Both the position numbers and the translations under genes were made by a program. From positions 1,271,237 to 1,335,236 of the forward strand of contig JAHCID010000001.1 in assembly GCA_026129405.1 (NCBI GenBank): DNA of 64,000 nucleotides. Direction: 5' to 3'. Shown piece after piece: positions 1 to 64,000 of this stretch. The first letter of the stretch is position 1; each line of letters begins with the position of its first letter. The DNA comes from a bacterium. Its GTDB lineage: Bacteria > Desulfobacterota > Binatia > DP-6. Below the pieces are notes generated by a model that saw only the letters and a program-made list of their open reading frames with translations, was not told where the DNA came from and ran no database searches.

Positions 1-2
1 TG

Positions 3-155
3 CCGCTGTGCGTCCTCGGCGGCGCGGCCCTCGTGGTCTTCGCCGACACGGCGGCGCGCATGGTGGCGGCGCCGCTCGAGCTGCCGGTGGGCGCGCTGCT
101 GGCGCTCGTCGGCGGTCCGTACTTCCTGTTCGTGCTGTGGAGAAAGCTGGCGTGA
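3..155 (+). CDS. FecCD-family iron ABC transporter permease, C-terminal fragment
   Basis: This is the last 50 codons of a membrane permease that starts before the window. The visible end holds a hydrophobic helix, then ELPVGALLALVGGPYF and a final helix with a basic tail. This matches the C-terminus of FecCD/BtuC-type permeases for siderophore, haem or cobalamin import. Its TGA overlaps the GTG start of the next gene, an ATPase of the same importer type, so the two are translationally coupled. The substrate cannot be told from this fragment. It is 5' truncated only by the window edge. Confidence 0.75.
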   Translation, partial: PLCVLGGAALVVFADTAARMVAAPLELPVGALLALVGGPYFLFVLWRKLA

Positions 156-979
156 GCGCGCCCGCGAGCGCTGCGCCGGCGCCGGTGATGGCGCTGCGCA
201 ACGTGCACGTGCGGCATCCGACCGCCGAGCGCGACGCCCTGCGCGACCTGTCGCTCGCCGTGCGTCGCGGCGAGATCCTGGCGCTGGTGGGGCCGAACGG
301 CTCCGGCAAGTCGACGGCGCTCGCGACGCTCGGCCGCGCGCTCGAGCCGCGGCTCGGCCGCGTCGAGCTCGACGGCGACGACGCCGCGCGCCTCGGCACG
401 CGTGCGTTCGCGCTGCGCGTCGCGCGCCTGCCGCAGCAGCCCGCGTGTCCCGAGGGCCTCACCGTGAGCGAGCTCGTGCGCAGCGGACGGCACGCGCACC
501 GCGGCTTCCTCGAGCCGCTGCGCGAGCACGACCTCGCGGCGGCGCGCGAGGCCATGCGGGCGGTCGACGTCCTCGACCTGCGCCACCGCAAGATGGAGAC
601 GCTGTCCGGCGGCGAGCGCCGGCGCGCCTGGCTCGCCATGGTGCTCTGTCAGGAGGCGCCGCTGCTGCTGCTCGACGAACCGACGGCGGCCCTCGACCTG
701 CGCCACCAGCGCGAGCTGCTGGTGCTGATGCGCCACCTGCGCGACGTCCGGCAGGTGACGATCGTCGTCGTGCTCCACGACCTCGAGCACGCGGCCTGGG
801 TGGCCGATCGCGTCGCGGTGATGCACCGCGGCCGTCTCTACGCGGCGGGTGCGCCCGACCGCGTCATTCGCGACGACATGCTGCGCGACGTCTTCGGCGT
901 CGAGGCCCGCGTCGCCCGCGACGGCGACGATCTCGTCGTACGCGTCCTCGGGTCTTGCGACCCCCTGCGCTTCCTCTAG
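152..979 (+). CDS. Iron/siderophore-type ABC transporter ATP-binding protein (FecE/FepC-like)
   Basis: Cytoplasmic ATPase of 275 aa that would energise the FecCD-type permease encoded just upstream. It has Walker A GPNGSGKST, a Q-loop region (RLPQQ), signature LSGGERRR, Walker B LLLLDEPTAALD and the H-loop VLHD, in the usual order and spacing. The GTG at 152 overlaps the permease stop (GTGA); an in-frame ATG at 188 is the alternative start and would remove a short Ala/Pro-rich leader. Family knowledge links this ATPase type with ferric siderophore, haem or B12 uptake. The next gene follows 9 bases later, so an operon is likely. The substrate is inferred only. Confidence 0.88.
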   Translation: MSAPASAAPAPVMALRNVHVRHPTAERDALRDLSLAVRRGEILALVGPNGSGKSTALATLGRALEPRLGRVELDGDDAARLGTRAFALRVARLPQQPACPEGLTVSELVRSGRHAHRGFLEPLREHDLAAAREAMRAVDVLDLRHRKMETLSGGERRRAWLAMVLCQEAPLLLLDEPTAALDLRHQRELLVLMRHLRDVRQVTIVVVLHDLEHAAWVADRVAVMHRGRLYAAGAPDRVIRDDMLRDVFGVEARVARDGDDLVVRVLGSCDPLRFL

Positions 980-988
980 GAGAACCCC

Positions 989-1630
989 ATGCTGCTGAAG
1001 AAGGCCTTCACGTCCGGCGCCGCTCCGATGCCCACCGAGTTCCTCGAGTGGCAGGTGAAGCTGCGGCACTGGACCATGCTGAACCGCCACGGCTCGCCCC
1101 ACGTCGGCGTCGCGCCGATCGTGTCGGTGCAGCAGCCCGGCGTCGGGCCGGGCGTCACCATGCACTCGATCATCTGCGGGCTGCTCCCGCACCCCGATCG
1201 GCTCGACGCGAAGACGAAGGAGTTCCGCGCCCTGTACGAGTCGCACGCCGAAGAGGGGGCGCGCGGCATCTACGACGCGGGCATCGAGTATCTGAAGGGC
1301 TACTACGAGACCGCAGCCGACTTCGACGCCTACAGCATCACCTCGCTGCTGCACAAAGACGCGGCCGTGGTGCAGGCGCTGCGCGCGAATCCGAGCTGCG
1401 CGCTCCTGTTCTACGTCTTCGACCTCGACGACCGCACCGAGGAGGGGCGGTTCCGCTGTCTCCAGCTGAACTGCCAGGCCGAGGTCCACGACGGCGGGCC
1501 GCTGTTCGACAACGTCTGGTGGCACAACGCGGTCTTCCACGGAAAGCTCGACGACCAGGTCATGCTCCGCTTCCTGCATCGGAGCACGTACGACACCCGT
1601 TTCGGCGGCCTCGAGGCGGTCGAGGGGTGA
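989..1630 (+). CDS. Unrecognised 213-aa soluble protein in iron-importer operon
   Basis: I do not recognise this protein. It has no signal peptide or membrane segment and is fairly rich in His, Trp and Tyr. The C-terminal third (ALLFYVFDLDD, FRCLQLNCQAEV) reads like alternating beta strands, loosely reminiscent of split-barrel flavin or haem-binding folds; that is only a guess. An AGGAG lies about 7 bases before the ATG. It follows the ABC ATPase by 9 bases, so a role connected with the imported iron compound is plausible. A structure search (for example against HutZ/HugZ or PPOX barrels) would decide. Confidence 0.6.
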   Translation: MLLKKAFTSGAAPMPTEFLEWQVKLRHWTMLNRHGSPHVGVAPIVSVQQPGVGPGVTMHSIICGLLPHPDRLDAKTKEFRALYESHAEEGARGIYDAGIEYLKGYYETAADFDAYSITSLLHKDAAVVQALRANPSCALLFYVFDLDDRTEEGRFRCLQLNCQAEVHDGGPLFDNVWWHNAVFHGKLDDQVMLRFLHRSTYDTRFGGLEAVEG

Positions 1631-1632
1631 CG

Positions 1633-1818
1633 ATGCGCGGGGGGAACCGCGCGCGCGGCACGTCGGCGCAGCTCGAGATCGTCGGCGGCGGTGCGGAAGG
1701 CACCGTGCTGGCGGCGTGGCTCGCGCGGTGGGGCATCCGCGTGCGCGTCCACGGCGTCGTGCTGGCCGGTTCGGGCGAAGAGAGACGCACGACCAATCGC
1801 ACCAGGAGGGAACGATGA
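1633..1818 (+). CDS. Small ORF with Rossmann-like glycine motif, possible flavoprotein remnant
   Basis: A 61-codon frame starting 2 bases after the previous stop and ending with an ATGA overlap onto the next start. It encodes LEIVGGGAEGTVLAAWLA followed by RWGIRVRVH, which looks like the first beta-alpha-beta of an FAD-binding domain (GxGxxG type, here GGGxxG), and then a basic tail. A full flavoprotein would need over 300 residues, so this is either a real small protein or the remnant of a deleted oxidoreductase. The AGGAGG of the following gene lies inside it. Confidence 0.35.
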   Translation: MRGGNRARGTSAQLEIVGGGAEGTVLAAWLARWGIRVRVHGVVLAGSGEERRTTNRTRRER

Positions 1819-3032
1819 CGACGATCGGACGATGGACGACCCTGCTCGCGGCGGCATGCCTCGCGGGCACGGTGAACGCCGGTACGGTGGTGCTCGACGG
1901 CTCCACCGGCGCCGACTACGACTCGGTGGGCGACGGCTGGTTCTTCGCGGGCATGGACCCGTCGACCCCGCCGGACGGCACCGGCGACGCCGGCGAGCAG
2001 CCGCTCGGTGTGGCGCTGATCGAGAACGTGCTCGAGCTGCGGGCGATGGCGGAGTTCCCGCTCGAGCCCCTGGCCGAGGTGGATCCGGACGACATCACGA
2101 GCGCCACCCTCACCGTCACCATCGACGACGTGCTCACCACCTTCGGGCCGGGCGCGACCTTCGACGGCACGGCCGCCGACGAGATACAGGCGTTCGCCTA
2201 CGTCGGCGACGGCATCGTGACCACGGCCGACTTCGCACCGCCCGCGAGCTCGCCGATCGGCGCGATCCTGCCGGGCGTGGTCACCGACGCCACGCTGCAG
2301 GAGACGGGCGCGCTGTCGTTCGACCTCGACGTGACGGACGTGCTGAAGGCCATGCTCGCCGGCGGCGCCCCCGCCTTCGGCGTGCTCCTCGCGACCGACG
2401 ACTCGCCGACCGGCACCTCGCTCGACGACGTCTCGCCGCCGGGCGTGGCGGGCGGACGGCTGCCCTTCCTGACGATCGAGGTCGCCGGTCTCGAGACCAC
2501 GACCACCACCACCTCGACGACGACCACCACCGAGCCCACGGAGACGACGACCACCACCTCGACCTCGACGACCGAGCCCACGGTCACGACGACCACCACC
2601 TCGACGACCACGACCACCGAGATCGAGGCGACGACCACCACCTCGACGGCAGCACCGCCGACCACGACGTCGACCACCCTGCCGCCGTCCTGCGGCAGCG
2701 GCGCGACGCTCGCCTCGATCGGGTGCCGCGTGGGCGACCTCGGCGACGCGATCGCCGGCTCTCCCGATCTCGGCGCCGCCGCTCCGAAGCTCCAGAAGCA
2801 GCTCGGCAAGATCGAGGGGTTGCTGGAGAAGGCACGGGCCGCGATCGACGCGGGCAACCGCAAGCAGGCGCGCTCGCTGTTGCGCAAGATCAGCACCCGC
2901 TACCGGGCGCTGGGCAAGCCGCTGCGCTCGCTGAAGGGGCGCAAGACCATCCCGGCCGAGCTGCGCAACCAGCTCCTGGCCGTGATCACGGCGCTGGCCA
3001 ACGATACGAAGGCCCTGGCGAAGAGCCTCTGA
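1815..3032 (+). CDS. Secreted protein with Thr-rich linker and C-terminal helical domain
   Basis: A 405-aa exported protein of unknown function. It starts with a Sec signal (about residues 1-22, ending NAG), then a roughly 200-residue beta-rich domain containing DFDLDVTDVL-like strands of the kind seen in extracellular repeat proteins. Next comes a Thr/Ser/Glu linker of about 65 residues (residues 228-292) and finally a Lys/Arg/Leu-rich helical region that starts after a CGSGATLASIGC cysteine pair. The start is set by a strong AGGAGG nine bases upstream. The linker resembles mucin-like stalks that hold an outer domain away from the surface. A perfect hairpin follows the stop. Nothing indicates a substrate. 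Confidence 0.75.
   Translation: MTTIGRWTTLLAAACLAGTVNAGTVVLDGSTGADYDSVGDGWFFAGMDPSTPPDGTGDAGEQPLGVALIENVLELRAMAEFPLEPLAEVDPDDITSATLTVTIDDVLTTFGPGATFDGTAADEIQAFAYVGDGIVTTADFAPPASSPIGAILPGVVTDATLQETGALSFDLDVTDVLKAMLAGGAPAFGVLLATDDSPTGTSLDDVSPPGVAGGRLPFLTIEVAGLETTTTTTSTTTTTEPTETTTTTSTSTTEPTVTTTTTSTTTTTEIEATTTTSTAAPPTTTSTTLPPSCGSGATLASIGCRVGDLGDAIAGSPDLGAAAPKLQKQLGKIEGLLEKARAAIDAGNRKQARSLLRKISTRYRALGKPLRSLKGRKTIPAELRNQLLAVITALANDTKALAKSL
2496..2687 (+). repeat. Degenerate ACC/ACG-rich coding repeat (Thr linker)
   Basis: Imperfect tandem array of Thr codons broken by Ser, Glu, Pro and Val, with two similar blocks built as TTTTTSTTTTTEPT. It is the linker of the secreted protein around it. Such arrays can change length by slippage. 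Confidence 0.75.
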
Positions 3033-3038
3033 CCGCTG

Positions 3039-3077
3039 CCCGTGGGCCGGGACGCGCACGGCGTCCCGGCCCACGGG
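3039..3077 (+). terminator. Perfect 17-bp hairpin after the Thr-linker gene
   Basis: Left arm 3039-3055 (CCCGTGGGCCGGGACGC) pairs fully with 3061-3077 around a 5-base loop. It lies 6 bases after the stop. No T run follows, so it may act as a Rho-independent terminator with weak tail or as an mRNA 3' end stabiliser. Confidence 0.65.
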
Positions 3078-3114
3078 TGACAACCCGCGGCGGCCCGGGC
3101 TACGGTCCCGGCCC

Positions 3115-3918
3115 ATGGAAGCCGACTCCCTCCTCGTCACTCGGGACGGGCCGGTGGTGACGCTCACCATCAACCGGCCCGAGCAGCGCAACCCGCTCGG
3201 CGAGCCCGGCGACGGCGACCGCTTCGCCGCCGCGGCTGCCCGCATCAACGCCGACCGTGAGGTCCGCTGCGTGGTCCTCACCGGCGCGGGCTCCGCCTTC
3301 TCCGCCGGCGGCAACCTGAAGGCGATGCGCGATCGCGGCGGGCCGTTCGCAGGGCCGGGCGTCCACGTCCGCGACGGCTACCGCCACAACATCCACCGCA
3401 TGGTGCGGGCGCTGTGGACGCTCGAGGTGCCGATGATCGCGGCCGTGAACGGGCCCGCCATCGGCCTCGGCAACGACGTCGCCTGTCTCGCCGACACGCG
3501 CATCGCCGCCGAGTCGGCGGTCTTCGGCGCGACCTTCCTGCGCGTCGGCCTGGTGCCCGGCGACGGCGGCGCCTGGCTGCTGCCGCGGGTGCTCGGCATG
3601 GCACGGGCCGCCGAGCTGCTCTACACGGCCGACACCATCGACGCCGAGACGGCGCTCGCGTGGGGCCTCGTCAGCCGGGTCGTGCCGGGCGAGATACTGA
3701 TGGGCGAGGCCCGGGCGCTCGCCGCCCGCATCTGCCGCCAGCCGCCCGACGTGCTGCGCATGACGAAGCGCCTGCTGCGCGAGGGCGTGACCCAGACGTT
3801 CGACGCGATCATGGAGCTGTCGGCGTCGATGCAGGCGCTGGCCCACCACACCGAGGACCATCGCGAGGCCGTCGCGGCGTTCTTCGAGAAGCGCGAGCCC
3901 CGCTTCCAGGGCCGCTGA
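3115..3918 (+). CDS. Enoyl-CoA hydratase/isomerase (crotonase) family protein
   Basis: A 267-aa cytoplasmic crotonase, normal length. The oxyanion-hole segments are visible: SAGGNLKAM near residue 63 and NGPAIGLGNDVA near residue 112. At the two positions where hydratases carry catalytic Glu, this protein shows Asp (GLGNDVACLAD) and a non-acidic residue, while LVPGDGGAWLLPR replaces the usual PGAGG loop. So hydratase activity on simple enoyl-CoAs should not be assumed; a variant crotonase (isomerase, hydrolase or branched substrate) is possible. A thiolase follows 114 bases downstream on the same strand, consistent with beta-oxidation. Start chosen at the ATG just before EADSLLV. Confidence 0.85.
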   Translation: MEADSLLVTRDGPVVTLTINRPEQRNPLGEPGDGDRFAAAAARINADREVRCVVLTGAGSAFSAGGNLKAMRDRGGPFAGPGVHVRDGYRHNIHRMVRALWTLEVPMIAAVNGPAIGLGNDVACLADTRIAAESAVFGATFLRVGLVPGDGGAWLLPRVLGMARAAELLYTADTIDAETALAWGLVSRVVPGEILMGEARALAARICRQPPDVLRMTKRLLREGVTQTFDAIMELSASMQALAHHTEDHREAVAAFFEKREPRFQGR

Positions 3919-3939
3919 GCGGCCGCCCGCGTTGCTTTC

Positions 3940-3957
3940 CCCGGCCGAGCGGCCGGG
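3940..3957 (+). terminator. Short GC hairpin between crotonase and thiolase genes
   Basis: CCCGGCC and GGCCGGG pair around GAGC, 22 bases after the crotonase stop. A T-poor tail makes termination uncertain. Confidence 0.35.
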
Positions 3958-4032
3958 CTAACCAGGAGGACCGGTCCCGTTCCGGAGGCCGGCCGCGTCC
4001 GCCATCCATCATGAGTCTGCGAGGAGATCCCC

Positions 4033-5223
4033 ATGCGTGAAGCTGTCATCGTCGGCGCCGTTCGCACCCCGCTGGGCCGCGGCAAGCACACCGGAGCCCT
4101 CCACCCCGTCCATGCCGTCGACCTGGCGGCGCACTCGCTGAAAGCGCTCGTCGAACGGACCGGGATCGACCCGGCCGTGATCGAGGACGTCATCATGGGG
4201 TGCGTCGGGCAGGTGGGCGAGCAGGGCATCAACGTCGCGCGCAACGCCGCGCTGGCCGCCGGCTTCCCGGAGACGGTGTGCGGGACCAGCGTCGACCGGC
4301 AATGCGGCTCCAGCCAGCAGTCGCTGCACTTCGCGGCCCAGGGCGTGATCGCCGGCGCCTACGACGCCGTCATCGCCGCCGGCGTCGAGTCGATGAGCCG
4401 CATCCCGATGGGGACCAGCGTCGCCGCCGGCGGCCAGCCCTTCGGGCCGACGATGCGCCGTCGCTACGAAGAGGCGAACCTCTACGACGCGCACGGCCTC
4501 GTGCACCAGGGCATGTCGGCCGAGATCATCGCCGCGAAGTGGAAGCTGCCGCGCACCGAGCTCGACGCCTTCTCCGTCGGCTCGCACCAGAAGGCGGCGG
4601 CCGCGGCGCGCAACGGCTGGTTCGACGCCGAGATCGCACCGATCGAGGTGCGGCGCGAGGACGGCTCGCGCGACACCATCACGCACGACGAGGGCGTGCG
4701 CGCCGACGCGTCGCCCGAGAAGCTGGCGTCGCTCCAGCCGGCGTTCAAACCCGACGGCGTCATCACCGCCGGCAACTCGAGCCAGATCACCGACGGCTCG
4801 GCCGCCGTCCTCGTGATGGAGAAGGAGAAAGCCAAGGCCCTCGGCCTGCGTCCCCGCGCCCGCTTCCACGCCTTCGCCCTCGGCGGCGTCGATCCGGTGA
4901 TCATGCTCTCCGCGCCGATCCCGGCCACGAAGCACGCGCTCGAACGCGGCAGGATGAAGCTGCGCGACGTCGACCTGGTCGAGATCAACGAGGCATTTGC
5001 GCCCGTCGTGCTCGCCTGGCAGCGCGAGCTCGATCCCGACATGGACCGCGTCAACCCGAGCGGCGGCGCCATCGCGCTCGGGCATCCGCTCGGCTGCAGC
5101 GGCGCCCGCCTCATGACCACGCTGCTCCACAACCTCGAGCGCACCGGCGGCCGCTTCGGCCTGCAGACGATGTGCGAGGGCGGCGGCATGGCCAACGCCA
5201 CGATCATCGAGCGCCTCGACTGA
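4033..5223 (+). CDS. Acetyl-CoA C-acyltransferase (thiolase)
   Basis: A 396-aa thiolase that would cleave 3-ketoacyl-CoA with CoA, the last step of beta-oxidation. The nucleophile Cys lies in VDRQCGSSQQ at about residue 91. The catalytic His is in GGAIALGHPLGCSGAR and the second Cys in MCEGGGMAN. Length and motif order are those of degradative thiolases (FadA/PcaF type). An in-frame ATG follows a GAGGAG ribosome site at 4020. It sits between a crotonase and a YkgJ-type protein and close to acyl-CoA dehydrogenase and carboxylase genes, so it probably serves fatty or branched acyl-CoA breakdown. Chain-length preference is not visible. Confidence 0.92.
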   Translation: MREAVIVGAVRTPLGRGKHTGALHPVHAVDLAAHSLKALVERTGIDPAVIEDVIMGCVGQVGEQGINVARNAALAAGFPETVCGTSVDRQCGSSQQSLHFAAQGVIAGAYDAVIAAGVESMSRIPMGTSVAAGGQPFGPTMRRRYEEANLYDAHGLVHQGMSAEIIAAKWKLPRTELDAFSVGSHQKAAAAARNGWFDAEIAPIEVRREDGSRDTITHDEGVRADASPEKLASLQPAFKPDGVITAGNSSQITDGSAAVLVMEKEKAKALGLRPRARFHAFALGGVDPVIMLSAPIPATKHALERGRMKLRDVDLVEINEAFAPVVLAWQRELDPDMDRVNPSGGAIALGHPLGCSGARLMTTLLHNLERTGGRFGLQTMCEGGGMANATIIERLD

Positions 5224-5302
5224 CGTCGCTCCCGCTCCGCCGGCGCGTCGAAGCGAGCCTCGGGACGTGAGTGCGTCCCCGATCGCTGCTACAACGGCAC
5301 GC

Positions 5303-5914
5303 ATGGCGGAGCGGGATTGGCGGCGGTTGCTCTCCTTCAAGTGCTCGGGCTGCGGCAACTGCTGCCGCGGCACCTTCGTCCCGGTCACCGACGGCGACGT
5401 CCGGCGCATGCTCGAGGGCACCGGGCGCCCGGTCACCGAGCTGGTACGGCTCGTGAAGCTCGGCGACATCCGAATGGACAAGCGCCACGGCTGGTGGGCC
5501 AGGATCGGCGACACCAAGGCGGTCATGGCGCTGCCGTGGAAGCGCGGCCACTGCGCCTATCTCGACGCTCCGACCAACCGCTGCATGGTCTACGAGTCGC
5601 GGCCCCTCGTCTGTCGCTCGACGCCGCTCGAGGTGCACTTCACCGACAGCGGCGCGGTCGAGAAGCTCACGCGGCACCTCGTCACGTCGTGTCCGAACGA
5701 CTGGGAGAAGGGCAGCCAGTCGCTGCGGGCGCTGGCGGTGCTCGATCGGCTGCGCGACCGCGAGAGCGACGCCTACTGCGAGAAGGTCGCGGCCTGGAAC
5801 AAGCAGAAGGACGTGGCGCGCACGCCGGCGAACTTCTACGTCTGGCTCGGGCTCGCGCCGGCGGCGCGGCTGCGCCGGCCAGCCGCGCCGGCCCGGGCCG
5901 TGGCCGCGCGCTGA
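5303..5914 (+). CDS. YkgJ-family cysteine-cluster protein
   Basis: A 203-aa protein with the family's N-terminal CSGCGNCCRG (CxxCxxCC) and a later C..Y...P..CR pattern (CMVYESRPLVCRSTP), thought to bind zinc or an iron-sulfur centre. The biochemical role of this family is not established. The ATG at 5303 is preferred; a GTG at 5267 would add 12 residues and has no better site. The last 79 bases overlap, on the opposite strand, the end of the convergent monooxygenase gene. The Ala/Arg-rich C-terminal tail is therefore shared coding sequence and may not be functional. Confidence 0.8.
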   Translation: MAERDWRRLLSFKCSGCGNCCRGTFVPVTDGDVRRMLEGTGRPVTELVRLVKLGDIRMDKRHGWWARIGDTKAVMALPWKRGHCAYLDAPTNRCMVYESRPLVCRSTPLEVHFTDSGAVEKLTRHLVTSCPNDWEKGSQSLRALAVLDRLRDRESDAYCEKVAAWNKQKDVARTPANFYVWLGLAPAARLRRPAAPARAVAAR

Positions 5915-7182
5915 CGCCGGTCACGCGCCGCCGGCGTAGCCAGCGGCGGCGTCGCCAGGCGCGATCCGGCCGCCAGCTCGGCGGCGATCTGCGCCCCGGC
6001 CGCCCATCCGAAGCGGCCGAGGCCGGCTCCGCCGTTCAGTGACACCCCGAAGCTCGGAGCGAACAGCGTCGGCTCGACCGTCGAGCGTGTCTGCGCGTCG
6101 ATGCGCGGTGCGCGTCCGCCGGGGCGCGGGCCGAGCAGGCGTGCATGGTCGGGCAGCAGCGGCTCGAGGCGCGGCGCGAAGCCGGTGGCGAACAGCACCG
6201 CGTCGTAGTGCGTCTCGCCGTCGCCGAGCCGCACGCCGTGCGCGGTGAAGCCGCGCAGGGGGCGCGCGGTGCCGTCGACGACGCCGATGCGCTCCTCGCC
6301 GATGGCGCGCGCGGTGCCGCGGTCGAAGACGGGCACGCGGCCCCGCGTGAGCATTTCCGTGAAGGGGCCTGCCGCGGGCCGCCGGATCCCGTAGCGCGAC
6401 AGATCGAGCCCGATGCGGCCGGCGAGGCGGTCGCGCTGCCGGACGACGCGTGCGAAGGGCGGCGTCCCCGGAGCGACGCGTTGAAAACGATCGAGCGCCC
6501 GCGGCGACGACATGCCGAGCAGACGGGAGACCAGGAACAGCGCGGTCATGCGAGAGCGCGGCAGGAAGTGGCGCGGCCCGCGTACCCAGAGATCGACGGC
6601 ACGGGCGCCGTGGTCGACGAGATCGAGCGCGATCTCGGCCGCGGAGTTGCCGCTGCCGACGACCAGCACGCGCTGCCCGGCGAAGGGCAGCGCGTTGCGA
6701 TAGCGTGCCGCGTGCAGCACGTGGCCGCGGAAGGCCGGACGGTCGGGCACCTCCGGCATCGTCGGCTCGCGGTTCATCGCCGTGGCCAGCACGACGTAGC
6801 GTGCGTGGTAGGCAGTCTGCGCCGTTTCGACGATCCAGCCGTCGGCCGCGGGCGCCCGGGCGATGCGCATCGCCGTGTCGCCGCAGCGCACGCGCGCGTG
6901 TAGGCGGAAGCGGTGTGCGTAGGCGTCGAGGTAGTGCAGCACCTCGTCGCGCGACTTGTACATCGGATACCGGCGCACGAGGCCGCCGTCCTCGGGCAGA
7001 TCGTGCCACGGCGAGTGCAGGTGGAGGCGATCGTAGACGCCGGTCCAGAATGCGCCCACGTTCCAGCCGCGCTCGATCACGACGAAGCGGCGCACGCCGA
7101 ACCGGCGCAGGGCGGCGGCGGTCCCGAGCCCGGCGAACCCGGCGCCGACGATCACGACGTCCATCGGCTCGGCGGCGGTCAT
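5836..7182 (-). CDS. Flavin-containing monooxygenase (FMO/YUCCA-like)
   Basis: A 448-aa FAD- and NADPH-dependent oxygenase. The FAD site GAGFAGLG is near residue 12, the NADPH site GSGNSAAE is mid-protein, the family signature FxGxxxHxxxY is present (FRGHVLHAARY), and FATGFAP stands near residue 340. These define class B flavoprotein monooxygenases that oxygenate N, S or carbonyl carbon. The substrate is unknown. The start at 7182 overlaps the stop of a small membrane ORF (ATGA), and both lie behind a Fur-box-like site, which suggests iron-controlled expression, perhaps for siderophore or metallophore tailoring; that is inference. The 3' end overlaps the YkgJ gene by 79 bases and codes an odd Arg/Ala tail. 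Confidence 0.85.
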   Translation of the reverse strand: MTAAEPMDVVIVGAGFAGLGTAAALRRFGVRRFVVIERGWNVGAFWTGVYDRLHLHSPWHDLPEDGGLVRRYPMYKSRDEVLHYLDAYAHRFRLHARVRCGDTAMRIARAPAADGWIVETAQTAYHARYVVLATAMNREPTMPEVPDRPAFRGHVLHAARYRNALPFAGQRVLVVGSGNSAAEIALDLVDHGARAVDLWVRGPRHFLPRSRMTALFLVSRLLGMSSPRALDRFQRVAPGTPPFARVVRQRDRLAGRIGLDLSRYGIRRPAAGPFTEMLTRGRVPVFDRGTARAIGEERIGVVDGTARPLRGFTAHGVRLGDGETHYDAVLFATGFAPRLEPLLPDHARLLGPRPGGRAPRIDAQTRSTVEPTLFAPSFGVSLNGGAGLGRFGWAAGAQIAAELAAGSRLATPPLATPAARDRRQRAATARAGAAGRRSRAAGASPSQT

Positions 7183-7409
7183 CCGCCCGCCCGCGTGCGG
7201 CGCGTCGCCGTAGTGGGGCGGCCGCCGCGCGGTGGTGGTGGCGGGGGGGCGGTGCGTAGGGTTCGCAGTCCGCTCCAGGCGAGCGCGCCGACGACGGCGG
7301 TTCCGGCCGCCAGCACGACCGCCACGGGGGTGCTCCAGAGGGTCTCTTCGGGCCTCCCGGCAAGCAGCGGAACCACGCTGATGGAAGGAGGTAACACAGC
7401 GCCGAACAT
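7179..7409 (-). CDS. Small single-pass membrane protein with poly-Pro tail
   Basis: A 76-aa ORF with one hydrophobic helix (TPVAVVLAAGTAVVGALAW) followed by a Pro-rich, Arg/Thr-rich tail. No family recognised. An AGGAG lies 8 bases before the ATG, a clearer ribosome site than most here, and the stop overlaps the monooxygenase start, so the pair should be co-translated. A Fur-like site lies about 50 bases upstream. It may anchor or assist the monooxygenase, or be a small iron-stress protein. Confidence 0.55.
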   Translation of the reverse strand: MFGAVLPPSISVVPLLAGRPEETLWSTPVAVVLAAGTAVVGALAWSGLRTLRTAPPPPPPRGGRPTTATRRTRAGG

Positions 7410-7457
7410 GAAGATTCTCCTTTCGGGCGTCCGGCGCCTCGGCCGTTGTACGTTTAC

Positions 7458-7476
7458 GAAATTGATTTTCATTTTC
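7458..7476. promoter_or_regulatory. Fur-box-like operator in a divergent promoter
   Basis: GAAATTGATTTTCATTTTC matches the 19-base E. coli Fur consensus at 14 positions and is strikingly AT-rich in this GC-rich DNA. It sits between the leftward small-membrane-protein/monooxygenase pair and the rightward 7481 gene, so it could control both. A second similar site precedes the bfd gene. Confidence 0.65.
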
Positions 7477-7480
7477 AACT

Positions 7481-7885
7481 GTGCGAGTCAACTCCGGCGT
7501 GACCGTCGACGAGCGCGACTGGCCGCTCGTGCGGGTGACGCTCGACGGCCCGGTCGGCGTCCTCGAGGCGCTCCGCTACCACGACGACGTGGCGCGCTGG
7601 TGCGGGCGGGCGGAGCGCTTCGCGCTGCTGCACGATCGCCGTCGCGCGGTGCACCGGCACGACCCGGCCGTCGTGCGGCTCGAGAGCGCGCAAATTCGGG
7701 CCCGGCGTGCGCAGATGGCCGACCGCTGCGTCGGCCTCGCTGCCGTCGTGCCGCCGGCGCTGGCCGCTCGTCTCGACGGCAGCGGCGCCGTGGCCCTGCG
7801 CGCCCGCTTCGGATGTCCCAGCGCGGTCTTCGCCACGCTGCCAGAGGCGGAGGCGTGGCTGCGCGCCCGGCTCGCGGCCGGCTGA
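7481..7885 (+). CDS. Unrecognised 134-aa protein, possibly STAS/SpoIIAA-like fold
   Basis: Short soluble protein. The pattern VRVTLDGPVGVLEALRYHDDVARWCGRAERFALLHDRRR followed by a helix and a later AVFATLPEAEAWL recalls SpoIIAA-like (STAS) alpha/beta proteins; I infer the fold only. The GTG at 7481 begins 5 bases after the Fur-like site, so the in-frame GTG at 7499 may be the true start, leaving room for a promoter. It is transcribed away from the monooxygenase and probably shares its iron control. No active site seen. Confidence 0.55.
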   Translation: MRVNSGVTVDERDWPLVRVTLDGPVGVLEALRYHDDVARWCGRAERFALLHDRRRAVHRHDPAVVRLESAQIRARRAQMADRCVGLAAVVPPALAARLDGSGAVALRARFGCPSAVFATLPEAEAWLRARLAAG

Positions 7886-7940
7886 CGCCGGTGGCGCGGG
7901 CCGCACGTCCCGGTGCTAGAAGCGCCGCGGAGGCGCGCGC

Positions 7941-8867
7941 ATGTCCTACGACTCGATCTTCCGTCCCGACCTCTTCGCCGGCCAGGTCCACGTCGTGACC
8001 GGCGGCGGCAGCGGCATCGGGCGCTGCACGGCACACGAGCTGGCGTCGCTCGGAGCGGCGGTCGTGCTCGTCGGTCGCAAGGCGGAGCGGCTCGCGGCGG
8101 TGTGCGCGGAGATCGCCGACGACGGCGGCACGGCCATCGCGATGCCGTGCGACATCCGCGACGAGAGCGCGGTGCGCGACATGGTGACGGCGACGCTGGC
8201 GCGCACCGGGCGCATCGACGGGCTCGTCAACAACGCCGGCGGCCAGTTCGCCGCGCCGCTCGCGTCGATCAGCCAGAAGGGCTGGGAGACCGTCGTGCGT
8301 ACGAACCTCACCGGCGGTTTCCTCTGCGCGCGCGAGTGCTTCACGCAGTGGATGGTCGATCACGGCGGCGCGATCGTGAACATCGTCGCGGACATGTGGG
8401 GCAGCATGCCGGGCATGGGCCATTCGGGCGCGGCACGCTGGGGCATGGTGAGCTTCACGGAGACGGCGGCCGTCGAGTGGGCGTCGTCCGGCGTGCGGGT
8501 GAATGCCGTGGCGCCGGGATGGATCGCGTCGTCGGGCCTCGACACCTATCCGGACTGGATGCAGCACTTCCTCCAGCTGCTCGGGCTCGCCGTCCCGCTC
8601 CAGCGGCTCGGTACCGAGTCGGAGGTATCGGCGGCGATCGTCTTCCTGCTGTCGCCTGCGGCGGCGTTCGTCAGCGGCTCGGTGCTGCGCGTCGACGGCG
8701 CGGCCCCGAATGCGAAGCTGGCGTCGCCGCTGTCCGCACTGCTGCCGGAGGCGACGGCCGCGGCGGCGGAGGGTCGCCAGCCGTGGCCGTTGCCGCCCCA
8801 TGCCCGCTCGCAGCCGTGGCATGGGTTTCATCGCGCGCCCCTGCCGAAGCGGCTGCGGCCGATCTGA
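7941..8867 (+). CDS. SDR-family oxidoreductase, peroxisomal trans-2-enoyl-CoA reductase-like
   Basis: A 308-aa Rossmann enzyme. The NAD(P) site is TGGGSGIG near residue 20 and NNAGG stands near 95. The overall pattern, including HSGAARWGM in place of the usual YxxxK and AVEWASSGVRVNAVAPG just after, is like the PECR subgroup that reduces trans-2-enoyl-CoA. The canonical Tyr is thus replaced. A C-terminal extension of about 45 residues (PLPPHARSQPWHG) is longer than in typical SDRs. It lies in the acyl-CoA gene region and may act on an enoyl- or hydroxyacyl-CoA (an AtuB/AtuG-like role is possible). The start ATG is preceded by a weak GGAGG. Confidence 0.82.
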   Translation: MSYDSIFRPDLFAGQVHVVTGGGSGIGRCTAHELASLGAAVVLVGRKAERLAAVCAEIADDGGTAIAMPCDIRDESAVRDMVTATLARTGRIDGLVNNAGGQFAAPLASISQKGWETVVRTNLTGGFLCARECFTQWMVDHGGAIVNIVADMWGSMPGMGHSGAARWGMVSFTETAAVEWASSGVRVNAVAPGWIASSGLDTYPDWMQHFLQLLGLAVPLQRLGTESEVSAAIVFLLSPAAAFVSGSVLRVDGAAPNAKLASPLSALLPEATAAAAEGRQPWPLPPHARSQPWHGFHRAPLPKRLRPI

Positions 8868-8923
8868 TCCGCGGGATCTGGCGGAGCGCATTGCAAGTGC
8901 GCAGGCGGGCGCGAAAATTCTTT

Positions 8924-8940
8924 GACGCCTCCGAGGCGTC
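8924..8940. promoter_or_regulatory. Palindrome in a candidate promoter
   Basis: GACGCCTC and GAGGCGTC form a perfect 8-bp inverted repeat with a 1-base centre. It overlaps a TTGACG -35-like hexamer at 8922-8927 and stands 30 bases before the start of the Cys-rich secreted protein. It could be an operator or a small hairpin. Confidence 0.35.
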
Positions 8941-8969
8941 GGGGTTAGGGTCTCCGGCCCGGAGGCGCC

Positions 8970-9815
8970 ATGCATCGACGGTTGATTGGCCTGTTCGTGG
9001 TGGCCGTGCTCGCGGCACTGGTGTCGGCGTCCCCGGTTCGCGCGACCTGCGGTCCCGACGGCTCGCCGTGCGACGACGGCAACCCGTGCACGGCGGGCGA
9101 CGTCTGCACCAGCTCGGTATGCGGCGGCTTCGTCGTCGCCGACGGCACGTCCTGCTCGGACGGCAACGCCTGCACGGCACCCGACACCTGCGTCGCGGGA
9201 ACCTGCACGGGCGGTGCCCCGGTCGTCTGCACGCCGTGCCTCCAGTGCGATACCGCGCTCGGGTGCGTCGCCGCACCGCGGCTCGATTGCCGCCTCGCCG
9301 ACAAGCCGGAGAAGGGCGCGCTCCAGTTCACCGACGGCATTCCGCCGTCGAAGGACATCGTGAAGTGGAAGTGGCCCGCCGGCTCCGCCACGACCCTTGC
9401 CGACCTCGGCAACCCGACCGCGACCAGCGACGTCACCCTCTGCGTCTACGACCAGTCCACGCCGACGACGCAGCTCGTCTTCCGCGCGACCGCTCCCGCG
9501 GGCGGCCTCTGCGGCTCGCGTCCCTGCTGGCGCGGCAGGGCGAGCGGCTTCGACTACAACAACGGTGCCGCGACCGGCGACGGCCTCGTCTCGATGAAGC
9601 TGAAGAGCGGTAACGCCGGCAAGGCGAAGATGCTGCTGAAGGGGAAGGGGGGCGCGCTCTCGAACCGTCCCTTCGGCATCCCGGCGCCGCCGATGGCGCT
9701 GCCGCTGCGCACGCAGCTCCAGATCGAAAGCGGCGTCTGCTTCGAGGCGATCTTCGAGACCGGCGGCGTCATCAAGAACGAGCCGGGCTTCTTCAAGGGC
9801 CGCGCCTCGCCCTGA
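8970..9815 (+). CDS. Secreted Cys-rich protein with disintegrin-like repeats
   Basis: A 281-aa exported protein. A Sec signal (residues 1-26, ending VRA) is followed by a Cys-rich part with repeats of the type C-DDGNPCTAGDVC and CSDGNACTAPDTC (residues 27-100), then a beta-rich domain with GRASGFDYNN and KGKGGALS-like Lys-rich strands. The Cys repeats are common in extracellular proteins of deltaproteobacterial and related lineages; their function is not known. The rest resembles no family I can name. Probably located at or beyond the outer membrane. Confidence 0.7.
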   Translation: MHRRLIGLFVVAVLAALVSASPVRATCGPDGSPCDDGNPCTAGDVCTSSVCGGFVVADGTSCSDGNACTAPDTCVAGTCTGGAPVVCTPCLQCDTALGCVAAPRLDCRLADKPEKGALQFTDGIPPSKDIVKWKWPAGSATTLADLGNPTATSDVTLCVYDQSTPTTQLVFRATAPAGGLCGSRPCWRGRASGFDYNNGAATGDGLVSMKLKSGNAGKAKMLLKGKGGALSNRPFGIPAPPMALPLRTQLQIESGVCFEAIFETGGVIKNEPGFFKGRASP

Positions 9816-9870
9816 GCAGGTGGGTGCTGCGGGTGGCACGACCGGACGCCTCGGGTTAAGACCCCGGCCC

Positions 9871-11016
9871 ATGTCCGCCGACATCTACGGCACCCCCGAG
9901 CACGAGGCCTTTCGCAAGACCGTCCGCCGCTTCGTCCAGGAGCAGCTCGTCCCGCGTGCACGCGAGTTCGACGAGCGCGGCCGCATCGACAAGGCGCTCT
10001 TCGGAACGATGGGCGAGCTCGGAATGCTCGGGCTGCGCTACGATCCGAAGTGGGGCGGCTCCGGGCTCGACTGGAGCTACACGACGGTGATGTTCGAGGA
10101 GGTCGGGCGTTGCGACAACGCCGGCGTCGCCATGGGCATCACGGTGCAGACCGACATGGCCACGCCCTCGCTGCATCAGTTCGGCACGGACGAGCTGCGC
10201 CGGAAGTACCTCGTGCCCGCGATCAAGGGCGAGATGGTGGCGGCGATCGCCGTCACCGAGCCCGACGCCGGCTCCGACGTCGCCGGCATCAAGACCCGCG
10301 CCGTGCGCGACGGCGACCACTGGGTCATCAACGGCAGCAAGATCTACATCACCAACGCCGCGACCGCGGACTGGATGTGTCTGCTGGCGGTGAACGATCC
10401 CGACGCCGGCTACGGCGGCTTCTCGCAGATCGTCGTGCCGACCGACACCAAGGGCATCAGCTACCGGCTGCTCGACAAGATCGGCAACTGGGGCTCGGAC
10501 ACCGGCCAGTTCTTCTTCGAGGACGTGCGCGTCCCCGTCTCGAACACGATCGGCGACATCGGCCGCGGCTTCCAGCAGCAGATGATGCAGTTCCAGGACG
10601 AGCGCCTCGTCGCCTGCGTCAGCAGCCTCGCCGGCTCCGAGCAGCTCTGGGACGAGACCAAGGCGTGGTGCGATCAGCGGGTACTGTTCAACAAGCCGCT
10701 CTCGAAGATGCAGGTGACGCAGTTCAAGTTCGTCGAGATGCTGGCGCAGATCGCCTCGGCGAAGGCGCTCACGCACGAGTGCGTGCGCAAGCGCGTCCGC
10801 GGCGAGGACGCCACCAAGGAGATCTCGCTCGCGAAGCTCGTCTGCGGCCGCACCGTGCGCGCCGTCGCCGATCAGTGCATCCAGCTGCACGGCGGCTTCG
10901 GCTACATGAAGGAGAGCGCCGCCGGGCGCGCCTTCGTCGACACCCGCCTCATCTCCATCGGCGGCGGGGCGGACGAGGTGATGATGCAGTACGTGGCGAA
11001 GATGGTGGGGTTCTAA
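9871..11016 (+). CDS. Acyl-CoA dehydrogenase, citronellyl-CoA dehydrogenase (AtuD)-like
   Basis: A 381-aa FAD enzyme that would insert a 2,3 double bond into acyl-CoA. Family motifs are TEPDAGSDVAGIKT (residues 124-137), the CIQLHGGFGYM flavin-loop and ISIGGGADEVMMQ near the C-terminus, whose Glu is the catalytic base in the usual place. The GGGADEVM ending is the form I associate with AtuD/LiuA-like branched-acyl dehydrogenases rather than FadE. Start ATG at 9871 is preferred to 9820, which would add a Gly/Arg-rich leader. The end overlaps the convergent diiron-protein gene by 4 bases. The electron acceptor (ETF) is not encoded here. Confidence 0.88.
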   Translation: MSADIYGTPEHEAFRKTVRRFVQEQLVPRAREFDERGRIDKALFGTMGELGMLGLRYDPKWGGSGLDWSYTTVMFEEVGRCDNAGVAMGITVQTDMATPSLHQFGTDELRRKYLVPAIKGEMVAAIAVTEPDAGSDVAGIKTRAVRDGDHWVINGSKIYITNAATADWMCLLAVNDPDAGYGGFSQIVVPTDTKGISYRLLDKIGNWGSDTGQFFFEDVRVPVSNTIGDIGRGFQQQMMQFQDERLVACVSSLAGSEQLWDETKAWCDQRVLFNKPLSKMQVTQFKFVEMLAQIASAKALTHECVRKRVRGEDATKEISLAKLVCGRTVRAVADQCIQLHGGFGYMKESAAGRAFVDTRLISIGGGADEVMMQYVAKMVGF

Positions 11017-12032
11017 GCGAGCCCCAGCGCGCGGTCCTGCTCCTCCGGATCCGCGTCCTCGAACTGCAGGATGCCGAGCTCCGCGAACGACGTCCGCACG
11101 CGCGGCGTGAGCATGCCGAGCCGCTTCAGGTTCGGCACCACGCGCGCGAACAGCATCGAGCGGAAGGCGAGCGCCGGCGGCGACGCCAGCACCTGCTGCT
11201 TCACCTCCTCGCGGTTCCAGCCCATCGCGTTCGCGATCTGGTCGCCGACCAGGCGATTGCGCATCAGCTCGCAGGCGTAGATGACGAAGTCCTCGCGCTC
11301 GCGGCGCTCGTTCTCCGGCATGTCGGCGTAGTAGTCGCGCAGCGAGAGGACGCCGAAGGCGACGTGGCGCGACTCGTCGCGCATCACGTAGTGGATCAGC
11401 TCCTTGAGGAGCGGCTCGGAGGTCAGGTGGTAGAGGTTGCCGAACGCCGCCATCGCCAGGCCCTCGATGATGATCTGCATCCCGAGGTACTTGAAGTCCC
11501 AGCGGCTGTCGGTGATGCAGGCGTCGAGCAGCTCCTTCAGGCTCTCGTTCACCGGCCACTGCCACTCGAGCTTCTCGGTGAGGTAGCGGCCGAAGACCTC
11601 GACGTGGCGCGCCTCGTCCATCGTCTGCGTGCCGGCATAGTACTTCGCGTCCATCCACGGCACCGCGCCGACGAGCTGCGACGCGACGATCAGCGCGCCC
11701 TGCTCGCCGTGCAGGAACTGGGACAGCTGCAGCGCCACCGAGGCGTGCTGGAGGCGCGCCTTCTCCTTCTCGGTGAGGCGCTCGTACGGCGCATAGCCGT
11801 TCAGCGGGTTGATCTGGCGGGGGAGGATGTCGACGCTGGGGTCGACCGGCGTGTCCCACCTGAGCTGGGTGGTGCCGTTCCACTGGTCGCGCTTCGCCTT
11901 CTCGTAGAGGTCGCGCAGCCCGTCCTTCACGTTGCCGTATCGCCACGCGTAGTTCGTGTCGAAGGACGTGAGGATCGTCTCCAGCTCCCGGTCGAGCCGC
12001 TCCAGCTGATTGGTGTCCCCGAGCGCCGTCAT
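11013..12032 (-). CDS. Ferritin-like diiron protein
   Basis: A 339-aa helical protein with two metal-ligand signatures, DEARHVEVFGRYL (residues about 139-151) and DESRHVAFG (about 219-227), plus acidic helices upstream (HGEQGAL). This is the four-helix diiron arrangement of ferritin-like oxygenases and desaturases. It is close to the group annotated only as ferritin-like; oxidation of an aromatic or acyl substrate is possible but not shown. It stands tail to tail with the acyl-CoA dehydrogenase and shares 4 bases with it. No signal peptide. Confidence 0.8.
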   Translation of the reverse strand: MTALGDTNQLERLDRELETILTSFDTNYAWRYGNVKDGLRDLYEKAKRDQWNGTTQLRWDTPVDPSVDILPRQINPLNGYAPYERLTEKEKARLQHASVALQLSQFLHGEQGALIVASQLVGAVPWMDAKYYAGTQTMDEARHVEVFGRYLTEKLEWQWPVNESLKELLDACITDSRWDFKYLGMQIIIEGLAMAAFGNLYHLTSEPLLKELIHYVMRDESRHVAFGVLSLRDYYADMPENERREREDFVIYACELMRNRLVGDQIANAMGWNREEVKQQVLASPPALAFRSMLFARVVPNLKRLGMLTPRVRTSFAELGILQFEDADPEEQDRALGLA

Positions 12033-12165
12033 GGGGACGAGCTTTTGCCCGGACGGGCCCGTGTGACAAGCCCGCGTCCGCCGAGGTCCCGGTCACGAAG
12101 ACGTCACGGCGGCCTACGACCTAAGTCCGTTGACGGGCCGGGCCGATCGGGGCGATGGAGCCTCC

Positions 12166-12654
12166 ATGCGCATCGCCATGGCCCTGGCGGGAGGTCTCCT
12201 CGGGTGCCTGACGCTGGTCGCGGGCGCGGCGGCACGCGAGGTCGACGAGGTCCCCTGCGACGAGACCGTCTTCGTCGACGCCCGGACGTTCTCCTGCGAG
12301 GAGGACACGGACCCGCTCCTCGACCTGGACGCCGGGGAGCTCGCCGGCTGCGCGATCTCCCGGCTGCGGGTCCGCGTGCGCGGCGGGCGGGTGCGCATGC
12401 GCATCGTCACCGAGCGCTGCGCGGAGCTCGGGCGCCCGCGTCTCCACGCCCGCTTCGAGGGGCCGGCGAGGTGCCCCGGCCTTTCCGGGGTGGTGCTCAT
12501 CGACGGCGATCGCTATCCCGTGGCGCTCCTCGGTCTCGACCGCGCCGAGGATCTCTGCTTCGCGGGCGAGGCCGACCCTCCCGACGACGAGCCGATCGAT
12601 CCCGGCGACGACCCGGACGGCGGATCCGACGAAGGGTCCGAGGGCGACGAGTAG
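12166..12654 (+). CDS. Secreted protein of unknown function with acidic tail
   Basis: A 162-aa protein with a Sec signal (MRIAMALAGGLLGCLTLVAGAAA) and a Cys-containing beta-rich body (CDETVF, CAISRLRVRVRGGRVRMRIV). The last 30 residues are almost entirely Asp, Glu, Gly, Pro and Ser (PDDEPIDPGDDPDGG). No family recognised. Acidic tails of this sort often bind cations or remain unstructured. The ATG at 12166 sits just before the signal; an upstream ATG at 12130 gives an unlikely leader. Confidence 0.55.
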   Translation: MRIAMALAGGLLGCLTLVAGAAAREVDEVPCDETVFVDARTFSCEEDTDPLLDLDAGELAGCAISRLRVRVRGGRVRMRIVTERCAELGRPRLHARFEGPARCPGLSGVVLIDGDRYPVALLGLDRAEDLCFAGEADPPDDEPIDPGDDPDGGSDEGSEGDE

Positions 12655-12809
12655 CGAGGTGTGGCGTGCGGTCCCGCGCCGCGGCCGCGGCCGTCGGTGC
12701 GGCGCCGCCGCGCCGGCGTCCGCAGCCCGACCGGTCTTCGTCCCGGCGCTGGCGCGCGGCGTGCATCGGCATGGGGGCAGGCGTGATCGCACGCCGGAAG
12801 GGAATCGCC

Positions 12810-13307
12810 ATGTACCGGACATTCACCGTCGCGGTGGCTCTCGGTGTCGCCGTGACGGGCTGTGCCTCCATGCCGGGCTCCACGGTCGATCGGGTGGTTG
12901 GCCCGGCCCCGGACGAGGTGGCCGCCGCGCAAGCCCACACGGGCATGCTGGTCGTCTACTCGAGCCGCGAGGTCACCGAATCGCCGACGCGGGTCGACCC
13001 GGACGTCGCCGTGCACACGCCCTACGAGGTGCGCAGCCAGGACGGAATCTTCGAGCGGCGCGTCGTCAACAGCGACGGTCTACGTACCGAGCCCGACCAG
13101 GTGCTCCTGCCGCCGGGACGCTATCGCGTGATCGCGAGCGCGCAGGAGTACGGGACCGTCACGGTCCCCGTGGACGTCGTCGCGGGGCGGACGACCACCG
13201 TCCATCTCGACGCCAACGACTACGTCGCGGCCCGGCGCATCCCCGATTCCGCGCGGGTGCGTCTCGGCGACGGGCAGATCGTGGGCTGGGTGGACACGGG
13301 ATCGTGA
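12810..13307 (+). CDS. Lipoprotein with a PEGA-like domain
   Basis: A 165-aa envelope lipoprotein. The signal ends in a lipobox VTGC at residues 16-19, so it should be lipidated at Cys19. The second half contains [20 protein letters not shown] and RTTTVHLD, the pattern of PEGA or related small beta-sandwich domains found in surface proteins. It has no membrane segment besides the signal. It is separated from the carboxylase gene by 55 bases, which may be unrelated. Confidence 0.65.
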
Positions 13308-13362
13308 CGCCGCCCGCGGCGCTGGCGCGGGGCCGGCGCCGCGGGCTACACCCCCGGGGCCG

Positions 13363-14936
<1,574 letters not shown>

Positions 14937-14958
<22 letters not shown>

Positions 14959-16415
14959 GCCGGGGGGCCGGCCGGGCACGGGCGGTCCGGCCACGGCGGC
15001 CCGTTGCGGTCGCCGAGCGAGGTCACGACGGCGCGCCACGGACGCGGCGGCTCGCTCGCGGGCGCGAGCACCGTGCGCACCCGGTACGGCGCGCACAGGA
15101 ACAGCCGATGCGCCTCGCCGAGGTCGAACGTCAGGTGGTTCGCCCAGTTCTCCGGGATCACGACCTCGCGGACGTCCGCACGTCCCGCCGCCGCCGCGTC
15201 GATGGCGCGCAGCCAGCCCGCGGCGTCGCGCGCGCTGCCTTCGATGCCGCGGATCTCGGGCCCGAGGATCGTGGCCGGCAGGACGAAGCGTCCCTCGTAC
15301 GCGACGACGAGGAACGCGACGCCGAGCGAGGCCGCCGTCGCGAGCCGCCCCGGCAGCGCGGCGAGCGGGGCCGCCGCCGCCACCGCGAGCCCGAACGCGC
15401 CGATGCCGACGTAGGCCGACGCGAAGTGCTGCGGCAGGAACAGGACGGGGGCGATCCCCACCACGAAGGCGGCGACTCCGAAGGCGAGGAGGCGGAGCGC
15501 GCGGCCGCTCGCGGGGCGCACGAGGACGAGGGCGCCGAGCACCGTGGCGAGCGCGAGCACGATCGCCCCCAGCGCCCGCAGCGCCGGCGCCTCGGACGCC
15601 CACGGCCACAGCGCCGTGGCGGCGACCCGGGCGTAACGGCCGAGGCTCTCGAGCGTCGTCGCCGGGTCGAAGTCGAGGCCGTAGTGCTGCCAGAAGACGC
15701 TGGCGCCGACGGGATGGCGCGCCGGCAGGACCACGTGACCCCACCAGAGCTTCGCCGCCGTCACCGCGGCGACGAGCAGCCACGGCAGCCGCAGCGCACG
15801 CAGCGAGGCCGCGCACCGGTCGCGCGGCTCGACGAGCAGCGCGAGCAGGGTGAGCAGCGCCGGCAGCACGACGGCGTGCTCGCTGGCGAGCAGCCCGAGC
15901 CCGGTGGTCGCGAGCGCCGCGAGCCCACGCCGGTGCGGCGGTACCCGCAGCCACAGCCACACGCCGAGCAGCACGACCAGCGCCGCGCCGGTCATGGTGA
16001 AGTAGGCCAGCCAGCGCGCCGCCACCGTGTGTCCCGGAGCGGCCGTGTAGAAGAGCGCGCAAGCGAGCGCCGGGCCGTCGCCGCGCAGCAGCCGGCGGGC
16101 GATCGCCCAGACGAGGAGGGCGGCGAGGGCGTGCGCGGCCAGGTGCACGATCTGCCAACGCGTCGGATCGAGCCCAAAGAGCGCCTGCTGGACGCCGAAG
16201 TACGCGACCGTCGTGAGGGGGCGATACTGGAGCCAGCCGTGCGACGGCGCGAACACGTCGGCGAGGCCGCGCAGCTCGGCGACGTCGTGCAGCACCCAGA
16301 AGTCGTCGAGCGCGAAGAAGCGCCCGACGAAGATGCCGTGGGAGACCGTCTGGTAGCCGAGGAGGAGGACGGTCACGGCGACGAGCCACGCCCAGGGTCG
16401 CCGCCGCCGTTCCAC
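14937..16415 (-). CDS. Polytopic membrane protein, GT-C glycosyltransferase-like
   Basis: A 492-aa protein with about 10-11 hydrophobic helices. Right after the first helix comes [12 protein letters not shown], an acidic pair in the first outer loop as in GT-C/PMT-type glycosyltransferases that use polyprenyl-phosphate sugars. A soluble C-terminal part of about 90 residues follows the last helix ([17 protein letters not shown]). Which glycan or protein it modifies is not visible. It is convergent with the carboxylase gene and divergent from the following SDR gene. Confidence 0.65.
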
Positions 16416-16515
16416 GCGCCGCGAGGGGTAGACGTGCGCCCGCGGTCGGTCAAGCCGGTCGCGCCGCGCGGCGTGCGGCTTGACCGCGGCGACGGCGGCG
16501 GGCGAGACGCTCGCA

Positions 16516-17334
16516 ATGGATCATCGCGGGCGGGTCGTCGTCGTCACGGGAGCGTCGTCGGGCATCGGCCGGCAGGTGGCGCTCGACTTCGCGGCGCGCG
16601 GCGCCGACCTCGTGCTGGTCGCACGCCGGGCGGCGCTGCTGGACGACGTGGCCGCGGCGTGCCGGGCGCGCGGGGTGCGCATCGAGCCGCTGGCGCTCGA
16701 CGTCGCCGCGCCCGACGCTCCGGCGGCGATCGTCGGCGCCGCGGCGGCGCGGCTCGGCCGGCTCGACGTGCTCGTCAACAACGCCGGCATCTCGAAGCAC
16801 AAGCAGATCTACGCGGTGACGCCCGGCGACCTCGAGCAGACGATCGCCGTCAATCTGCTCGCGCCCATGCGGCTCACGCTGGCGGCGCTGCCCGCCATGC
16901 TGCGCCAGGGCGGCGGCTGCGTGGTGAACGTCTCGTCGGTCGCCGGCAAGCTGCCGCCGCCGCGCGAGTCGGTGTACGCCGCCTCGAAGTTCGGCCTGAC
17001 CGGGTTCACGGAGGGCCTCTGGCTCGACCTCCAGGGCTCCGGCGTGCACGCGGCGGTCATCCACGTCGGGCCGGTCGACACCGAGATATGGGAGAAGGTC
17101 GACGAGCCGGCGGCGTTTCAGGGCCGCAAGTGGCCGGCGTCGGCGGTGTCGGCGGCCGTGCTGCGGGCCGTCGAGGAGCGGCGGCACGAGATCTGGGTAC
17201 CCGGGCGCTACCGCTTCGCATGGCTCTTCCGCATCCTCATGCCTGGGGCGTTCCGCGCCGGCTCGGCCCGCTTCGACCCGGTGCCGCCCGAGGTGGTGGC
17301 GGCCGCGCGGGCGCGGGCCGGCGCGTTCGAGTGA
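16516..17334 (+). CDS. SDR-family oxidoreductase
   Basis: A 272-aa classical short-chain dehydrogenase with TGASSGIG (residues 12-19), NNAG near 92, the catalytic Ser (NVSSVAG) and YAASK. A moderately hydrophobic C-terminal stretch (FAWLFRILMPGAF) is seen in DhrX/retinol-dehydrogenase-like members and may touch the membrane. The start at 16516 gives MDHRGRVVV; the ATG at 16480 would add a weak 12-residue leader. It lies downstream of the carboxylase beta gene region and might be the hydroxyacyl or alcohol dehydrogenase of the catabolic block (AtuB/AtuG-like), but the evidence is positional. Confidence 0.85.
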   Translation: MDHRGRVVVVTGASSGIGRQVALDFAARGADLVLVARRAALLDDVAAACRARGVRIEPLALDVAAPDAPAAIVGAAAARLGRLDVLVNNAGISKHKQIYAVTPGDLEQTIAVNLLAPMRLTLAALPAMLRQGGGCVVNVSSVAGKLPPPRESVYAASKFGLTGFTEGLWLDLQGSGVHAAVIHVGPVDTEIWEKVDEPAAFQGRKWPASAVSAAVLRAVEERRHEIWVPGRYRFAWLFRILMPGAFRAGSARFDPVPPEVVAAARARAGAFE

Positions 17335-17382
17335 ATCCGGGACCGCCGCTATAGTCCAAGGGTCGGCTCGGAGCCGCGCCGC

Positions 17383-18852
17383 GTGAGACACCTACCGACC
17401 CTCACCGCCGTCGCCGTCTGGCTCGCGATGGCGGCGCTGCTGGTGGCCCGGCAGACGCCTGCCCCCGGGCTCGACGCCACGGGCCTCGCGGCGGCGCCGG
17501 TCGAGGCCGCGGGCGGGCGCGACGAGTGGTTCGGGCTCTACCAGGGCGTGCACAAGATCGGACACACGCGCCGGCAGACGACGCGGACCGACGACGGCTG
17601 GCGCTTCCGCGACGAGTCGACGTTCGTGCTCGCGATGCTGGGAACGCCCCAGCGCGTGACCACGACGCTCGACGCCGAGACCGACGCGGCCTTCGCCCTG
17701 CGCCGCTTCCGCTTCGTGCTGACCTCGCCCGCAGCGACCTTCGCCGCCACCGGCGAGAGCGACGGCCGGACCCTCGAGGCCCGCTACGGCGCCGAGGGCC
17801 GCGGCGAGACGCTGACCCTGCCGCTCGCCGAGCCGATCCATCTCCCCGGCATGCTCCGGCCGCGCATCGCGGCGGCGTCGCCGGCGCCCGGCACGCGCTA
17901 CGCGCACGAGGTGCTGAGCCCGATGACCCTGCGCAACGAGCCGGTGTCGACGCTGGTCGAGGCGCGCGAGGAGCTGGACGGACGCAGCGTGCTGCGCCTG
18001 GTCGAGGAGCACCAGGGCATGAAGGCGCGCGTCTGGGTCGCCGACGACGGCAGCGTCGTGCGCGAGGAGGCGCAGATGGGCTTCCAGCTGCGCGCCGAGC
18101 CGCGCGCGCAGGCGCTCGCCGGCATCGACGACGCCGCGCCGCTCGACATCGCCGTCTCCACCCGCATCCCGCTCCGCGGCACGGTGGCGGCGCCGCGTGA
18201 GCGGGCACGGCTCGTGCTGCGGGTCACGGGCGAGGCCGCGAGCCGCATCCCGCAGGCACCGCCGCGCCAGCGCATGGCCGCCGGCGTGCTCACCGTCGTG
18301 CGCGAGCCGCCGCCGGCCGAGGGCGCTCCGGCCGACGTCCCCGAGGTCGTGCGGCCGTGGCTGGCGGCGTCGCCGTTCATCGAGTCGGACCACCCGACGA
18401 TCGTGGCGCGGGCGCGGTCGATCGTCGGCGAGGAGACGGATGCCGTGCGGCAGGCGGCGCGGCTCGTCGGTTGGGTGCACACGCGCATGACGCCCGAGCC
18501 GACGATGACGGTGCCGAGCGCGCGCGAGGTGCTGCGCACCATGCGCGGCGACTGCAACGAGCACGCGGTGCTGCTCGCGGCGCTGGCGCGCGCCGCCGGC
18601 ATTCCGGCGCGCGTCGCCGCGGGGGCCGTCTATCTCGACGACGGCTTCTACTACCACGCCTGGACCGAGCTCTGGCTGTCCGGCCGCTGGATCAGCGCCG
18701 ACGCCGTCTTCGATCAGATGCCGGCCGACGCCACGCACGTGAAGCTGCTCGACGGCGGGCCCGAGCGCCATCTCGAGCTGGCGCAGGTGGTGGGCCGGCT
18801 CGCGTTCATCTCGGTCGACGACGTGACGCCGGCAGGGGAGGGGGCCTCGTGA
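17383..18852 (+). CDS. Membrane-anchored or secreted transglutaminase-like protein
   Basis: A 489-aa protein with an N-terminal hydrophobic helix (residues 6-23) and a long extracytoplasmic part. The C-terminal third has the transglutaminase/papain-like triad: Cys in RGDCNEHAVLL, His in YYHAWTEL and Asp in SADAVFDQ. Family members act as proteases or cross-linking enzymes on peptides. The GTG start follows the hallmark CGC-rich leader. Its TGA overlaps the GTG of an ABC ATPase (GTGA), so it is the first gene of a three-gene exporter operon; it may act on the exported material or on the transporter's partner. Confidence 0.8.
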   Translation: MRHLPTLTAVAVWLAMAALLVARQTPAPGLDATGLAAAPVEAAGGRDEWFGLYQGVHKIGHTRRQTTRTDDGWRFRDESTFVLAMLGTPQRVTTTLDAETDAAFALRRFRFVLTSPAATFAATGESDGRTLEARYGAEGRGETLTLPLAEPIHLPGMLRPRIAAASPAPGTRYAHEVLSPMTLRNEPVSTLVEAREELDGRSVLRLVEEHQGMKARVWVADDGSVVREEAQMGFQLRAEPRAQALAGIDDAAPLDIAVSTRIPLRGTVAAPRERARLVLRVTGEAASRIPQAPPRQRMAAGVLTVVREPPPAEGAPADVPEVVRPWLAASPFIESDHPTIVARARSIVGEETDAVRQAARLVGWVHTRMTPEPTMTVPSAREVLRTMRGDCNEHAVLLAALARAAGIPARVAAGAVYLDDGFYYHAWTELWLSGRWISADAVFDQMPADATHVKLLDGGPERHLELAQVVGRLAFISVDDVTPAGEGAS

Positions 18853-19616
18853 TCCGCTTCGACGGTCTCGTGAAACGCTACGGCGCGCTCGTCGCCGTCG
18901 ACGACCTGCGCTGCGACGTCGGCGCGGGCGAGGTCTTCGGCTTCCTCGGCCGCAACGGCGCCGGCAAGACGACGACGATCCGCATGATGATGGGCCTGCT
19001 CGAGCCCACGGCGGGCACGGTGCTGCTCGGCGGGCACGACATCCGGCGCGCGCCCGAGGCCGCGAAGGCGATCACCGGCTATCTGCCCGACCGGCCGCAT
19101 CTCTACGACAAGCTGACGGGTGCCGAGCTGCTGCGCTTCGTCGGCGGCCTCTACGGCCTCGGCGCCGCCGAGGCGGCGCGGCGCGGCGACGCGTTGCTCG
19201 AGGAATTCGCCCTGGTCGCGCAGGCGGGCGAGCTGGTCGAGACGTTCTCGCACGGCATGAAGCAGCGCCTTGCGCTGGCGGCGGCGCTGATCCACCGGCC
19301 GCGCATCCTCGTCCTCGACGAGCCGATGGTCGGCCTCGATCCCGAGGGCGCGCTCGAGCTGCGTCGCCGCCTCGGCCGGCTCTCCGGCGAGGGCGTGACG
19401 ATCTTCCTCTCCACGCACAGCCTCGCCGTCGCCGAGGAGCTGTGCAGCCGCATCGCGATTCTCGACCACGGCCGGCTGGTGGCGCTCGGCACGCTCGCCG
19501 AGCTGCGGGCGCGCGCCGCGGCCGAGGCCGGCCGTGCGCACGACCGCGGCGACGCGACGCTCGAAGCCGTGTTCCTGGACATCCTGCGTGCCCCGGTGCT
19601 GCGCGCGTCGGCATGA
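18849..19616 (+). CDS. ABC exporter ATP-binding protein
   Basis: A 255-aa ABC ATPase with Walker A GRNGAGKTTT, signature FSHGMKQR, Walker B ILVLDEPMVGLD and H-loop STHS. The FSHGMKQR form and the arrangement with a separate hydrophobic permease are those of ABC-2 type exporters. The GTG start overlaps the transglutaminase stop and the stop overlaps the permease start (ATGA), so the three genes are translated as a unit. The substrate is unknown. Confidence 0.88.
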   Translation: MIRFDGLVKRYGALVAVDDLRCDVGAGEVFGFLGRNGAGKTTTIRMMMGLLEPTAGTVLLGGHDIRRAPEAAKAITGYLPDRPHLYDKLTGAELLRFVGGLYGLGAAEAARRGDALLEEFALVAQAGELVETFSHGMKQRLALAAALIHRPRILVLDEPMVGLDPEGALELRRRLGRLSGEGVTIFLSTHSLAVAEELCSRIAILDHGRLVALGTLAELRARAAAEAGRAHDRGDATLEAVFLDILRAPVLRASA

Positions 19617-21304
19617 GCGTCCCCGGCACGCTGGCGCTGTGCGCGCCGCGCTGGCTCGCCGCGCGCAACGCCATGCGCGCGCATCCCTGGCGGGCCGTGG
19701 TCCTGCTGGGGGCCACCGCCGGATTCTGGATCGCGTGCTTCGTCGTGTGCGTGCGCGTCCTGGGCTACTTCCACACCCTGGGCGACTTCGGCCCGCTGCT
19801 GACGCAGCGCCTGTTGGTCCTGCTCTTCCTCTCGTTCCTGGGCGTGCTCCTCGTCAGCAATACGGTGACGGCGCTGACGACGTTCTACCTCTCGGGCGAC
19901 GTCGTGCCGCTGCTCGCGGCGCCGCTCCCGTGGCGGCGCCTGCACCACGCGCGCTTCCTCGAGACCCTGATCGCGTCGTCGTGGATGGTGCTGCTGGTCG
20001 GGTTGCCCGCGCTGATCGCATACGGCGTGGTCTACGGTGCCGGGCCGACGTTCTACCTCGCCGCGCTGGCCGTGCTGGCGCTGTTCCTCGTCATCCCCGC
20101 GGCGATCGGCGTCCTGGTGACGACGGCGCTCGTGCTGGTGTTCCCGGCGCGCGGCGCCCGCGACGCGCTGCTCATCGCCTCCGGGCTGCTGCTCGCCGGT
20201 GCGGTCGTCGCCATCCGGCTGCTCGAGCCCGAGCGGCTGGCGCATCCGTCGGGACTGGTCGGGCTCGCGGCCTTCCTGGCAGGCGCCGGCAGCGCCGGGT
20301 CGCCGTGGTTCCCGAGCACGTGGGCGGCCGAGGTGCTGCTGCCGCTGCTCGGCGCGCGCGACGGGACGCCGCTCTTCTTCCTCGGCATGCTGGCGAGCAC
20401 GGCCGTGATGCTCTTCCTCGTGAGCGCCACCGTCGTCGAGCTCGGCTTCCTGCGCGCGTGGTCGGCGGCGCAGACGGGCCGCGTGCGCGCCGGCAGCGCC
20501 GAGCGCCCGCTCGGCCGCGTCCTGGCCGTGCTGGTGCGCCCGCTGCCGCGCCTCTTCGGGCTGGTGCTCGCGAAGGACGCGACCGTGTTCCTGCGCGACC
20601 CGAGCCAGTGGTCGCAGCTGCTGCTCCTCTGCGCGCTGGTCGGCATCTACCTCTTCAACTTCTCCGCGCTGCCGCTCGAGGGCGACACGCCGCTCGCGAT
20701 CGCGATGCGCGAGATGGCGACCGTGCTGAACCTCGGGCTCGGCGCGTTCGTCACCACCGCCGTCGCCGTGCGCTTCGTCTACCCGATGCCGAGCATGGAG
20801 GGGCACGCGTGGTGGATCCTGCGCACCGCGCCGGTCGGGCTCGCGAAGCTCTGGTGGAGCAAGTTCTGGCTCGGCTGGCTGCCGCTCGTCGGCTTCGCGG
20901 CGGCGCTGGTGGCGACGACGAACGCGCTGCTCGGCGTGCCGGGGGTGGTGACGGTCGCGTTCCTGCTGACGCTGCCCTCGATGCTCGCCGCGATCGTGAG
21001 CCTCGGGCTGGCGTTCGGCGCGGTGCACGCGAAGCTCGACACGCGCAACGCGGCCCAGATCGCCACCGGCTTCGGGGCGATCGTCTACATGCTGTCCTGT
21101 CTCGGCGTCATCGCCGGCGTCGTCGCGCTCGAGGCCTGGCCGGTGGGCCGCCTGCTGCGCGCCGTGCGCCACGGCGGCACGCCGGCGCCCGCAGACCTCG
21201 CGATCATGACGGCGGGACTCGTCCTGGCGACGGTCGCCGCCCTGGCGGTCTTCGAGGGGGCGCGGCGGCGCGGGCTGCGGGCCCTGGCCCGCCTCCCGAT
21301 CTGA
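19613..21304 (+). CDS. ABC-2-type exporter permease
   Basis: A 563-aa membrane protein with at least 12 predicted hydrophobic helices and no other domain. It follows the ATPase with a 4-base overlap and forms the membrane half of the exporter. Charged loops (RVRAGSAERPLG) separate two groups of helices, suggesting a fused or duplicated permease. The operon sits between the catabolic carboxylase genes but its job need not be related. No family-specific motif was found, so the substrate is open. Confidence 0.8.
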   Translation: MSVPGTLALCAPRWLAARNAMRAHPWRAVVLLGATAGFWIACFVVCVRVLGYFHTLGDFGPLLTQRLLVLLFLSFLGVLLVSNTVTALTTFYLSGDVVPLLAAPLPWRRLHHARFLETLIASSWMVLLVGLPALIAYGVVYGAGPTFYLAALAVLALFLVIPAAIGVLVTTALVLVFPARGARDALLIASGLLLAGAVVAIRLLEPERLAHPSGLVGLAAFLAGAGSAGSPWFPSTWAAEVLLPLLGARDGTPLFFLGMLASTAVMLFLVSATVVELGFLRAWSAAQTGRVRAGSAERPLGRVLAVLVRPLPRLFGLVLAKDATVFLRDPSQWSQLLLLCALVGIYLFNFSALPLEGDTPLAIAMREMATVLNLGLGAFVTTAVAVRFVYPMPSMEGHAWWILRTAPVGLAKLWWSKFWLGWLPLVGFAAALVATTNALLGVPGVVTVAFLLTLPSMLAAIVSLGLAFGAVHAKLDTRNAAQIATGFGAIVYMLSCLGVIAGVVALEAWPVGRLLRAVRHGGTPAPADLAIMTAGLVLATVAALAVFEGARRRGLRALARLPI

Positions 21305-21350
21305 CGCCGATCCCTCGCCTCGCGGCCCGGACTCGCGTAGGAAGCCGGCC

Positions 21351-23342
21351 GTGCCGCCCGTCACCAAGGTCCTGGTCGCGAACCGGGGCGAGATCGCCCG
21401 CCGCGTGCTGCGCACGCTGCGCGCCATGGGCATCGCGGGCGTCGCCGTGTACTCCGACGCCGACGCCGGTGCGCCGCACGTCGCCGAGGCCGACGAGGCC
21501 GTCCGCATCGGCCCGGCACCGGCGCGCGAGTCGTATCTCGTCGCCGACCGCCTCCTCGACGCCGCCCGGCGTACCGGCGCCGACGCCGTCCACCCCGGCT
21601 ACGGCTTTCTCGCCGAGAACGCCGACTTCGCCCAGGCCTGCGCCGACACGGGCCTGACCTTCATCGGGCCGACGCCCGCCGCCATCCGCGCCATGGGCAG
21701 CAAGATCGAGGCGAAGCGCATCATGGCCAAGGCCGGCGTGCCGGTGGTGCCCGGCGCCGAGGGCGACGACGCCGCGCTCGTGAAGGCGGCGGCGACCGTC
21801 GGCTTCCCCGTCCTCGTGAAGGCCTCGGCCGGCGGCGGAGGCAAGGGCATGCGCGTCGTCCGTGCGGCCGACGCGCTGCCCGCGGCGCTCGCGGCCGCGC
21901 GGCGCGAGGCCGAGCACGCGTTCGGCGACGGGACGCTGCTCCTCGAGCGCTACGTCGATTCCCCGCGGCACGTCGAGGTGCAGATCTTCGGCGACGCGCA
22001 CGGCACGGCGATCCATCTCTTCGAGCGCGAGTGCTCGATCCAGCGCCGGCACCAGAAGGTGCTGGAGGAGGCGCCGTCGCCCGCGGTCGACGCCGCGCTG
22101 CGCGCGCGGCTCGGCGAGGCGGCGGTGACGGCGGCGCGCGCCATCGGCTACGTCGGCGCGGGGACCGTCGAGTTCATCCTGGCGCCCGACGGCGCGTTCT
22201 ACTTCCTCGAGGTGAACACGCGCCTCCAGGTCGAGCATCCGGTCACCGAGTGCGTCACCGGGCTCGACCTCGTCCGCCTGCAGATCGAGGTGGCGCGCGG
22301 CGAGCCGCTGCGCGTGCGGCCCGAGACGCTGCGGATCGACGGCCACGCGATCGAGGCGCGCCTCTACGCCGAGGACGCGGCGCACGACTTCCTGCCGGCG
22401 AGCGGCCGCGTGACGCTGTGGTCGGCGCCCGACGTGCCGGGCGTGCGCTGGGACGTCGGCGTCGCGGTCGGCTCCGAGGTCGGCGTCCACTACGACCCGA
22501 TGCTGGCGAAGGTGATCGCGCACGGCGCGGACCGCGCCGAGGCGATCGCGCGGCTCGAGGCGGCGCTGCGCCGGCTCGGTGTCGCCGGGCTGACGACCAA
22601 CCGCGACTTCCTGCTCGCGGTTCTGCGCCATTCCGCATTCGCGGCGGGCGCGCTCGACACGCACTTCGTCGAGCGGCACCTGCCGCCGGCGGCGCGGACC
22701 GCCGCGTCCGATCCGACGGTCGTGCGCACGCACGCCATCGTCGCCACGCTCGAGGGTCATGCGCGCCGCCGCGACGCCGCAGCGAGCCCCGTGCCGCCGA
22801 GCGTGCCGTCGGGCTGGCGCAACAACCGCTGGCGGCCGCAGCGCGTCGAGTGGCGCGTGGGCGGTGACGAGATCGCGGTGCAGTACGTCGTCGGCGGCGA
22901 CGGTACCGTCGGGGTCGAAGCAGGCGAGCTGCGCGGGCGCGCCGCCGTGGTCGCGCGCGACGCGGGCGGCCTCGTCGTCGAGCTGGACGGCCTGCGGCGG
23001 CGCTACGAGACGGCCGCCTCGGGCGACGTCACCGTCGTGCACTCGCTGCTCGGGACCACCGAGCTGCGCGAGCTGCCCGTGTTCCCCGCCGCGCGGGCCG
23101 AGGAGGTCGCCGGCGGCTGCGTCGCGCCGATGACCGGCGTCGTGCGCGCGGTACACGTCGCCGCCGGCGAGCGGGTGACGCGCGGCCAGGTGCTGCTCGT
23201 GCTCGAGGCCATGAAGATGGAGCACGAGATGGCGGCCCACGCCGACGGCGTCGTGCGCGAGGTGCGCGTCGAGGTCGGGCAGATGGTCGATCCCGACGCG
23301 GTGCTGGTGATCGTCGAGGCCGACCCCGCCCTCGAGGCCTGA
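21351..23342 (+). CDS. Acyl-CoA carboxylase alpha subunit (biotin carboxylase + BCCP), MccA/AtuF-like
   Basis: A 663-aa biotin-dependent carboxylase subunit. The biotin carboxylase domain (about 1-450) shows KVLVANRGEIARR, HPGYGFLAEN, the ATP-grasp loop KASAGGGGKGMR and FLEVNTRLQVEHPVTE. A linker domain follows, and the C-terminal biotinyl domain has EAMKMEHEM with the biotin-accepting Lys at about residue 622. It carboxylates biotin with ATP and bicarbonate for the beta subunit encoded at 13363. Together they match MCC or geranyl-CoA carboxylase rather than ACC. The GTG start is supported by the family N-terminus. Followed by an AtuE-like crotonase and AtuA. Confidence 0.93.
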   Translation: MPPVTKVLVANRGEIARRVLRTLRAMGIAGVAVYSDADAGAPHVAEADEAVRIGPAPARESYLVADRLLDAARRTGADAVHPGYGFLAENADFAQACADTGLTFIGPTPAAIRAMGSKIEAKRIMAKAGVPVVPGAEGDDAALVKAAATVGFPVLVKASAGGGGKGMRVVRAADALPAALAAARREAEHAFGDGTLLLERYVDSPRHVEVQIFGDAHGTAIHLFERECSIQRRHQKVLEEAPSPAVDAALRARLGEAAVTAARAIGYVGAGTVEFILAPDGAFYFLEVNTRLQVEHPVTECVTGLDLVRLQIEVARGEPLRVRPETLRIDGHAIEARLYAEDAAHDFLPASGRVTLWSAPDVPGVRWDVGVAVGSEVGVHYDPMLAKVIAHGADRAEAIARLEAALRRLGVAGLTTNRDFLLAVLRHSAFAAGALDTHFVERHLPPAARTAASDPTVVRTHAIVATLEGHARRRDAAASPVPPSVPSGWRNNRWRPQRVEWRVGGDEIAVQYVVGGDGTVGVEAGELRGRAAVVARDAGGLVVELDGLRRRYETAASGDVTVVHSLLGTTELRELPVFPAARAEEVAGGCVAPMTGVVRAVHVAAGERVTRGQVLLVLEAMKMEHEMAAHADGVVREVRVEVGQMVDPDAVLVIVEADPALEA

Positions 23343-23393
23343 GCGGCCGGACCGGCGTTGCCGGGACGGGCACCGGCGTGCTTCAACCCGGCG

Positions 23394-24179
23394 ATGTCGA
23401 CCTCCGAGCCCGTTCCCCAGACCGTCACCCGCTACGACGTCCACGGGCGCGCCGCCTGGATCACGCTCGCCGAGCCCGAGCGCCGCAACGCCCTCTCCGG
23501 ACCGATGGTCACGGAGCTGCTCGGGCACCTCGGGACGGCGATGGACGACCCGGCCGTCCGCGCCGTCGTGCTCACCGGGACGGGTCCGGCGTTCTGCGCC
23601 GGCGCCGATCTGAAGGGCGGCGGGGGCGGCGCCATCGGCGGCGGCGCGGAGAACCCGTTCGTGCGGGTGCTGCGCACCATGTGGGACGGGCCGAAGCCGG
23701 TGATCGTCGCCGCCAACGGCCATGCCTTCGGCGGCGGGCTCGGGCTGGTCGCGGCCGCGGACATCGCCATCGCGGCGGACGGGGCGATGTTCAGCTTCAG
23801 CGAGGTTCGCATCGGCGTCATCCCGGCGATGATCTCCGTCGTGGTGCTCCCGAAGATCGGTCCGCACCACGCGATGCGCCTCTTCCTCACGGGCGAGCGC
23901 TTCGACGCCTCGCGGGCCCGCGACTACGGGCTGCTGCATCGGGTCGTGGCCATCGACCGGCTGATGACGGCGGTGCAGGAGGAGGTCGATGCGATCGCGC
24001 TCGGCGGCCCCATCGCGGTGGGGGAGGCGAAGCGGCTGGTGCGCACGGTCCCGCGGATGCGGATGGACGAGGCCTTCGCCTGGACCGAGGCGCGCATCGC
24101 CGAGCTGTTCGCGTCGCCGGAGGCCGCCGAGGGCATGGCGGCGTTCGCCCAGAAGCGCAAGCCGGCGTGGGCCGAGTGA
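23394..24179 (+). CDS. Enoyl-CoA hydratase, methylglutaconyl/isohexenylglutaconyl-CoA hydratase-like (AtuE/LiuC-like)
   Basis: A 261-aa crotonase. The oxyanion segments are FCAGADLKGGGG near residue 66 and ANGHAFGGGLGLVAAAD near 108. The FSEVRIGVIPAMIS stretch carries the acid residue and is the form found in the glutaconyl-CoA hydratases of leucine and acyclic terpene catabolism, distinct from the first crotonase in this window. It would add water to a 3-carboxymethyl-enoyl-CoA made by the carboxylase. It lies 51 bases after the alpha subunit and 51 before the AtuA-like gene, so the three form a probable operon. Confidence 0.86.
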   Translation: MSTSEPVPQTVTRYDVHGRAAWITLAEPERRNALSGPMVTELLGHLGTAMDDPAVRAVVLTGTGPAFCAGADLKGGGGGAIGGGAENPFVRVLRTMWDGPKPVIVAANGHAFGGGLGLVAAADIAIAADGAMFSFSEVRIGVIPAMISVVVLPKIGPHHAMRLFLTGERFDASRARDYGLLHRVVAIDRLMTAVQEEVDAIALGGPIAVGEAKRLVRTVPRMRMDEAFAWTEARIAELFASPEAAEGMAAFAQKRKPAWAE

Positions 24180-24230
24180 GGTCGAGGCCGTTGACCCCCG
24201 GCGTCCCGGGCGCCTAAGACCAGCCTCCCC

Positions 24231-26006
24231 ATGGCCGACGTGCTGCGCATCGCAAACTGTAGCGGCTTCTATGGCGACCGCCTGAGCGCGGCGCGCGAGA
24301 TGGTGGAGGGCGGCCCGATCGACGTCCTCACCGGCGACTACCTCGCCGAGCTGACGTTGATGATCCTGCTGAAGGATCGGCTGCGCGACCCGTCGCTCGG
24401 CTGGGCGCGCACGTTCCTGCGCCAGCTGGAGGAGGTCGCGGCGACCTGCAAGGCGCGCGGCATCCGCATCGTCGTCAACGCGGGCGGCCTGAACCCCGGC
24501 GGCTGTGCCGACGCCGTGCGGGCGCTCTACCGCAAGCTCGGCCTCGACGCCGTGGTCGCGCACGTCGAAGGCGACGACCTCATGCCGAAGCTCGCCGCGC
24601 TCCAGGCGCGCGGCGAGCCGCTCGCGCACCTCGATCGCGGCACGTCGCTCGCGGAGCTGCGTTCGCCGGTGCTCTCGGCCAACGCGTATCTCGGCGGCTG
24701 GGGGATCGCCGAGGCGCTCGGGCGCGGCGCCGACGTCGTGATCTGCGGCCGCGTCACCGACGCCGCGCTCACCGTCGGCCCGGCGGCATGGCGCTTCGAC
24801 TGGAAGCGCGACGACTGGGATCGGCTCGCCGGCGCCGTCGTCGCCGGACACGTCATCGAGTGCGGCGCGCAGTGCACCGGCGGCAACTACAGCTTCTTCC
24901 GCGAGGTCCCCGACCTGCGCCATGCGGGCTTCCCGATCGCCGAGATGCACGCGGACGGCAGCTTCGTCGTGACCAAGCACGAGGGGACGGGTGGGCTCGT
25001 CAGCGTCGGTACGGTCACGGCCCAGCTGCTCTACGAGATCCAGGGCCTCGACTACCCGAACCCCGACGTCACCGCGCGCTTCGACACCATCCGGCTCGCG
25101 CAGGAAGGCCCCGACCGCGTGCGCGTCTCCGGCGTGCGCGGCACGCCGCCGCCGCCGACCACGAAGGTCTGCATCAACTACCCCGGCGGCTACAAGAACA
25201 GCATGACGTTCGTGCTGACCGGGCTCGACGTCGAGGAGAAGGCGCGGCTCGCGGAGGAGACGCTGTGGGCGGCCGTGGGCGGGCGCGAGCAGTTCGCCGA
25301 AACGCGCGTGTCGCTGTCGCGCGCGGATCGGCCGGATCCGGCGAGCAACGAAGCCGCCTTCGCGTATCTCACCATCGCGGTGAAGGATCCCGACGCGGCG
25401 AAGGTCAGCCGCGCGGCGTTCTCGAACCACGTCGTCGAGATGGCGCTCGCGAGCTATCCCGGGTTCTTCATGACGACGCTGCCGCAGGGCGAGTCGCAGA
25501 TCGGCGTGTACTGGCCGGCGCTGGTGCCGTCGACGGACGTGGAGCAGGTCGTCGTGCTCGGCGACGAGCGCGTCCCGATCGCGCCCGTGCTGCCGCCCGA
25601 TCGCCACGCCGCGCCGCCGCCGGCCGCGGCACCGGCGGGCGACGTGCCGGCAGGCCCGACGCGCGACGTTCCGCTCGGCACCATCTGCGGCGCGCGCTCG
25701 GGCGACAAGGGCGGCAACGCGAACGTCGGCCTCTGGGTGCGCAGCGAGCCCGCCTACCGCTGGCTCGCCGGGTACCTGACGGCCGATCGACTTCGCGAGC
25801 TGCTGCCGGAGGCGCGCGGGCTCGCCGTCGAGCGCTACGCGCTGCCGAACCTGCTGGCGCTGAACTTCATCGTGAAGGGGTTGCTCGGCGATGGCGTCGC
25901 CGCGTCGTTGCGTGTCGATCCGCAGGCGAAGAGCCTCGGCGAGTACGTGCGCGCGCGCGTCGTGCCGATCCCCGTCGTGCTGCTCGAGGCGCTGCCGCCC
26001 CGTTGA
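24231..26006 (+). CDS. AtuA-like acyclic terpene utilisation protein (DUF1446 type)
   Basis: A 591-aa cytoplasmic protein matching the AtuA family: N-terminal [39 protein letters not shown], the [14 protein letters not shown] loop, and [11 protein letters not shown]. The C-terminal domain of about 110 residues starts at [20 protein letters not shown], normal for full-length AtuA. AtuA is needed for growth on citronellol or geraniol, and its enzymatic step is not firmly established. The gene ends the carboxylase alpha-hydratase-AtuA operon. Its presence is the strongest hint that this carboxylase is of the geranyl-CoA or related branched type. Confidence 0.88.
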
Positions 26007-26041
26007 CAGGGACGCGGCGTCGCGTCACACATCGAGTTTCC

Positions 26042-26060
26042 GATAACGATTCTCGTTTCG
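26042..26060 (+). promoter_or_regulatory. AT-rich operator-like site upstream of the peroxiredoxin gene
   Basis: GATAACGATTCTCGTTTCG includes a perfect AACGA-TTC-TCGTT inverted repeat (26045-26057) and matches the Fur consensus at about 12 of 19 positions. It lies 69 bases before the peroxiredoxin start. Fur, PerR or OxyR control are all possible; the match is weaker than the other two sites. Confidence 0.45.
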
Positions 26061-26128
26061 TGTGGAACCCGCGTGTAGACCGTCGCTTCCATGGTCCAAC
26101 GCGCCACGGCACCCGAGGAGGAGTACCC

Positions 26129-26713
26129 ATGGCCGCCCACGTCCAGCAGCCCGCCCCCGACTTCAAGACTGAGGCCGTCGTCGACGGCGCGTTCAAGGAA
26201 GTGTCGCTGAGCGACTACAAGGGGAAGTGGCTGATCCTGTTCTTCTATCCGCTCGACTTCACGTTCGTGTGCCCGACCGAGATCCTGGCCTTCAACGATC
26301 GCGCGCCGGAGTTCCAGAAGATCGGCTGCGAGGTCGTCGCCGCCTCGATCGACAGCAAGTTCTCGCACCTCGCCTGGACCAACACCCCCCGTAAGGAGGG
26401 CGGCATCCAGGGCGTGACCATCCCGCTGCTCGCCGACGTGACGAAGAAGATCGCGTCCGACTACGGCGTGCTGCTGCCCGACGGCGTCGCGCTGCGCGGC
26501 CTCTTCGTCATCGATCCGAAGGGCACCGTGCGCTCGATCACGATCAACGACCTGCCGATCGGCCGCTCGGTCGACGAGGCGCTGCGCGTCGTCCAGGCGG
26601 GCCAGTTCGCCGACAAGCACGGCGAGGTCTGCCCGGCCAACTGGAAGCCGGGCGGCGACACGATGAAGCCCGACCCGACCGGCTCGAAGGACTACTTCAA
26701 GAAGGTCGGCTGA
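26129..26713 (+). CDS. 2-Cys peroxiredoxin (AhpC/Prx1 type)
   Basis: A 194-aa cytoplasmic peroxidase that reduces H2O2 and organic peroxides through two cysteines: peroxidatic Cys48 in FTFVCPTE and resolving Cys168 in [11 protein letters not shown]. Length and motifs are typical of AhpC/Prx1. Start ATG at 26129 follows GAGGAGGAG at 26116, a strong ribosome site. The reductant is not encoded here. It is transcribed toward the bacterioferritin gene, with which it shares a terminator, and has an operator-like AT-rich site upstream, suggesting oxidative or iron-dependent control. Confidence 0.95.
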
Positions 26714-26734
26714 GCCGACCACCTGGGCGCTGCG

Positions 26735-26765
26735 GCCCCGGGAGGAGCACCGATCCTCCCGGGGC
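26735..26765. terminator. Bidirectional hairpin between peroxiredoxin and bacterioferritin genes
   Basis: GCCCCGGGAGGA (26735-26746) pairs perfectly with 26754-26765 around a 7-base loop. It lies between convergent genes. A second, shorter inverted repeat GGTCGGC-TGA-GCCGACC straddles the peroxiredoxin stop. No clear T run. Confidence 0.6.
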
Positions 26766-26830
26766 TCGGGCGTCGCGCGCCTCCTCTGTCGGGGTGCGCC
26801 GCTGGCCGCGGGCGCGTCCGGAGCGGCCGG

Positions 26831-27301
26831 CTACTTGCGCATCTGCTCGGAGAGGTAGGTCGTCTCTCCGAGCTTGGCGATGAGACCCAGCTGGGTCTCG
26901 AGCCAGTCGACGTGCTCCTCCTCGCTCTCGAGTATCTCCTCGAGCAGCTCGCGGGAGGTGTTGTCGCTCTCGGCGACACAGGTGGCGATGGAGCGGTTCA
27001 GCAGCGCGACCGCGTCCATCTCCAGGGCGAGATCCGCCTTCAGCTGCTCGGGGACCGTCTCGCCGATGCTCAGCTTGCCGAGCTTCTGGAGGTTGGGGAC
27101 GCCCTCCAGGAACAGGATCCGGTCGACCAGATCCTCGGCATGCTTCATCTCCTCGATCGATTCCTTCCGATTCTCCTCGTAGAGCCGCTCGTATCCCCAG
27201 TTTTTGCACATCTTCGCGTGCAGGAAGTACTGGTTGATCCCCACGAGCTCTCCCGAGAGGACGTCGTTGAGAGCGTCGATCACCTTCTTGCTGCCCTTCA
27301 T
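26831..27301 (-). CDS. bfr: Bacterioferritin
   Basis: A 156-aa iron-storage subunit, 24 of which make the haem-containing shell. The N-terminus [27 protein letters not shown], ferroxidase ligands (E18, E51, EEEHVDW near 126-132) and Met52 in EMKHAE, which ligates the interface haem, are all present, so it is a true Bfr rather than a ferritin. The start is chosen at MKGSKK, behind GAGGAGGGCGGC. It follows the Bfd ferredoxin gene with 137 bases between. Likely derepressed with bfd by iron through the Fur-like site upstream. Confidence 0.93.
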
Positions 27302-27438
27302 GCCGCCCTCCTCGTGGTGTGCGAAGTCGGCTCTCGCGTTACCACAGGGGGCCAGACTGGGCCAGCAGGGTACACCCATGCGTCGTCCGGCCGATCGGCG
27401 ATCGTGGACGAAGCGGAAAGCCGGGTGAGAACGAGTCG

Positions 27439-27624
27439 CTAGGCGGCGGCGCTCCGGCGCGGGCAACCGTCGATCAGGTGGAAGGCGATGTGGGCCTGGC
27501 AGGAGCCGCAGTCGGTACCGGCGCCGTCGCAGCGCCTGGAGACGTCGTCGAGATCGCGGGCACCCGTTCGGATGGCCTCGATCACCTCATGCTCGGAAAC
27601 GCCGCGGCACACGCACAGGATCAT
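27439..27624 (-). CDS. bfd: Bacterioferritin-associated ferredoxin (Bfd)
   Basis: A 61-aa [2Fe-2S] protein with the BFD ligand set CVC...C..C (CVCRGV and [10 protein letters not shown]). Bfd reduces the bacterioferritin core to release iron when iron is scarce. It is encoded just upstream of bfr on the same strand, as in other proteobacteria. The Fur-box-like site stands 38 bases before the ATG. The C-terminal SAAA tail is short and Arg-rich. Confidence 0.85.
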
Positions 27625-27661
27625 CTGCTGCCGTCCCCCTTGGACTGATCGGGACAGTAGC

Positions 27662-27680
27662 GATTTTGAAAATCGTTTTC
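27662..27680 (-). promoter_or_regulatory. Fur-box-like operator of bfd-bfr
   Basis: Read on the minus strand this is GAAAACGATTTTCAAAATC, matching the Fur consensus at 13 of 19 positions. It lies 38 bases upstream of bfd and 71 bases before the metG stop, so it belongs to bfd. AT-rich composition in this genome stands out. Confidence 0.6.
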
Positions 27681-27750
27681 AAGCACTTTCTGCGACGCCC
27701 TCGACCTGGGCGAAATGTCTGCCGGATCGCTCGGTTGGACCGCGCGCCGG

Positions 27751-29280
27751 TCAGGCCGGGACGGCTTCGATTCGCGGGAACAGCGCTTCCGGATTGCTCG
27801 TCCGGTGGCCTGCGGCGAACGTCTCGCCCCACGGCCTGCCCAGGTCCGCGAGCGTCCCCGCATCGAGCCCGAGCTGTGCGCCGAGCCGCGCCGCGGTCTC
27901 GGGCAGGAACGGCGCCACCAGCTGCGCCGTCACCCGCAGCGCCTCGCAGAGCTCGCGCAGGATGGCGCCGACGCGCGGCCTCTGCGCCGGATCCTTCGCG
28001 AGCGAGAAGGGCGCCGTCTCGGTGACGTACTTGTTGGCGTGATCGAGCGCGCGCCACACCGCCTCGAGCGCGCGATGGAACGCGAGCCCGGCGACGTGCT
28101 CGTCGAGCTCGCGACGGGCGACCACGAACGCCGCGCGCAACGCGAGGTCCGGTCCCTCGGGAGCGGCCGGCTGCACGACGCCGGCGACGTAGCGCTGCTG
28201 CATGGCCAGCACGCGGCTCGCGAGGTTGCCGAGGCCGTTCGCGAGATCGGCGTTGAGCCGCGTGACGAGCGCCTGCTCGCTGAACTCCGCGTCCTGCCCG
28301 AACGCCATCTCGCGCAGCAGGTAGTAGCGGAACGCGTCCATGCCGTAGCGCGCCTGCATGTCGAGCGGGCGCACGACGTTGCCGAGGCTCTTCGACATCT
28401 TGTCCTGGTTCATCTGCCAGTAGCCGTGCACGTGCAGACGGCGGTAGAGCGGCATCCCGGCGGCCATCAGCATCGTCGGCCAGAAGATCGCGTGCGGCTT
28501 CAGGATGTCCTTCGCGATCAGGTGGTGCGCGTGGGGCCACAGCTCGGGACGGCCGGCGGCGTCCAGCGCACTCACGTACGACAGCAGCGCGTCGAACCAG
28601 ACGTAGGTGACGTAGCGGTCGTCGAAGGGCAGATCGATGCCCCAGGTGAGGCGCGCCTTCGGGCGCGAGATGCAGAGGTCGCCGATCGGCTCGCGCAGCA
28701 GCGCGAGCACCTCGCGCCGATAGCCGTCGGGCTGGATGCGCTCGGGCTCGTCCTCGAGGAGCCGTACGAGGCGATCCTGATACTGGCCCATGCGGAAGAA
28801 GTAGTTCTCCTCCGCGATCTCGGTGGGCGCGACCTTGTGGTCGGGGCAGAGGCCCCCCACGAGCTCGCGCTCCTGGTAGAAGCGCTCGCAGCCGTAGCAG
28901 TAGAGGCCGGTGTAGCGGTCGAAGTAGATGTCGCCGCGCGCATGGATCCCGGCGAGCACGCGCTGCACGAAGGCCGTGTGCGACGGGTCGGTGGTACGTA
29001 CGAACCAGCCCGGCGTCAGCCCCACCTGCTCCCACGTCGTGCGGAAGAGGCCGCTCACGCGGTCGGCGAAGGCCTTCGGCGTGACGCCGGCCTTCGCCGC
29101 GGCCTGCGCGATCTTGTCGCCGTGCTCGTCCGTGCCGGTGACGAAGAACGCGTCACGCCCGCGCTGGCGCCAGAAGCGCACCAGCGTGTCCGCCACCACC
29201 GTCGTGTAGGTGTGCCCCAGGTGGGGCTCCGCGTTCACGTAGTAGATGGGGGTCGTGAAGTAGATCGGCGCGTCAGCCAT
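27751..29280 (-). CDS. metG: Methionyl-tRNA synthetase
   Basis: A 509-aa class I synthetase charging tRNA-Met. It has the HIGH-type HLGH near residue 20, a zinc-knuckle-like CYGCERF...GLCPDHK, and KMSKS near residue 312. The length lacks the C-terminal tRNA-binding extension found in E. coli MetG, as in many bacteria. It overlaps ricT by 8 bases and completes the tmk-holB-ricT-metG operon. The start ATG at 29280 fits the family N-terminus (IYFTTPIYYVNAEPHLGH). Confidence 0.95.
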   Translation of the reverse strand: MADAPIYFTTPIYYVNAEPHLGHTYTTVVADTLVRFWRQRGRDAFFVTGTDEHGDKIAQAAAKAGVTPKAFADRVSGLFRTTWEQVGLTPGWFVRTTDPSHTAFVQRVLAGIHARGDIYFDRYTGLYCYGCERFYQERELVGGLCPDHKVAPTEIAEENYFFRMGQYQDRLVRLLEDEPERIQPDGYRREVLALLREPIGDLCISRPKARLTWGIDLPFDDRYVTYVWFDALLSYVSALDAAGRPELWPHAHHLIAKDILKPHAIFWPTMLMAAGMPLYRRLHVHGYWQMNQDKMSKSLGNVVRPLDMQARYGMDAFRYYLLREMAFGQDAEFSEQALVTRLNADLANGLGNLASRVLAMQQRYVAGVVQPAAPEGPDLALRAAFVVARRELDEHVAGLAFHRALEAVWRALDHANKYVTETAPFSLAKDPAQRPRVGAILRELCEALRVTAQLVAPFLPETAARLGAQLGLDAGTLADLGRPWGETFAAGHRTSNPEALFPRIEAVPA

Positions 29281-30106
29281 CCGACCCCCGGCGCGCGACG
29301 AGGTCTTCCAGGCCGGCTTCGACGCGCTCGCCGTCGGCGAGCCGGAGCACGACCGTCTGCTTGAGGAGGTTCTGCGCCACGACCTGTCCGTTGCCCTTCA
29401 CGCTCTCCACCTGCGCGCCCATCGCCGGCAGCGATCGGCGCAGCTCCTGATACGTGTCGTACTCGTAGCGCATGCAGCACTTCAGGCGACCGCACTGGCC
29501 GGCCAGCTTCGACGGGTTCAGCGACAGACCCTGCGCCTTCACCATCTTCACCGACACCGGCGCGAACTCGCGCAGCCACGACGAGCAGCACAGCTCGCGC
29601 CCGCAGACGCCGAGCCCGCCGACCATCTTGGCCTCGTCGCGCGAACCGATCTGGCGCAGCTCGACGCGAGTGTGCAGCGTCTGCGCGAGGTCGCGGGCGA
29701 GGTCGCGGACCTCCTGCTTCTCGTCGGCGGCGAAGAACACGGTGACGCGACCGCCGTCGAGCGTGCTCTCGACCTTCACGAGCTTCAGCGGCAGCCGGCG
29801 GCTCTTGAAGAGCGCGAGCGCGGTGGCGCGGAGATCGCGCTCGCGCTGGAGGGCGCGATCTTCGCGTGCGAGGTCGCGCCCGTCGGCCTTCTTCACCACC
29901 CGCTGCAGCGCACGCCCGGTCGGGCGTAGCCGCGGCGGCACGGCGACGGTCGCCAGCGAGACGCCGCGCTCCGTCTCGACGAGGATGCGGTCGTCGACTT
30001 CGAGGTGCAGCAGGCCGGGATCGAAGTCGTAGATCTGCCCGGCCGGGCGAAAGCGGACGCCGACCACCAGGATCGCCTTCGGGGAAGTGGTCTCGTCCTC
30101 GTTCAT
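29273..30106 (-). CDS. ricT: PSP1/RicT (YaaT) family protein
   Basis: A 277-aa protein of the PSP1 family, whose B. subtilis member RicT forms a complex (with RicA and RicF) that carries an Fe-S cluster and affects RNase Y maturation. Cysteines GVCGRELCCSS and CGRLKCCMRYE, about 25 residues apart, are the conserved cluster ligands. The C-terminal segment is charged. It lies between holB and metG in an order common across bacteria. Overlaps holB by 4 bases and metG by 8, indicating coupling. Function in this organism is inferred from the family. Confidence 0.9.
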   Translation of the reverse strand: MNEDETTSPKAILVVGVRFRPAGQIYDFDPGLLHLEVDDRILVETERGVSLATVAVPPRLRPTGRALQRVVKKADGRDLAREDRALQRERDLRATALALFKSRRLPLKLVKVESTLDGGRVTVFFAADEKQEVRDLARDLAQTLHTRVELRQIGSRDEAKMVGGLGVCGRELCCSSWLREFAPVSVKMVKAQGLSLNPSKLAGQCGRLKCCMRYEYDTYQELRRSLPAMGAQVESVKGNGQVVAQNLLKQTVVLRLADGERVEAGLEDLVARRGSDG

Positions 30107-31107
30107 GCGGCCTGACCTGCCGGGTCGCGCTCGATCCGCCGCAGATCGAGCAGCAGGGTCTCGAGGGCGAGCGCCCGGTTCGCGTTGCGCTGTACGGCGT
30201 CGACGGTATCACACACGCATTCGAGCTGGCGAAGCACGGCCGGGACGCTGGTGCGGGCGGCGGCCGTGGCGAGCGCCGCCCGGACGTCGGGATTGCGGAG
30301 GCGAGCGGCGTCCCCCTCGCAGGCGACGGCCAGGAGATCGCGGTACCAGGCCACGACGACGTCGAGCGCGGCGTCGACGGCGCCCTTGGCCATCGCCTGC
30401 GCCAGCGCCGAGCAGTCGACGGCCGCCGCCCGATCCAGCTCGGCGAGCCGCTCGAGGATCGTCGTGCGCAGACCGGCGTCGGCGTCGTCGATCAGCGCGA
30501 GCGCCCTGCCGGGCGAGCCCTCGGCGCGGGCGGCCATCGTGGCCGCGGCGTCGGCCTTGACGCCGCGGGCGACGAGCAGCGCCGTCACCTCCGCGGGCTC
30601 GAGCGGGTCGAAGCGGATGCGCTGGCAGCGCGAGCGCACGGTCGGCAGGAGCAGCGTCGCACGGGTGGCGACGAGCACGAGAACGGCCGCGCCCGGCGGC
30701 TCCTCGAGCGTCTTCAGGAGCGCGTTCTGGCCGTGCTCGTTGAGGCACTCTGCGTCGTCGATGATCGCCACCTTGCGCTCGGCCATCAGCGGCCGCAGCC
30801 CGAGCCAGCGCGTCAGCTCGCGTGCCTGCTCGGTGCGGATGTCGCGCCGCTCCTGGTCGCGCTCGACGACCTTCAGGTCGGGATGCGTCCCTGCCGCGAC
30901 GCGTGTGCACTGCGCGCAGGAGCCGCAGGCGTCGTCGCCGTCGGGCGTCGCGCACAGGAGACGTGCCGCGAAGCCGTCGGCGATCCGCCGCTTCCCGAGT
31001 CCGGCGGGGCCGTGCAGCAGGTAGGCTGCGGCGGGCCGGTCGTCGCGCACGGCCGCGCGCAGGCGGCCGACGGCCGCGGCGTTGCCGGCGACGTCGCCGA
31101 GCTTCAC
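30103..31107 (-). CDS. holB: DNA polymerase III delta-prime subunit
   Basis: A 334-aa clamp-loader subunit. A P-loop GPAGLGKR is near residue 34, followed by the zinc site ACGSCAQC, an Asp-box AIIDDAECLN and ALLKTLEEPP, then arginine-finger region LPTVRSRCQR. The start is a GTG that overlaps the tmk stop (GTGA). The longer upstream reading frame covers tmk in another frame and is not real. The C-terminal LEPAEV and RRIERDP are ordinary. It works with tau/gamma and delta to load beta clamps during replication. Confidence 0.9.
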   Translation of the reverse strand: MKLGDVAGNAAAVGRLRAAVRDDRPAAAYLLHGPAGLGKRRIADGFAARLLCATPDGDDACGSCAQCTRVAAGTHPDLKVVERDQERRDIRTEQARELTRWLGLRPLMAERKVAIIDDAECLNEHGQNALLKTLEEPPGAAVLVLVATRATLLLPTVRSRCQRIRFDPLEPAEVTALLVARGVKADAAATMAARAEGSPGRALALIDDADAGLRTTILERLAELDRAAAVDCSALAQAMAKGAVDAALDVVVAWYRDLLAVACEGDAARLRNPDVRAALATAAARTSVPAVLRQLECVCDTVDAVQRNANRALALETLLLDLRRIERDPAGQAA

Positions 31108-31751
31108 GAGCGCGTCCCTGCGGCGACGCCGGCGCCGAGCCGCCGCTCGACCTCGCGCGCGATCGCGCCGGCGACCCCGTCCTTCGCCCGCGTGACGTCG
31201 ACGATGCAGAAGCGCCCCGGCTCCTCGGCGGCCAAGGTGAGAAAGCCCGTGCGCACGCGCTCGTGGAACGCCAGCGGGGCGCTCTCGAAGCGGTCCGTGC
31301 CGTGGTCGCGCCCGCGCGCGCGCCGGAGGCCCTCGTCCGGCGGACAGTCGAGCAGGAACGTGACGTCGGGCACGAGGCCGTCGCGGGCCAGGGCGTCGAG
31401 CGTGCGTACCGTCGGCAGATCGAGGCCGCGCGCGTGGCCCTGGTAGGCCAGCGTCGAATCGGAGAAGCGGTCGCACAGGACGACGTGCCCGGCGGCGAGC
31501 GCGGGACGGATCACCGTCGCGACGTGCTGGGCGCGATCGGCGCAATAGAGGTGCAGCTCGGCGAGCGGCTCGAGCGGGACGGCGTCGTCGCCCAGCAGCA
31601 GGCGCCGGATCGCCGCCCCGGCGGGCGTGCCGCCCGGTTCCCGGGTCTCGACTACCGTGCGGCCGGCGGCGCGCAGGTGCTCGGCGAGCAAGCGGACGTG
31701 GGTGGACTTCCCGGAGCCCTCCACGCCCTCGAAGGTGACGAACAGCGACAC
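31104..31751 (-). CDS. tmk: Thymidylate kinase
   Basis: A 215-aa dTMP kinase (dTMP + ATP to dTDP). It has the P-loop EGVEGSGKST, the REPGGTPAG segment, the DR(Y/F) motif in VVLCDRFSDSTLAYQG and a lid region RRARGR. The GTG start at 31751 gives the family-like SLFVTFEG. An in-frame start further up would add a leader that does not resemble the family. First gene of the tmk-holB-ricT-metG operon. Confidence 0.92.
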   Translation of the reverse strand: MSLFVTFEGVEGSGKSTHVRLLAEHLRAAGRTVVETREPGGTPAGAAIRRLLLGDDAVPLEPLAELHLYCADRAQHVATVIRPALAAGHVVLCDRFSDSTLAYQGHARGLDLPTVRTLDALARDGLVPDVTFLLDCPPDEGLRRARGRDHGTDRFESAPLAFHERVRTGFLTLAAEEPGRFCIVDVTRAKDGVAGAIAREVERRLGAGVAAGTRS

Positions 31752-31978
31752 GGTCCTTCGCGTGTATCCGGCCCGGTCGCAGAGGGGCAAGGCGGGACGG
31801 GGAGAGCGAAGCCTTTCGGGGCCCTCGTGCTCGCGCGGACGTCGCCGTTCGGCCCGCTATCGGCTCGTGACGCTCGCGCGGATCACGTGTCGGATCGAGG
31901 GGCGCTCGAGCTCGACGGCGACGTGTCGCTCACGGACCGGCGGGGCGCCGGCCGGCGGCGCCGGATCGAGCGGCCGCG

Positions 31979-32407
31979 TCAGTCCGGGAACTCGCGACCG
32001 AGGACGAGGCCGATGCCGTAGAGCAGCTGCCGGGGCGAGAACGGCTTCGTGATGTAGTAGTCGGCGCCGAACTTGTAGCCCTCGAGCAGGTCCTCGTCGC
32101 CCGACTTGGCGGTGACCAGGATCACCGGGATGCTGGCATGCTGGGGGTTCGACCGGATGCGGTCGAGGACCTCCATGCCGCTCATGGCCGGCATCATGAC
32201 GTCGAGGAGGATGATGTCGGGGCGCCGGCGCTCCAGGGCGCGGAGCGCGCTCGGGCCGTCCGGGGCGGTCTCGACGCCGAAGCCGCGGGCCTTCAGCAGC
32301 GTCTCGACCATGCGGCAGTTCTCGTCGCTGTCGTCGACCACCAGGACGAGGGGCTTCACGGCTCCGGAGGCGGTGGGCTGGACGTCGGTCATGCGCTGCT
32401 CGCTCAT
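31979..32407 (-). CDS. Stand-alone CheY-like response regulator
   Basis: A 142-aa single receiver domain. The acidic pocket VVDDSD, phospho-accepting Asp in ILLDVMMPAMSG, Thr in ILVTAKS and Lys in ITKPFSP are all present; there is no output domain. It lies downstream of the pilus minor-pilin genes on the same strand, which suggests but does not prove a link to pilus motility control (PilG/PilH-like). The N-terminal MSEQRMTDVQPTASG is unstructured; the in-frame ATG 5 codons later is an alternative start. A 7-bp GC hairpin at 31944-31962 follows the stop. Confidence 0.85.
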   Translation of the reverse strand: MSEQRMTDVQPTASGAVKPLVLVVDDSDENCRMVETLLKARGFGVETAPDGPSALRALERRRPDIILLDVMMPAMSGMEVLDRIRSNPQHASIPVILVTAKSGDEDLLEGYKFGADYYITKPFSPRQLLYGIGLVLGREFPD

Positions 32408-32494
32408 GGTCGGGTGGTGCCGCTCCGCCGTGCCGGCCGGGGGCTTCGGCAGGTATATCGGCCGCGCTGCCGCCGAGCTTGAGCGCGCCGGCGT

Positions 32495-33515
32495 TCATCC
32501 GGGGTCGTGTACGCCCGCGACCACCGCGCGGCGGGGCAGGGGCAGCATGGCGTCTGCGACGGCGAGGCCTGCGGCGCTCGCCGTGACGCGAGCCGTACCG
32601 TCGACGTCGAGCGGCTCCGGAGAGCCGGCGCCGATCCACAACGCCCCGGCGATGTCGAGGCTTCCCGCATGCGTCACCCGCACCCCATCCGCAGCGACGA
32701 CCGCGCCAATAAACGTGAAGGGCGCGGTGATGTCCAGGCGACCGTCGACGATGAGCAGCCCCGCGCCGTGCGCAGGCCCGGCGACGACGAGGTCGCCCGT
32801 CACCAGCGCCAGGGCCGGGGTGGCGGGCGGGGTGGGGACGAGGACGGCCCCCGCGACGGCTCCGGCGGCGACGGCGCGGGCGACGAGCGCCGCGATCGGC
32901 GGGCCGCCGACGGCGATCGGCGGCCGGCGTGGGCGAGACGTCGTGGGCGCCCCGCTCGCGATCAGGCGTCGAGCAGTGCAGCGGGCGCGAGCAGCGCCGC
33001 GGCGACAGCCGCCCACGCCGGGTCGAAGGGTGCCGGGTCGCGGCCGTCGAGCCCAGCGAAGCGTGCCGGCGATCGATCGGGACCGCGGCGTCGAGCCAGG
33101 CCCGGCAGGCACGCCCGGCGTGTCGGCGCGGCGGACGACGGCGTCGAGCAACCGGCCGCCGCCGGCGCGTCCCTCGACGGCGAGCAGCGTGCGCGCGCCG
33201 GTACGGCCGGGCCGGGCGCGGCGTCGGCGACGACGGTGCAGCGGGGGCGGCGAGGACGCCATCGTCCGGGGTTCCGGCGGCCTCCGGCCCCGCCTGCTCG
33301 GCGTCGAACGTAGCCCGGCGCCAGGCCCGCGACCACCGACGCGAGGCAGCCGTCGGCCTTCACCAGCGCGCGCGCGGCAGCGCAGCAGTTGCGGGTGAGC
33401 ACCGCCTGGGTGTGCATGAGGTCAGCCACCGCCGACCCGGGGGCAACGCGCGACGGCGACGGCGACCAGCGCGGCGGGCAGCGCGGCGCCGCGCCGCCCG
33501 CCGAGAATCCGTCTG
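32495..33515 (-). pseudogene. Frameshifted PilX-like pilus assembly gene
   Basis: The sequence carries pieces of one protein spread over three minus-strand frames: RGAALPAALVAVAVA (prepilin-like N-terminal), then VADLMHTQAVLTRNCCAAARALVKADGCLAS, then FDAEQAGPEAAG and GVLAAP, then TVVADAAPGPAVPA, RTLLAVEGRAGGG, and finally GDLVVAGPAHGAGLLIVDGRLDI to the stop at 32495. Such order and content fit a PilX-type protein following pilW. At least five or six indels separate the pieces. Either local sequencing error or a recently decayed gene explains this; no single ORF here is the intact protein. The start could not be fixed. Confidence 0.6.
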
Positions 33516-34121
33516 CGCGACGCCCGGCGCGGGGCAGTGTGCGCGCCCTGGTCTCTGGCGCCGTCCGCAGCGCGACAGCGCGCGCCGAGCCGCCAGCGCA
33601 GCGAGGCCGCCCGGAAGGGCGGGCTCCAGCACCAGCGCCCGCACGCGCGCACGGTCGGCCGCCGGCAGGCCGGCGGCCGGCGCGACGATCTGGTTGCCGC
33701 TCGCGTCGAGGAAGCGGAAGCGGCAGGCGCGGACGTCGGCCGCGAGCGGCAACGACTGCGCGCCGATGACGCGGTTCAGGCGTGGCGGGCCGGTGAGGCA
33801 CTGCCAGCGCGTCACCTCGGCGGAGGAGGCGTTGAGCAGGCCGTCGCCGTCGAGGTCGGCCTGGAGCACCAGGCGATCGGGCGCCGCGCCGGCGAGCGCC
33901 TCGATGCCCGCGGCGGCGGGATCGAAGCCGGCGCGGCGGACGTCGAACGCGAACGCCTCGGTGGCGATCACCGCCGTGTCCTCGGCCTCGACCCGCGCGC
34001 CCAGCACGACGAGCAGCCGGGCGGCGCCGCCCATCGCCAGCGCGAGCATGCCGAGCACGAGCCCGGCGAGCGCGGCGGCGACGAGCAGCTCGACGAGCGT
34101 CATGCCGCGCTCCCGGCTCAC
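33360..34121 (-). CDS. PilW-like type IV minor pilin (C-terminus probably frameshifted)
   Basis: The first 170 residues read as a PilW-like prepilin: class III leader with cleavage after Gly in RERG/MTLVELLV (Glu5), a hydrophobic helix, then a soluble domain with DAAVIATEAFAFDVRRAGFDP and DLDGDGLLN. After RVRALVLEPALPGG the frame turns Arg-rich, while other frames continue with plausible sequence, so a shift near 33575 is likely. It overlaps the PilV-like gene by 4 bases, which supports the start. Minor pilins prime assembly of type IV pili and are processed by PilD, encoded upstream. Confidence 0.75.
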   Translation of the reverse strand: MSRERGMTLVELLVAAALAGLVLGMLALAMGGAARLLVVLGARVEAEDTAVIATEAFAFDVRRAGFDPAAAGIEALAGAAPDRLVLQADLDGDGLLNASSAEVTRWQCLTGPPRLNRVIGAQSLPLAADVRACRFRFLDASGNQIVAPAAGLPAADRARVRALVLEPALPGGLAALAARRALSRCGRRQRPGRAHCPAPGVAQTDSRRAARRRAARRAGRRRRRALPPGRRWLTSCTPRRCSPATAALPRARW

Positions 34122-34453
34122 GGGAAGACCTCGCTCGTGAGCCCGACGCCGCCGGCGGCCCAGCCGACGTCGGCGGCGAGCGGCGTCGCTTCGCCGCGGC
34201 CGTCGCCCGCCGTCCAGTGCCGCACGAACGCCGTGCCGGCGACGACGGGCGCGTCGTCGCCGTTGCCGCGCGCGCCGGCACGCTGCACCTCGAGCGCGTC
34301 GACCGCGAGCCCGAGCGCGGCCGTGCGCTCGCGGGCGAGGCGGACGTGGAACGCCGCCGTCGCGGCGGCGGCCGCGAGCCCGGCCGCTGCGGTGGCCGCG
34401 AGGACGAGCGCGGCCAACGCTTCGACCACCGATGCGCCGCGCGTGCCGCTCAC
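34118..34453 (-). CDS. PilV-like type IV minor pilin
   Basis: A 111-aa prepilin with a short leader (MSGTRG/ASVVEALAAL, Glu5 conserved) and a hydrophobic Ala-rich helix to about residue 33. The remaining globular part is small, ending in ADVGWAAGGVGLTSEVFP. It overlaps both neighbours by 4 bases (fimT-like upstream, pilW-like downstream), so these three are one translational unit. Processing by PilD and insertion near the pilus tip are inferred from the family. Confidence 0.75.
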   Translation of the reverse strand: MSGTRGASVVEALAALVLAATAAAGLAAAAATAAFHVRLARERTAALGLAVDALEVQRAGARGNGDDAPVVAGTAFVRHWTAGDGRGEATPLAADVGWAAGGVGLTSEVFP

Positions 34454-34875
34454 AGGACCCGCACCCGGCCGCGCTGGTTGACGATCACGCGGCGTACGCC
34501 GCTACCCGCCGCGAGCGTGATGGTGGCGTTGTCCGAGGTGCCGGTGGTGCCGAAGCGGACCTGGCCGCTCGCCGGCAGGCCGGCGAAGGTCACGCCCGCC
34601 GGCAGCTGGTGCGACTCGACGTCGATCCCGCCCCACTCGCGTACGCGCCACCTGCGCTGGGCCGGGTCGAGGCGCACCTCGATCCGGACGTTGCGCTCGA
34701 GCGCCCGTCCGCGTGCCTGGCGCAGCGTGGCTGCGAGACGCTGCGCCGCCGCGCCGAGCCGCACGCTCGCGAGCAGCGGCGGCAGCGACACCGCGCTCGT
34801 CCCGAGGACGACGGCCGCGAGCGCCATCGTCGCCACCAGCTCCACCAGGGTGAAGCCCCCGCCCCGCATCAGCAT
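34450..34875 (-). CDS. fimT: GspH/FimT-like pseudopilin
   Basis: A 141-aa prepilin. Leader MLMRGGG, then FTLVELVATMALAAVVL with Glu5, a conserved hydrophobic helix, and a GspH-type beta domain (QARGRALERNVRIEVRLD, RRWRVREWGGID, GLPASGQVRFGTTGTSDNATITL). The GGGAGG-like site 8 bases before the ATG is a good start. First of the minor-pilin set after pilD. Confidence 0.8.
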   Translation of the reverse strand: MLMRGGGFTLVELVATMALAAVVLGTSAVSLPPLLASVRLGAAAQRLAATLRQARGRALERNVRIEVRLDPAQRRWRVREWGGIDVESHQLPAGVTFAGLPASGQVRFGTTGTSDNATITLAAGSGVRRVIVNQRGRVRVL

Positions 34876-34993
34876 GTACGCCTCCCGAGGGCACGCCGCC
34901 GGGGCGGGGCGACGCGTGCACGGACGAGGAGTAGCGGGGGCGCGGCGCCGACGGGAGGGGGCGCGCGCGGATTGTTGGGCCGGCGACGCGCGC

Positions 34994-35878
34994 TCAGCCG
35001 AGCGTCAACGGCAGCCCCAGCTCGGGGCAGTACAGCAGCACGACCGCGCCGAGCGCGAGGAACGGTCCGAACGGGATCGCCGTCGTGCGCATCGCGCGCC
35101 GCACCCAGGGGAAGAACGCGCGGCGGCCGAGCATGCGCACGACGCGCCGTCGCTCGGCGCGGCCACGGGCGGTGAAGAGCACGCCGACGCCGGCCACCGA
35201 GCCGGTGAGCGAGGCGATGACGAGGATCAGCGGGATCGCCTGCCAGCCGAGGAACGCGCCGATCATGGCGAGCAGCTTGACGTCGCCGAAGCCCATGCCC
35301 TCGACGCCGGTCGCGCGCTCGTAGCTCCAGGCGACCAGCCACAGGACGCCGCCGCCGACGAGCGCGCCGAGCCCGGCGCTCCACAGGCCGACGCCGCCGG
35401 GCACGAAGGCCGACACCAGGAGCCCGATGCCGATGCCGGGCAGGCTCACCTCGTCCGGGATGAAGAGGTGGTCGAGGTCGATGCAGGTGACGAGCAGCAG
35501 CGTCGCCGTCAGCGCGAAGGCGACGAGGGCCCACGGCGTCCAGCCGAAGCGCCAGAGCGCGGCGACGGCGAGCAGGCCGGTGGCGAGCTCGATCAGCGGG
35601 TAGCGCGCCGCGATCGGTGCCGCGCACGTTCGGCAGCGGGCGCGCAGCAGCAGCCAGGACAGGACGGGGACGTTGTCGTACCAGGCGATCGGCGTCCGGC
35701 AGCAGGGGCAGCGCGAGCCGGGCGTGACGACCGACTCGTCTTCGGGAATGCGGTGGATGCAGACGTTGAGGAAGCTACCGATGGCCGCGCCCACCCAGAA
35801 GGCGAACCCGATGGTCAGCCACGTGGGCTGCGGCAGCGAGGCCGGAAGCGGGAGCATGCTGGCGAGATGCGGCGTCAC
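34994..35878 (-). CDS. pilD: Prepilin peptidase/methyltransferase PilD
   Basis: A 294-aa polytopic inner-membrane enzyme that cleaves prepilin leaders and methylates the new N-terminus. The N-terminal loop has CPCC...CRTC zinc ligands, the aspartate-protease sites are DLDH near residue 139 and GFGDVK near 196 (GxGD), and seven to eight hydrophobic helices surround them. It is encoded between pilA and the minor-pilin genes, all its substrates. Slightly longer N-terminus than average. Confidence 0.93.
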   Translation of the reverse strand: MTPHLASMLPLPASLPQPTWLTIGFAFWVGAAIGSFLNVCIHRIPEDESVVTPGSRCPCCRTPIAWYDNVPVLSWLLLRARCRTCAAPIAARYPLIELATGLLAVAALWRFGWTPWALVAFALTATLLLVTCIDLDHLFIPDEVSLPGIGIGLLVSAFVPGGVGLWSAGLGALVGGGVLWLVAWSYERATGVEGMGFGDVKLLAMIGAFLGWQAIPLILVIASLTGSVAGVGVLFTARGRAERRRVVRMLGRRAFFPWVRRAMRTTAIPFGPFLALGAVVLLYCPELGLPLTLG

Positions 35879-35968
35879 GGCTAGCGGGCGTGCGGCAGGG
35901 GGTCAACTTGCGGTCGCGGGGGCTCTATCGGATCGCGCGCGTCGGTTCTTGAAGGCGGGGTGCGCGCC

Positions 35969-36009
35969 CAAAAAGCAAAACGGGGGGGCGGGTGAAACCC
36001 GCCCCCCCG
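35969..36009 (-). terminator. Strong intrinsic terminator after pilA
   Basis: A 13-bp perfect stem (35981-35993 with 35997-36009) and GAA/TTC loop is followed on the minus strand by GTTTTGCTTTTT, an A/T tract that is rare in this genome. It lies 22 bases beyond the pilA stop and fits Rho-independent termination of the abundant pilin mRNA. Confidence 0.9.
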
Positions 36010-36030
36010 GCTCGCGTCAGGTGACGTCGG

Positions 36031-36429
36031 TCAGCTCGTCCAGTTGCAGGTCATGTTCGGCGAGCCTGCCGCGGGGCTGCTCGTCCAGGTGCAGCTGCCC
36101 GGGGCCGACGCGTGCTCGGCGGTGCAGTCGAAGGACGTAGCCGTCGCCGTGCACGAGCAGGTCACGCCGTCGGACACGGAGACGCCCGGCAGACCGCCGC
36201 AGTCGCCGGCGAGGTACTCGTTCTCGTCCACGAAGTAGGCTTCCTGGCCGGTCGCGGCGTTGCGCAGGTCGGTCTGGACCCGGCTGCGGAAGCCGCGCTC
36301 GCGGTACGCCGCGAACTGCGGGATCGCGATGGCGGCCAGGATGCCGATGATGGCCACCACCACCAGAAGCTCGATGAGCGTGAAGCCCTTCGACTTCTTC
36401 CTCTTCAACTTGGAAACCGTCTTACGCAT
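36031..36429 (-). CDS. pilA: Major type IV pilin
   Basis: A 132-aa prepilin with a 15-residue basic leader ending KSKG/FTLIELLVVVAIIGILAAIAIP, the canonical N-terminal helix with Glu5. The globular part is short and Cys-rich (CGG, CSCTATATSFDC, CTW, CNW), about six cysteines, which suggests disulfide loops. PilD cleaves before Phe. Its own promoter and terminator frame it, unlike the neighbouring genes. It would polymerise to the pilus fibre driven by PilB/PilC/PilT. Confidence 0.93.
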   Translation of the reverse strand: MRKTVSKLKRKKSKGFTLIELLVVVAIIGILAAIAIPQFAAYRERGFRSRVQTDLRNAATGQEAYFVDENEYLAGDCGGLPGVSVSDGVTCSCTATATSFDCTAEHASAPGSCTWTSSPAAGSPNMTCNWTS

Positions 36430-36506
36430 GCTCTTCCTCCGTTCGTGTTGATGATCGTCCCGACTCTAGTGTTCGAGACCGCCGTCCCGGCGCTGCTCCC
36501 ACGAGG

Positions 36507-36522
36507 AGCAAGCCCGGTGCCA
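36507..36522 (-). promoter_or_regulatory. Sigma-54 promoter of pilA
   Basis: On the minus strand the site reads TGGCACCGGGCTTGCT, with -24 TGGCAC and -12 TTGCT at the exact 10-base GG-to-GC spacing required for sigma-54. Transcription would start about 66 bases before the pilA ATG. PilR-type activators drive pilA from sigma-54 promoters in Pseudomonas, Geobacter and Myxococcus. Confidence 0.8.
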
Positions 36523-36663
36523 TCGACCATTCGCGTGGCGATCGCGCCCTGCGCGTGAGGCCGTTGGGGTTTTCCCTGTCGTGCCGCGCACCCGCCGTGC
36601 GGAACGGCTCGCGGCCATCGTCACTGTCGTAACGGGTGCCATGATCGTGACCGTCTCGCCCCG

Positions 36664-37884
36664 CTACTGGATCACCGAGCCGAGCTTGAAGATCGGCAGG
36701 TACATCGAGACCACGAGGCCGCCGATCACCACGCCGAGGAACAGGATCACGGCGGGCTCCAGCAGCGACATGAGATTCGCGACCGTGTTGTCGACCTCGT
36801 CGTCGTAGAAGTCGGCGATCTTGCCGAGCATGGCGTCGAGCGCGCCCGTGGTCTCGCCGACCGCGATCATCTGGCAGACCATGGGCGGGAACACCTTCGC
36901 CTCGATCAGCGGCTCCGCGATCGTGCGCCCGCTGGCGATGCTCTGCCGCGCCTCGAACAGCGCCTTCTCGATCACCTTGTTGCCCGCCGTGCGGGCCGTG
37001 ATGTTGAGCGCGTCGAGGATCGGGACGCCCGACGAGACGAGCGTCGAGAGCGTGCGCGTGAAGCGCGCCACCGACGACTTGCGGATCAGCTCGCCGAACA
37101 CCGGGATGCGCAGCGCGATGCGGTCGATCTGCATGCGCCCTTTGTCGGTGCGGTAGGCCATGCGGAAGCCGACGGCGGCGATCACCGGGATCATCGCCAG
37201 GTACCAGACGTAGGCGATCACGAAGTTCGAGAGATTGATCACGAACTGCGTGGGCGCGGGCAGGTCGGCGCCGAAGCTCTGGAAGACCTCGGCGAACACG
37301 GGGATCACGAAGATCAGCAGGATGGCCGTGACCAGCACCGCGGCCATCACGATGCAGGCCGGGTAGATCATCGCGCCCTTGATCTTGCTCTTCAGCTGCG
37401 CGGCCTTCTCGAGGTACTGCGCCAGGCGCTGCAGGATCGTGTCGAGGATACCGCCGATCTCGCCGGCCTGGACGAGGCTCGTGTAGAGCTCGCTGAACAC
37501 CGTCGGGTGCTTCTTGGCGGCGTCGGCGAGCGTGCTGCCCGACTCGACGTCGTCCCGCAGGTCGTTGATCGTCTTGCGGAAGACCTTGTTCTCGGTCTGG
37601 CCGGCGAGGATCTGCAGGCACTGCATGATCGGCAGGCCGGCGTTGATCATGGTCGCGAACTGGCGCGTGAAGATGACGATGTCGCGTCCCTTCACCGCGG
37701 CGCCGAGCGACGGCAGCTTGAGCTCGTAGTCGAGCCCCTTGCCCTTCTCCTTGATCTTGGCGGGAATCGGCTGGATGCGCTGCGTGCGCAGGCGGATGAT
37801 CACCGCCTCGCGGCTGGTCGCCTCCATCTCGCCGGCGAGCGTCTCACCCTTCGGCGAGACCCCGGCCCACTTGTACATCGCCAT
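36664..37884 (-). CDS. pilC: Type IV pilus inner-membrane platform protein PilC
   Basis: A 406-aa polytopic protein of the GspF/PilC family that links the cytoplasmic ATPases to the pilus base. The N-terminal MAMYKWAGVSPKGE and two similar T2SSF domains with hydrophobic helices and E-x-G-G stretches (QAGEIGGIL, AVGETTGALD) are visible; the end is SMYLPIFKLGSVIQ. It lies after pilT with 24 bases between and before pilA. Length is typical. Confidence 0.95.
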   Translation of the reverse strand: MAMYKWAGVSPKGETLAGEMEATSREAVIIRLRTQRIQPIPAKIKEKGKGLDYELKLPSLGAAVKGRDIVIFTRQFATMINAGLPIMQCLQILAGQTENKVFRKTINDLRDDVESGSTLADAAKKHPTVFSELYTSLVQAGEIGGILDTILQRLAQYLEKAAQLKSKIKGAMIYPACIVMAAVLVTAILLIFVIPVFAEVFQSFGADLPAPTQFVINLSNFVIAYVWYLAMIPVIAAVGFRMAYRTDKGRMQIDRIALRIPVFGELIRKSSVARFTRTLSTLVSSGVPILDALNITARTAGNKVIEKALFEARQSIASGRTIAEPLIEAKVFPPMVCQMIAVGETTGALDAMLGKIADFYDDEVDNTVANLMSLLEPAVILFLGVVIGGLVVSMYLPIFKLGSVIQ

Positions 37885-37908
37885 CGGTCGTCCTTTCCGC
37901 GGGAGACG

Positions 37909-39006
<1,098 letters not shown>

Positions 39007-39224
39007 CGCAGCGCAGAAAGCAGGCCGCGTGCCACGCGCAGGGGCGCGTGCCCGCGCGGTTTCGCCGCTGCCGGCCGTCATCGCAGCGTCGGCGCGCCAT
39101 CGACGCCGCCACGGGCGGGACAAAACGGTGCAGGGACGTTGCACCCGCCGTACGGCGTCTGCGCCGGCGTGCAGCACGGCGTTGCGCGGCGTTCACGTGC
39201 GACGCCGCAACGCGCGCGCGGCCG

Positions 39225-40906
<1,682 letters not shown>

Positions 40907-40916
<10 letters not shown>

Positions 40917-41803
40917 GCGTGCGCTCCGACGCTGCGCGACGCGGCGACGCCCGGCAAGGCGAGCCCCGCACTACGCAGCGCCAACGCCATCGCCGCCACC
41001 GGCGCGGGACCGCCGGTCCAGCCGGCGAAGGCGAGCGCACCCTGGTGGAGGAGCATGCCGGCGCCGTCCTGCGTGCGGCGTCCGGCCTTCGCGGCGGCAC
41101 GCAGCCAGCGCGACGGCCGCGGGCCGTAGACGAGATCGACGAACACGCACGACCGCGGGGTGAGGGCGTGACGGACGGCGACGGTCTCGCCCGTGAGGCC
41201 CCCGGGGGTCGTGTTCACCACCAGGGCAGCATCGCCGAGGATCGCGCGAGTCTCCAGCCCGCCCAGTCCCACGGCGGCGATGGTCGCGTCGCCGAGCGCC
41301 GCGAGCCGCTCGGCCAGCGCGGCGCCGCGCGACGGCGTGCGGTTGGCGATGGTGAGACGGGCGCAGCCGGCGTCGACGAGCGCCGCACCGACGGCGCGTG
41401 CGCTGCCGCCGGCGCCGATCACGACGACCCGGGAGCCGCGCAGTCGCAGCCCGCGGGGCAGGGCGCGCACGAAGCCGCGGCCGTCGGTGTTGTCGCCGGC
41501 GATACGGCCACGGCGCAGCGTCAAGGTGTTGACCGCGCCGGCGCGCCGCGCGGCGGCGGTGAGGGCGTCGCACAGCGGCAGCACGGTCTCCTTGAGCGGC
41601 ACCGTGAGGTTCAGCCCCGGGACGCCGAGCCGCCGGGCTTCGTCGAGGGCGTCGGGTAGCTGCTCCGGCGCGACGCGGAAGCGCAGGTAGCAGTGCGGCA
41701 GGCCGCGCGCGGCGAACGCCGCGTTGTGCATCGCCGGCGAGAGAGAATGGTCGACGGGGTCGCCGAGAACCCCGAATACCCGCGCCTGCACGTCGGACCC
41801 CAT
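40907..41803 (-). CDS. aroE: Shikimate dehydrogenase
   Basis: A 298-aa NADP enzyme (3-dehydroshikimate to shikimate) of the aromatic amino acid pathway. It has HSLSPAMHNAAF near residue 19, the LNLTVPLKE catalytic Lys, GAGGSARAVG nucleotide site with NRTP next to it, and NTDGRGF. It ends 10 bases inside pilB. aroE directly before pilB is a known arrangement in Myxococcus- and Geobacter-like genomes, so it is probably the first gene of the pilus operon here. Confidence 0.92.
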
Positions 41804-41881
41804 GCCTTCCTCGTGGGGCCGGCACGCATGGAGACGCCGTGCCGACCGCCCTGTTGGTGTCGGCCGGTGGTCGGCCGATCT

Positions 41882-44713
<2,832 letters not shown>

Positions 44714-44788
44714 CGGCGTCCTCCCTGCGGAAGGACGGTTGCTACCGGAGGAAGTAGCGGTAATCAACGCACATCGGCGCGCCGGACG

Positions 44789-45541
44789 TCAGCGCACGAG
44801 GCCGCCCAGGAACGCGCGCGAGCGCAGCGGACCGTGCGTCACGGAGCCCACCAGCTGCTCGGCGACGGCGTGCATCTCGGATGCCCACGACGGCGCCCCC
44901 GGCCGGGTGTCGGACAGCGCCGCGGCGCGCTGGCTCGCACCCGCGAGCGGTCCGTCGGCGAGCAGGGCCAGCGCCAGCGCCACCGCGCCCCGCACCGGCC
45001 GCACGGGATGATCCTCGGGCACGCAGCCGCGGCAGAGGAGACCCGCATGGTGCGCGTCGAGATAGAGCATGCCGCCGTCCTGGGCCGGGGCGTTGCAGTC
45101 CCGGCAGCGGTCGATGGCCGGCGCCCAGCCGCTGGCCGCGAGGAGGTGCATCTCGAAGGCGCGCAGGAGCGGCGGCGGCGGCGTGCCGGCGTCGAGCAGC
45201 GCGAGCGCCTCGCCGACGAGGCCGTACACCTCCGCCCCCGGCTCGCGGCCCATCACCATGCGGTCGGTCAGCTCGAGGACGTAGGTTCCCGCCGCCCAGC
45301 GGTCGAGGTCCTCGGTGAACCCCCGCAGGGGGGCGATCAGCTCGCAGCGCAGCAGGAACGCCAGGTCGGACGCGGGGCGCAGGCGGAAGACGACCCGCAC
45401 GTTGACGAACGGCTCCAGCGTCCCCCCGAAGCGCTTGCGCGAGTTCTTCGCCCCTTTCGCGATCCCGGTGAGCTTGCCGTGGTCGCGGGTGATGAAGGTG
45501 ACGATGCGGTCCGACTCGCCGTAGGAGCGAGTCCGCAGCAC
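44789..45541 (-). CDS. recO: DNA repair protein RecO
   Basis: A 250-aa RecO that loads RecA in recombination repair. It has the OB-fold N-terminus VLRTRSYGESDRIVTFIT, GIAKGAKNSRKRFGG, and the Cys-containing region CRDCNAP...GLLCRGC resembling the zinc site. In-frame coding-like sequence (SVLEIATPAY) continues upstream to about 45571 with no ATG, GTG or TTG before the in-frame TAG, so the true start may be non-canonical or lost; the GTG is used here. Divergent from grpE. Confidence 0.85.
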   Translation of the reverse strand: MLRTRSYGESDRIVTFITRDHGKLTGIAKGAKNSRKRFGGTLEPFVNVRVVFRLRPASDLAFLLRCELIAPLRGFTEDLDRWAAGTYVLELTDRMVMGREPGAEVYGLVGEALALLDAGTPPPPLLRAFEMHLLAASGWAPAIDRCRDCNAPAQDGGMLYLDAHHAGLLCRGCVPEDHPVRPVRGAVALALALLADGPLAGASQRAAALSDTRPGAPSWASEMHAVAEQLVGSVTHGPLRSRAFLGGLVR

Positions 45542-45611
45542 GTACGCGGGCGTGGCGATCTCGAGGACGCTGATTCCCGCCGGCTACCACCCGATCTTTG
45601 CGACCGCAACC

Positions 45612-45640
45612 TTGACAAACAGGGTTCTGGTGCCTAGCTG
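45612..45640 (+). promoter_or_regulatory. Candidate promoter of the grpE-dnaK-dnaJ operon
   Basis: A perfect TTGACA -35 (45612-45617) is followed after 17 bases by a weak TAGCTG. It lies 43 bases before grpE. No CIRCE inverted repeat and no hrcA gene are visible here. It could also be read as part of a sigma-32-type promoter (CTTGAC), so the class is uncertain. Confidence 0.4.
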
Positions 45641-45682
45641 CCCCGACGCCCGCCGGCCGCCGTGCGCCCGGGCACCCATGCC

Positions 45683-46249
45683 ATGACGGATCACGACGAT
45701 CGCAAGGACCCCCACGAGACCGCCGGAGCCGAAGCCGGCGCCCCCCCCGATCGGATCGCCGCGCTCGAAGCCGATCTGGCGGCCGCCCGCGAGGAGGCCC
45801 GTGCCGCCAACGACCGCTGGGTGCGCGAGCGGGCCGACCTCGAGAACGTGAAGAGACGCGCCCAGCGCGAGCGCGGCGATGCCGTGCGCTACGGCAACGA
45901 GGCGCTGGTGAAGGATCTGCTCCCCGTCGTCGACAACCTCGAGCGTGCACTCAAGGCGACGGGCGCGGCCGCCCAGGGCGCCCTCGTGGAGGGGGTCGGG
46001 ATGGTCGTGAAGTCGCTCCTCGACGTGCTGGAGCGCCACGGTGTGACCCGCATCGCGTCCCACGGTGCGGCGTTCGACCCGGCCCATCACGAGGCCGTCG
46101 CCCACGTCGAGAGCGCGGAGCATCCGCCCAACGCCGTGATCGAGGAGCACCAGCCCGGCTACCGGCTCCACGAGCGCCTGCTGCGACCCGCGCTGGTGAC
46201 CGTCGCAAAGGGCAATCCCAACCTTGCCAACCCCCAGGGTGGTGATTAA
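45683..46249 (+). CDS. grpE: Co-chaperone GrpE
   Basis: A 188-aa nucleotide-exchange factor for DnaK. An acidic N-terminus (TDHDDRKDPHETAG) leads to a long coiled coil (about residues 25-85), then the beta-domain with VVDNLERALKAT and NAVIEEHQPGYRLHERLLRPALVTVAKG. The start is the second ATG, 45683, preferred to the GTG at 45662 because of family length. dnaK follows in 24 bases. Confidence 0.93.
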   Translation: MTDHDDRKDPHETAGAEAGAPPDRIAALEADLAAAREEARAANDRWVRERADLENVKRRAQRERGDAVRYGNEALVKDLLPVVDNLERALKATGAAAQGALVEGVGMVVKSLLDVLERHGVTRIASHGAAFDPAHHEAVAHVESAEHPPNAVIEEHQPGYRLHERLLRPALVTVAKGNPNLANPQGGD

Positions 46250-46273
46250 AGCGCCCGACGAGGAGAACCGTAC

Positions 46274-48187
<1,914 letters not shown>

Positions 48188-48231
48188 GTGCGCGGCCCGG
48201 TGAGACGGCCGTGCGACCGATGACCGGCGGG

Positions 48232-48263
48232 GGCCCCCATTCGCGGAGACGCGGGTGGGGGCC
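48232..48263 (+). other. Dna K-J intercistronic hairpin with GNRA loop
   Basis: A 14-bp stem (two G-U pairs) with a GAGA tetraloop lies between dnaK and dnaJ, 22 bases before the dnaJ start. It lacks a T tail, so processing or mRNA stability or partial attenuation is more likely than full termination. Confidence 0.6.
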
Positions 48264-48284
48264 TTCCGTGTATTCGGGGTGGAC

Positions 48285-49400
48285 GTGAAGCGCGACTATT
48301 ACGAGGTGCTCGGGGTCTCCCGAGGCGTGGGCGACGACGAGCTGAAGAAGGCCTTCCGCAAGCTCGCGTTGCAGTACCACCCCGACCGCAACCCGGGTGA
48401 CCGCGAAGCGGAGGAGCGCTTCAAGGAGCTCAACGAGGCCTACCAGGTGCTCTGCGACGCCGAGCGCCGGGCCGCGTACGACCGCTTCGGGCACGCGGCG
48501 TTCGAGCAGGGCGGCGGCTTCGACTTCGGGGCCGGGTTCGCCGCCGGCTTCGACGACATGCTGAACGACCTGTTCGGCGACTTCTTCGGCACCGGCGGTC
48601 GCCGCGGCGGGCGCACGCGTGCGCGCCGCGGCCAGGACATGCAGTACCGTCTCGACCTCACCTTCGAGGAGGCCGCGCGCGGCGCCGAGAAGCAGATCGA
48701 GATCCCGCGCATGTCGCCGTGCGCCACCTGCGGCGGACAGGGGGCGAAGCCGGGGACGAAGGCGAAGACCTGCGGCCAGTGCCGCGGCTCCGGCCAGATC
48801 CGCTTCCAGCAGGGCTTCTTCTCGATCGCGAAGACCTGCGGCGCGTGCAACGGCCAGGGCCAGGTGATCGCGAATCCGTGCCCCGACTGCAGCGGCGGCG
48901 GCGTGCAGCGCACGCAGCACACGCTCAGCGTGAAGGTGCCGGCCGGCGTCGACACCGGCTCGCGTCTCAAGCTGCGCGGCGAGGGCGAGGCCGGGGCGGG
49001 CGGCGGTCCGGCGGGCGACCTCTACATCCTCTGTCAGGTCGCGGAGCATCCGATCTTCCAGCGCGACGGCAACGACGTCGTCTGCGACGTGCCGGTGAGC
49101 TTCGCACAGGCGGCGCTCGGCACCGAGGTCGAGGTGCCGACGCTGAACGGCGCGCGCAAGGTGAAGGTGCCGGCGGGGACGCAGGGCGGGGCGGCCTTTC
49201 GCCTGCGCGGTCTCGGCGTGCCCGACCCGGCGTCGGGCTACGACGTCGGCGACCAGGTGGTGCGCATCATCGTCGAGACCCCGCGCAAGCTCTCGCCGAA
49301 GCAGCGCGAGCTGCTCGAGGAGTTCGCGAAGATATCCGGCGAAGAGGTGCACCCGCTCTCGAAGAGCTTCTTCGAGAAGGTGAAGTCGCTCCTCGGCTGA
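48285..49400 (+). CDS. dnaJ: Co-chaperone DnaJ
   Basis: A 371-aa Hsp40. J-domain with HPDRNPGD near residue 33, a Gly/Phe region ([11 protein letters not shown]), then four zinc-binding CxxCxGxG-like repeats ([34 protein letters not shown]) and C-terminal client-binding domains. It is a type I DnaJ. The GTG at 48285 begins [11 protein letters not shown], the family N-terminus; the upstream frame adds a non-family leader. The repeats show only four Cys pairs as expected. Confidence 0.95.
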
Positions 49401-49408
49401 GACGGCCG

Positions 49409-50352
49409 ATGCCGCGCCGCCTCCGCGACCTCGGCGAGCACGGCTTCCTCGGCCGCCTGCTGCCGCGCCTGCACGCGGCGGGCGGCCGCGTCCTCGTCGG
49501 ACCCGGCGACGACGCCGCGGCTCTCCGTTCCGGCCGCCGCCCGCTCCTCTGGACCATCGACGCCCTCGCCGAGGGCACACACTTCCGACTCGGCTGGGAG
49601 ACGCCCGCCGCGCTCGGGCGGCGCGCCTTCCGCGTCAACGCCAGCGACCTCGCCGCCATGGGCGGCACCCCGGTGGCGGCGCTGGTCGCGATCGAGGCGC
49701 CGCCGTCGCTGCCGGCGTCGGTGCTGGGCGGCGTCATGCGCGGGCTCGTCGCCGACGCGCGGCGCGCCGGCGCGGCCGTCGTCGGCAGCAACCTCGCCGC
49801 CAGGCCGGCGGCTCGTCGTCACGGTGGCGCTCCTCGGCGGGCCCCGGGCCGGGTCGTCACGCAGGCCGCGGCGCGCCCGGCGACCTGCTCCTCGTCACCG
49901 GCACGCTCGGCGGCGCCGGGCTCGCCGTGCGCGCTGCTGCGCCGACGCCGCGTGCGCCGGCCGGCCGTGCCGTCGCGGCTCGCGGCCGGCCGTGCGCTCG
50001 CCCGCGTCGCGCACGCCGCCGTCGACGTCAGCGACGGGCCTGCTCCAGGACGCGGGCCACGTGGCCCGCGCGAGCAACGTCGCGATCGAGCTCGACGCGG
50101 CGGCGTTGCCGGTCGCGCCGGCGTGCCGCCGCGCGCTCGACGCGGCGGCGCCGGCGTTCGTCGCGTCGGCCAGGCGAGGACTACAGGCTCCTCGCGGCGG
50201 TGCCGCCCGGCCGCCTGCCGGCGCTGCGCGACCTCGGCTGCCGGCTCACGGCCGTCGGCCGCGTGCACGCGGGGCGTCCCGCCGTGCGGCTGGTCGACGC
50301 GCAGGGCCGGCCCGTGCGGCTCCGCCGGGGCGGCTTCGACCACTTCCGCTGA
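49409..50352 (+). pseudogene. thiL: Thiamine-monophosphate kinase (thiL) with five +1 frameshifts
   Basis: The frames together give a complete ThiL: GPGDDAAAL, TIDALAEGTHFRLGW, NASDLAAMGG and GVMRGLVADARRAGAAVVGSN in frame one, then RLVVTVALLGG, then GARPGDLLLVTGTLGG, then AAVDVSDG, LLQDAGHVARASNVAIE, and GEDYRLLAAV to a stop at 50352. Each joint is explained by one extra base, near 49802, 49863, 49933, 50037 and 50172. ThiL makes thiamine diphosphate, so it is normally needed; dense recent insertions make sequence error likely, but a true pseudogene cannot be excluded. Confidence 0.75.
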
Positions 50353-50410
50353 CGGCGCCCGACGACGGCTTGCCCGTACGGAGCCCCGGGGCTAACGGTG
50401 GCCTTCGCCC

Positions 50411-51181
50411 ATGGACCGCCAGCAACTCGTCGCGCTGCTCGAGGCGGTCGCCCGCGGCACGTGTCCCGTCGACGAGGCCCTCGCCCGCCTGCGCACGATG
50501 CCCTTCGAGGACCTCGGGTTCGCGCGTGTCGATCATCACCGCGGGCTGCGGACCGGCGTGCCCGAGGTGATCTTCGGCGAGGGCAAGACGCCGGAGCAGG
50601 TGATCGCCATCGCCGAGCGGCTCGCGACCACCGAGGCGAACGTGCTCGTGACCCGGCTCGCCGCCGAGGCGGGCGCGGCGCTCGTCGCGGCGGTGCCCGG
50701 CTTCACCTATGCACCGCTGCCGCGCGTCGCGGTGCGGCGCGCGCGGCCGCACCTGCCGGGCGCCACCGGCACGGTGCTGGTCGTCGCTGCGGGCACGGCC
50801 GATCTGCCGGTCGCCGAGGAGGCGGCGCTGTGCGCCGAGACCATGGGTCTCACGGTCGAGCGCCTGTGGGACGTCGGCGTCTCCGGCCTGCACCGGCTGC
50901 TCGCGGAGCGCGAGCGGCTGTGGGCGGCGTCGGTGCTGATCGTGGTCGCGGGCATGGAGGGCGCGCTGCCGAGCGTCGTCGGCGGGCTCGTGCAGCGGCC
51001 GGTGATCGCCGTGCCGACGAGCGTCGGCTACGGCGCCAGCTACAAGGGACTCGCCGCGCTGCTCGGCATGCTCTCGAGCTGCGCCGCCGGTCTCACGGTC
51101 GTCAACATCGACAACGGGTTCGGAGCGGCCGCCGCCGCGGCGCGCATCATGCTGCCGCACCCCGACGAGGAGAGCACCTGA
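50411..51181 (+). CDS. larB: LarB-like pyridinium-3,5-biscarboxylate synthase homologue
   Basis: A 256-aa protein matching LarB, the carboxylase/hydrolase that starts biosynthesis of the nickel-pincer cofactor of lactate racemase from nicotinic acid adenine dinucleotide. It has GEGKTPEQ, the VVAAGTADLPVAEEAA PurE-like loop and VVAGMEGALPSVVGGL with PVIAVPTSVGYGASYKG. It is full length. Partners LarC and LarE are not in this window. The next gene starts on the last base of the stop codon, so they are coupled. Confidence 0.85.
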   Translation: MDRQQLVALLEAVARGTCPVDEALARLRTMPFEDLGFARVDHHRGLRTGVPEVIFGEGKTPEQVIAIAERLATTEANVLVTRLAAEAGAALVAAVPGFTYAPLPRVAVRRARPHLPGATGTVLVVAAGTADLPVAEEAALCAETMGLTVERLWDVGVSGLHRLLAERERLWAASVLIVVAGMEGALPSVVGGLVQRPVIAVPTSVGYGASYKGLAALLGMLSSCAAGLTVVNIDNGFGAAAAAARIMLPHPDEEST

Positions 51182-51705
51182 TGCGACGCTGGTATGCGCT
51201 GTCGGCGATCGGTCGCGATCGTCCCGGCATCGTGGCCGATCTGGCCGAGCTGATCTACGACTGCGACTGCAACCTCGAGGACTCGCGCATGACGATCCTC
51301 GGCTCGGAGTTCGCGGTCCTCCTGCTGCTGTCGGGGCAGGGCGAGGAGGTGGAGCGACGCCTCTCGTCGGGCTGCAAGCGCCTCGAGTGGGAGAAGCGCC
51401 TGACGGTGTTCTTCCGCCCGCTCGACGAGGTGCCCGACACCACGCCGCCGCGCGGCACGCCGCTCGAGTGCGTGGTCACCGGTGTCGACAAGGCAGGCAT
51501 CGTGGCGCGCGTCGCGCGCATCGTCGCCGACCAGGGGGCGAACATCCTCGATCTGCAGTCCGAGCTGCGGCCGGAGCCCGAGACGGGCACGCCGATGTAC
51601 ACGATGCGGCTGCGCCTCGTGGTGCCGCCGGATCGGGATCCGCGCTCGCTGCGCGAGGCGCTCGAGAAGGTGGCGGCCGAGCTGCGCGTCGACCTGAGCG
51701 TCTGA
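51181..51705 (+). CDS. Tandem ACT-domain protein (GcvR-like)
   Basis: A 174-aa protein made of two ACT domains: ALSAIGRDRPGIVADLAELIYD (residues 6-27) and CVVTGVDKAGIVARVARIVADQGANI (about 98-123). Such proteins bind small ligands, often amino acids; GcvR controls glycine cleavage by blocking GcvA, but that role is not shown here. It starts with an ATG that shares the A of larB's TGA, so it is co-translated with larB. No DNA-binding domain. Confidence 0.85.
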   Translation: MRRWYALSAIGRDRPGIVADLAELIYDCDCNLEDSRMTILGSEFAVLLLLSGQGEEVERRLSSGCKRLEWEKRLTVFFRPLDEVPDTTPPRGTPLECVVTGVDKAGIVARVARIVADQGANILDLQSELRPEPETGTPMYTMRLRLVVPPDRDPRSLREALEKVAAELRVDLSV

Positions 51706-51876
51706 GCGGCGGGCTCGGCCGCTCAGCGCCGGGTCGGCCACCGGCGCGCGCCCGTTCTCGATCCGGCCGGCATCGAGGTCGCAGCCGACGCCGACGTCGT
51801 ACCAGCGGCGGCGGCCAGCGGCGCACGCGCCGGTGCGGCGCAGGAAGGTGCGGCGGCCGACCGTCGGCCTCGGCGG

Positions 51877-52608
51877 CTACGGCGCCAGCTGCGACGGCCC
51901 GCGCAGCAGGTCGAGTCCGAGCGCCGGCGCCTGCGGCGCCTCGCTCCACGCCAGCGCGATCGTCGTCGTCGACGCCGGCCGTACGGTGTCCATCACGATC
52001 TCGCCGGGCTTCGGCCGCCCGCCGACGCTCGTGTAGCCGGCGTCGCGGCGCATCTTCACGAGGTTGCTGATCGACTCCTCGTAGTACTTCGTGCGCGTGA
52101 CCGCCGACTGCGCCGGGTCGAAGGTCTCGACGACGAGCGCGTAGGGCGACGGCGGCGGCGGCGCCCAGGTGAGGACGGTGCCCATCGGGCCGGTGTCGCT
52201 GATTTGGGGCGTGCGGCGCGTGAGCGGGCTCACGACGGCGAGGTCGGACAGCAGCACGTTGCTGCCGTCGAGCGTCGCGTCGGGCGCGGCCTTGCGCAGG
52301 CGGGCGCCGTCGCGCACGACGACCTTCCCGGGTTTCACGAGCGCGCGGGTGCCGGCCCTGGTCTCGACGTAGCGCACGCGGCCGCGCTGGAGCACGACAC
52401 CGGCGTCGCTCGCGCCGTCGCGCCCGACGGTGGCGGTGGCGCGGACGGGGATCGGCGCGGCGGCGGCATGGGCGGCGGCGGCGAGCAGGTCGTCCGCCTG
52501 GGCGGCCCGGACGGGCGGCGGAGCGACCGATGAGGCGGCGAGCATCGCGCCGGCGAGCGCCGGCACGAGCAACGCGCGCCGGCACCGGCTATGTTGGTGG
52601 CGCGGCAT
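51877..52608 (-). CDS. Secreted LolA/outer-membrane-lipoprotein-sorting-like protein
   Basis: A 243-aa periplasmic-type protein with a Sec signal ending VRA (residues 20-35). The rest is beta-rich with VRYVETRAGTRALVKPGKVVVRDGARL and GGRPKPGEIVMDTVRPAS, loosely like LolA/LolB-type or MucB lipid-handling barrels. I infer the fold only. It is divergent from the diheme cytochrome gene with 44 bases between, a likely shared promoter area. The 171 bases downstream to the ACT gene contain no clear gene. Confidence 0.5.
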   Translation of the reverse strand: MPRHQHSRCRRALLVPALAGAMLAASSVAPPPVRAAQADDLLAAAAHAAAAPIPVRATATVGRDGASDAGVVLQRGRVRYVETRAGTRALVKPGKVVVRDGARLRKAAPDATLDGSNVLLSDLAVVSPLTRRTPQISDTGPMGTVLTWAPPPPSPYALVVETFDPAQSAVTRTKYYEESISNLVKMRRDAGYTSVGGRPKPGEIVMDTVRPASTTTIALAWSEAPQAPALGLDLLRGPSQLAP

Positions 52609-52652
52609 GCGGGGATCATCGTGAAGGCGGCCGCGCGGATCAAGGAGAACGC

Positions 52653-53474
52653 ATGACGACGCCCGCTCGCCGCTGGATGCTGCTCGCGCTGGTGCTCGCC
52701 GTGGTGGTGGCGGCGCAGTCGGCCTGGCTGCTCTGGCCGTGGGCGCGGGAGCTGGTGTCGCCGTCCGAGGAGACGGCGGCGGCGCGCGGCTGGCGGCTCG
52801 CAGGCCAGCTCGGTTGCTTCGGCTGCCACGGCCCCGACGGCATCGGCGGGGTCGCGAATCCCGGCAGCAAGGAGGGCGAGGTTCCGGCGTTCACCGAGCA
52901 GACGCAGATGATGTACGTGAAGACGCCGCAGGACCTGCGCGAGTACGTCCTCGACGGCGCGCCGCGCCGCCGGCTCGACGATCCCGACTACGTCGCGCAG
53001 ATGCAGGCCGCGGCGTTGCACATGCCGGCGTACCGCGGCTTCGTCACCGACGCGCAGCTGGAGGACCTCGTCGTCTATCTGCGCGCGACCTCGGGCCAGC
53101 TGCTGCCGCACGGCAAGGACCTGAAGCCGCAGGAGCGCGGCTACGAGCTGGCCCTCGAGCTCGACTGCTTCGGCTGCCACGGCCCGCTCGGCGCCGGCGG
53201 CGTGCTGAACCCCGGCTCGTTCAAGGGCTATATCCCCGGCTTCTGGGGCGAGGACTTCGACGAGCTGGTCGCCGACGACGCCGAGCTGCGCGCGTGGATC
53301 GCCGACGGCCGCGTCCCGCGCATCGCCGACCATCCCGTCGGCGGGGTGTTCTTCGAGCGCCAGCGCGTGAAGATGCCGGCGTACGGGCGCTTCCTGCCCG
53401 CCGGCGACGTCGCGGCGCTCGCCGCCTACGTGCGCTGGGTCCGGGACGGCTCGTGGCGTCCCGAGCTCCAGTGA
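52653..53474 (+). CDS. Membrane-anchored diheme cytochrome c
   Basis: A 273-aa protein with an N-terminal membrane anchor (residues 9-31) and two cytochrome c domains, each with CFGCH (Cys55-His59 and again near residue 168). Likely axial Met ligands are in MPAYRGF and MPAYGRF, so both domains should be low-spin class I cytochromes. It would carry electrons in the periplasm. AAGGAG stands 7 bases before the ATG. The c-type maturation genes are not in this window. Confidence 0.9.
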   Translation: MTTPARRWMLLALVLAVVVAAQSAWLLWPWARELVSPSEETAAARGWRLAGQLGCFGCHGPDGIGGVANPGSKEGEVPAFTEQTQMMYVKTPQDLREYVLDGAPRRRLDDPDYVAQMQAAALHMPAYRGFVTDAQLEDLVVYLRATSGQLLPHGKDLKPQERGYELALELDCFGCHGPLGAGGVLNPGSFKGYIPGFWGEDFDELVADDAELRAWIADGRVPRIADHPVGGVFFERQRVKMPAYGRFLPAGDVAALAAYVRWVRDGSWRPELQ

Positions 53475-53484
53475 CGCGCCGTCG

Positions 53485-54351
53485 TCAGGCCGGCGCGCCG
53501 GCCTGGATCCAGGCCAGGATGCGGTAGAGCTCGGCGTCGGTCAGGCACGGGATCGTCGGCTCGACGCCGCAGCTCTGCGGCATCTTGATGTCGATCGCCG
53601 GCGGCTTGAGGCCGATGCCGAGGAGCTTCTTGGCAAGGAAGCTCTTGGCGATGCTGCCGGGCTTGACCTCGGGCAGCTTGCCGCCGGTGGCCGAGGGGGC
53701 GTTCACGAGCTCGGCGTATGCGACGTCGGGATCGAGGTTCAGACCGCCGCCCGTGCCGTTCGTCGAGTTCTCGACGTCCTGGCCGGCGTGACAGCCCGTG
53801 AAGCTCGTGCAGGTCGCCGTGAGGATCGGCTGGATGTCGCGCGCGAAGGACGGCGCCGCGGGCTTGCAGACGAGGGTCATCTTGTCGGGGTCCTTCTTGC
53901 CGTCGGCGACCACCGTGACCTTCAGCTTCGCCTTGCCGTCCTTGATCTTGCCGAGGCCGTTGGAGCGCTTCACGGGCACCGCGAAGCCGGGCGTCGTACA
54001 CTGCCCCGGGGTGAGCGCCTGGATGGCGCTCTGGAGCGCCGCGCCGGCGGCGAGGTTCTTCGGCGCCACCTTCGCGCTGGTGACGCTGGTCACGCCGCAG
54101 CTGCCGTCGACGTCGAGGCACGCAGTCAGCGGGAAGGTGCAGACGCCGTCCGCGACGCCGTCCCCATCGCACGCCTCGCCGTCGACGCAGATCGTGGTCG
54201 CCGCGCTGACGCCACCCCATCCGACGATGCAGTCGGTGGCGGCGGGACCGCCCCCGCCGAAGCACGCGGGCGCGCAGGTCTGGGCGCCGGCGGTGCCGAG
54301 CGCGAGACCGGTGAAGAGGACCAGGGCGGGGACGAGCGGACGAAGCGGCAT
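53485..54351 (-). CDS. Secreted protein with variant cytochrome-like C-terminal domain
   Basis: A 288-aa exported protein. Signal to about residue 22 (TAGAQ), then a Cys-rich part (CAPACFGGGG, ATDCIVGWGG), then a C-terminal domain FARDIQPILTATCTSFTGCHAG, whose CTSFTGCH is a Cx5CH variant of the haem-binding motif, followed by MPQSCG and ELYRILAWIQAGAPA. The domain order matches the secreted planctomycete-type cytochrome C-ends, but haem attachment at Cx5CH is unusual. Start ATG at 54351 sits before MPLRPLVPALVLF; the longer frame is a leader artefact. Confidence 0.7.
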   Translation of the reverse strand: MPLRPLVPALVLFTGLALGTAGAQTCAPACFGGGGPAATDCIVGWGGVSAATTICVDGEACDGDGVADGVCTFPLTACLDVDGSCGVTSVTSAKVAPKNLAAGAALQSAIQALTPGQCTTPGFAVPVKRSNGLGKIKDGKAKLKVTVVADGKKDPDKMTLVCKPAAPSFARDIQPILTATCTSFTGCHAGQDVENSTNGTGGGLNLDPDVAYAELVNAPSATGGKLPEVKPGSIAKSFLAKKLLGIGLKPPAIDIKMPQSCGVEPTIPCLTDAELYRILAWIQAGAPA

Positions 54352-54555
54352 GACGACCTCCGGAAAAGCGATGGAACGCCGGAGGATTTCGTGACCCCCC
54401 ACAGGTGTCAACGGAGTCCGACGCGAACGGCTGGATGCGCCGCTGCGAGGGCGGACGCCGGACGCCACTGGCGGACGCGCCGCTCACCAAAAGGTGACGC
54501 GAAGACGGTGACAGGCGGCGCATCGGTGCGCGCCGAAGCGCGCGAAGGACCGTGA

Positions 54556-54584
54556 CGGGAGCGGCGCCAGTGCAGCCGCTCCCG
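54556..54584 (-). terminator. Hairpin after the cold-shock gene
   Basis: GGGAGCGGC pairs with GCCGCTCCC around a 9-base loop. It lies 12 bases beyond the cold-shock stop on the minus strand. A mild T-rich stretch follows. Confidence 0.55.
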
Positions 54585-54595
54585 CGTGCGGGACG

Positions 54596-54799
54596 TCAGT
54601 CGATCTTGCTGACGTTCGCCGCCTGGAGCCCCTTCGGCCCCTGCGTGACCTCGAAGGCCACCCGCTGCCCCTGATCCAACGAGCGGAAGCCGCTGCCGGA
54701 GATGGCCGAGTAGTGGACGAAGACGTCCTCACCCTCGTCCGTCGTGATGAAGCCGTAACCCTTCTGCCCGTTGAACCACTTGACCTTGCCCTGAGCCAC
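54596..54799 (-). CDS. Cold-shock protein, CspA family
   Basis: A 67-aa single-stranded nucleic-acid binder of OB fold. [15 protein letters not shown] carries RNP1 (KGYGFI) and DVFVHYSAI carries RNP2 (VFVH). The GTG at 54799 follows AGAAGGAGACGG, a decent ribosome site, and matches the family N-terminus (AQGKVKWF). Longer upstream frames are other-strand shadows. Divergent from the lipid A acyltransferase gene. Confidence 0.92.
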
Positions 54800-54988
54800 G
54801 GGACCGTCTCCTTCTCTCTCGCGAAAGCGCGTAACACTCCGGTGCCGTGCGACGGAACTGCCCCCCGGCCCGCGAAGCGCGGCGGGGTCTAGCATGTCGT
54901 CTCCTCGAAAGGCAACACGAATGCACGGCAATTCGCGTCGCGCGAGGCAAACTTGCAAACCCGGGCGGCGTTGATAGAGAGCCCCGCC

Positions 54989-55993
54989 ATGGCGTTGGCA
55001 GCGGGACGGCCGCCCGCGACGTCCGCGCCGCAGCGCCGTCGGCCGGCGGGCGGTCGGCGGTCGCGACGCCTGCGCCAGCCGCCGCGCTGGCGCCAGTGGC
55101 TCGAGTACGGCGTCGTGCGCGTCGTCGTCGGCGTCCTCGGCGTGCTGCCGATGTGGGTCGGGCTGCGCGTCGGCGAGGCCGTCGCCTTCGTGGCGTGGGC
55201 GCTCGACGTTCCGCATCGCCGCATCGGCGCGATCAATCTCGCGATCGCGTTCCCCGAGAAGACGCCGGCCGAGCGGCGCCGCATCCTGCGCGCGTCGTTC
55301 CTGAACCTCGGGCGCATGGCCGCGGAGCTCGCACATCTGCCGCGCCTGTCGGACGCGCGCCTCCGCGACGTGGTGCGCTTCGCCGACGAAGCCTGGTGGT
55401 CCGAAGCGATCGGCTGGGAGCGCCCGACCGGCGTGATGATCCTGAGCGGGCACTTCGGCAACTGGGAGCTCCTGGTGTTCGCGCATGGGCGGCGCGGGCA
55501 TCCGGTGACCATGGTCCATCGCGCCATCGCGAACCCGCTCGTCGACCGCTGGTTCAACGCGCTGCGGGCGCGCGCCGGGACGCGCCTCGTGCGCAAGAGC
55601 CGCGCCGCGGGCGAGGTCCTGAAGGCGCTGCGCGACAAGCAGCTGCTGGTGCTGCCGTTCGACCAGAACTCCACCCGCGGTCTCGGCGTCTTCGTCGATT
55701 TCTTCGGGCTGCCCGCCAGCACCAACTCGGGCATCGCCCGCATCGCGCTGCGCGCCGACGCCCCCGTCGTGCCGGTCTTCATCGTGCGCGACGGGCATCG
55801 TGCTCGACATACGGTCCACGTCCTGCCGATCATGGACGTCGTGCGGACGGGGGACATGGTCGCCGACGTCCGACACAACACCGAGCGCTTCTCGCGCGTG
55901 TTCGAGGAGATGGTGCGCCGGCATCCGGAGCAGTGGCTCTGGATGCACAAGCGCTGGAAGACCCGCCCGACGGGCGAACCGAAGATCTATTGA
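54989..55993 (+). CDS. Lipid A biosynthesis acyltransferase (LpxL/HtrB-like)
   Basis: A 334-aa inner-membrane acyltransferase adding a secondary fatty acid to lipid A. A single anchor [16 protein letters not shown] is near residue 47. The HX4E catalytic motif is GHFGNWE, preceded by MILS, and later FDQNS and [11 protein letters not shown] match the family. An extra Arg/Pro-rich N-terminus of about 35 residues is unusual. The start is the ATG at 54989. It supports a Gram-negative envelope. Confidence 0.87.
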
Positions 55994-56004
55994 GGCGATC
56001 GTCG

Positions 56005-56385
56005 ATGTCCGCACGCAAGCGCAAGCGCAACCGTCGTTCCGCCGCCGCGAAGACCGTGGCGAAGCCCGCGACTCCCAAGGTCGCACCGCCGGCGCCGGAG
56101 GCGCCGAGTGCCCGCACGCTCGAGCGGCGTCTCAAGCAGGCCGAGGCCGCGCTCGAGGCGCTGCGCCAGCGCCACGCGAAGCAGCTCGAGGCGGTGCGCC
56201 GCGCCGCCGATCGCAAGCTGGCCGAGCTGGTGCAGGAGATCGTCGCCCTCCGCCACCACGAGGCCCGCGCCGACATGCTGGCGCGTCTGCTGGCCGAGCG
56301 CACCGCCGCCGCGGAGGCCGCCGCCGCGGCGCCGTCCGCCGAGGAGTCGAACCATGCCGAAGCTTCGCGTCCTGCTGGTGGATGA
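56005..56385 (+). CDS. Small coiled-coil protein of unknown function
   Basis: A 126-aa protein: a basic N-terminus ([15 protein letters not shown]), then a long heptad-rich helix [21 protein letters not shown] (residues 40-100), then an acidic/Ala tail. No family recognised. Its 3' end overlaps the response regulator by 32 bases, so the two are probably co-expressed and may interact. Confidence 0.55.
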
Positions 56386-57004
56386 CCACACCGTCGTTCG
56401 TCAGGGCCTGCGCAAGATCCTCGAGTCCGACGACGAGATCGAGATCGTCGGCGAAGCCGGCGACGGCCGCACCGCCGTCGACATGGTGCAGCGCATGCGG
56501 CCGCACGTCGTGGTCATGGACGTCGCGCTGCCCGAGCTGAACGGCATCGAGGCGACGCGGCAGATCACGAAGCGCGTCGACGGCGCCAAGGTGCTGGTGC
56601 TGACGATGCACTCCGACGACGTCTACGTCCGCCAGAGCCTGAAGGCCGGCGCGCGCGGCTACCTCCTGAAGGACTCCGAGGACCTCGACCTGATCAAGGC
56701 CGTGAAGGCGGTCGGGCAGGGCGGCTCGTTCTTCAGTCCGTCGGTGTCGAAGGTGCTCCTCGCCGGCTACCTCGGCGACCCGACCGGCAAGGAGGTCGAG
56801 GACAACCTCGCGCTGCTGACGGATCGCGAGCGCGAGGTCCTGCAGCTGATCGCCGAGGGTAAGACGAACAAGGACGTCGCCAGCCTGCTGAACGTCTCCA
56901 TCAACACCGTGGAGACGCACCGCAAGCACGTCATGGAGAAGCTCGATCTCCACAACACCGCCGAGCTGGTCCGCTTCGCGGTGCGCAAGAAGATCGTCCA
57001 CTGA
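56354..57004 (+). CDS. NarL/FixJ-family response regulator
   Basis: A 216-aa regulator: receiver domain ([11 protein letters not shown], Asp in VVMDVALPELNG, Lys in LLKDSEDL) and a LuxR-type helix-turn-helix C-terminus (LTDREREVLQLIAEGKTNKDVASLLNVSINTVETHRKH). It binds DNA after phosphorylation by a sensor kinase. No kinase is adjacent; the histidine kinase at the right window end is one possible partner, but that is not shown. Confidence 0.92.
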   Translation: MPKLRVLLVDDHTVVRQGLRKILESDDEIEIVGEAGDGRTAVDMVQRMRPHVVVMDVALPELNGIEATRQITKRVDGAKVLVLTMHSDDVYVRQSLKAGARGYLLKDSEDLDLIKAVKAVGQGGSFFSPSVSKVLLAGYLGDPTGKEVEDNLALLTDREREVLQLIAEGKTNKDVASLLNVSINTVETHRKHVMEKLDLHNTAELVRFAVRKKIVH

Positions 57005-57151
57005 GCGCCGCCCGGCCCGCGGCTGCGGCTCGCCGTGGCCGCGCCGGCTCGGCGTCCCGGTCGGTGCTTTCGACTCGCGCCGGGCGCCGGTACGCTGCCG
57101 GCGCATGCGGTGGGGTCGGACGTGGGCGGCGGCGGAGCCCGGAGGGCGGTC

Positions 57152-58810
57152 GTGAGCGTGGCCGATACCGGCGCGCGGCTCCTCGTGCGCAGCCTCGAGG
57201 CGCAGGGTGTGACGCACGTCTTCGCGATTCCGGGCGCGAAGGTGGCCCCGGTCGTCGACGCCCTCGCCGACACGAGCATCGAGACCGTCGTCTGCCGCCA
57301 CGAGCAGAACGCGGCCTTCATCGCCGGCGGCCTCGGGCGGCTCACCGGCCGCGCGGGCGTCGTGCTGGTGACCTCGGGCCCGGGCGTGTCGAACCTCGTC
57401 ACCGGGCTCGCGACCGCGAGCACCGAGGGCGATCCGGTGGTCGCCCTCGGCGGCGCGGTGCCGGTCGCCGAGCGCTTGAAGCAGACCCACCAGAGCCTCG
57501 ACGCCGTCGCCCTGATGCGGCCGGTGACGAAGTACGCCGCCGAGATCGACGCACCCGGTGCGGTGTCCGAGGCGCTGGCGTCGGCGTTCCGCGCCGCGGA
57601 GTCGGGGCGGCCGGGCGCGGCGTTCCTGGGGCTGCCGAAGGACGTGATGGAGGCGCCGGCCGTCGGCTCGGTGCTCACCCCGGCCCGGGTACCCGCGCCG
57701 GGCGCCGCCGACCCCGCGGCGATCGCCGAGGCGGCGCGTCTCCTCGACGCGGCCGAGCGGCCCGTGCTGCTGCTCGGCATGCTCGCGGGCCGGCCGGCCG
57801 CGGCCGCCGCGCTCGGCACGCTGCTGGCGCGGGCGCGGCTCGCGGTCGCGGGCACCTACCAGGCCGCGGGCGCGGTGCCGCCCGAGCGCGTCGACTGCTT
57901 CGGCGGCCGCGTCGGCCTCTTCCACAACCAGCCCGCCGATCGCCTGCTCGACGACGCCGATCTCGTGCTCGCCGTCGGCTTCGATCCCGTCGAGTACGAC
58001 CCGGCGCTGTGGAATTGCGACCGTCGCCGGACGCTCGTCCATCTCGACGCCGTGCCCGCCGATCCCGACTGCGCGTATCGACCCGACGTCGAGCTCTTCG
58101 GCGACGTCGCGGCGACGCTCGCCGCGCTCGCGGCCCGCGTGCGCGCGCGGCCGCAGCCGGCGCAGGCCGCCCTGCTCGCCGAGATCCGCGCGGGCTTCGC
58201 CGCGCTCGCCGCCGAAGCCACCAGGCACGGCGGCACGCCGGTCCATCCGCTGCGGATCGTGCATGCGCTGCAGGAGCTGCTCGACGACGGCGCCACGCTC
58301 TGCTCCGACATGGGCTCGTTCCACATCTGGATGGCGCGCCACCTGGTGGCCCACCGCCCGCGCCAGATCCTGATCGGCAACGGCCAGCAGACGCTCGGCG
58401 TCGGCCTCCCGTGGGGCATCGCCGCCTGCCTCGCGGATCCCGGCGCGGCGGTGATCTCGGTGTCGGGCGACGGCGGCTTTCTCTTCTCCGCGGTCGAGCT
58501 CGAGACGGCGGTGCGGCTGCGCTGCAACCTCGTGCACCTCGTCTGGATCGACGGCGCCTACGACATGGTGCGCATCCAGCAGGTGGCGGCGTACGGGCGC
58601 GAGGCTGCGGTGCGCTTCGGCCCGGTCGACGTCGTGCGGCTCGCCGAATCGATGGGCGCCGCCGGGATGCGCATCGAGTCCGCCGACGCCGTCGGTGCGG
58701 TGCTGCGTGCGGCGATGGCGCAGCCCGGACCCGTGGTGGTCGGCGTGCCGGTGGACTACCGCGACAACCCCGGCCTCATGGCCGCCATGCACGAGGGGAT
58801 CGTCCATTGA
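57152..58810 (+). CDS. ThDP-dependent acetolactate synthase-like enzyme (AlsS type)
   Basis: A 552-aa thiamine-diphosphate enzyme. The catalytic Glu lies in CRHEQNAAFIA (about residue 48), the ThDP site GDGGFLFSAVELETAVR near 445, and HIWMARHLV and VDSGAYDM-like loops point to the catabolic AlsS branch rather than IlvB. It would make acetolactate from two pyruvate, with FAD not required. The GTG start 57152 follows GGAGGG. It overlaps the following gene by 4 bases (TTGA), a rare coupling. Neither alsD nor ilvN is present here. Confidence 0.85.
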   Translation: MSVADTGARLLVRSLEAQGVTHVFAIPGAKVAPVVDALADTSIETVVCRHEQNAAFIAGGLGRLTGRAGVVLVTSGPGVSNLVTGLATASTEGDPVVALGGAVPVAERLKQTHQSLDAVALMRPVTKYAAEIDAPGAVSEALASAFRAAESGRPGAAFLGLPKDVMEAPAVGSVLTPARVPAPGAADPAAIAEAARLLDAAERPVLLLGMLAGRPAAAAALGTLLARARLAVAGTYQAAGAVPPERVDCFGGRVGLFHNQPADRLLDDADLVLAVGFDPVEYDPALWNCDRRRTLVHLDAVPADPDCAYRPDVELFGDVAATLAALAARVRARPQPAQAALLAEIRAGFAALAAEATRHGGTPVHPLRIVHALQELLDDGATLCSDMGSFHIWMARHLVAHRPRQILIGNGQQTLGVGLPWGIAACLADPGAAVISVSGDGGFLFSAVELETAVRLRCNLVHLVWIDGAYDMVRIQQVAAYGREAAVRFGPVDVVRLAESMGAAGMRIESADAVGAVLRAAMAQPGPVVVGVPVDYRDNPGLMAAMHEGIVH

Positions 58811-59874
58811 GTCGTGCGCCCCGCGTCACGCTGCTGCTCGCGGTCGTCGCGCTCGCGGGCGCCGCGATCCGGCCGTCCGGCGCCGGCGCTCGCATCGGCT
58901 CGCCCATCCCGACGCGGTTCGCGCAGGGGCTCGACATCCCGCCGCGGCAGCAGTGGAACGCCAACTCGGGGTACTGCGGCGAGACGAGCTTCCTCAGCGC
59001 CGGCCTCTACTTCGGGCAGTACACGTCCCAGTGGACGGCGCGGGCGATCGCCTCGCCGGGCGTCGCGCAGTCGAATCCCGACAGCCAGCTGCTGCTCGGC
59101 GTGAACGACGTCGCGGCGGCGCGCGCCATGCGGCTCGAGACCGTGACGTTCTACGACCGCACGCAGCGTACGGTGCCGTCCTTCTTCGCGTGGGTGAAGA
59201 GCAACCTGCTGCGCGGGCGCCCGGTCATCGTCGGCGTCCTCAACAACGTGCGCATCCTCGGCGAGCCGCTGCCCGGCTATCGGACCTACGACCACATCGT
59301 GCCCGTGATCGGCGTCGGCTCGGGACGCTCGCTCGCGCGCCACGCCGACCGCGCCTTCGCGAGCGACGTGCTCACCTTCAGCGACAACGGGCTGTTCGGC
59401 GCGCCCGGGCAGACGACGCCGTTCGTGTTCAGCTACCGTCTCTGGCGCCTGCCGAAGTCACGCCGCGCCGCGAACCGTTCGGACGGCGCGGTCTACTCGC
59501 TGCGCGACCGGCCGCCCAACTACGCCGTCGCGGTGACGGGCGTCGCCGACCTCGACGGCGTGACCATCCCGGTTCGCCTGACCTCGGACCGCGACGGCGA
59601 GCCCGAGATCCCCGATCCGTCGGACGTCCCCCCGGCGCCGGTGCCGATCACCCTCACGGCGACGGTGACGATCCCCGATCCGTCCGTCGGCTACCGGCTG
59701 TATCGCTACGCCGACTTCGCCGACGTGCCGGCGGCGCGCTTCAACGCGTCGGCGGCGCTGGCCGCGGAGTCGTGGACGATCCCGCCGGGCGGTGGCGCGG
59801 AGCTCGTGGTGCGGATTCCGACCATGTCCGACGCGACCGTCGTCCTGCGCGCGGTGCCGGCGTCGGCGCCCTGA
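58807..59874 (+). CDS. Secreted C39-like cysteine peptidase
   Basis: A 355-aa exported protein. A TTG start overlaps the AlsS-like stop (TTGA); no other start fits before the signal (LLLAVVALAGAAI). The papain/C39-like triad is visible: Gln-Trp then Cys in ANSGYCGETSFLS, His in YDHIVPVIG and Asn/Asp in FSDNGLFG. A C-terminal Ig-like beta domain (VPITLTATVTIPDPS) follows. It may degrade or process peptides outside the cell. Its link to the enzyme upstream is positional only. Confidence 0.7.
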   Translation: MSRAPRVTLLLAVVALAGAAIRPSGAGARIGSPIPTRFAQGLDIPPRQQWNANSGYCGETSFLSAGLYFGQYTSQWTARAIASPGVAQSNPDSQLLLGVNDVAAARAMRLETVTFYDRTQRTVPSFFAWVKSNLLRGRPVIVGVLNNVRILGEPLPGYRTYDHIVPVIGVGSGRSLARHADRAFASDVLTFSDNGLFGAPGQTTPFVFSYRLWRLPKSRRAANRSDGAVYSLRDRPPNYAVAVTGVADLDGVTIPVRLTSDRDGEPEIPDPSDVPPAPVPITLTATVTIPDPSVGYRLYRYADFADVPAARFNASAALAAESWTIPPGGGAELVVRIPTMSDATVVLRAVPASAP

Positions 59875-59883
59875 CCGGGCGCG

Positions 59884-60870
59884 CTATGCCGCCGCGACGC
59901 TCCTGCTGCGCACCGCCGGCAGGCTCAGCACCGGGAACACGAAGCCGAGCCAGGCCGCCGCGGTGACCGACACCAGGCCGCCCGACAGGCCGGAGAGCCC
60001 GAAGACGAACGCCGGCGCGACGATGCCCACCATGGCGCCGGCGAGGCATGCACGCATGCCGCGGCGGCGCGCCTCGGCCGCGGCGCGGCCGAGGAAGAAC
60101 GCGAGGCCGGTCGCGAACGCGAGGACGGGGATCGCCGCCAGCGCCTGGGTGGCGTTGTGGAAGACGACGTAGGCGCGCGGGTCGTAGAGGAAGAGCTCGT
60201 AGGCGAGCGCGAGACCCAGCGTGCCGCCCCAGATCACGGACCGCAGGCGGGGCCGGCGGGCCAGGAGATCGCGCGGGCAGACGAGCGCGAGCTGCGTCGC
60301 GCCCGCGACGAGCCCGGTCTCCGCGAGCACGTGCAGGCGGAAGAAGGTGCCGCGGCCGTAGAGGTCGATCGCCGTGAAGGCGAACACCGCCGCGATCCAG
60401 CCGAAGACCGCGAAGCCGCGGAACGCCGCGCCCAGCTCCCAGCGCTCGCCCGCGATCGCCGCCAGGAGGAGGTAGGCGAGGCCGGTCACGAAGTACGCGC
60501 CGAAGACGAGCAGGTGATCGCGCGGCGTGAACGTGCGGGCCGGCACCGTGCGGGTCTCCTCGCGGCCCGCGTCGGTGAACGTGTAGCGCACGGCACCGCC
60601 CGGCCCCGCGTCGCCGGCGGCCCGGTAGGCGTCGGCGGCGGCTGCGGCGGGCCGGTCGTCGACCGCGACCAGCACCTGCTGGTACAGCGGGCGGCCCGTC
60701 GCGACGCCGGGCCAGTCCGAGAGGCCCGCCGACGGGATCACCCGGTTCGGCATCACGAAGAAGCCGGGGAACGCGGCGCCGCGCCAGGCGAGGGATTGGA
60801 CGAGCGCGAGCGTCCCGAGCGCGAGGATGCCGATGGAGAGCGCGCGCCGGAGCATGCGGGCGTGCGGCAT
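59884..60870 (-). CDS. Polytopic membrane protein resembling a kinase sensor module without kinase
   Basis: A 328-aa protein with an N-terminal helix, a soluble loop (residues 30-110, PDZ-like in spacing) and about seven helices at 115-310 ending in GFVFPVLSLPAVRSRSVAAA. The helix bundle and the FPVL ending look like the membrane half of the histidine kinase at 62034-64000, whose same point reads FPISVGYAIVKQDLFEID; here the protein stops instead. It is either a stand-alone sensor or a truncated paralogue. No kinase ORF follows. Confidence 0.6.
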   Translation of the reverse strand: MPHARMLRRALSIGILALGTLALVQSLAWRGAAFPGFFVMPNRVIPSAGLSDWPGVATGRPLYQQVLVAVDDRPAAAAADAYRAAGDAGPGGAVRYTFTDAGREETRTVPARTFTPRDHLLVFGAYFVTGLAYLLLAAIAGERWELGAAFRGFAVFGWIAAVFAFTAIDLYGRGTFFRLHVLAETGLVAGATQLALVCPRDLLARRPRLRSVIWGGTLGLALAYELFLYDPRAYVVFHNATQALAAIPVLAFATGLAFFLGRAAAEARRRGMRACLAGAMVGIVAPAFVFGLSGLSGGLVSVTAAAWLGFVFPVLSLPAVRSRSVAAA

Positions 60871-60895
60871 GATCGCCTCCCGTGTCCCGCGGTCG

Positions 60896-61792
60896 TCAGT
60901 TGCGCTCCTCGGGGTCCGACATGATGATGAGCTGGAAGGGCGGGGTGGCGCCCGGCGCGGGCCGGTAGCCGTTCGCCATGCGGCCGGTGATCGCGACGAC
61001 GACGCGGTCGTGCTCGATGTGCGGCGTGCCGTCGTCGTGCCACTCTTCGTCGTCGCTGGTGGCGAAGCGGTCCGCCCAGCGGTGCTGCTCCTTGTAGGTG
61101 CGGAACTCGTGGCGCCAGTAGCTCAGCACGTCGCTGATGTCGCCCTCGCCGCGATACAGATCGAATAGCCCGGGCGACTTCGGGTCGAGCATCTGCATGA
61201 GGAAGCCCTGCTCGTTGTACATGACGACGTCGACGGCGCCGAAGGTCACCGGGAAGCCGAGCGCCGCGCCAGTGAAGCGGGTCGCGTTCGACACCTGGCT
61301 CACGTCGACCGGAATGTAGATGGTGCCGAAGCGGTCCACGCCGGCGCGGTACGTCGGCTTGTTCACCGCCTCGGTGAACTCGTGGACCTGGAGCGGCCGG
61401 CCGGTGATCGTGAGCTTGTCGTCGGTGAACGTCGCGAGCCGGCGGCCGTCCTCCCACACCGTCACCTTGCAGGGGCCGAAGGGCAGATTCGGCACGCGGA
61501 CGCGGATCTGGTTCTTCCGCTGGCGATCCGCGAAGTCCTTGCGCTTGATCGCCTTGGCGCGGCTCCAGGCGTTGCCCCAGCCGTAGGCGGTCTCGAACTG
61601 GACGTCGTACTTCCGCCCCTCGCTCAGCGACGAGTGGAAGATCGAGATCGTCTGATCCGCATAGGCCACGAACGGGCGGATGGAGACGCGCGGCGGGGGG
61701 GCTTTGTCGCACCCGCAGCCGGCAGTCGCGTCCTGCGGGCCGAGCAGCATGGCGATGGTCGTGATCAGAAGCGCCGCGAGCGAGGTTCGCAT
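60896..61792 (-). CDS. Secreted protein with Ig/TIG-like domain, function unknown
   Basis: A 298-aa exported protein with a Sec signal (RTSLAALLITTIAMLLG, cleaved near ATAGC). A beta-rich segment VSIRPFVAYADQTISIFHSSLSEGRKYDVQFE and VRVPNLPFGPCKVTVWEDG resembles IPT/TIG or related Ig folds. An acidic His-rich patch (DDEEWHDDGTPHIEHDR) is a possible metal site. No family named. The start is the ATG at 61792 before the signal. It follows the membrane sensor-like gene by 25 bases in the same direction, so they may be linked. Confidence 0.5.
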   Translation of the reverse strand: MRTSLAALLITTIAMLLGPQDATAGCGCDKAPPPRVSIRPFVAYADQTISIFHSSLSEGRKYDVQFETAYGWGNAWSRAKAIKRKDFADRQRKNQIRVRVPNLPFGPCKVTVWEDGRRLATFTDDKLTITGRPLQVHEFTEAVNKPTYRAGVDRFGTIYIPVDVSQVSNATRFTGAALGFPVTFGAVDVVMYNEQGFLMQMLDPKSPGLFDLYRGEGDISDVLSYWRHEFRTYKEQHRWADRFATSDDEEWHDDGTPHIEHDRVVVAITGRMANGYRPAPGATPPFQLIIMSDPEERN

Positions 61793-61930
61793 TCCGTGTC
61801 GTCCTCCGTGTCGGTGCGCACTGCGGGGTTGCCCGATCCCGCGTGGCTGCATGACGACTTTGCACGCCCCGGGCCAGAGCGGGCCGCTGCCGGATTCTCG
61901 GGGAAATCGGCTCCGGGAGGTTGCGGAGGT

Positions 61931-61957
61931 GTGCCACGACGGCGAGTGGCACGTGCC
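61931..61957. promoter_or_regulatory. Inverted repeats upstream of the TIG-like gene
   Basis: GTGCCAC at 61931 and GTGGCAC at 61946 form a 7-bp inverted repeat with an 8-base gap, overlapping the 10-base palindrome GGCACGTGCC (61948-61957). The intergenic stretch 61793-62033 holds no gene. Operator function is a guess. Confidence 0.35.
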
Positions 61958-62033
61958 GCCTGGCGCAGTCGGTGGGCGCCGATGGCACACGCTGCGGGCC
62001 GCGCGGGCCGCGGCGCACGGCGTCCCGCAGGGC

Positions 62034-64000
62034 TCACGCCGCGGGGCGTGCGTCGGCGTCGACGACGCGGCTCGCCGGCATCGCGATGGTGAAGCGCGTC
62101 TCCGCGCCGGGCGCGGAGACCACCGTCAGCGTGCCCCCGAAGGTCTCTTCGACGAGCTGGCGCGCGATCCAGAGCCCGAGGCCGGTGCCGCGGCCGGGCT
62201 CCTTCGTCGTATAGAGCTCGTCGAAGATGCGCGGCAGGACGTCGGGCGGGATGCCGCCGGCCCGATCGGTGACCGTGCACCGCACGGCGTCCGCCGTCCG
62301 CTCGAGCGCGATCGCCACCACGCCGTCGCGGACGCCATGGTCCTCGTACGCGTCGATGGCGTTGCCGACGAGGTTCACCAGCACCTGGCCGAGACGCGCG
62401 GGGTCGCCGCGCAGCGCGAGGTCGCCGCCCGCGGTGTGCGTCAGGCGGCATTCGGCGGCGCGCAGGCGGTGCGACAGCAGGGCTTCCGTTTCGGCGATCA
62501 CGTCGGTGACGCGGAAGACGCTGCGCCCGTCCGACGGCGTCTCGCGGCTGTGGAGCTTCACCTTGGCGATGAAGCTCGACGCCTTGCGTGCCCAGCCGGC
62601 CGCGGCCGTGGCCGCCTCGAGGAGCTCGCCGGCGATCGCGCGGTGGTCGTCGCGCGTCACCCCGGGGTCGTCGATCGAATCGAGGTACTCCTGGGCGAGG
62701 TCCGTGGTGACGCGCAGGGAGTTGTGCACGGCGCCGAGCGGCGTGTTCACCTCGTGGGCGATCCCGGCCGCGAGGCGGCCGAGCGTCGCGAGCCGGTCGG
62801 CGCGCAGGAGGCTCGTCTGGTTCTTCTCGAGCTGCGTGTAGGCGCTTCGCAGCTCGTCGAGCGACTCGTTGAGCTCGGCGTTGGCGCTCTCGAGCGCGCG
62901 CGTGCGGTCGCGGACCTGCCCTTCGAGCCGGGCGTTCAGCGCCTCGAGCTCGGCGAAGGCCTGTGCGCTGGTGAGCGCGAGCGCGAGCTGGGTCGCCGCC
63001 GCGCGCAGGAACGCGTCGTCGTAGGTGCCGTACGGATGCCCCGACGCCTTGCCGCCCAGCGCGAGGAAGGCGATCGGCGGGCCCCAGCTGCGGATGGGGA
63101 TCAGCAGCTCGGTGCCCTGCCCGCGCCAGACGGCGGGCAGGGTGCGGACGCCGTCGTCCCATTCGTATCGCGTGAGGATGCGGCCCTCGGCCGCGCGGGC
63201 CGCGAGCGCCGGCGGCAGCAGCAGGTGCTCGGGGCCGTGGAGGCCCGTGATGCGCCGGAAGCCGCCGTCGCCGTCGTCCCAGTACGTCGCCCACTGCGTC
63301 GGGCAGACGGTCGTTGCGAGGGCCTGCTCGGCCTGCGCGAGGACGTCGTGCCGCGTGTGCGCCGATGCGAGCCCGCGGCCGAGCGCGGCGAGCGCGCTCT
63401 CCGAGTCGTAGCCGCCGCGGAAGAAGACCCGATCCACCGCCGCCTGTACGCGCCGCTGGAGCGGCCAGAGCAGGAGGATCATGGCGAGGTTCACCACCGC
63501 CGACAGCGGCGTCGCCGCGGCGAGCGTGCCGTTGCCCGGCAGCAGCGTCGCCATCACCGCGAGCAGGCCGAGGTAGCCGCCGGCGGCGAGCGCGATGACG
63601 ATCACGTACGTGGTCGCGCGGCGCAGCAGGACGTCGATCTCGAACAGGTCCTGCTTGACGATCGCGTAGCCGACGCTGATCGGGAAGAGGAGCGCGGGCA
63701 GCACGCCGAGGTTCACCGCGACGCGGCCGCCGAGCAGCGCCGACGCCCCCATGGTCACCGCCGGCGCCAGCATGCCCGCCGCGGTGCCGAGCGCGACGAC
63801 GCTGATGCGCCGGCGCACCAGCGGCGACGGGCTGCGCAGATAGTCGTGGACGACGGCGACGATCACGAGCAGCGCGGCCAGCCCGTGCGCCGCCGTGACG
63901 AGCAGGTGCATGAGCGAGTACGCGCGCGGCGTGTCGAGCGCGGCCTCGTAGACGAGCGCCACGACGCCGAAGCCGGCGTAGAGCGCGACCAGGATCGGCC
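62034..64000 (-). CDS. Membrane histidine kinase with GAF-like domain, N-terminus cut by window end
   Basis: At least 655 aa, 5' partial: the frame stays open through the window edge, where PILVALYAGFGVV adds one more helix, so the GTG at 63962 is not the start. About six helices are followed by a GAF-like sensor region (AQEALATTVCPTQWATYWDDG and later), a coiled-coil (LEALNARLEGQVRDRTRALESANAEL), and the kinase core: H-box HEVNTPLGAVHNSLR, N-box LVNLVGNAIDAYED, G1 DRAGGIPPDVLPRIF, G2 GRGTGLGLWIA. It autophosphorylates on His and passes the phosphate to an unknown regulator. Confidence 0.88.
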   Translation of the reverse strand, partial: PILVALYAGFGVVALVYEAALDTPRAYSLMHLLVTAAHGLAALLVIVAVVHDYLRSPSPLVRRRISVVALGTAAGMLAPAVTMGASALLGGRVAVNLGVLPALLFPISVGYAIVKQDLFEIDVLLRRATTYVIVIALAAGGYLGLLAVMATLLPGNGTLAAATPLSAVVNLAMILLLWPLQRRVQAAVDRVFFRGGYDSESALAALGRGLASAHTRHDVLAQAEQALATTVCPTQWATYWDDGDGGFRRITGLHGPEHLLLPPALAARAAEGRILTRYEWDDGVRTLPAVWRGQGTELLIPIRSWGPPIAFLALGGKASGHPYGTYDDAFLRAAATQLALALTSAQAFAELEALNARLEGQVRDRTRALESANAELNESLDELRSAYTQLEKNQTSLLRADRLATLGRLAAGIAHEVNTPLGAVHNSLRVTTDLAQEYLDSIDDPGVTRDDHRAIAGELLEAATAAAGWARKASSFIAKVKLHSRETPSDGRSVFRVTDVIAETEALLSHRLRAAECRLTHTAGGDLALRGDPARLGQVLVNLVGNAIDAYEDHGVRDGVVAIALERTADAVRCTVTDRAGGIPPDVLPRIFDELYTTKEPGRGTGLGLWIARQLVEETFGGTLTVVSAPGAETRFTIAMPASRVVDADARPAA

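What the first reader, a model, noticed from the sequence alone, without database searches (positions are those of the whole stretch)
3115..26006. A dispersed Atu-like acyl-CoA carboxylation cluster
Homologues of atuC/mccB (13363), atuD-like dehydrogenase (9871), atuE-like hydratase (23394), atuF/mccA (21351) and atuA (24231) occur with two SDRs, another crotonase and a thiolase. In Pseudomonas aeruginosa the atu genes form one compact cluster for citronellol/geraniol use; here they are spread over 23 kb and broken by an exporter, glycosyltransferase-like and exported-protein genes. AtuA plus an MCC-type carboxylase is the diagnostic pair. A branched-chain (methylcrotonyl, geranyl or an unknown substrate) pathway with a different architecture is possible.
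Basis: partly seen in the sequence, partly recalled or inferred. Interest (0 to 1): 0.75.

Follow-up and report, generated by a model that had tools for sequence, protein, structure and literature searches.

The report
Split gene set removing acyl-CoA methyl branches
These bacterial genes most likely encode a pathway that removes a methyl side-branch from fatty-acid-like molecules such as plant terpenes; the key enzyme has the roomy pocket of geranyl-CoA carboxylase rather than that of the leucine-degrading enzyme, and the lyase partner AtuA has the fold of a known acetate-releasing enzyme.

Summary
The reported genes are present at the stated coordinates. The conserved core is ACAD 9820-11016, carboxyltransferase (CT) 13363-14958, biotin carboxylase/carrier 21351-23342, crotonase 23358-24179 and AtuA 24231-26006. 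Several same-class relatives have compact CT-BC-(ECH)-AtuA operons, so the 16-kb spread is a local rearrangement. The intervening exporter, transglutaminase, SDR and glycosyltransferase-like genes, and the distal crotonase/thiolase, are not conserved with the core. With a PCC outgroup it falls on the geranyl-CoA carboxylase (GCC) side, in a clade distinct from Pseudomonas AtuC. It meets both published GCC pocket criteria (no 3-residue insertion; Gly for MCC's Phe). All 86 AtuA-linked CTs examined lack that Phe; 35 of 38 unlinked ones keep it. The alpha-subunit tree is unresolved. No HMG-CoA lyase was found in the genome. AtuA's main domain has the citramalate lyase subunit A fold (Z 30.8), supporting the long-guessed acetate-lyase role. 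Best reading: an Atu-type pathway removing the beta-methyl branch from acyl-CoAs larger than methylcrotonyl-CoA. The substrate is unknown.

The parts
9820..11016 (+). acyl-CoA dehydrogenase (AtuD-like role): makes the alpha,beta-unsaturated acyl-CoA
   Evidence: PF00441/PF02770/PF02771; close orthologues (65-81% identity) in 30 of 58 genomes searched (own included), all 30 of which have AtuA, and in none of the 20 without AtuA; directly next to CT in G015, G041, G038, G057 and next to ECH2-AtuA in G001, G005
13363..14958 (+). carboxyltransferase (beta) subunit, GCC-type pocket, third clade between AtuC and MCC
   Evidence: PF01039; tree and AU test; pocket motif FVP---GG as in GCC beta 5ikl FVE---GA versus PDREHFG in MCC
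21351..23342 (+). biotin carboxylase / BT / biotin carrier (alpha) subunit
   Evidence: PF00289, PF02786, PF02785, PF21139, PF00364; AMKM biotin site; deep placement unresolved
23358..24179 (+). crotonase-family hydratase (AtuE-like role)
   Evidence: PF00378; 61-73% orthologue next to AtuA or BC in close relatives
24231..26006 (+). AtuA: predicted 3-hydroxy-3-alkylglutaryl-CoA:acetate lyase, CmlA-like domain plus C-terminal ferredoxin-like domain
   Evidence: PF07287 and PF23544; AlphaFold2 model pLDDT 93.2; matches citramalate lyase 9evf, Z 30.8 over 407 residues; profile match to the CmlA family 98.7%
3115..3918 (+). second crotonase; not shown to belong to the core
   Evidence: NF006699 above cut-off; no orthologue linked to the core in close relatives
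4033..5223 (+). thiolase; not shown to belong to the core, could still supply the last step
   Evidence: PF00108/PF02803; orthologues of 73-81% in relatives lie 36 kb or more from AtuA or on other contigs
14937..21304 (.). insertion between CT and BC: membrane protein (-), SDR (+), transglutaminase (+), ABC exporter ATPase and permease (+)
   Evidence: none found between CT and BC/AtuA in G044, G031, G018, where other genes intervene

Best explanation
The five core genes encode an Atu-type route that removes a beta-methyl (beta-alkyl) branch from an acyl-CoA so that beta-oxidation can go on. The ACAD makes a 3-methyl-2-enoyl-CoA; the biotin carboxylase/carboxyltransferase carboxylates the gamma methyl group; the crotonase adds water to give a 3-hydroxy-3-alkylglutaryl-CoA; AtuA splits it into free acetate and a 3-oxoacyl-CoA, which a thiolase can cut. 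The CT pocket is of the open GCC type, so the substrate is most likely larger than 3-methylcrotonyl-CoA, probably an isoprenoid-like acyl-CoA. Shown here: gene content, linkage in relatives, tree position, pocket residues, absence of a recognisable HMG-CoA lyase, AtuA fold. Inferred: the reactions, their order and the substrate.
For: CT: meets both GCC criteria of Jurado et al. 2015 (PMC4673880), namely Gly instead of the MCC Phe and no 3-residue insertion; the closest solved structure over the pocket segment is GCC beta 5ikl (119.7 bits against 93 for the next); placement inside MCC rejected, p-AU 0.002, with the pocket columns removed. Linkage: 86 of 86 AtuA-linked CTs lack the pocket Phe, 35 of 38 unlinked ones have it. 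AtuA: the single significant fold match is citramalate lyase 9evf/9erq, deposited as an AtuA family protein / citramalate lyase subunit A, an enzyme that cuts a tertiary beta-hydroxy acid and releases acetate (reaction). The genome's two HMGL-like proteins are 2-isopropylmalate synthase and citramalate synthase, so no HMG-CoA lyase is available. ACAD occurs only in genomes with AtuA, 30 of 30.
Against: The alpha subunit cannot be assigned. The CT is not an AtuC orthologue but a separate clade. The phylogenetically corrected test of the Phe/AtuA association has only two informative pairs and is not significant. Phylum-wide, 11 of 25 AtuA genomes also have an HMG-CoA lyase, so AtuA does not generally replace it. 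No acyl-CoA ligase or terpene alcohol/aldehyde gene was recognised in the interval, and substrate acceptance was not tested.
Confidence: 0.7

Rival explanations
1. It is a leucine/isovalerate (Liu) pathway: an ordinary methylcrotonyl-CoA carboxylase with AtuA standing in for HMG-CoA lyase.
For: No HMG-CoA lyase in the genome; GCC can also accept methylcrotonyl-CoA (paper); full-length best PDB score is MCC beta 3u9r.
Against: CT lies outside the MCC clade and lacks the Phe and insertion found in the MCC reference structures; the genome has a separate MCC-clade CT with the Phe motif on contig C9; no HMG-CoA lyase in the AtuA loci.
Confidence: 0.12
2. It is a true acyclic-terpene (citronellol/geraniol) pathway equivalent to the Pseudomonas atu cluster. 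This is a narrower form of the best explanation.
For: Same five functions, GCC-type pocket, AtuA; Thauera linaloolentis also has atu genes spread over 24 kb and uses them (PMC4847356).
Against: CT is a distinct clade from AtuC; crotonase scores far below the gamma-carboxygeranoyl-CoA hydratase cut-off (157.7 against 426); no AtuB/AtuG/AtuH counterpart shown; SDRs are generic.
Confidence: 0.25
3. The genes are neighbours by chance and do not form one pathway.
For: They are spread among unrelated genes.
Against: Compact CT-BC-(ECH)-AtuA operons in many relatives and phyla and strict ACAD/AtuA co-occurrence.
Confidence: 0.05

Closest known systems
Acyclic terpene utilisation (Atu) pathway of Pseudomonas aeruginosa/citronellolis
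   Same: AtuA family protein, two-subunit biotin carboxylase with GCC-type pocket, crotonase, ACAD
   Different: CT is a sister clade, not an AtuC orthologue; genes in three blocks; no AtuB, AtuG, AtuH or AtuR counterpart demonstrated
Leucine/isovalerate utilisation (Liu) pathway, methylcrotonyl-CoA carboxylase
   Same: Same chemistry of gamma-carboxylation and hydration, homologous subunits
   Different: Pocket Phe and 3-residue insertion absent; no HMG-CoA lyase found; AtuA instead
Citramalate lyase CmlA/CmlB (9erq, 9evf; E. coli glutamate fermentation cluster)
   Same: AtuA residues 1-445 share the CmlA fold, and profiles match; both would release acetate from a tertiary beta-hydroxy acid
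   Different: CmlA is followed by a separate small DUF4387 protein, whereas AtuA carries a C-terminal domain of similar size with no detectable sequence relation to it; substrate is a CoA ester here
AtuA/CT/BC operons of Rhodococcus, Mycolicibacterium, Dietzia and Tsukamurella plasmids
   Same: Same core; CT 57-63% and AtuA 50-58% identical
   Different: Compact, with AMP-binding/CoA ligases (Rhodococcus, Mycolicibacterium, Dietzia) and TIGR03084 (not Dietzia) alongside; substrates unknown

Membership tests
Geranyl-CoA carboxylase beta (AtuC) | Gly at the position of MCC Phe (pocket) | tested here: met
   FVPGG against PDREHFG; aligned without gaps to 5ikl
Geranyl-CoA carboxylase beta (AtuC) | no 3-residue insertion before that position | tested here: met
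Geranyl-CoA carboxylase beta (AtuC) | groups with AtuC in a tree | tested here: inconclusive
   same side as 5ikl when rooted with PCC (99/91; 99), but a separate clade from AtuC
Geranyl-CoA carboxylase beta (AtuC) | carboxylates geranyl-CoA | not testable with these tools
   needs an enzyme assay
Methylcrotonyl-CoA carboxylase beta (LiuB/MccB) | pocket Phe with 3-residue insertion | tested here: not met
Methylcrotonyl-CoA carboxylase beta (LiuB/MccB) | inside the MCC clade | tested here: not met
   p-AU 0.002
Liu pathway | HMG-CoA lyase (LiuE) present | tested here: not met
   only LeuA and CimA among HMGL-like proteins
AtuA family | PF07287 domain over full length | tested here: met
   residues 5-442, 574.9 bits
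Atu pathway | complete atuABCDEFGH set in one operon | tested here: not met
   core in three blocks; B, G, H counterparts not shown
Citramalate lyase CmlA | CmlA fold | tested here: met
   Z 30.8, 407 aligned, rmsd 3.8, 15% identity
Citramalate lyase CmlA | separate DUF4387 partner gene | tested here: not met
   C-terminal domain fused instead; no profile similarity to DUF4387

The most novel reading that the evidence does not exclude
The CT belongs to a large, apparently uncharacterised third subfamily of gamma-carboxylases that works with AtuA across deltaproteobacterial, actinobacterial, gammaproteobacterial and other lineages on a beta-branched substrate that is neither methylcrotonyl- nor geranyl-CoA, with AtuA acting as a nucleotide-linked acetate lyase of the citramalate lyase fold. 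AtuA-linked carboxylases inside the MCC clade appear to have lost the pocket Phe separately, so the open pocket would mark AtuA-coupled pathways in general.
Probability: 0.35. Interest if true: 0.65.

Novelty: new variant of a known kind. Interest (0 to 1): 0.48.

Why it matters
AtuA's step has long been a guess. A link to a solved acetate-releasing lyase, and a one-residue sequence mark that separates AtuA-coupled from other carboxylases, would let many genes now named methylcrotonyl- or propionyl-CoA carboxylase be re-annotated and the pathway tested with one deletion and two enzyme assays.

Tried and rejected
Alpha-subunit phylogeny: window BC sits with its class relatives, deeper position unsupported. 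AtuA replacing HMG-CoA lyase as a general rule: true in the nearest 58 genomes above the curated cut-off (two AtuA genomes score just under it), but false phylum-wide, 11 of 25 AtuA genomes having both. Independent-pairs test of Phe loss against AtuA linkage: too few informative pairs, p 0.5. AtuA C-terminal domain as a fused DUF4387/CmlB: no profile similarity. Flavin monooxygenase-like gene 5836-7491 as a Baeyer-Villiger partner, suggested by flavin oxidoreductases near the actinobacterial clusters: only weak ArsO-like scores, not pursued. No direct sequence match to a solved AtuA with a single sequence; with the profile the citramalate lyase entry came first but not significantly (E 0.072). 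Papers linking AtuA with Rhodococcus: none in the library.

Full report
Gene content. The window is 64 kb of contig C1 of a 5.63-Mb genome in 15 contigs, about 73% GC.

Core and periphery. Only five genes are supported as a unit: ACAD, CT, BC, ECH2 and AtuA. In relatives of the same class CT-BC-AtuA, often with a crotonase between BC and AtuA, are adjacent (G015, G051, G011, G036 and others); the ACAD stands directly before CT in G015, G041, G038 and G057 and before ECH2-AtuA in G001 and G005. The core is also split in other families of the class: in G044 and G031 CT lies 20-32 kb from AtuA on the same contig, and in G038 and G057 ACAD-CT is on another contig than AtuA. The genes filling the gap in the window are not those filling it in G044/G031/G018, so the dispersal looks like repeated local insertion rather than a functional super-cluster. 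The thiolase has close orthologues in relatives, but 36 kb or more from AtuA or on other contigs. The ACAD is found in 30 of 58 genomes, all 30 having AtuA, and in none of the 20 without AtuA; these genomes share ancestry, so the count is not a probability.

Carboxylase identity. Full length, the CT scores highest against Pseudomonas MCC beta (570.7 bits) and less against GCC beta (499.6), which alone would suggest MCC. The published criteria (Jurado et al. 2015, PMC4673880) are that MCC has a Phe in the pocket preceded by a 3-residue insertion, where GCC has Gly and no insertion. The window CT follows GCC on both, and over the pocket segment 5ikl is the best structure. In a maximum-likelihood tree with PCC as outgroup it falls with GCC beta (99/91) and away from an MCC clade (96/84) that holds Pseudomonas, human and mycobacterial MCC-type proteins, an Azospirillum LiuB beside HMG-CoA lyase, and the genome's own second CT. 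With the pocket columns removed and 133 rows the split stays (SH-aLRT 99). A 28-row careful tree shows three clades, AtuC-like, window-like and MCC-like; holding the window clade with MCC costs 26 log units, p-AU 0.002. So it is a sister kind of GCC, not an AtuC. The alpha subunit gives no firm answer.

Pocket and AtuA. The same site was read in CT genes from genome relatives, plasmids and 80 named AtuA loci. All 86 AtuA-linked rows (two are overlapping fetches of one gene) lack the Phe; 35 of 38 unlinked rows have it; the three exceptions come from genomes (G032, G008, G030) that carry AtuA elsewhere. Several AtuA-linked CTs sit inside the MCC clade with Gly or Ala at the site, e.g. HNGGRGF, DDGGRVF, YMAGRIF, suggesting separate losses. 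The tree needs five Phe changes; the strict independent-pairs test has too few pairs to be significant.

The lyase. HMGL-like proteins of the genome are LeuA (743.7 bits against a cut-off of 532) and CimA (692 against 450); no HMG-CoA lyase was found. AtuA was modelled from an alignment of 50 sequences (window plus loci; pLDDT 93.2, pTM 0.92). Foldseek gives one significant match, the citramalate lyase-ADP-pyruvate complex 9evf (E 2e-19); VIA-align 2 gives Z 30.8 over 407 residues at 3.8 A, far above the next (9.0). The same sequence is deposited as 'Acyclic terpene utilization AtuA family protein / Citramalate lyase, subunit A (cmlA)'. A profile comparison of AtuA residues 1-450 with eight CmlA-type proteins agrees (probability 98.7%, 238 columns), with shared AGG, GR-x-x-D-x-A, EC and LYE motifs. 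E. coli carries this gene after methylaspartate ammonia-lyase and before a small protein that matches DUF4387; a 2015 paper noted the DUF1446 gene there while the citramalate-cleaving enzyme was missing (PMC4682846). Citramalate cleavage to pyruvate and acetate is the same kind of reaction as that proposed for AtuA. A shared fold does not prove the reaction, and the role of the bound ADP in AtuA is unknown.

Spread. AtuA/CT/BC loci occur in actinobacterial, deltaproteobacterial, gammaproteobacterial (SAR86, Pseudomonadales), Chloroflexi, Planctomycete, Spirochaete and other records, and on Rhodococcus, Mycolicibacterium, Dietzia and Tsukamurella plasmids, of which the first three carry AMP-binding/CoA ligases nearby. 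Phylum-wide 25 of 247 genomes have AtuA, 77 an HMG-CoA lyase, 11 both.

Verdict. It is a variant of the Atu kind rather than a new kind of system.

Noticed in passing
L014 (own contig C9:45000-64000), 7711-10789: The genome's second, MCC-clade CT with pocket Phe lies next to a biotin carboxylase ORF of 494 aa without a biotinyl domain, among CP-ATP-grasp, Alpha-E, epimerase, acyltransferase and M20 peptidase genes, with no leucine genes recognised.
   Followed up: partly
window 11013-12032 (-): AurF/R2-like diiron protein with no recognisable solved homologue by sequence, convergent with the ACAD gene (the two overlap by 4 bases).
   Followed up: partly
window 5836-7491 (-): Flavin monooxygenase-like protein (weak ArsO-type scores) inside the interval; flavin oxidoreductases also flank the Mycolicibacterium and Dietzia AtuA clusters.
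   Followed up: partly
window 8970-9815 (+): Exported Cys-rich protein (CGPDGSPCDDGNPC...) with 33-36% similar proteins near the AtuA or CT blocks of G018, G024, G031, G037 and G044.
   Followed up: no
G009, G048, G054 (L083, L084, L239): A second, 40-46% identical AtuA type is linked to CTs of the MCC clade that keep the insertion but have Gly for Phe.
   Followed up: partly
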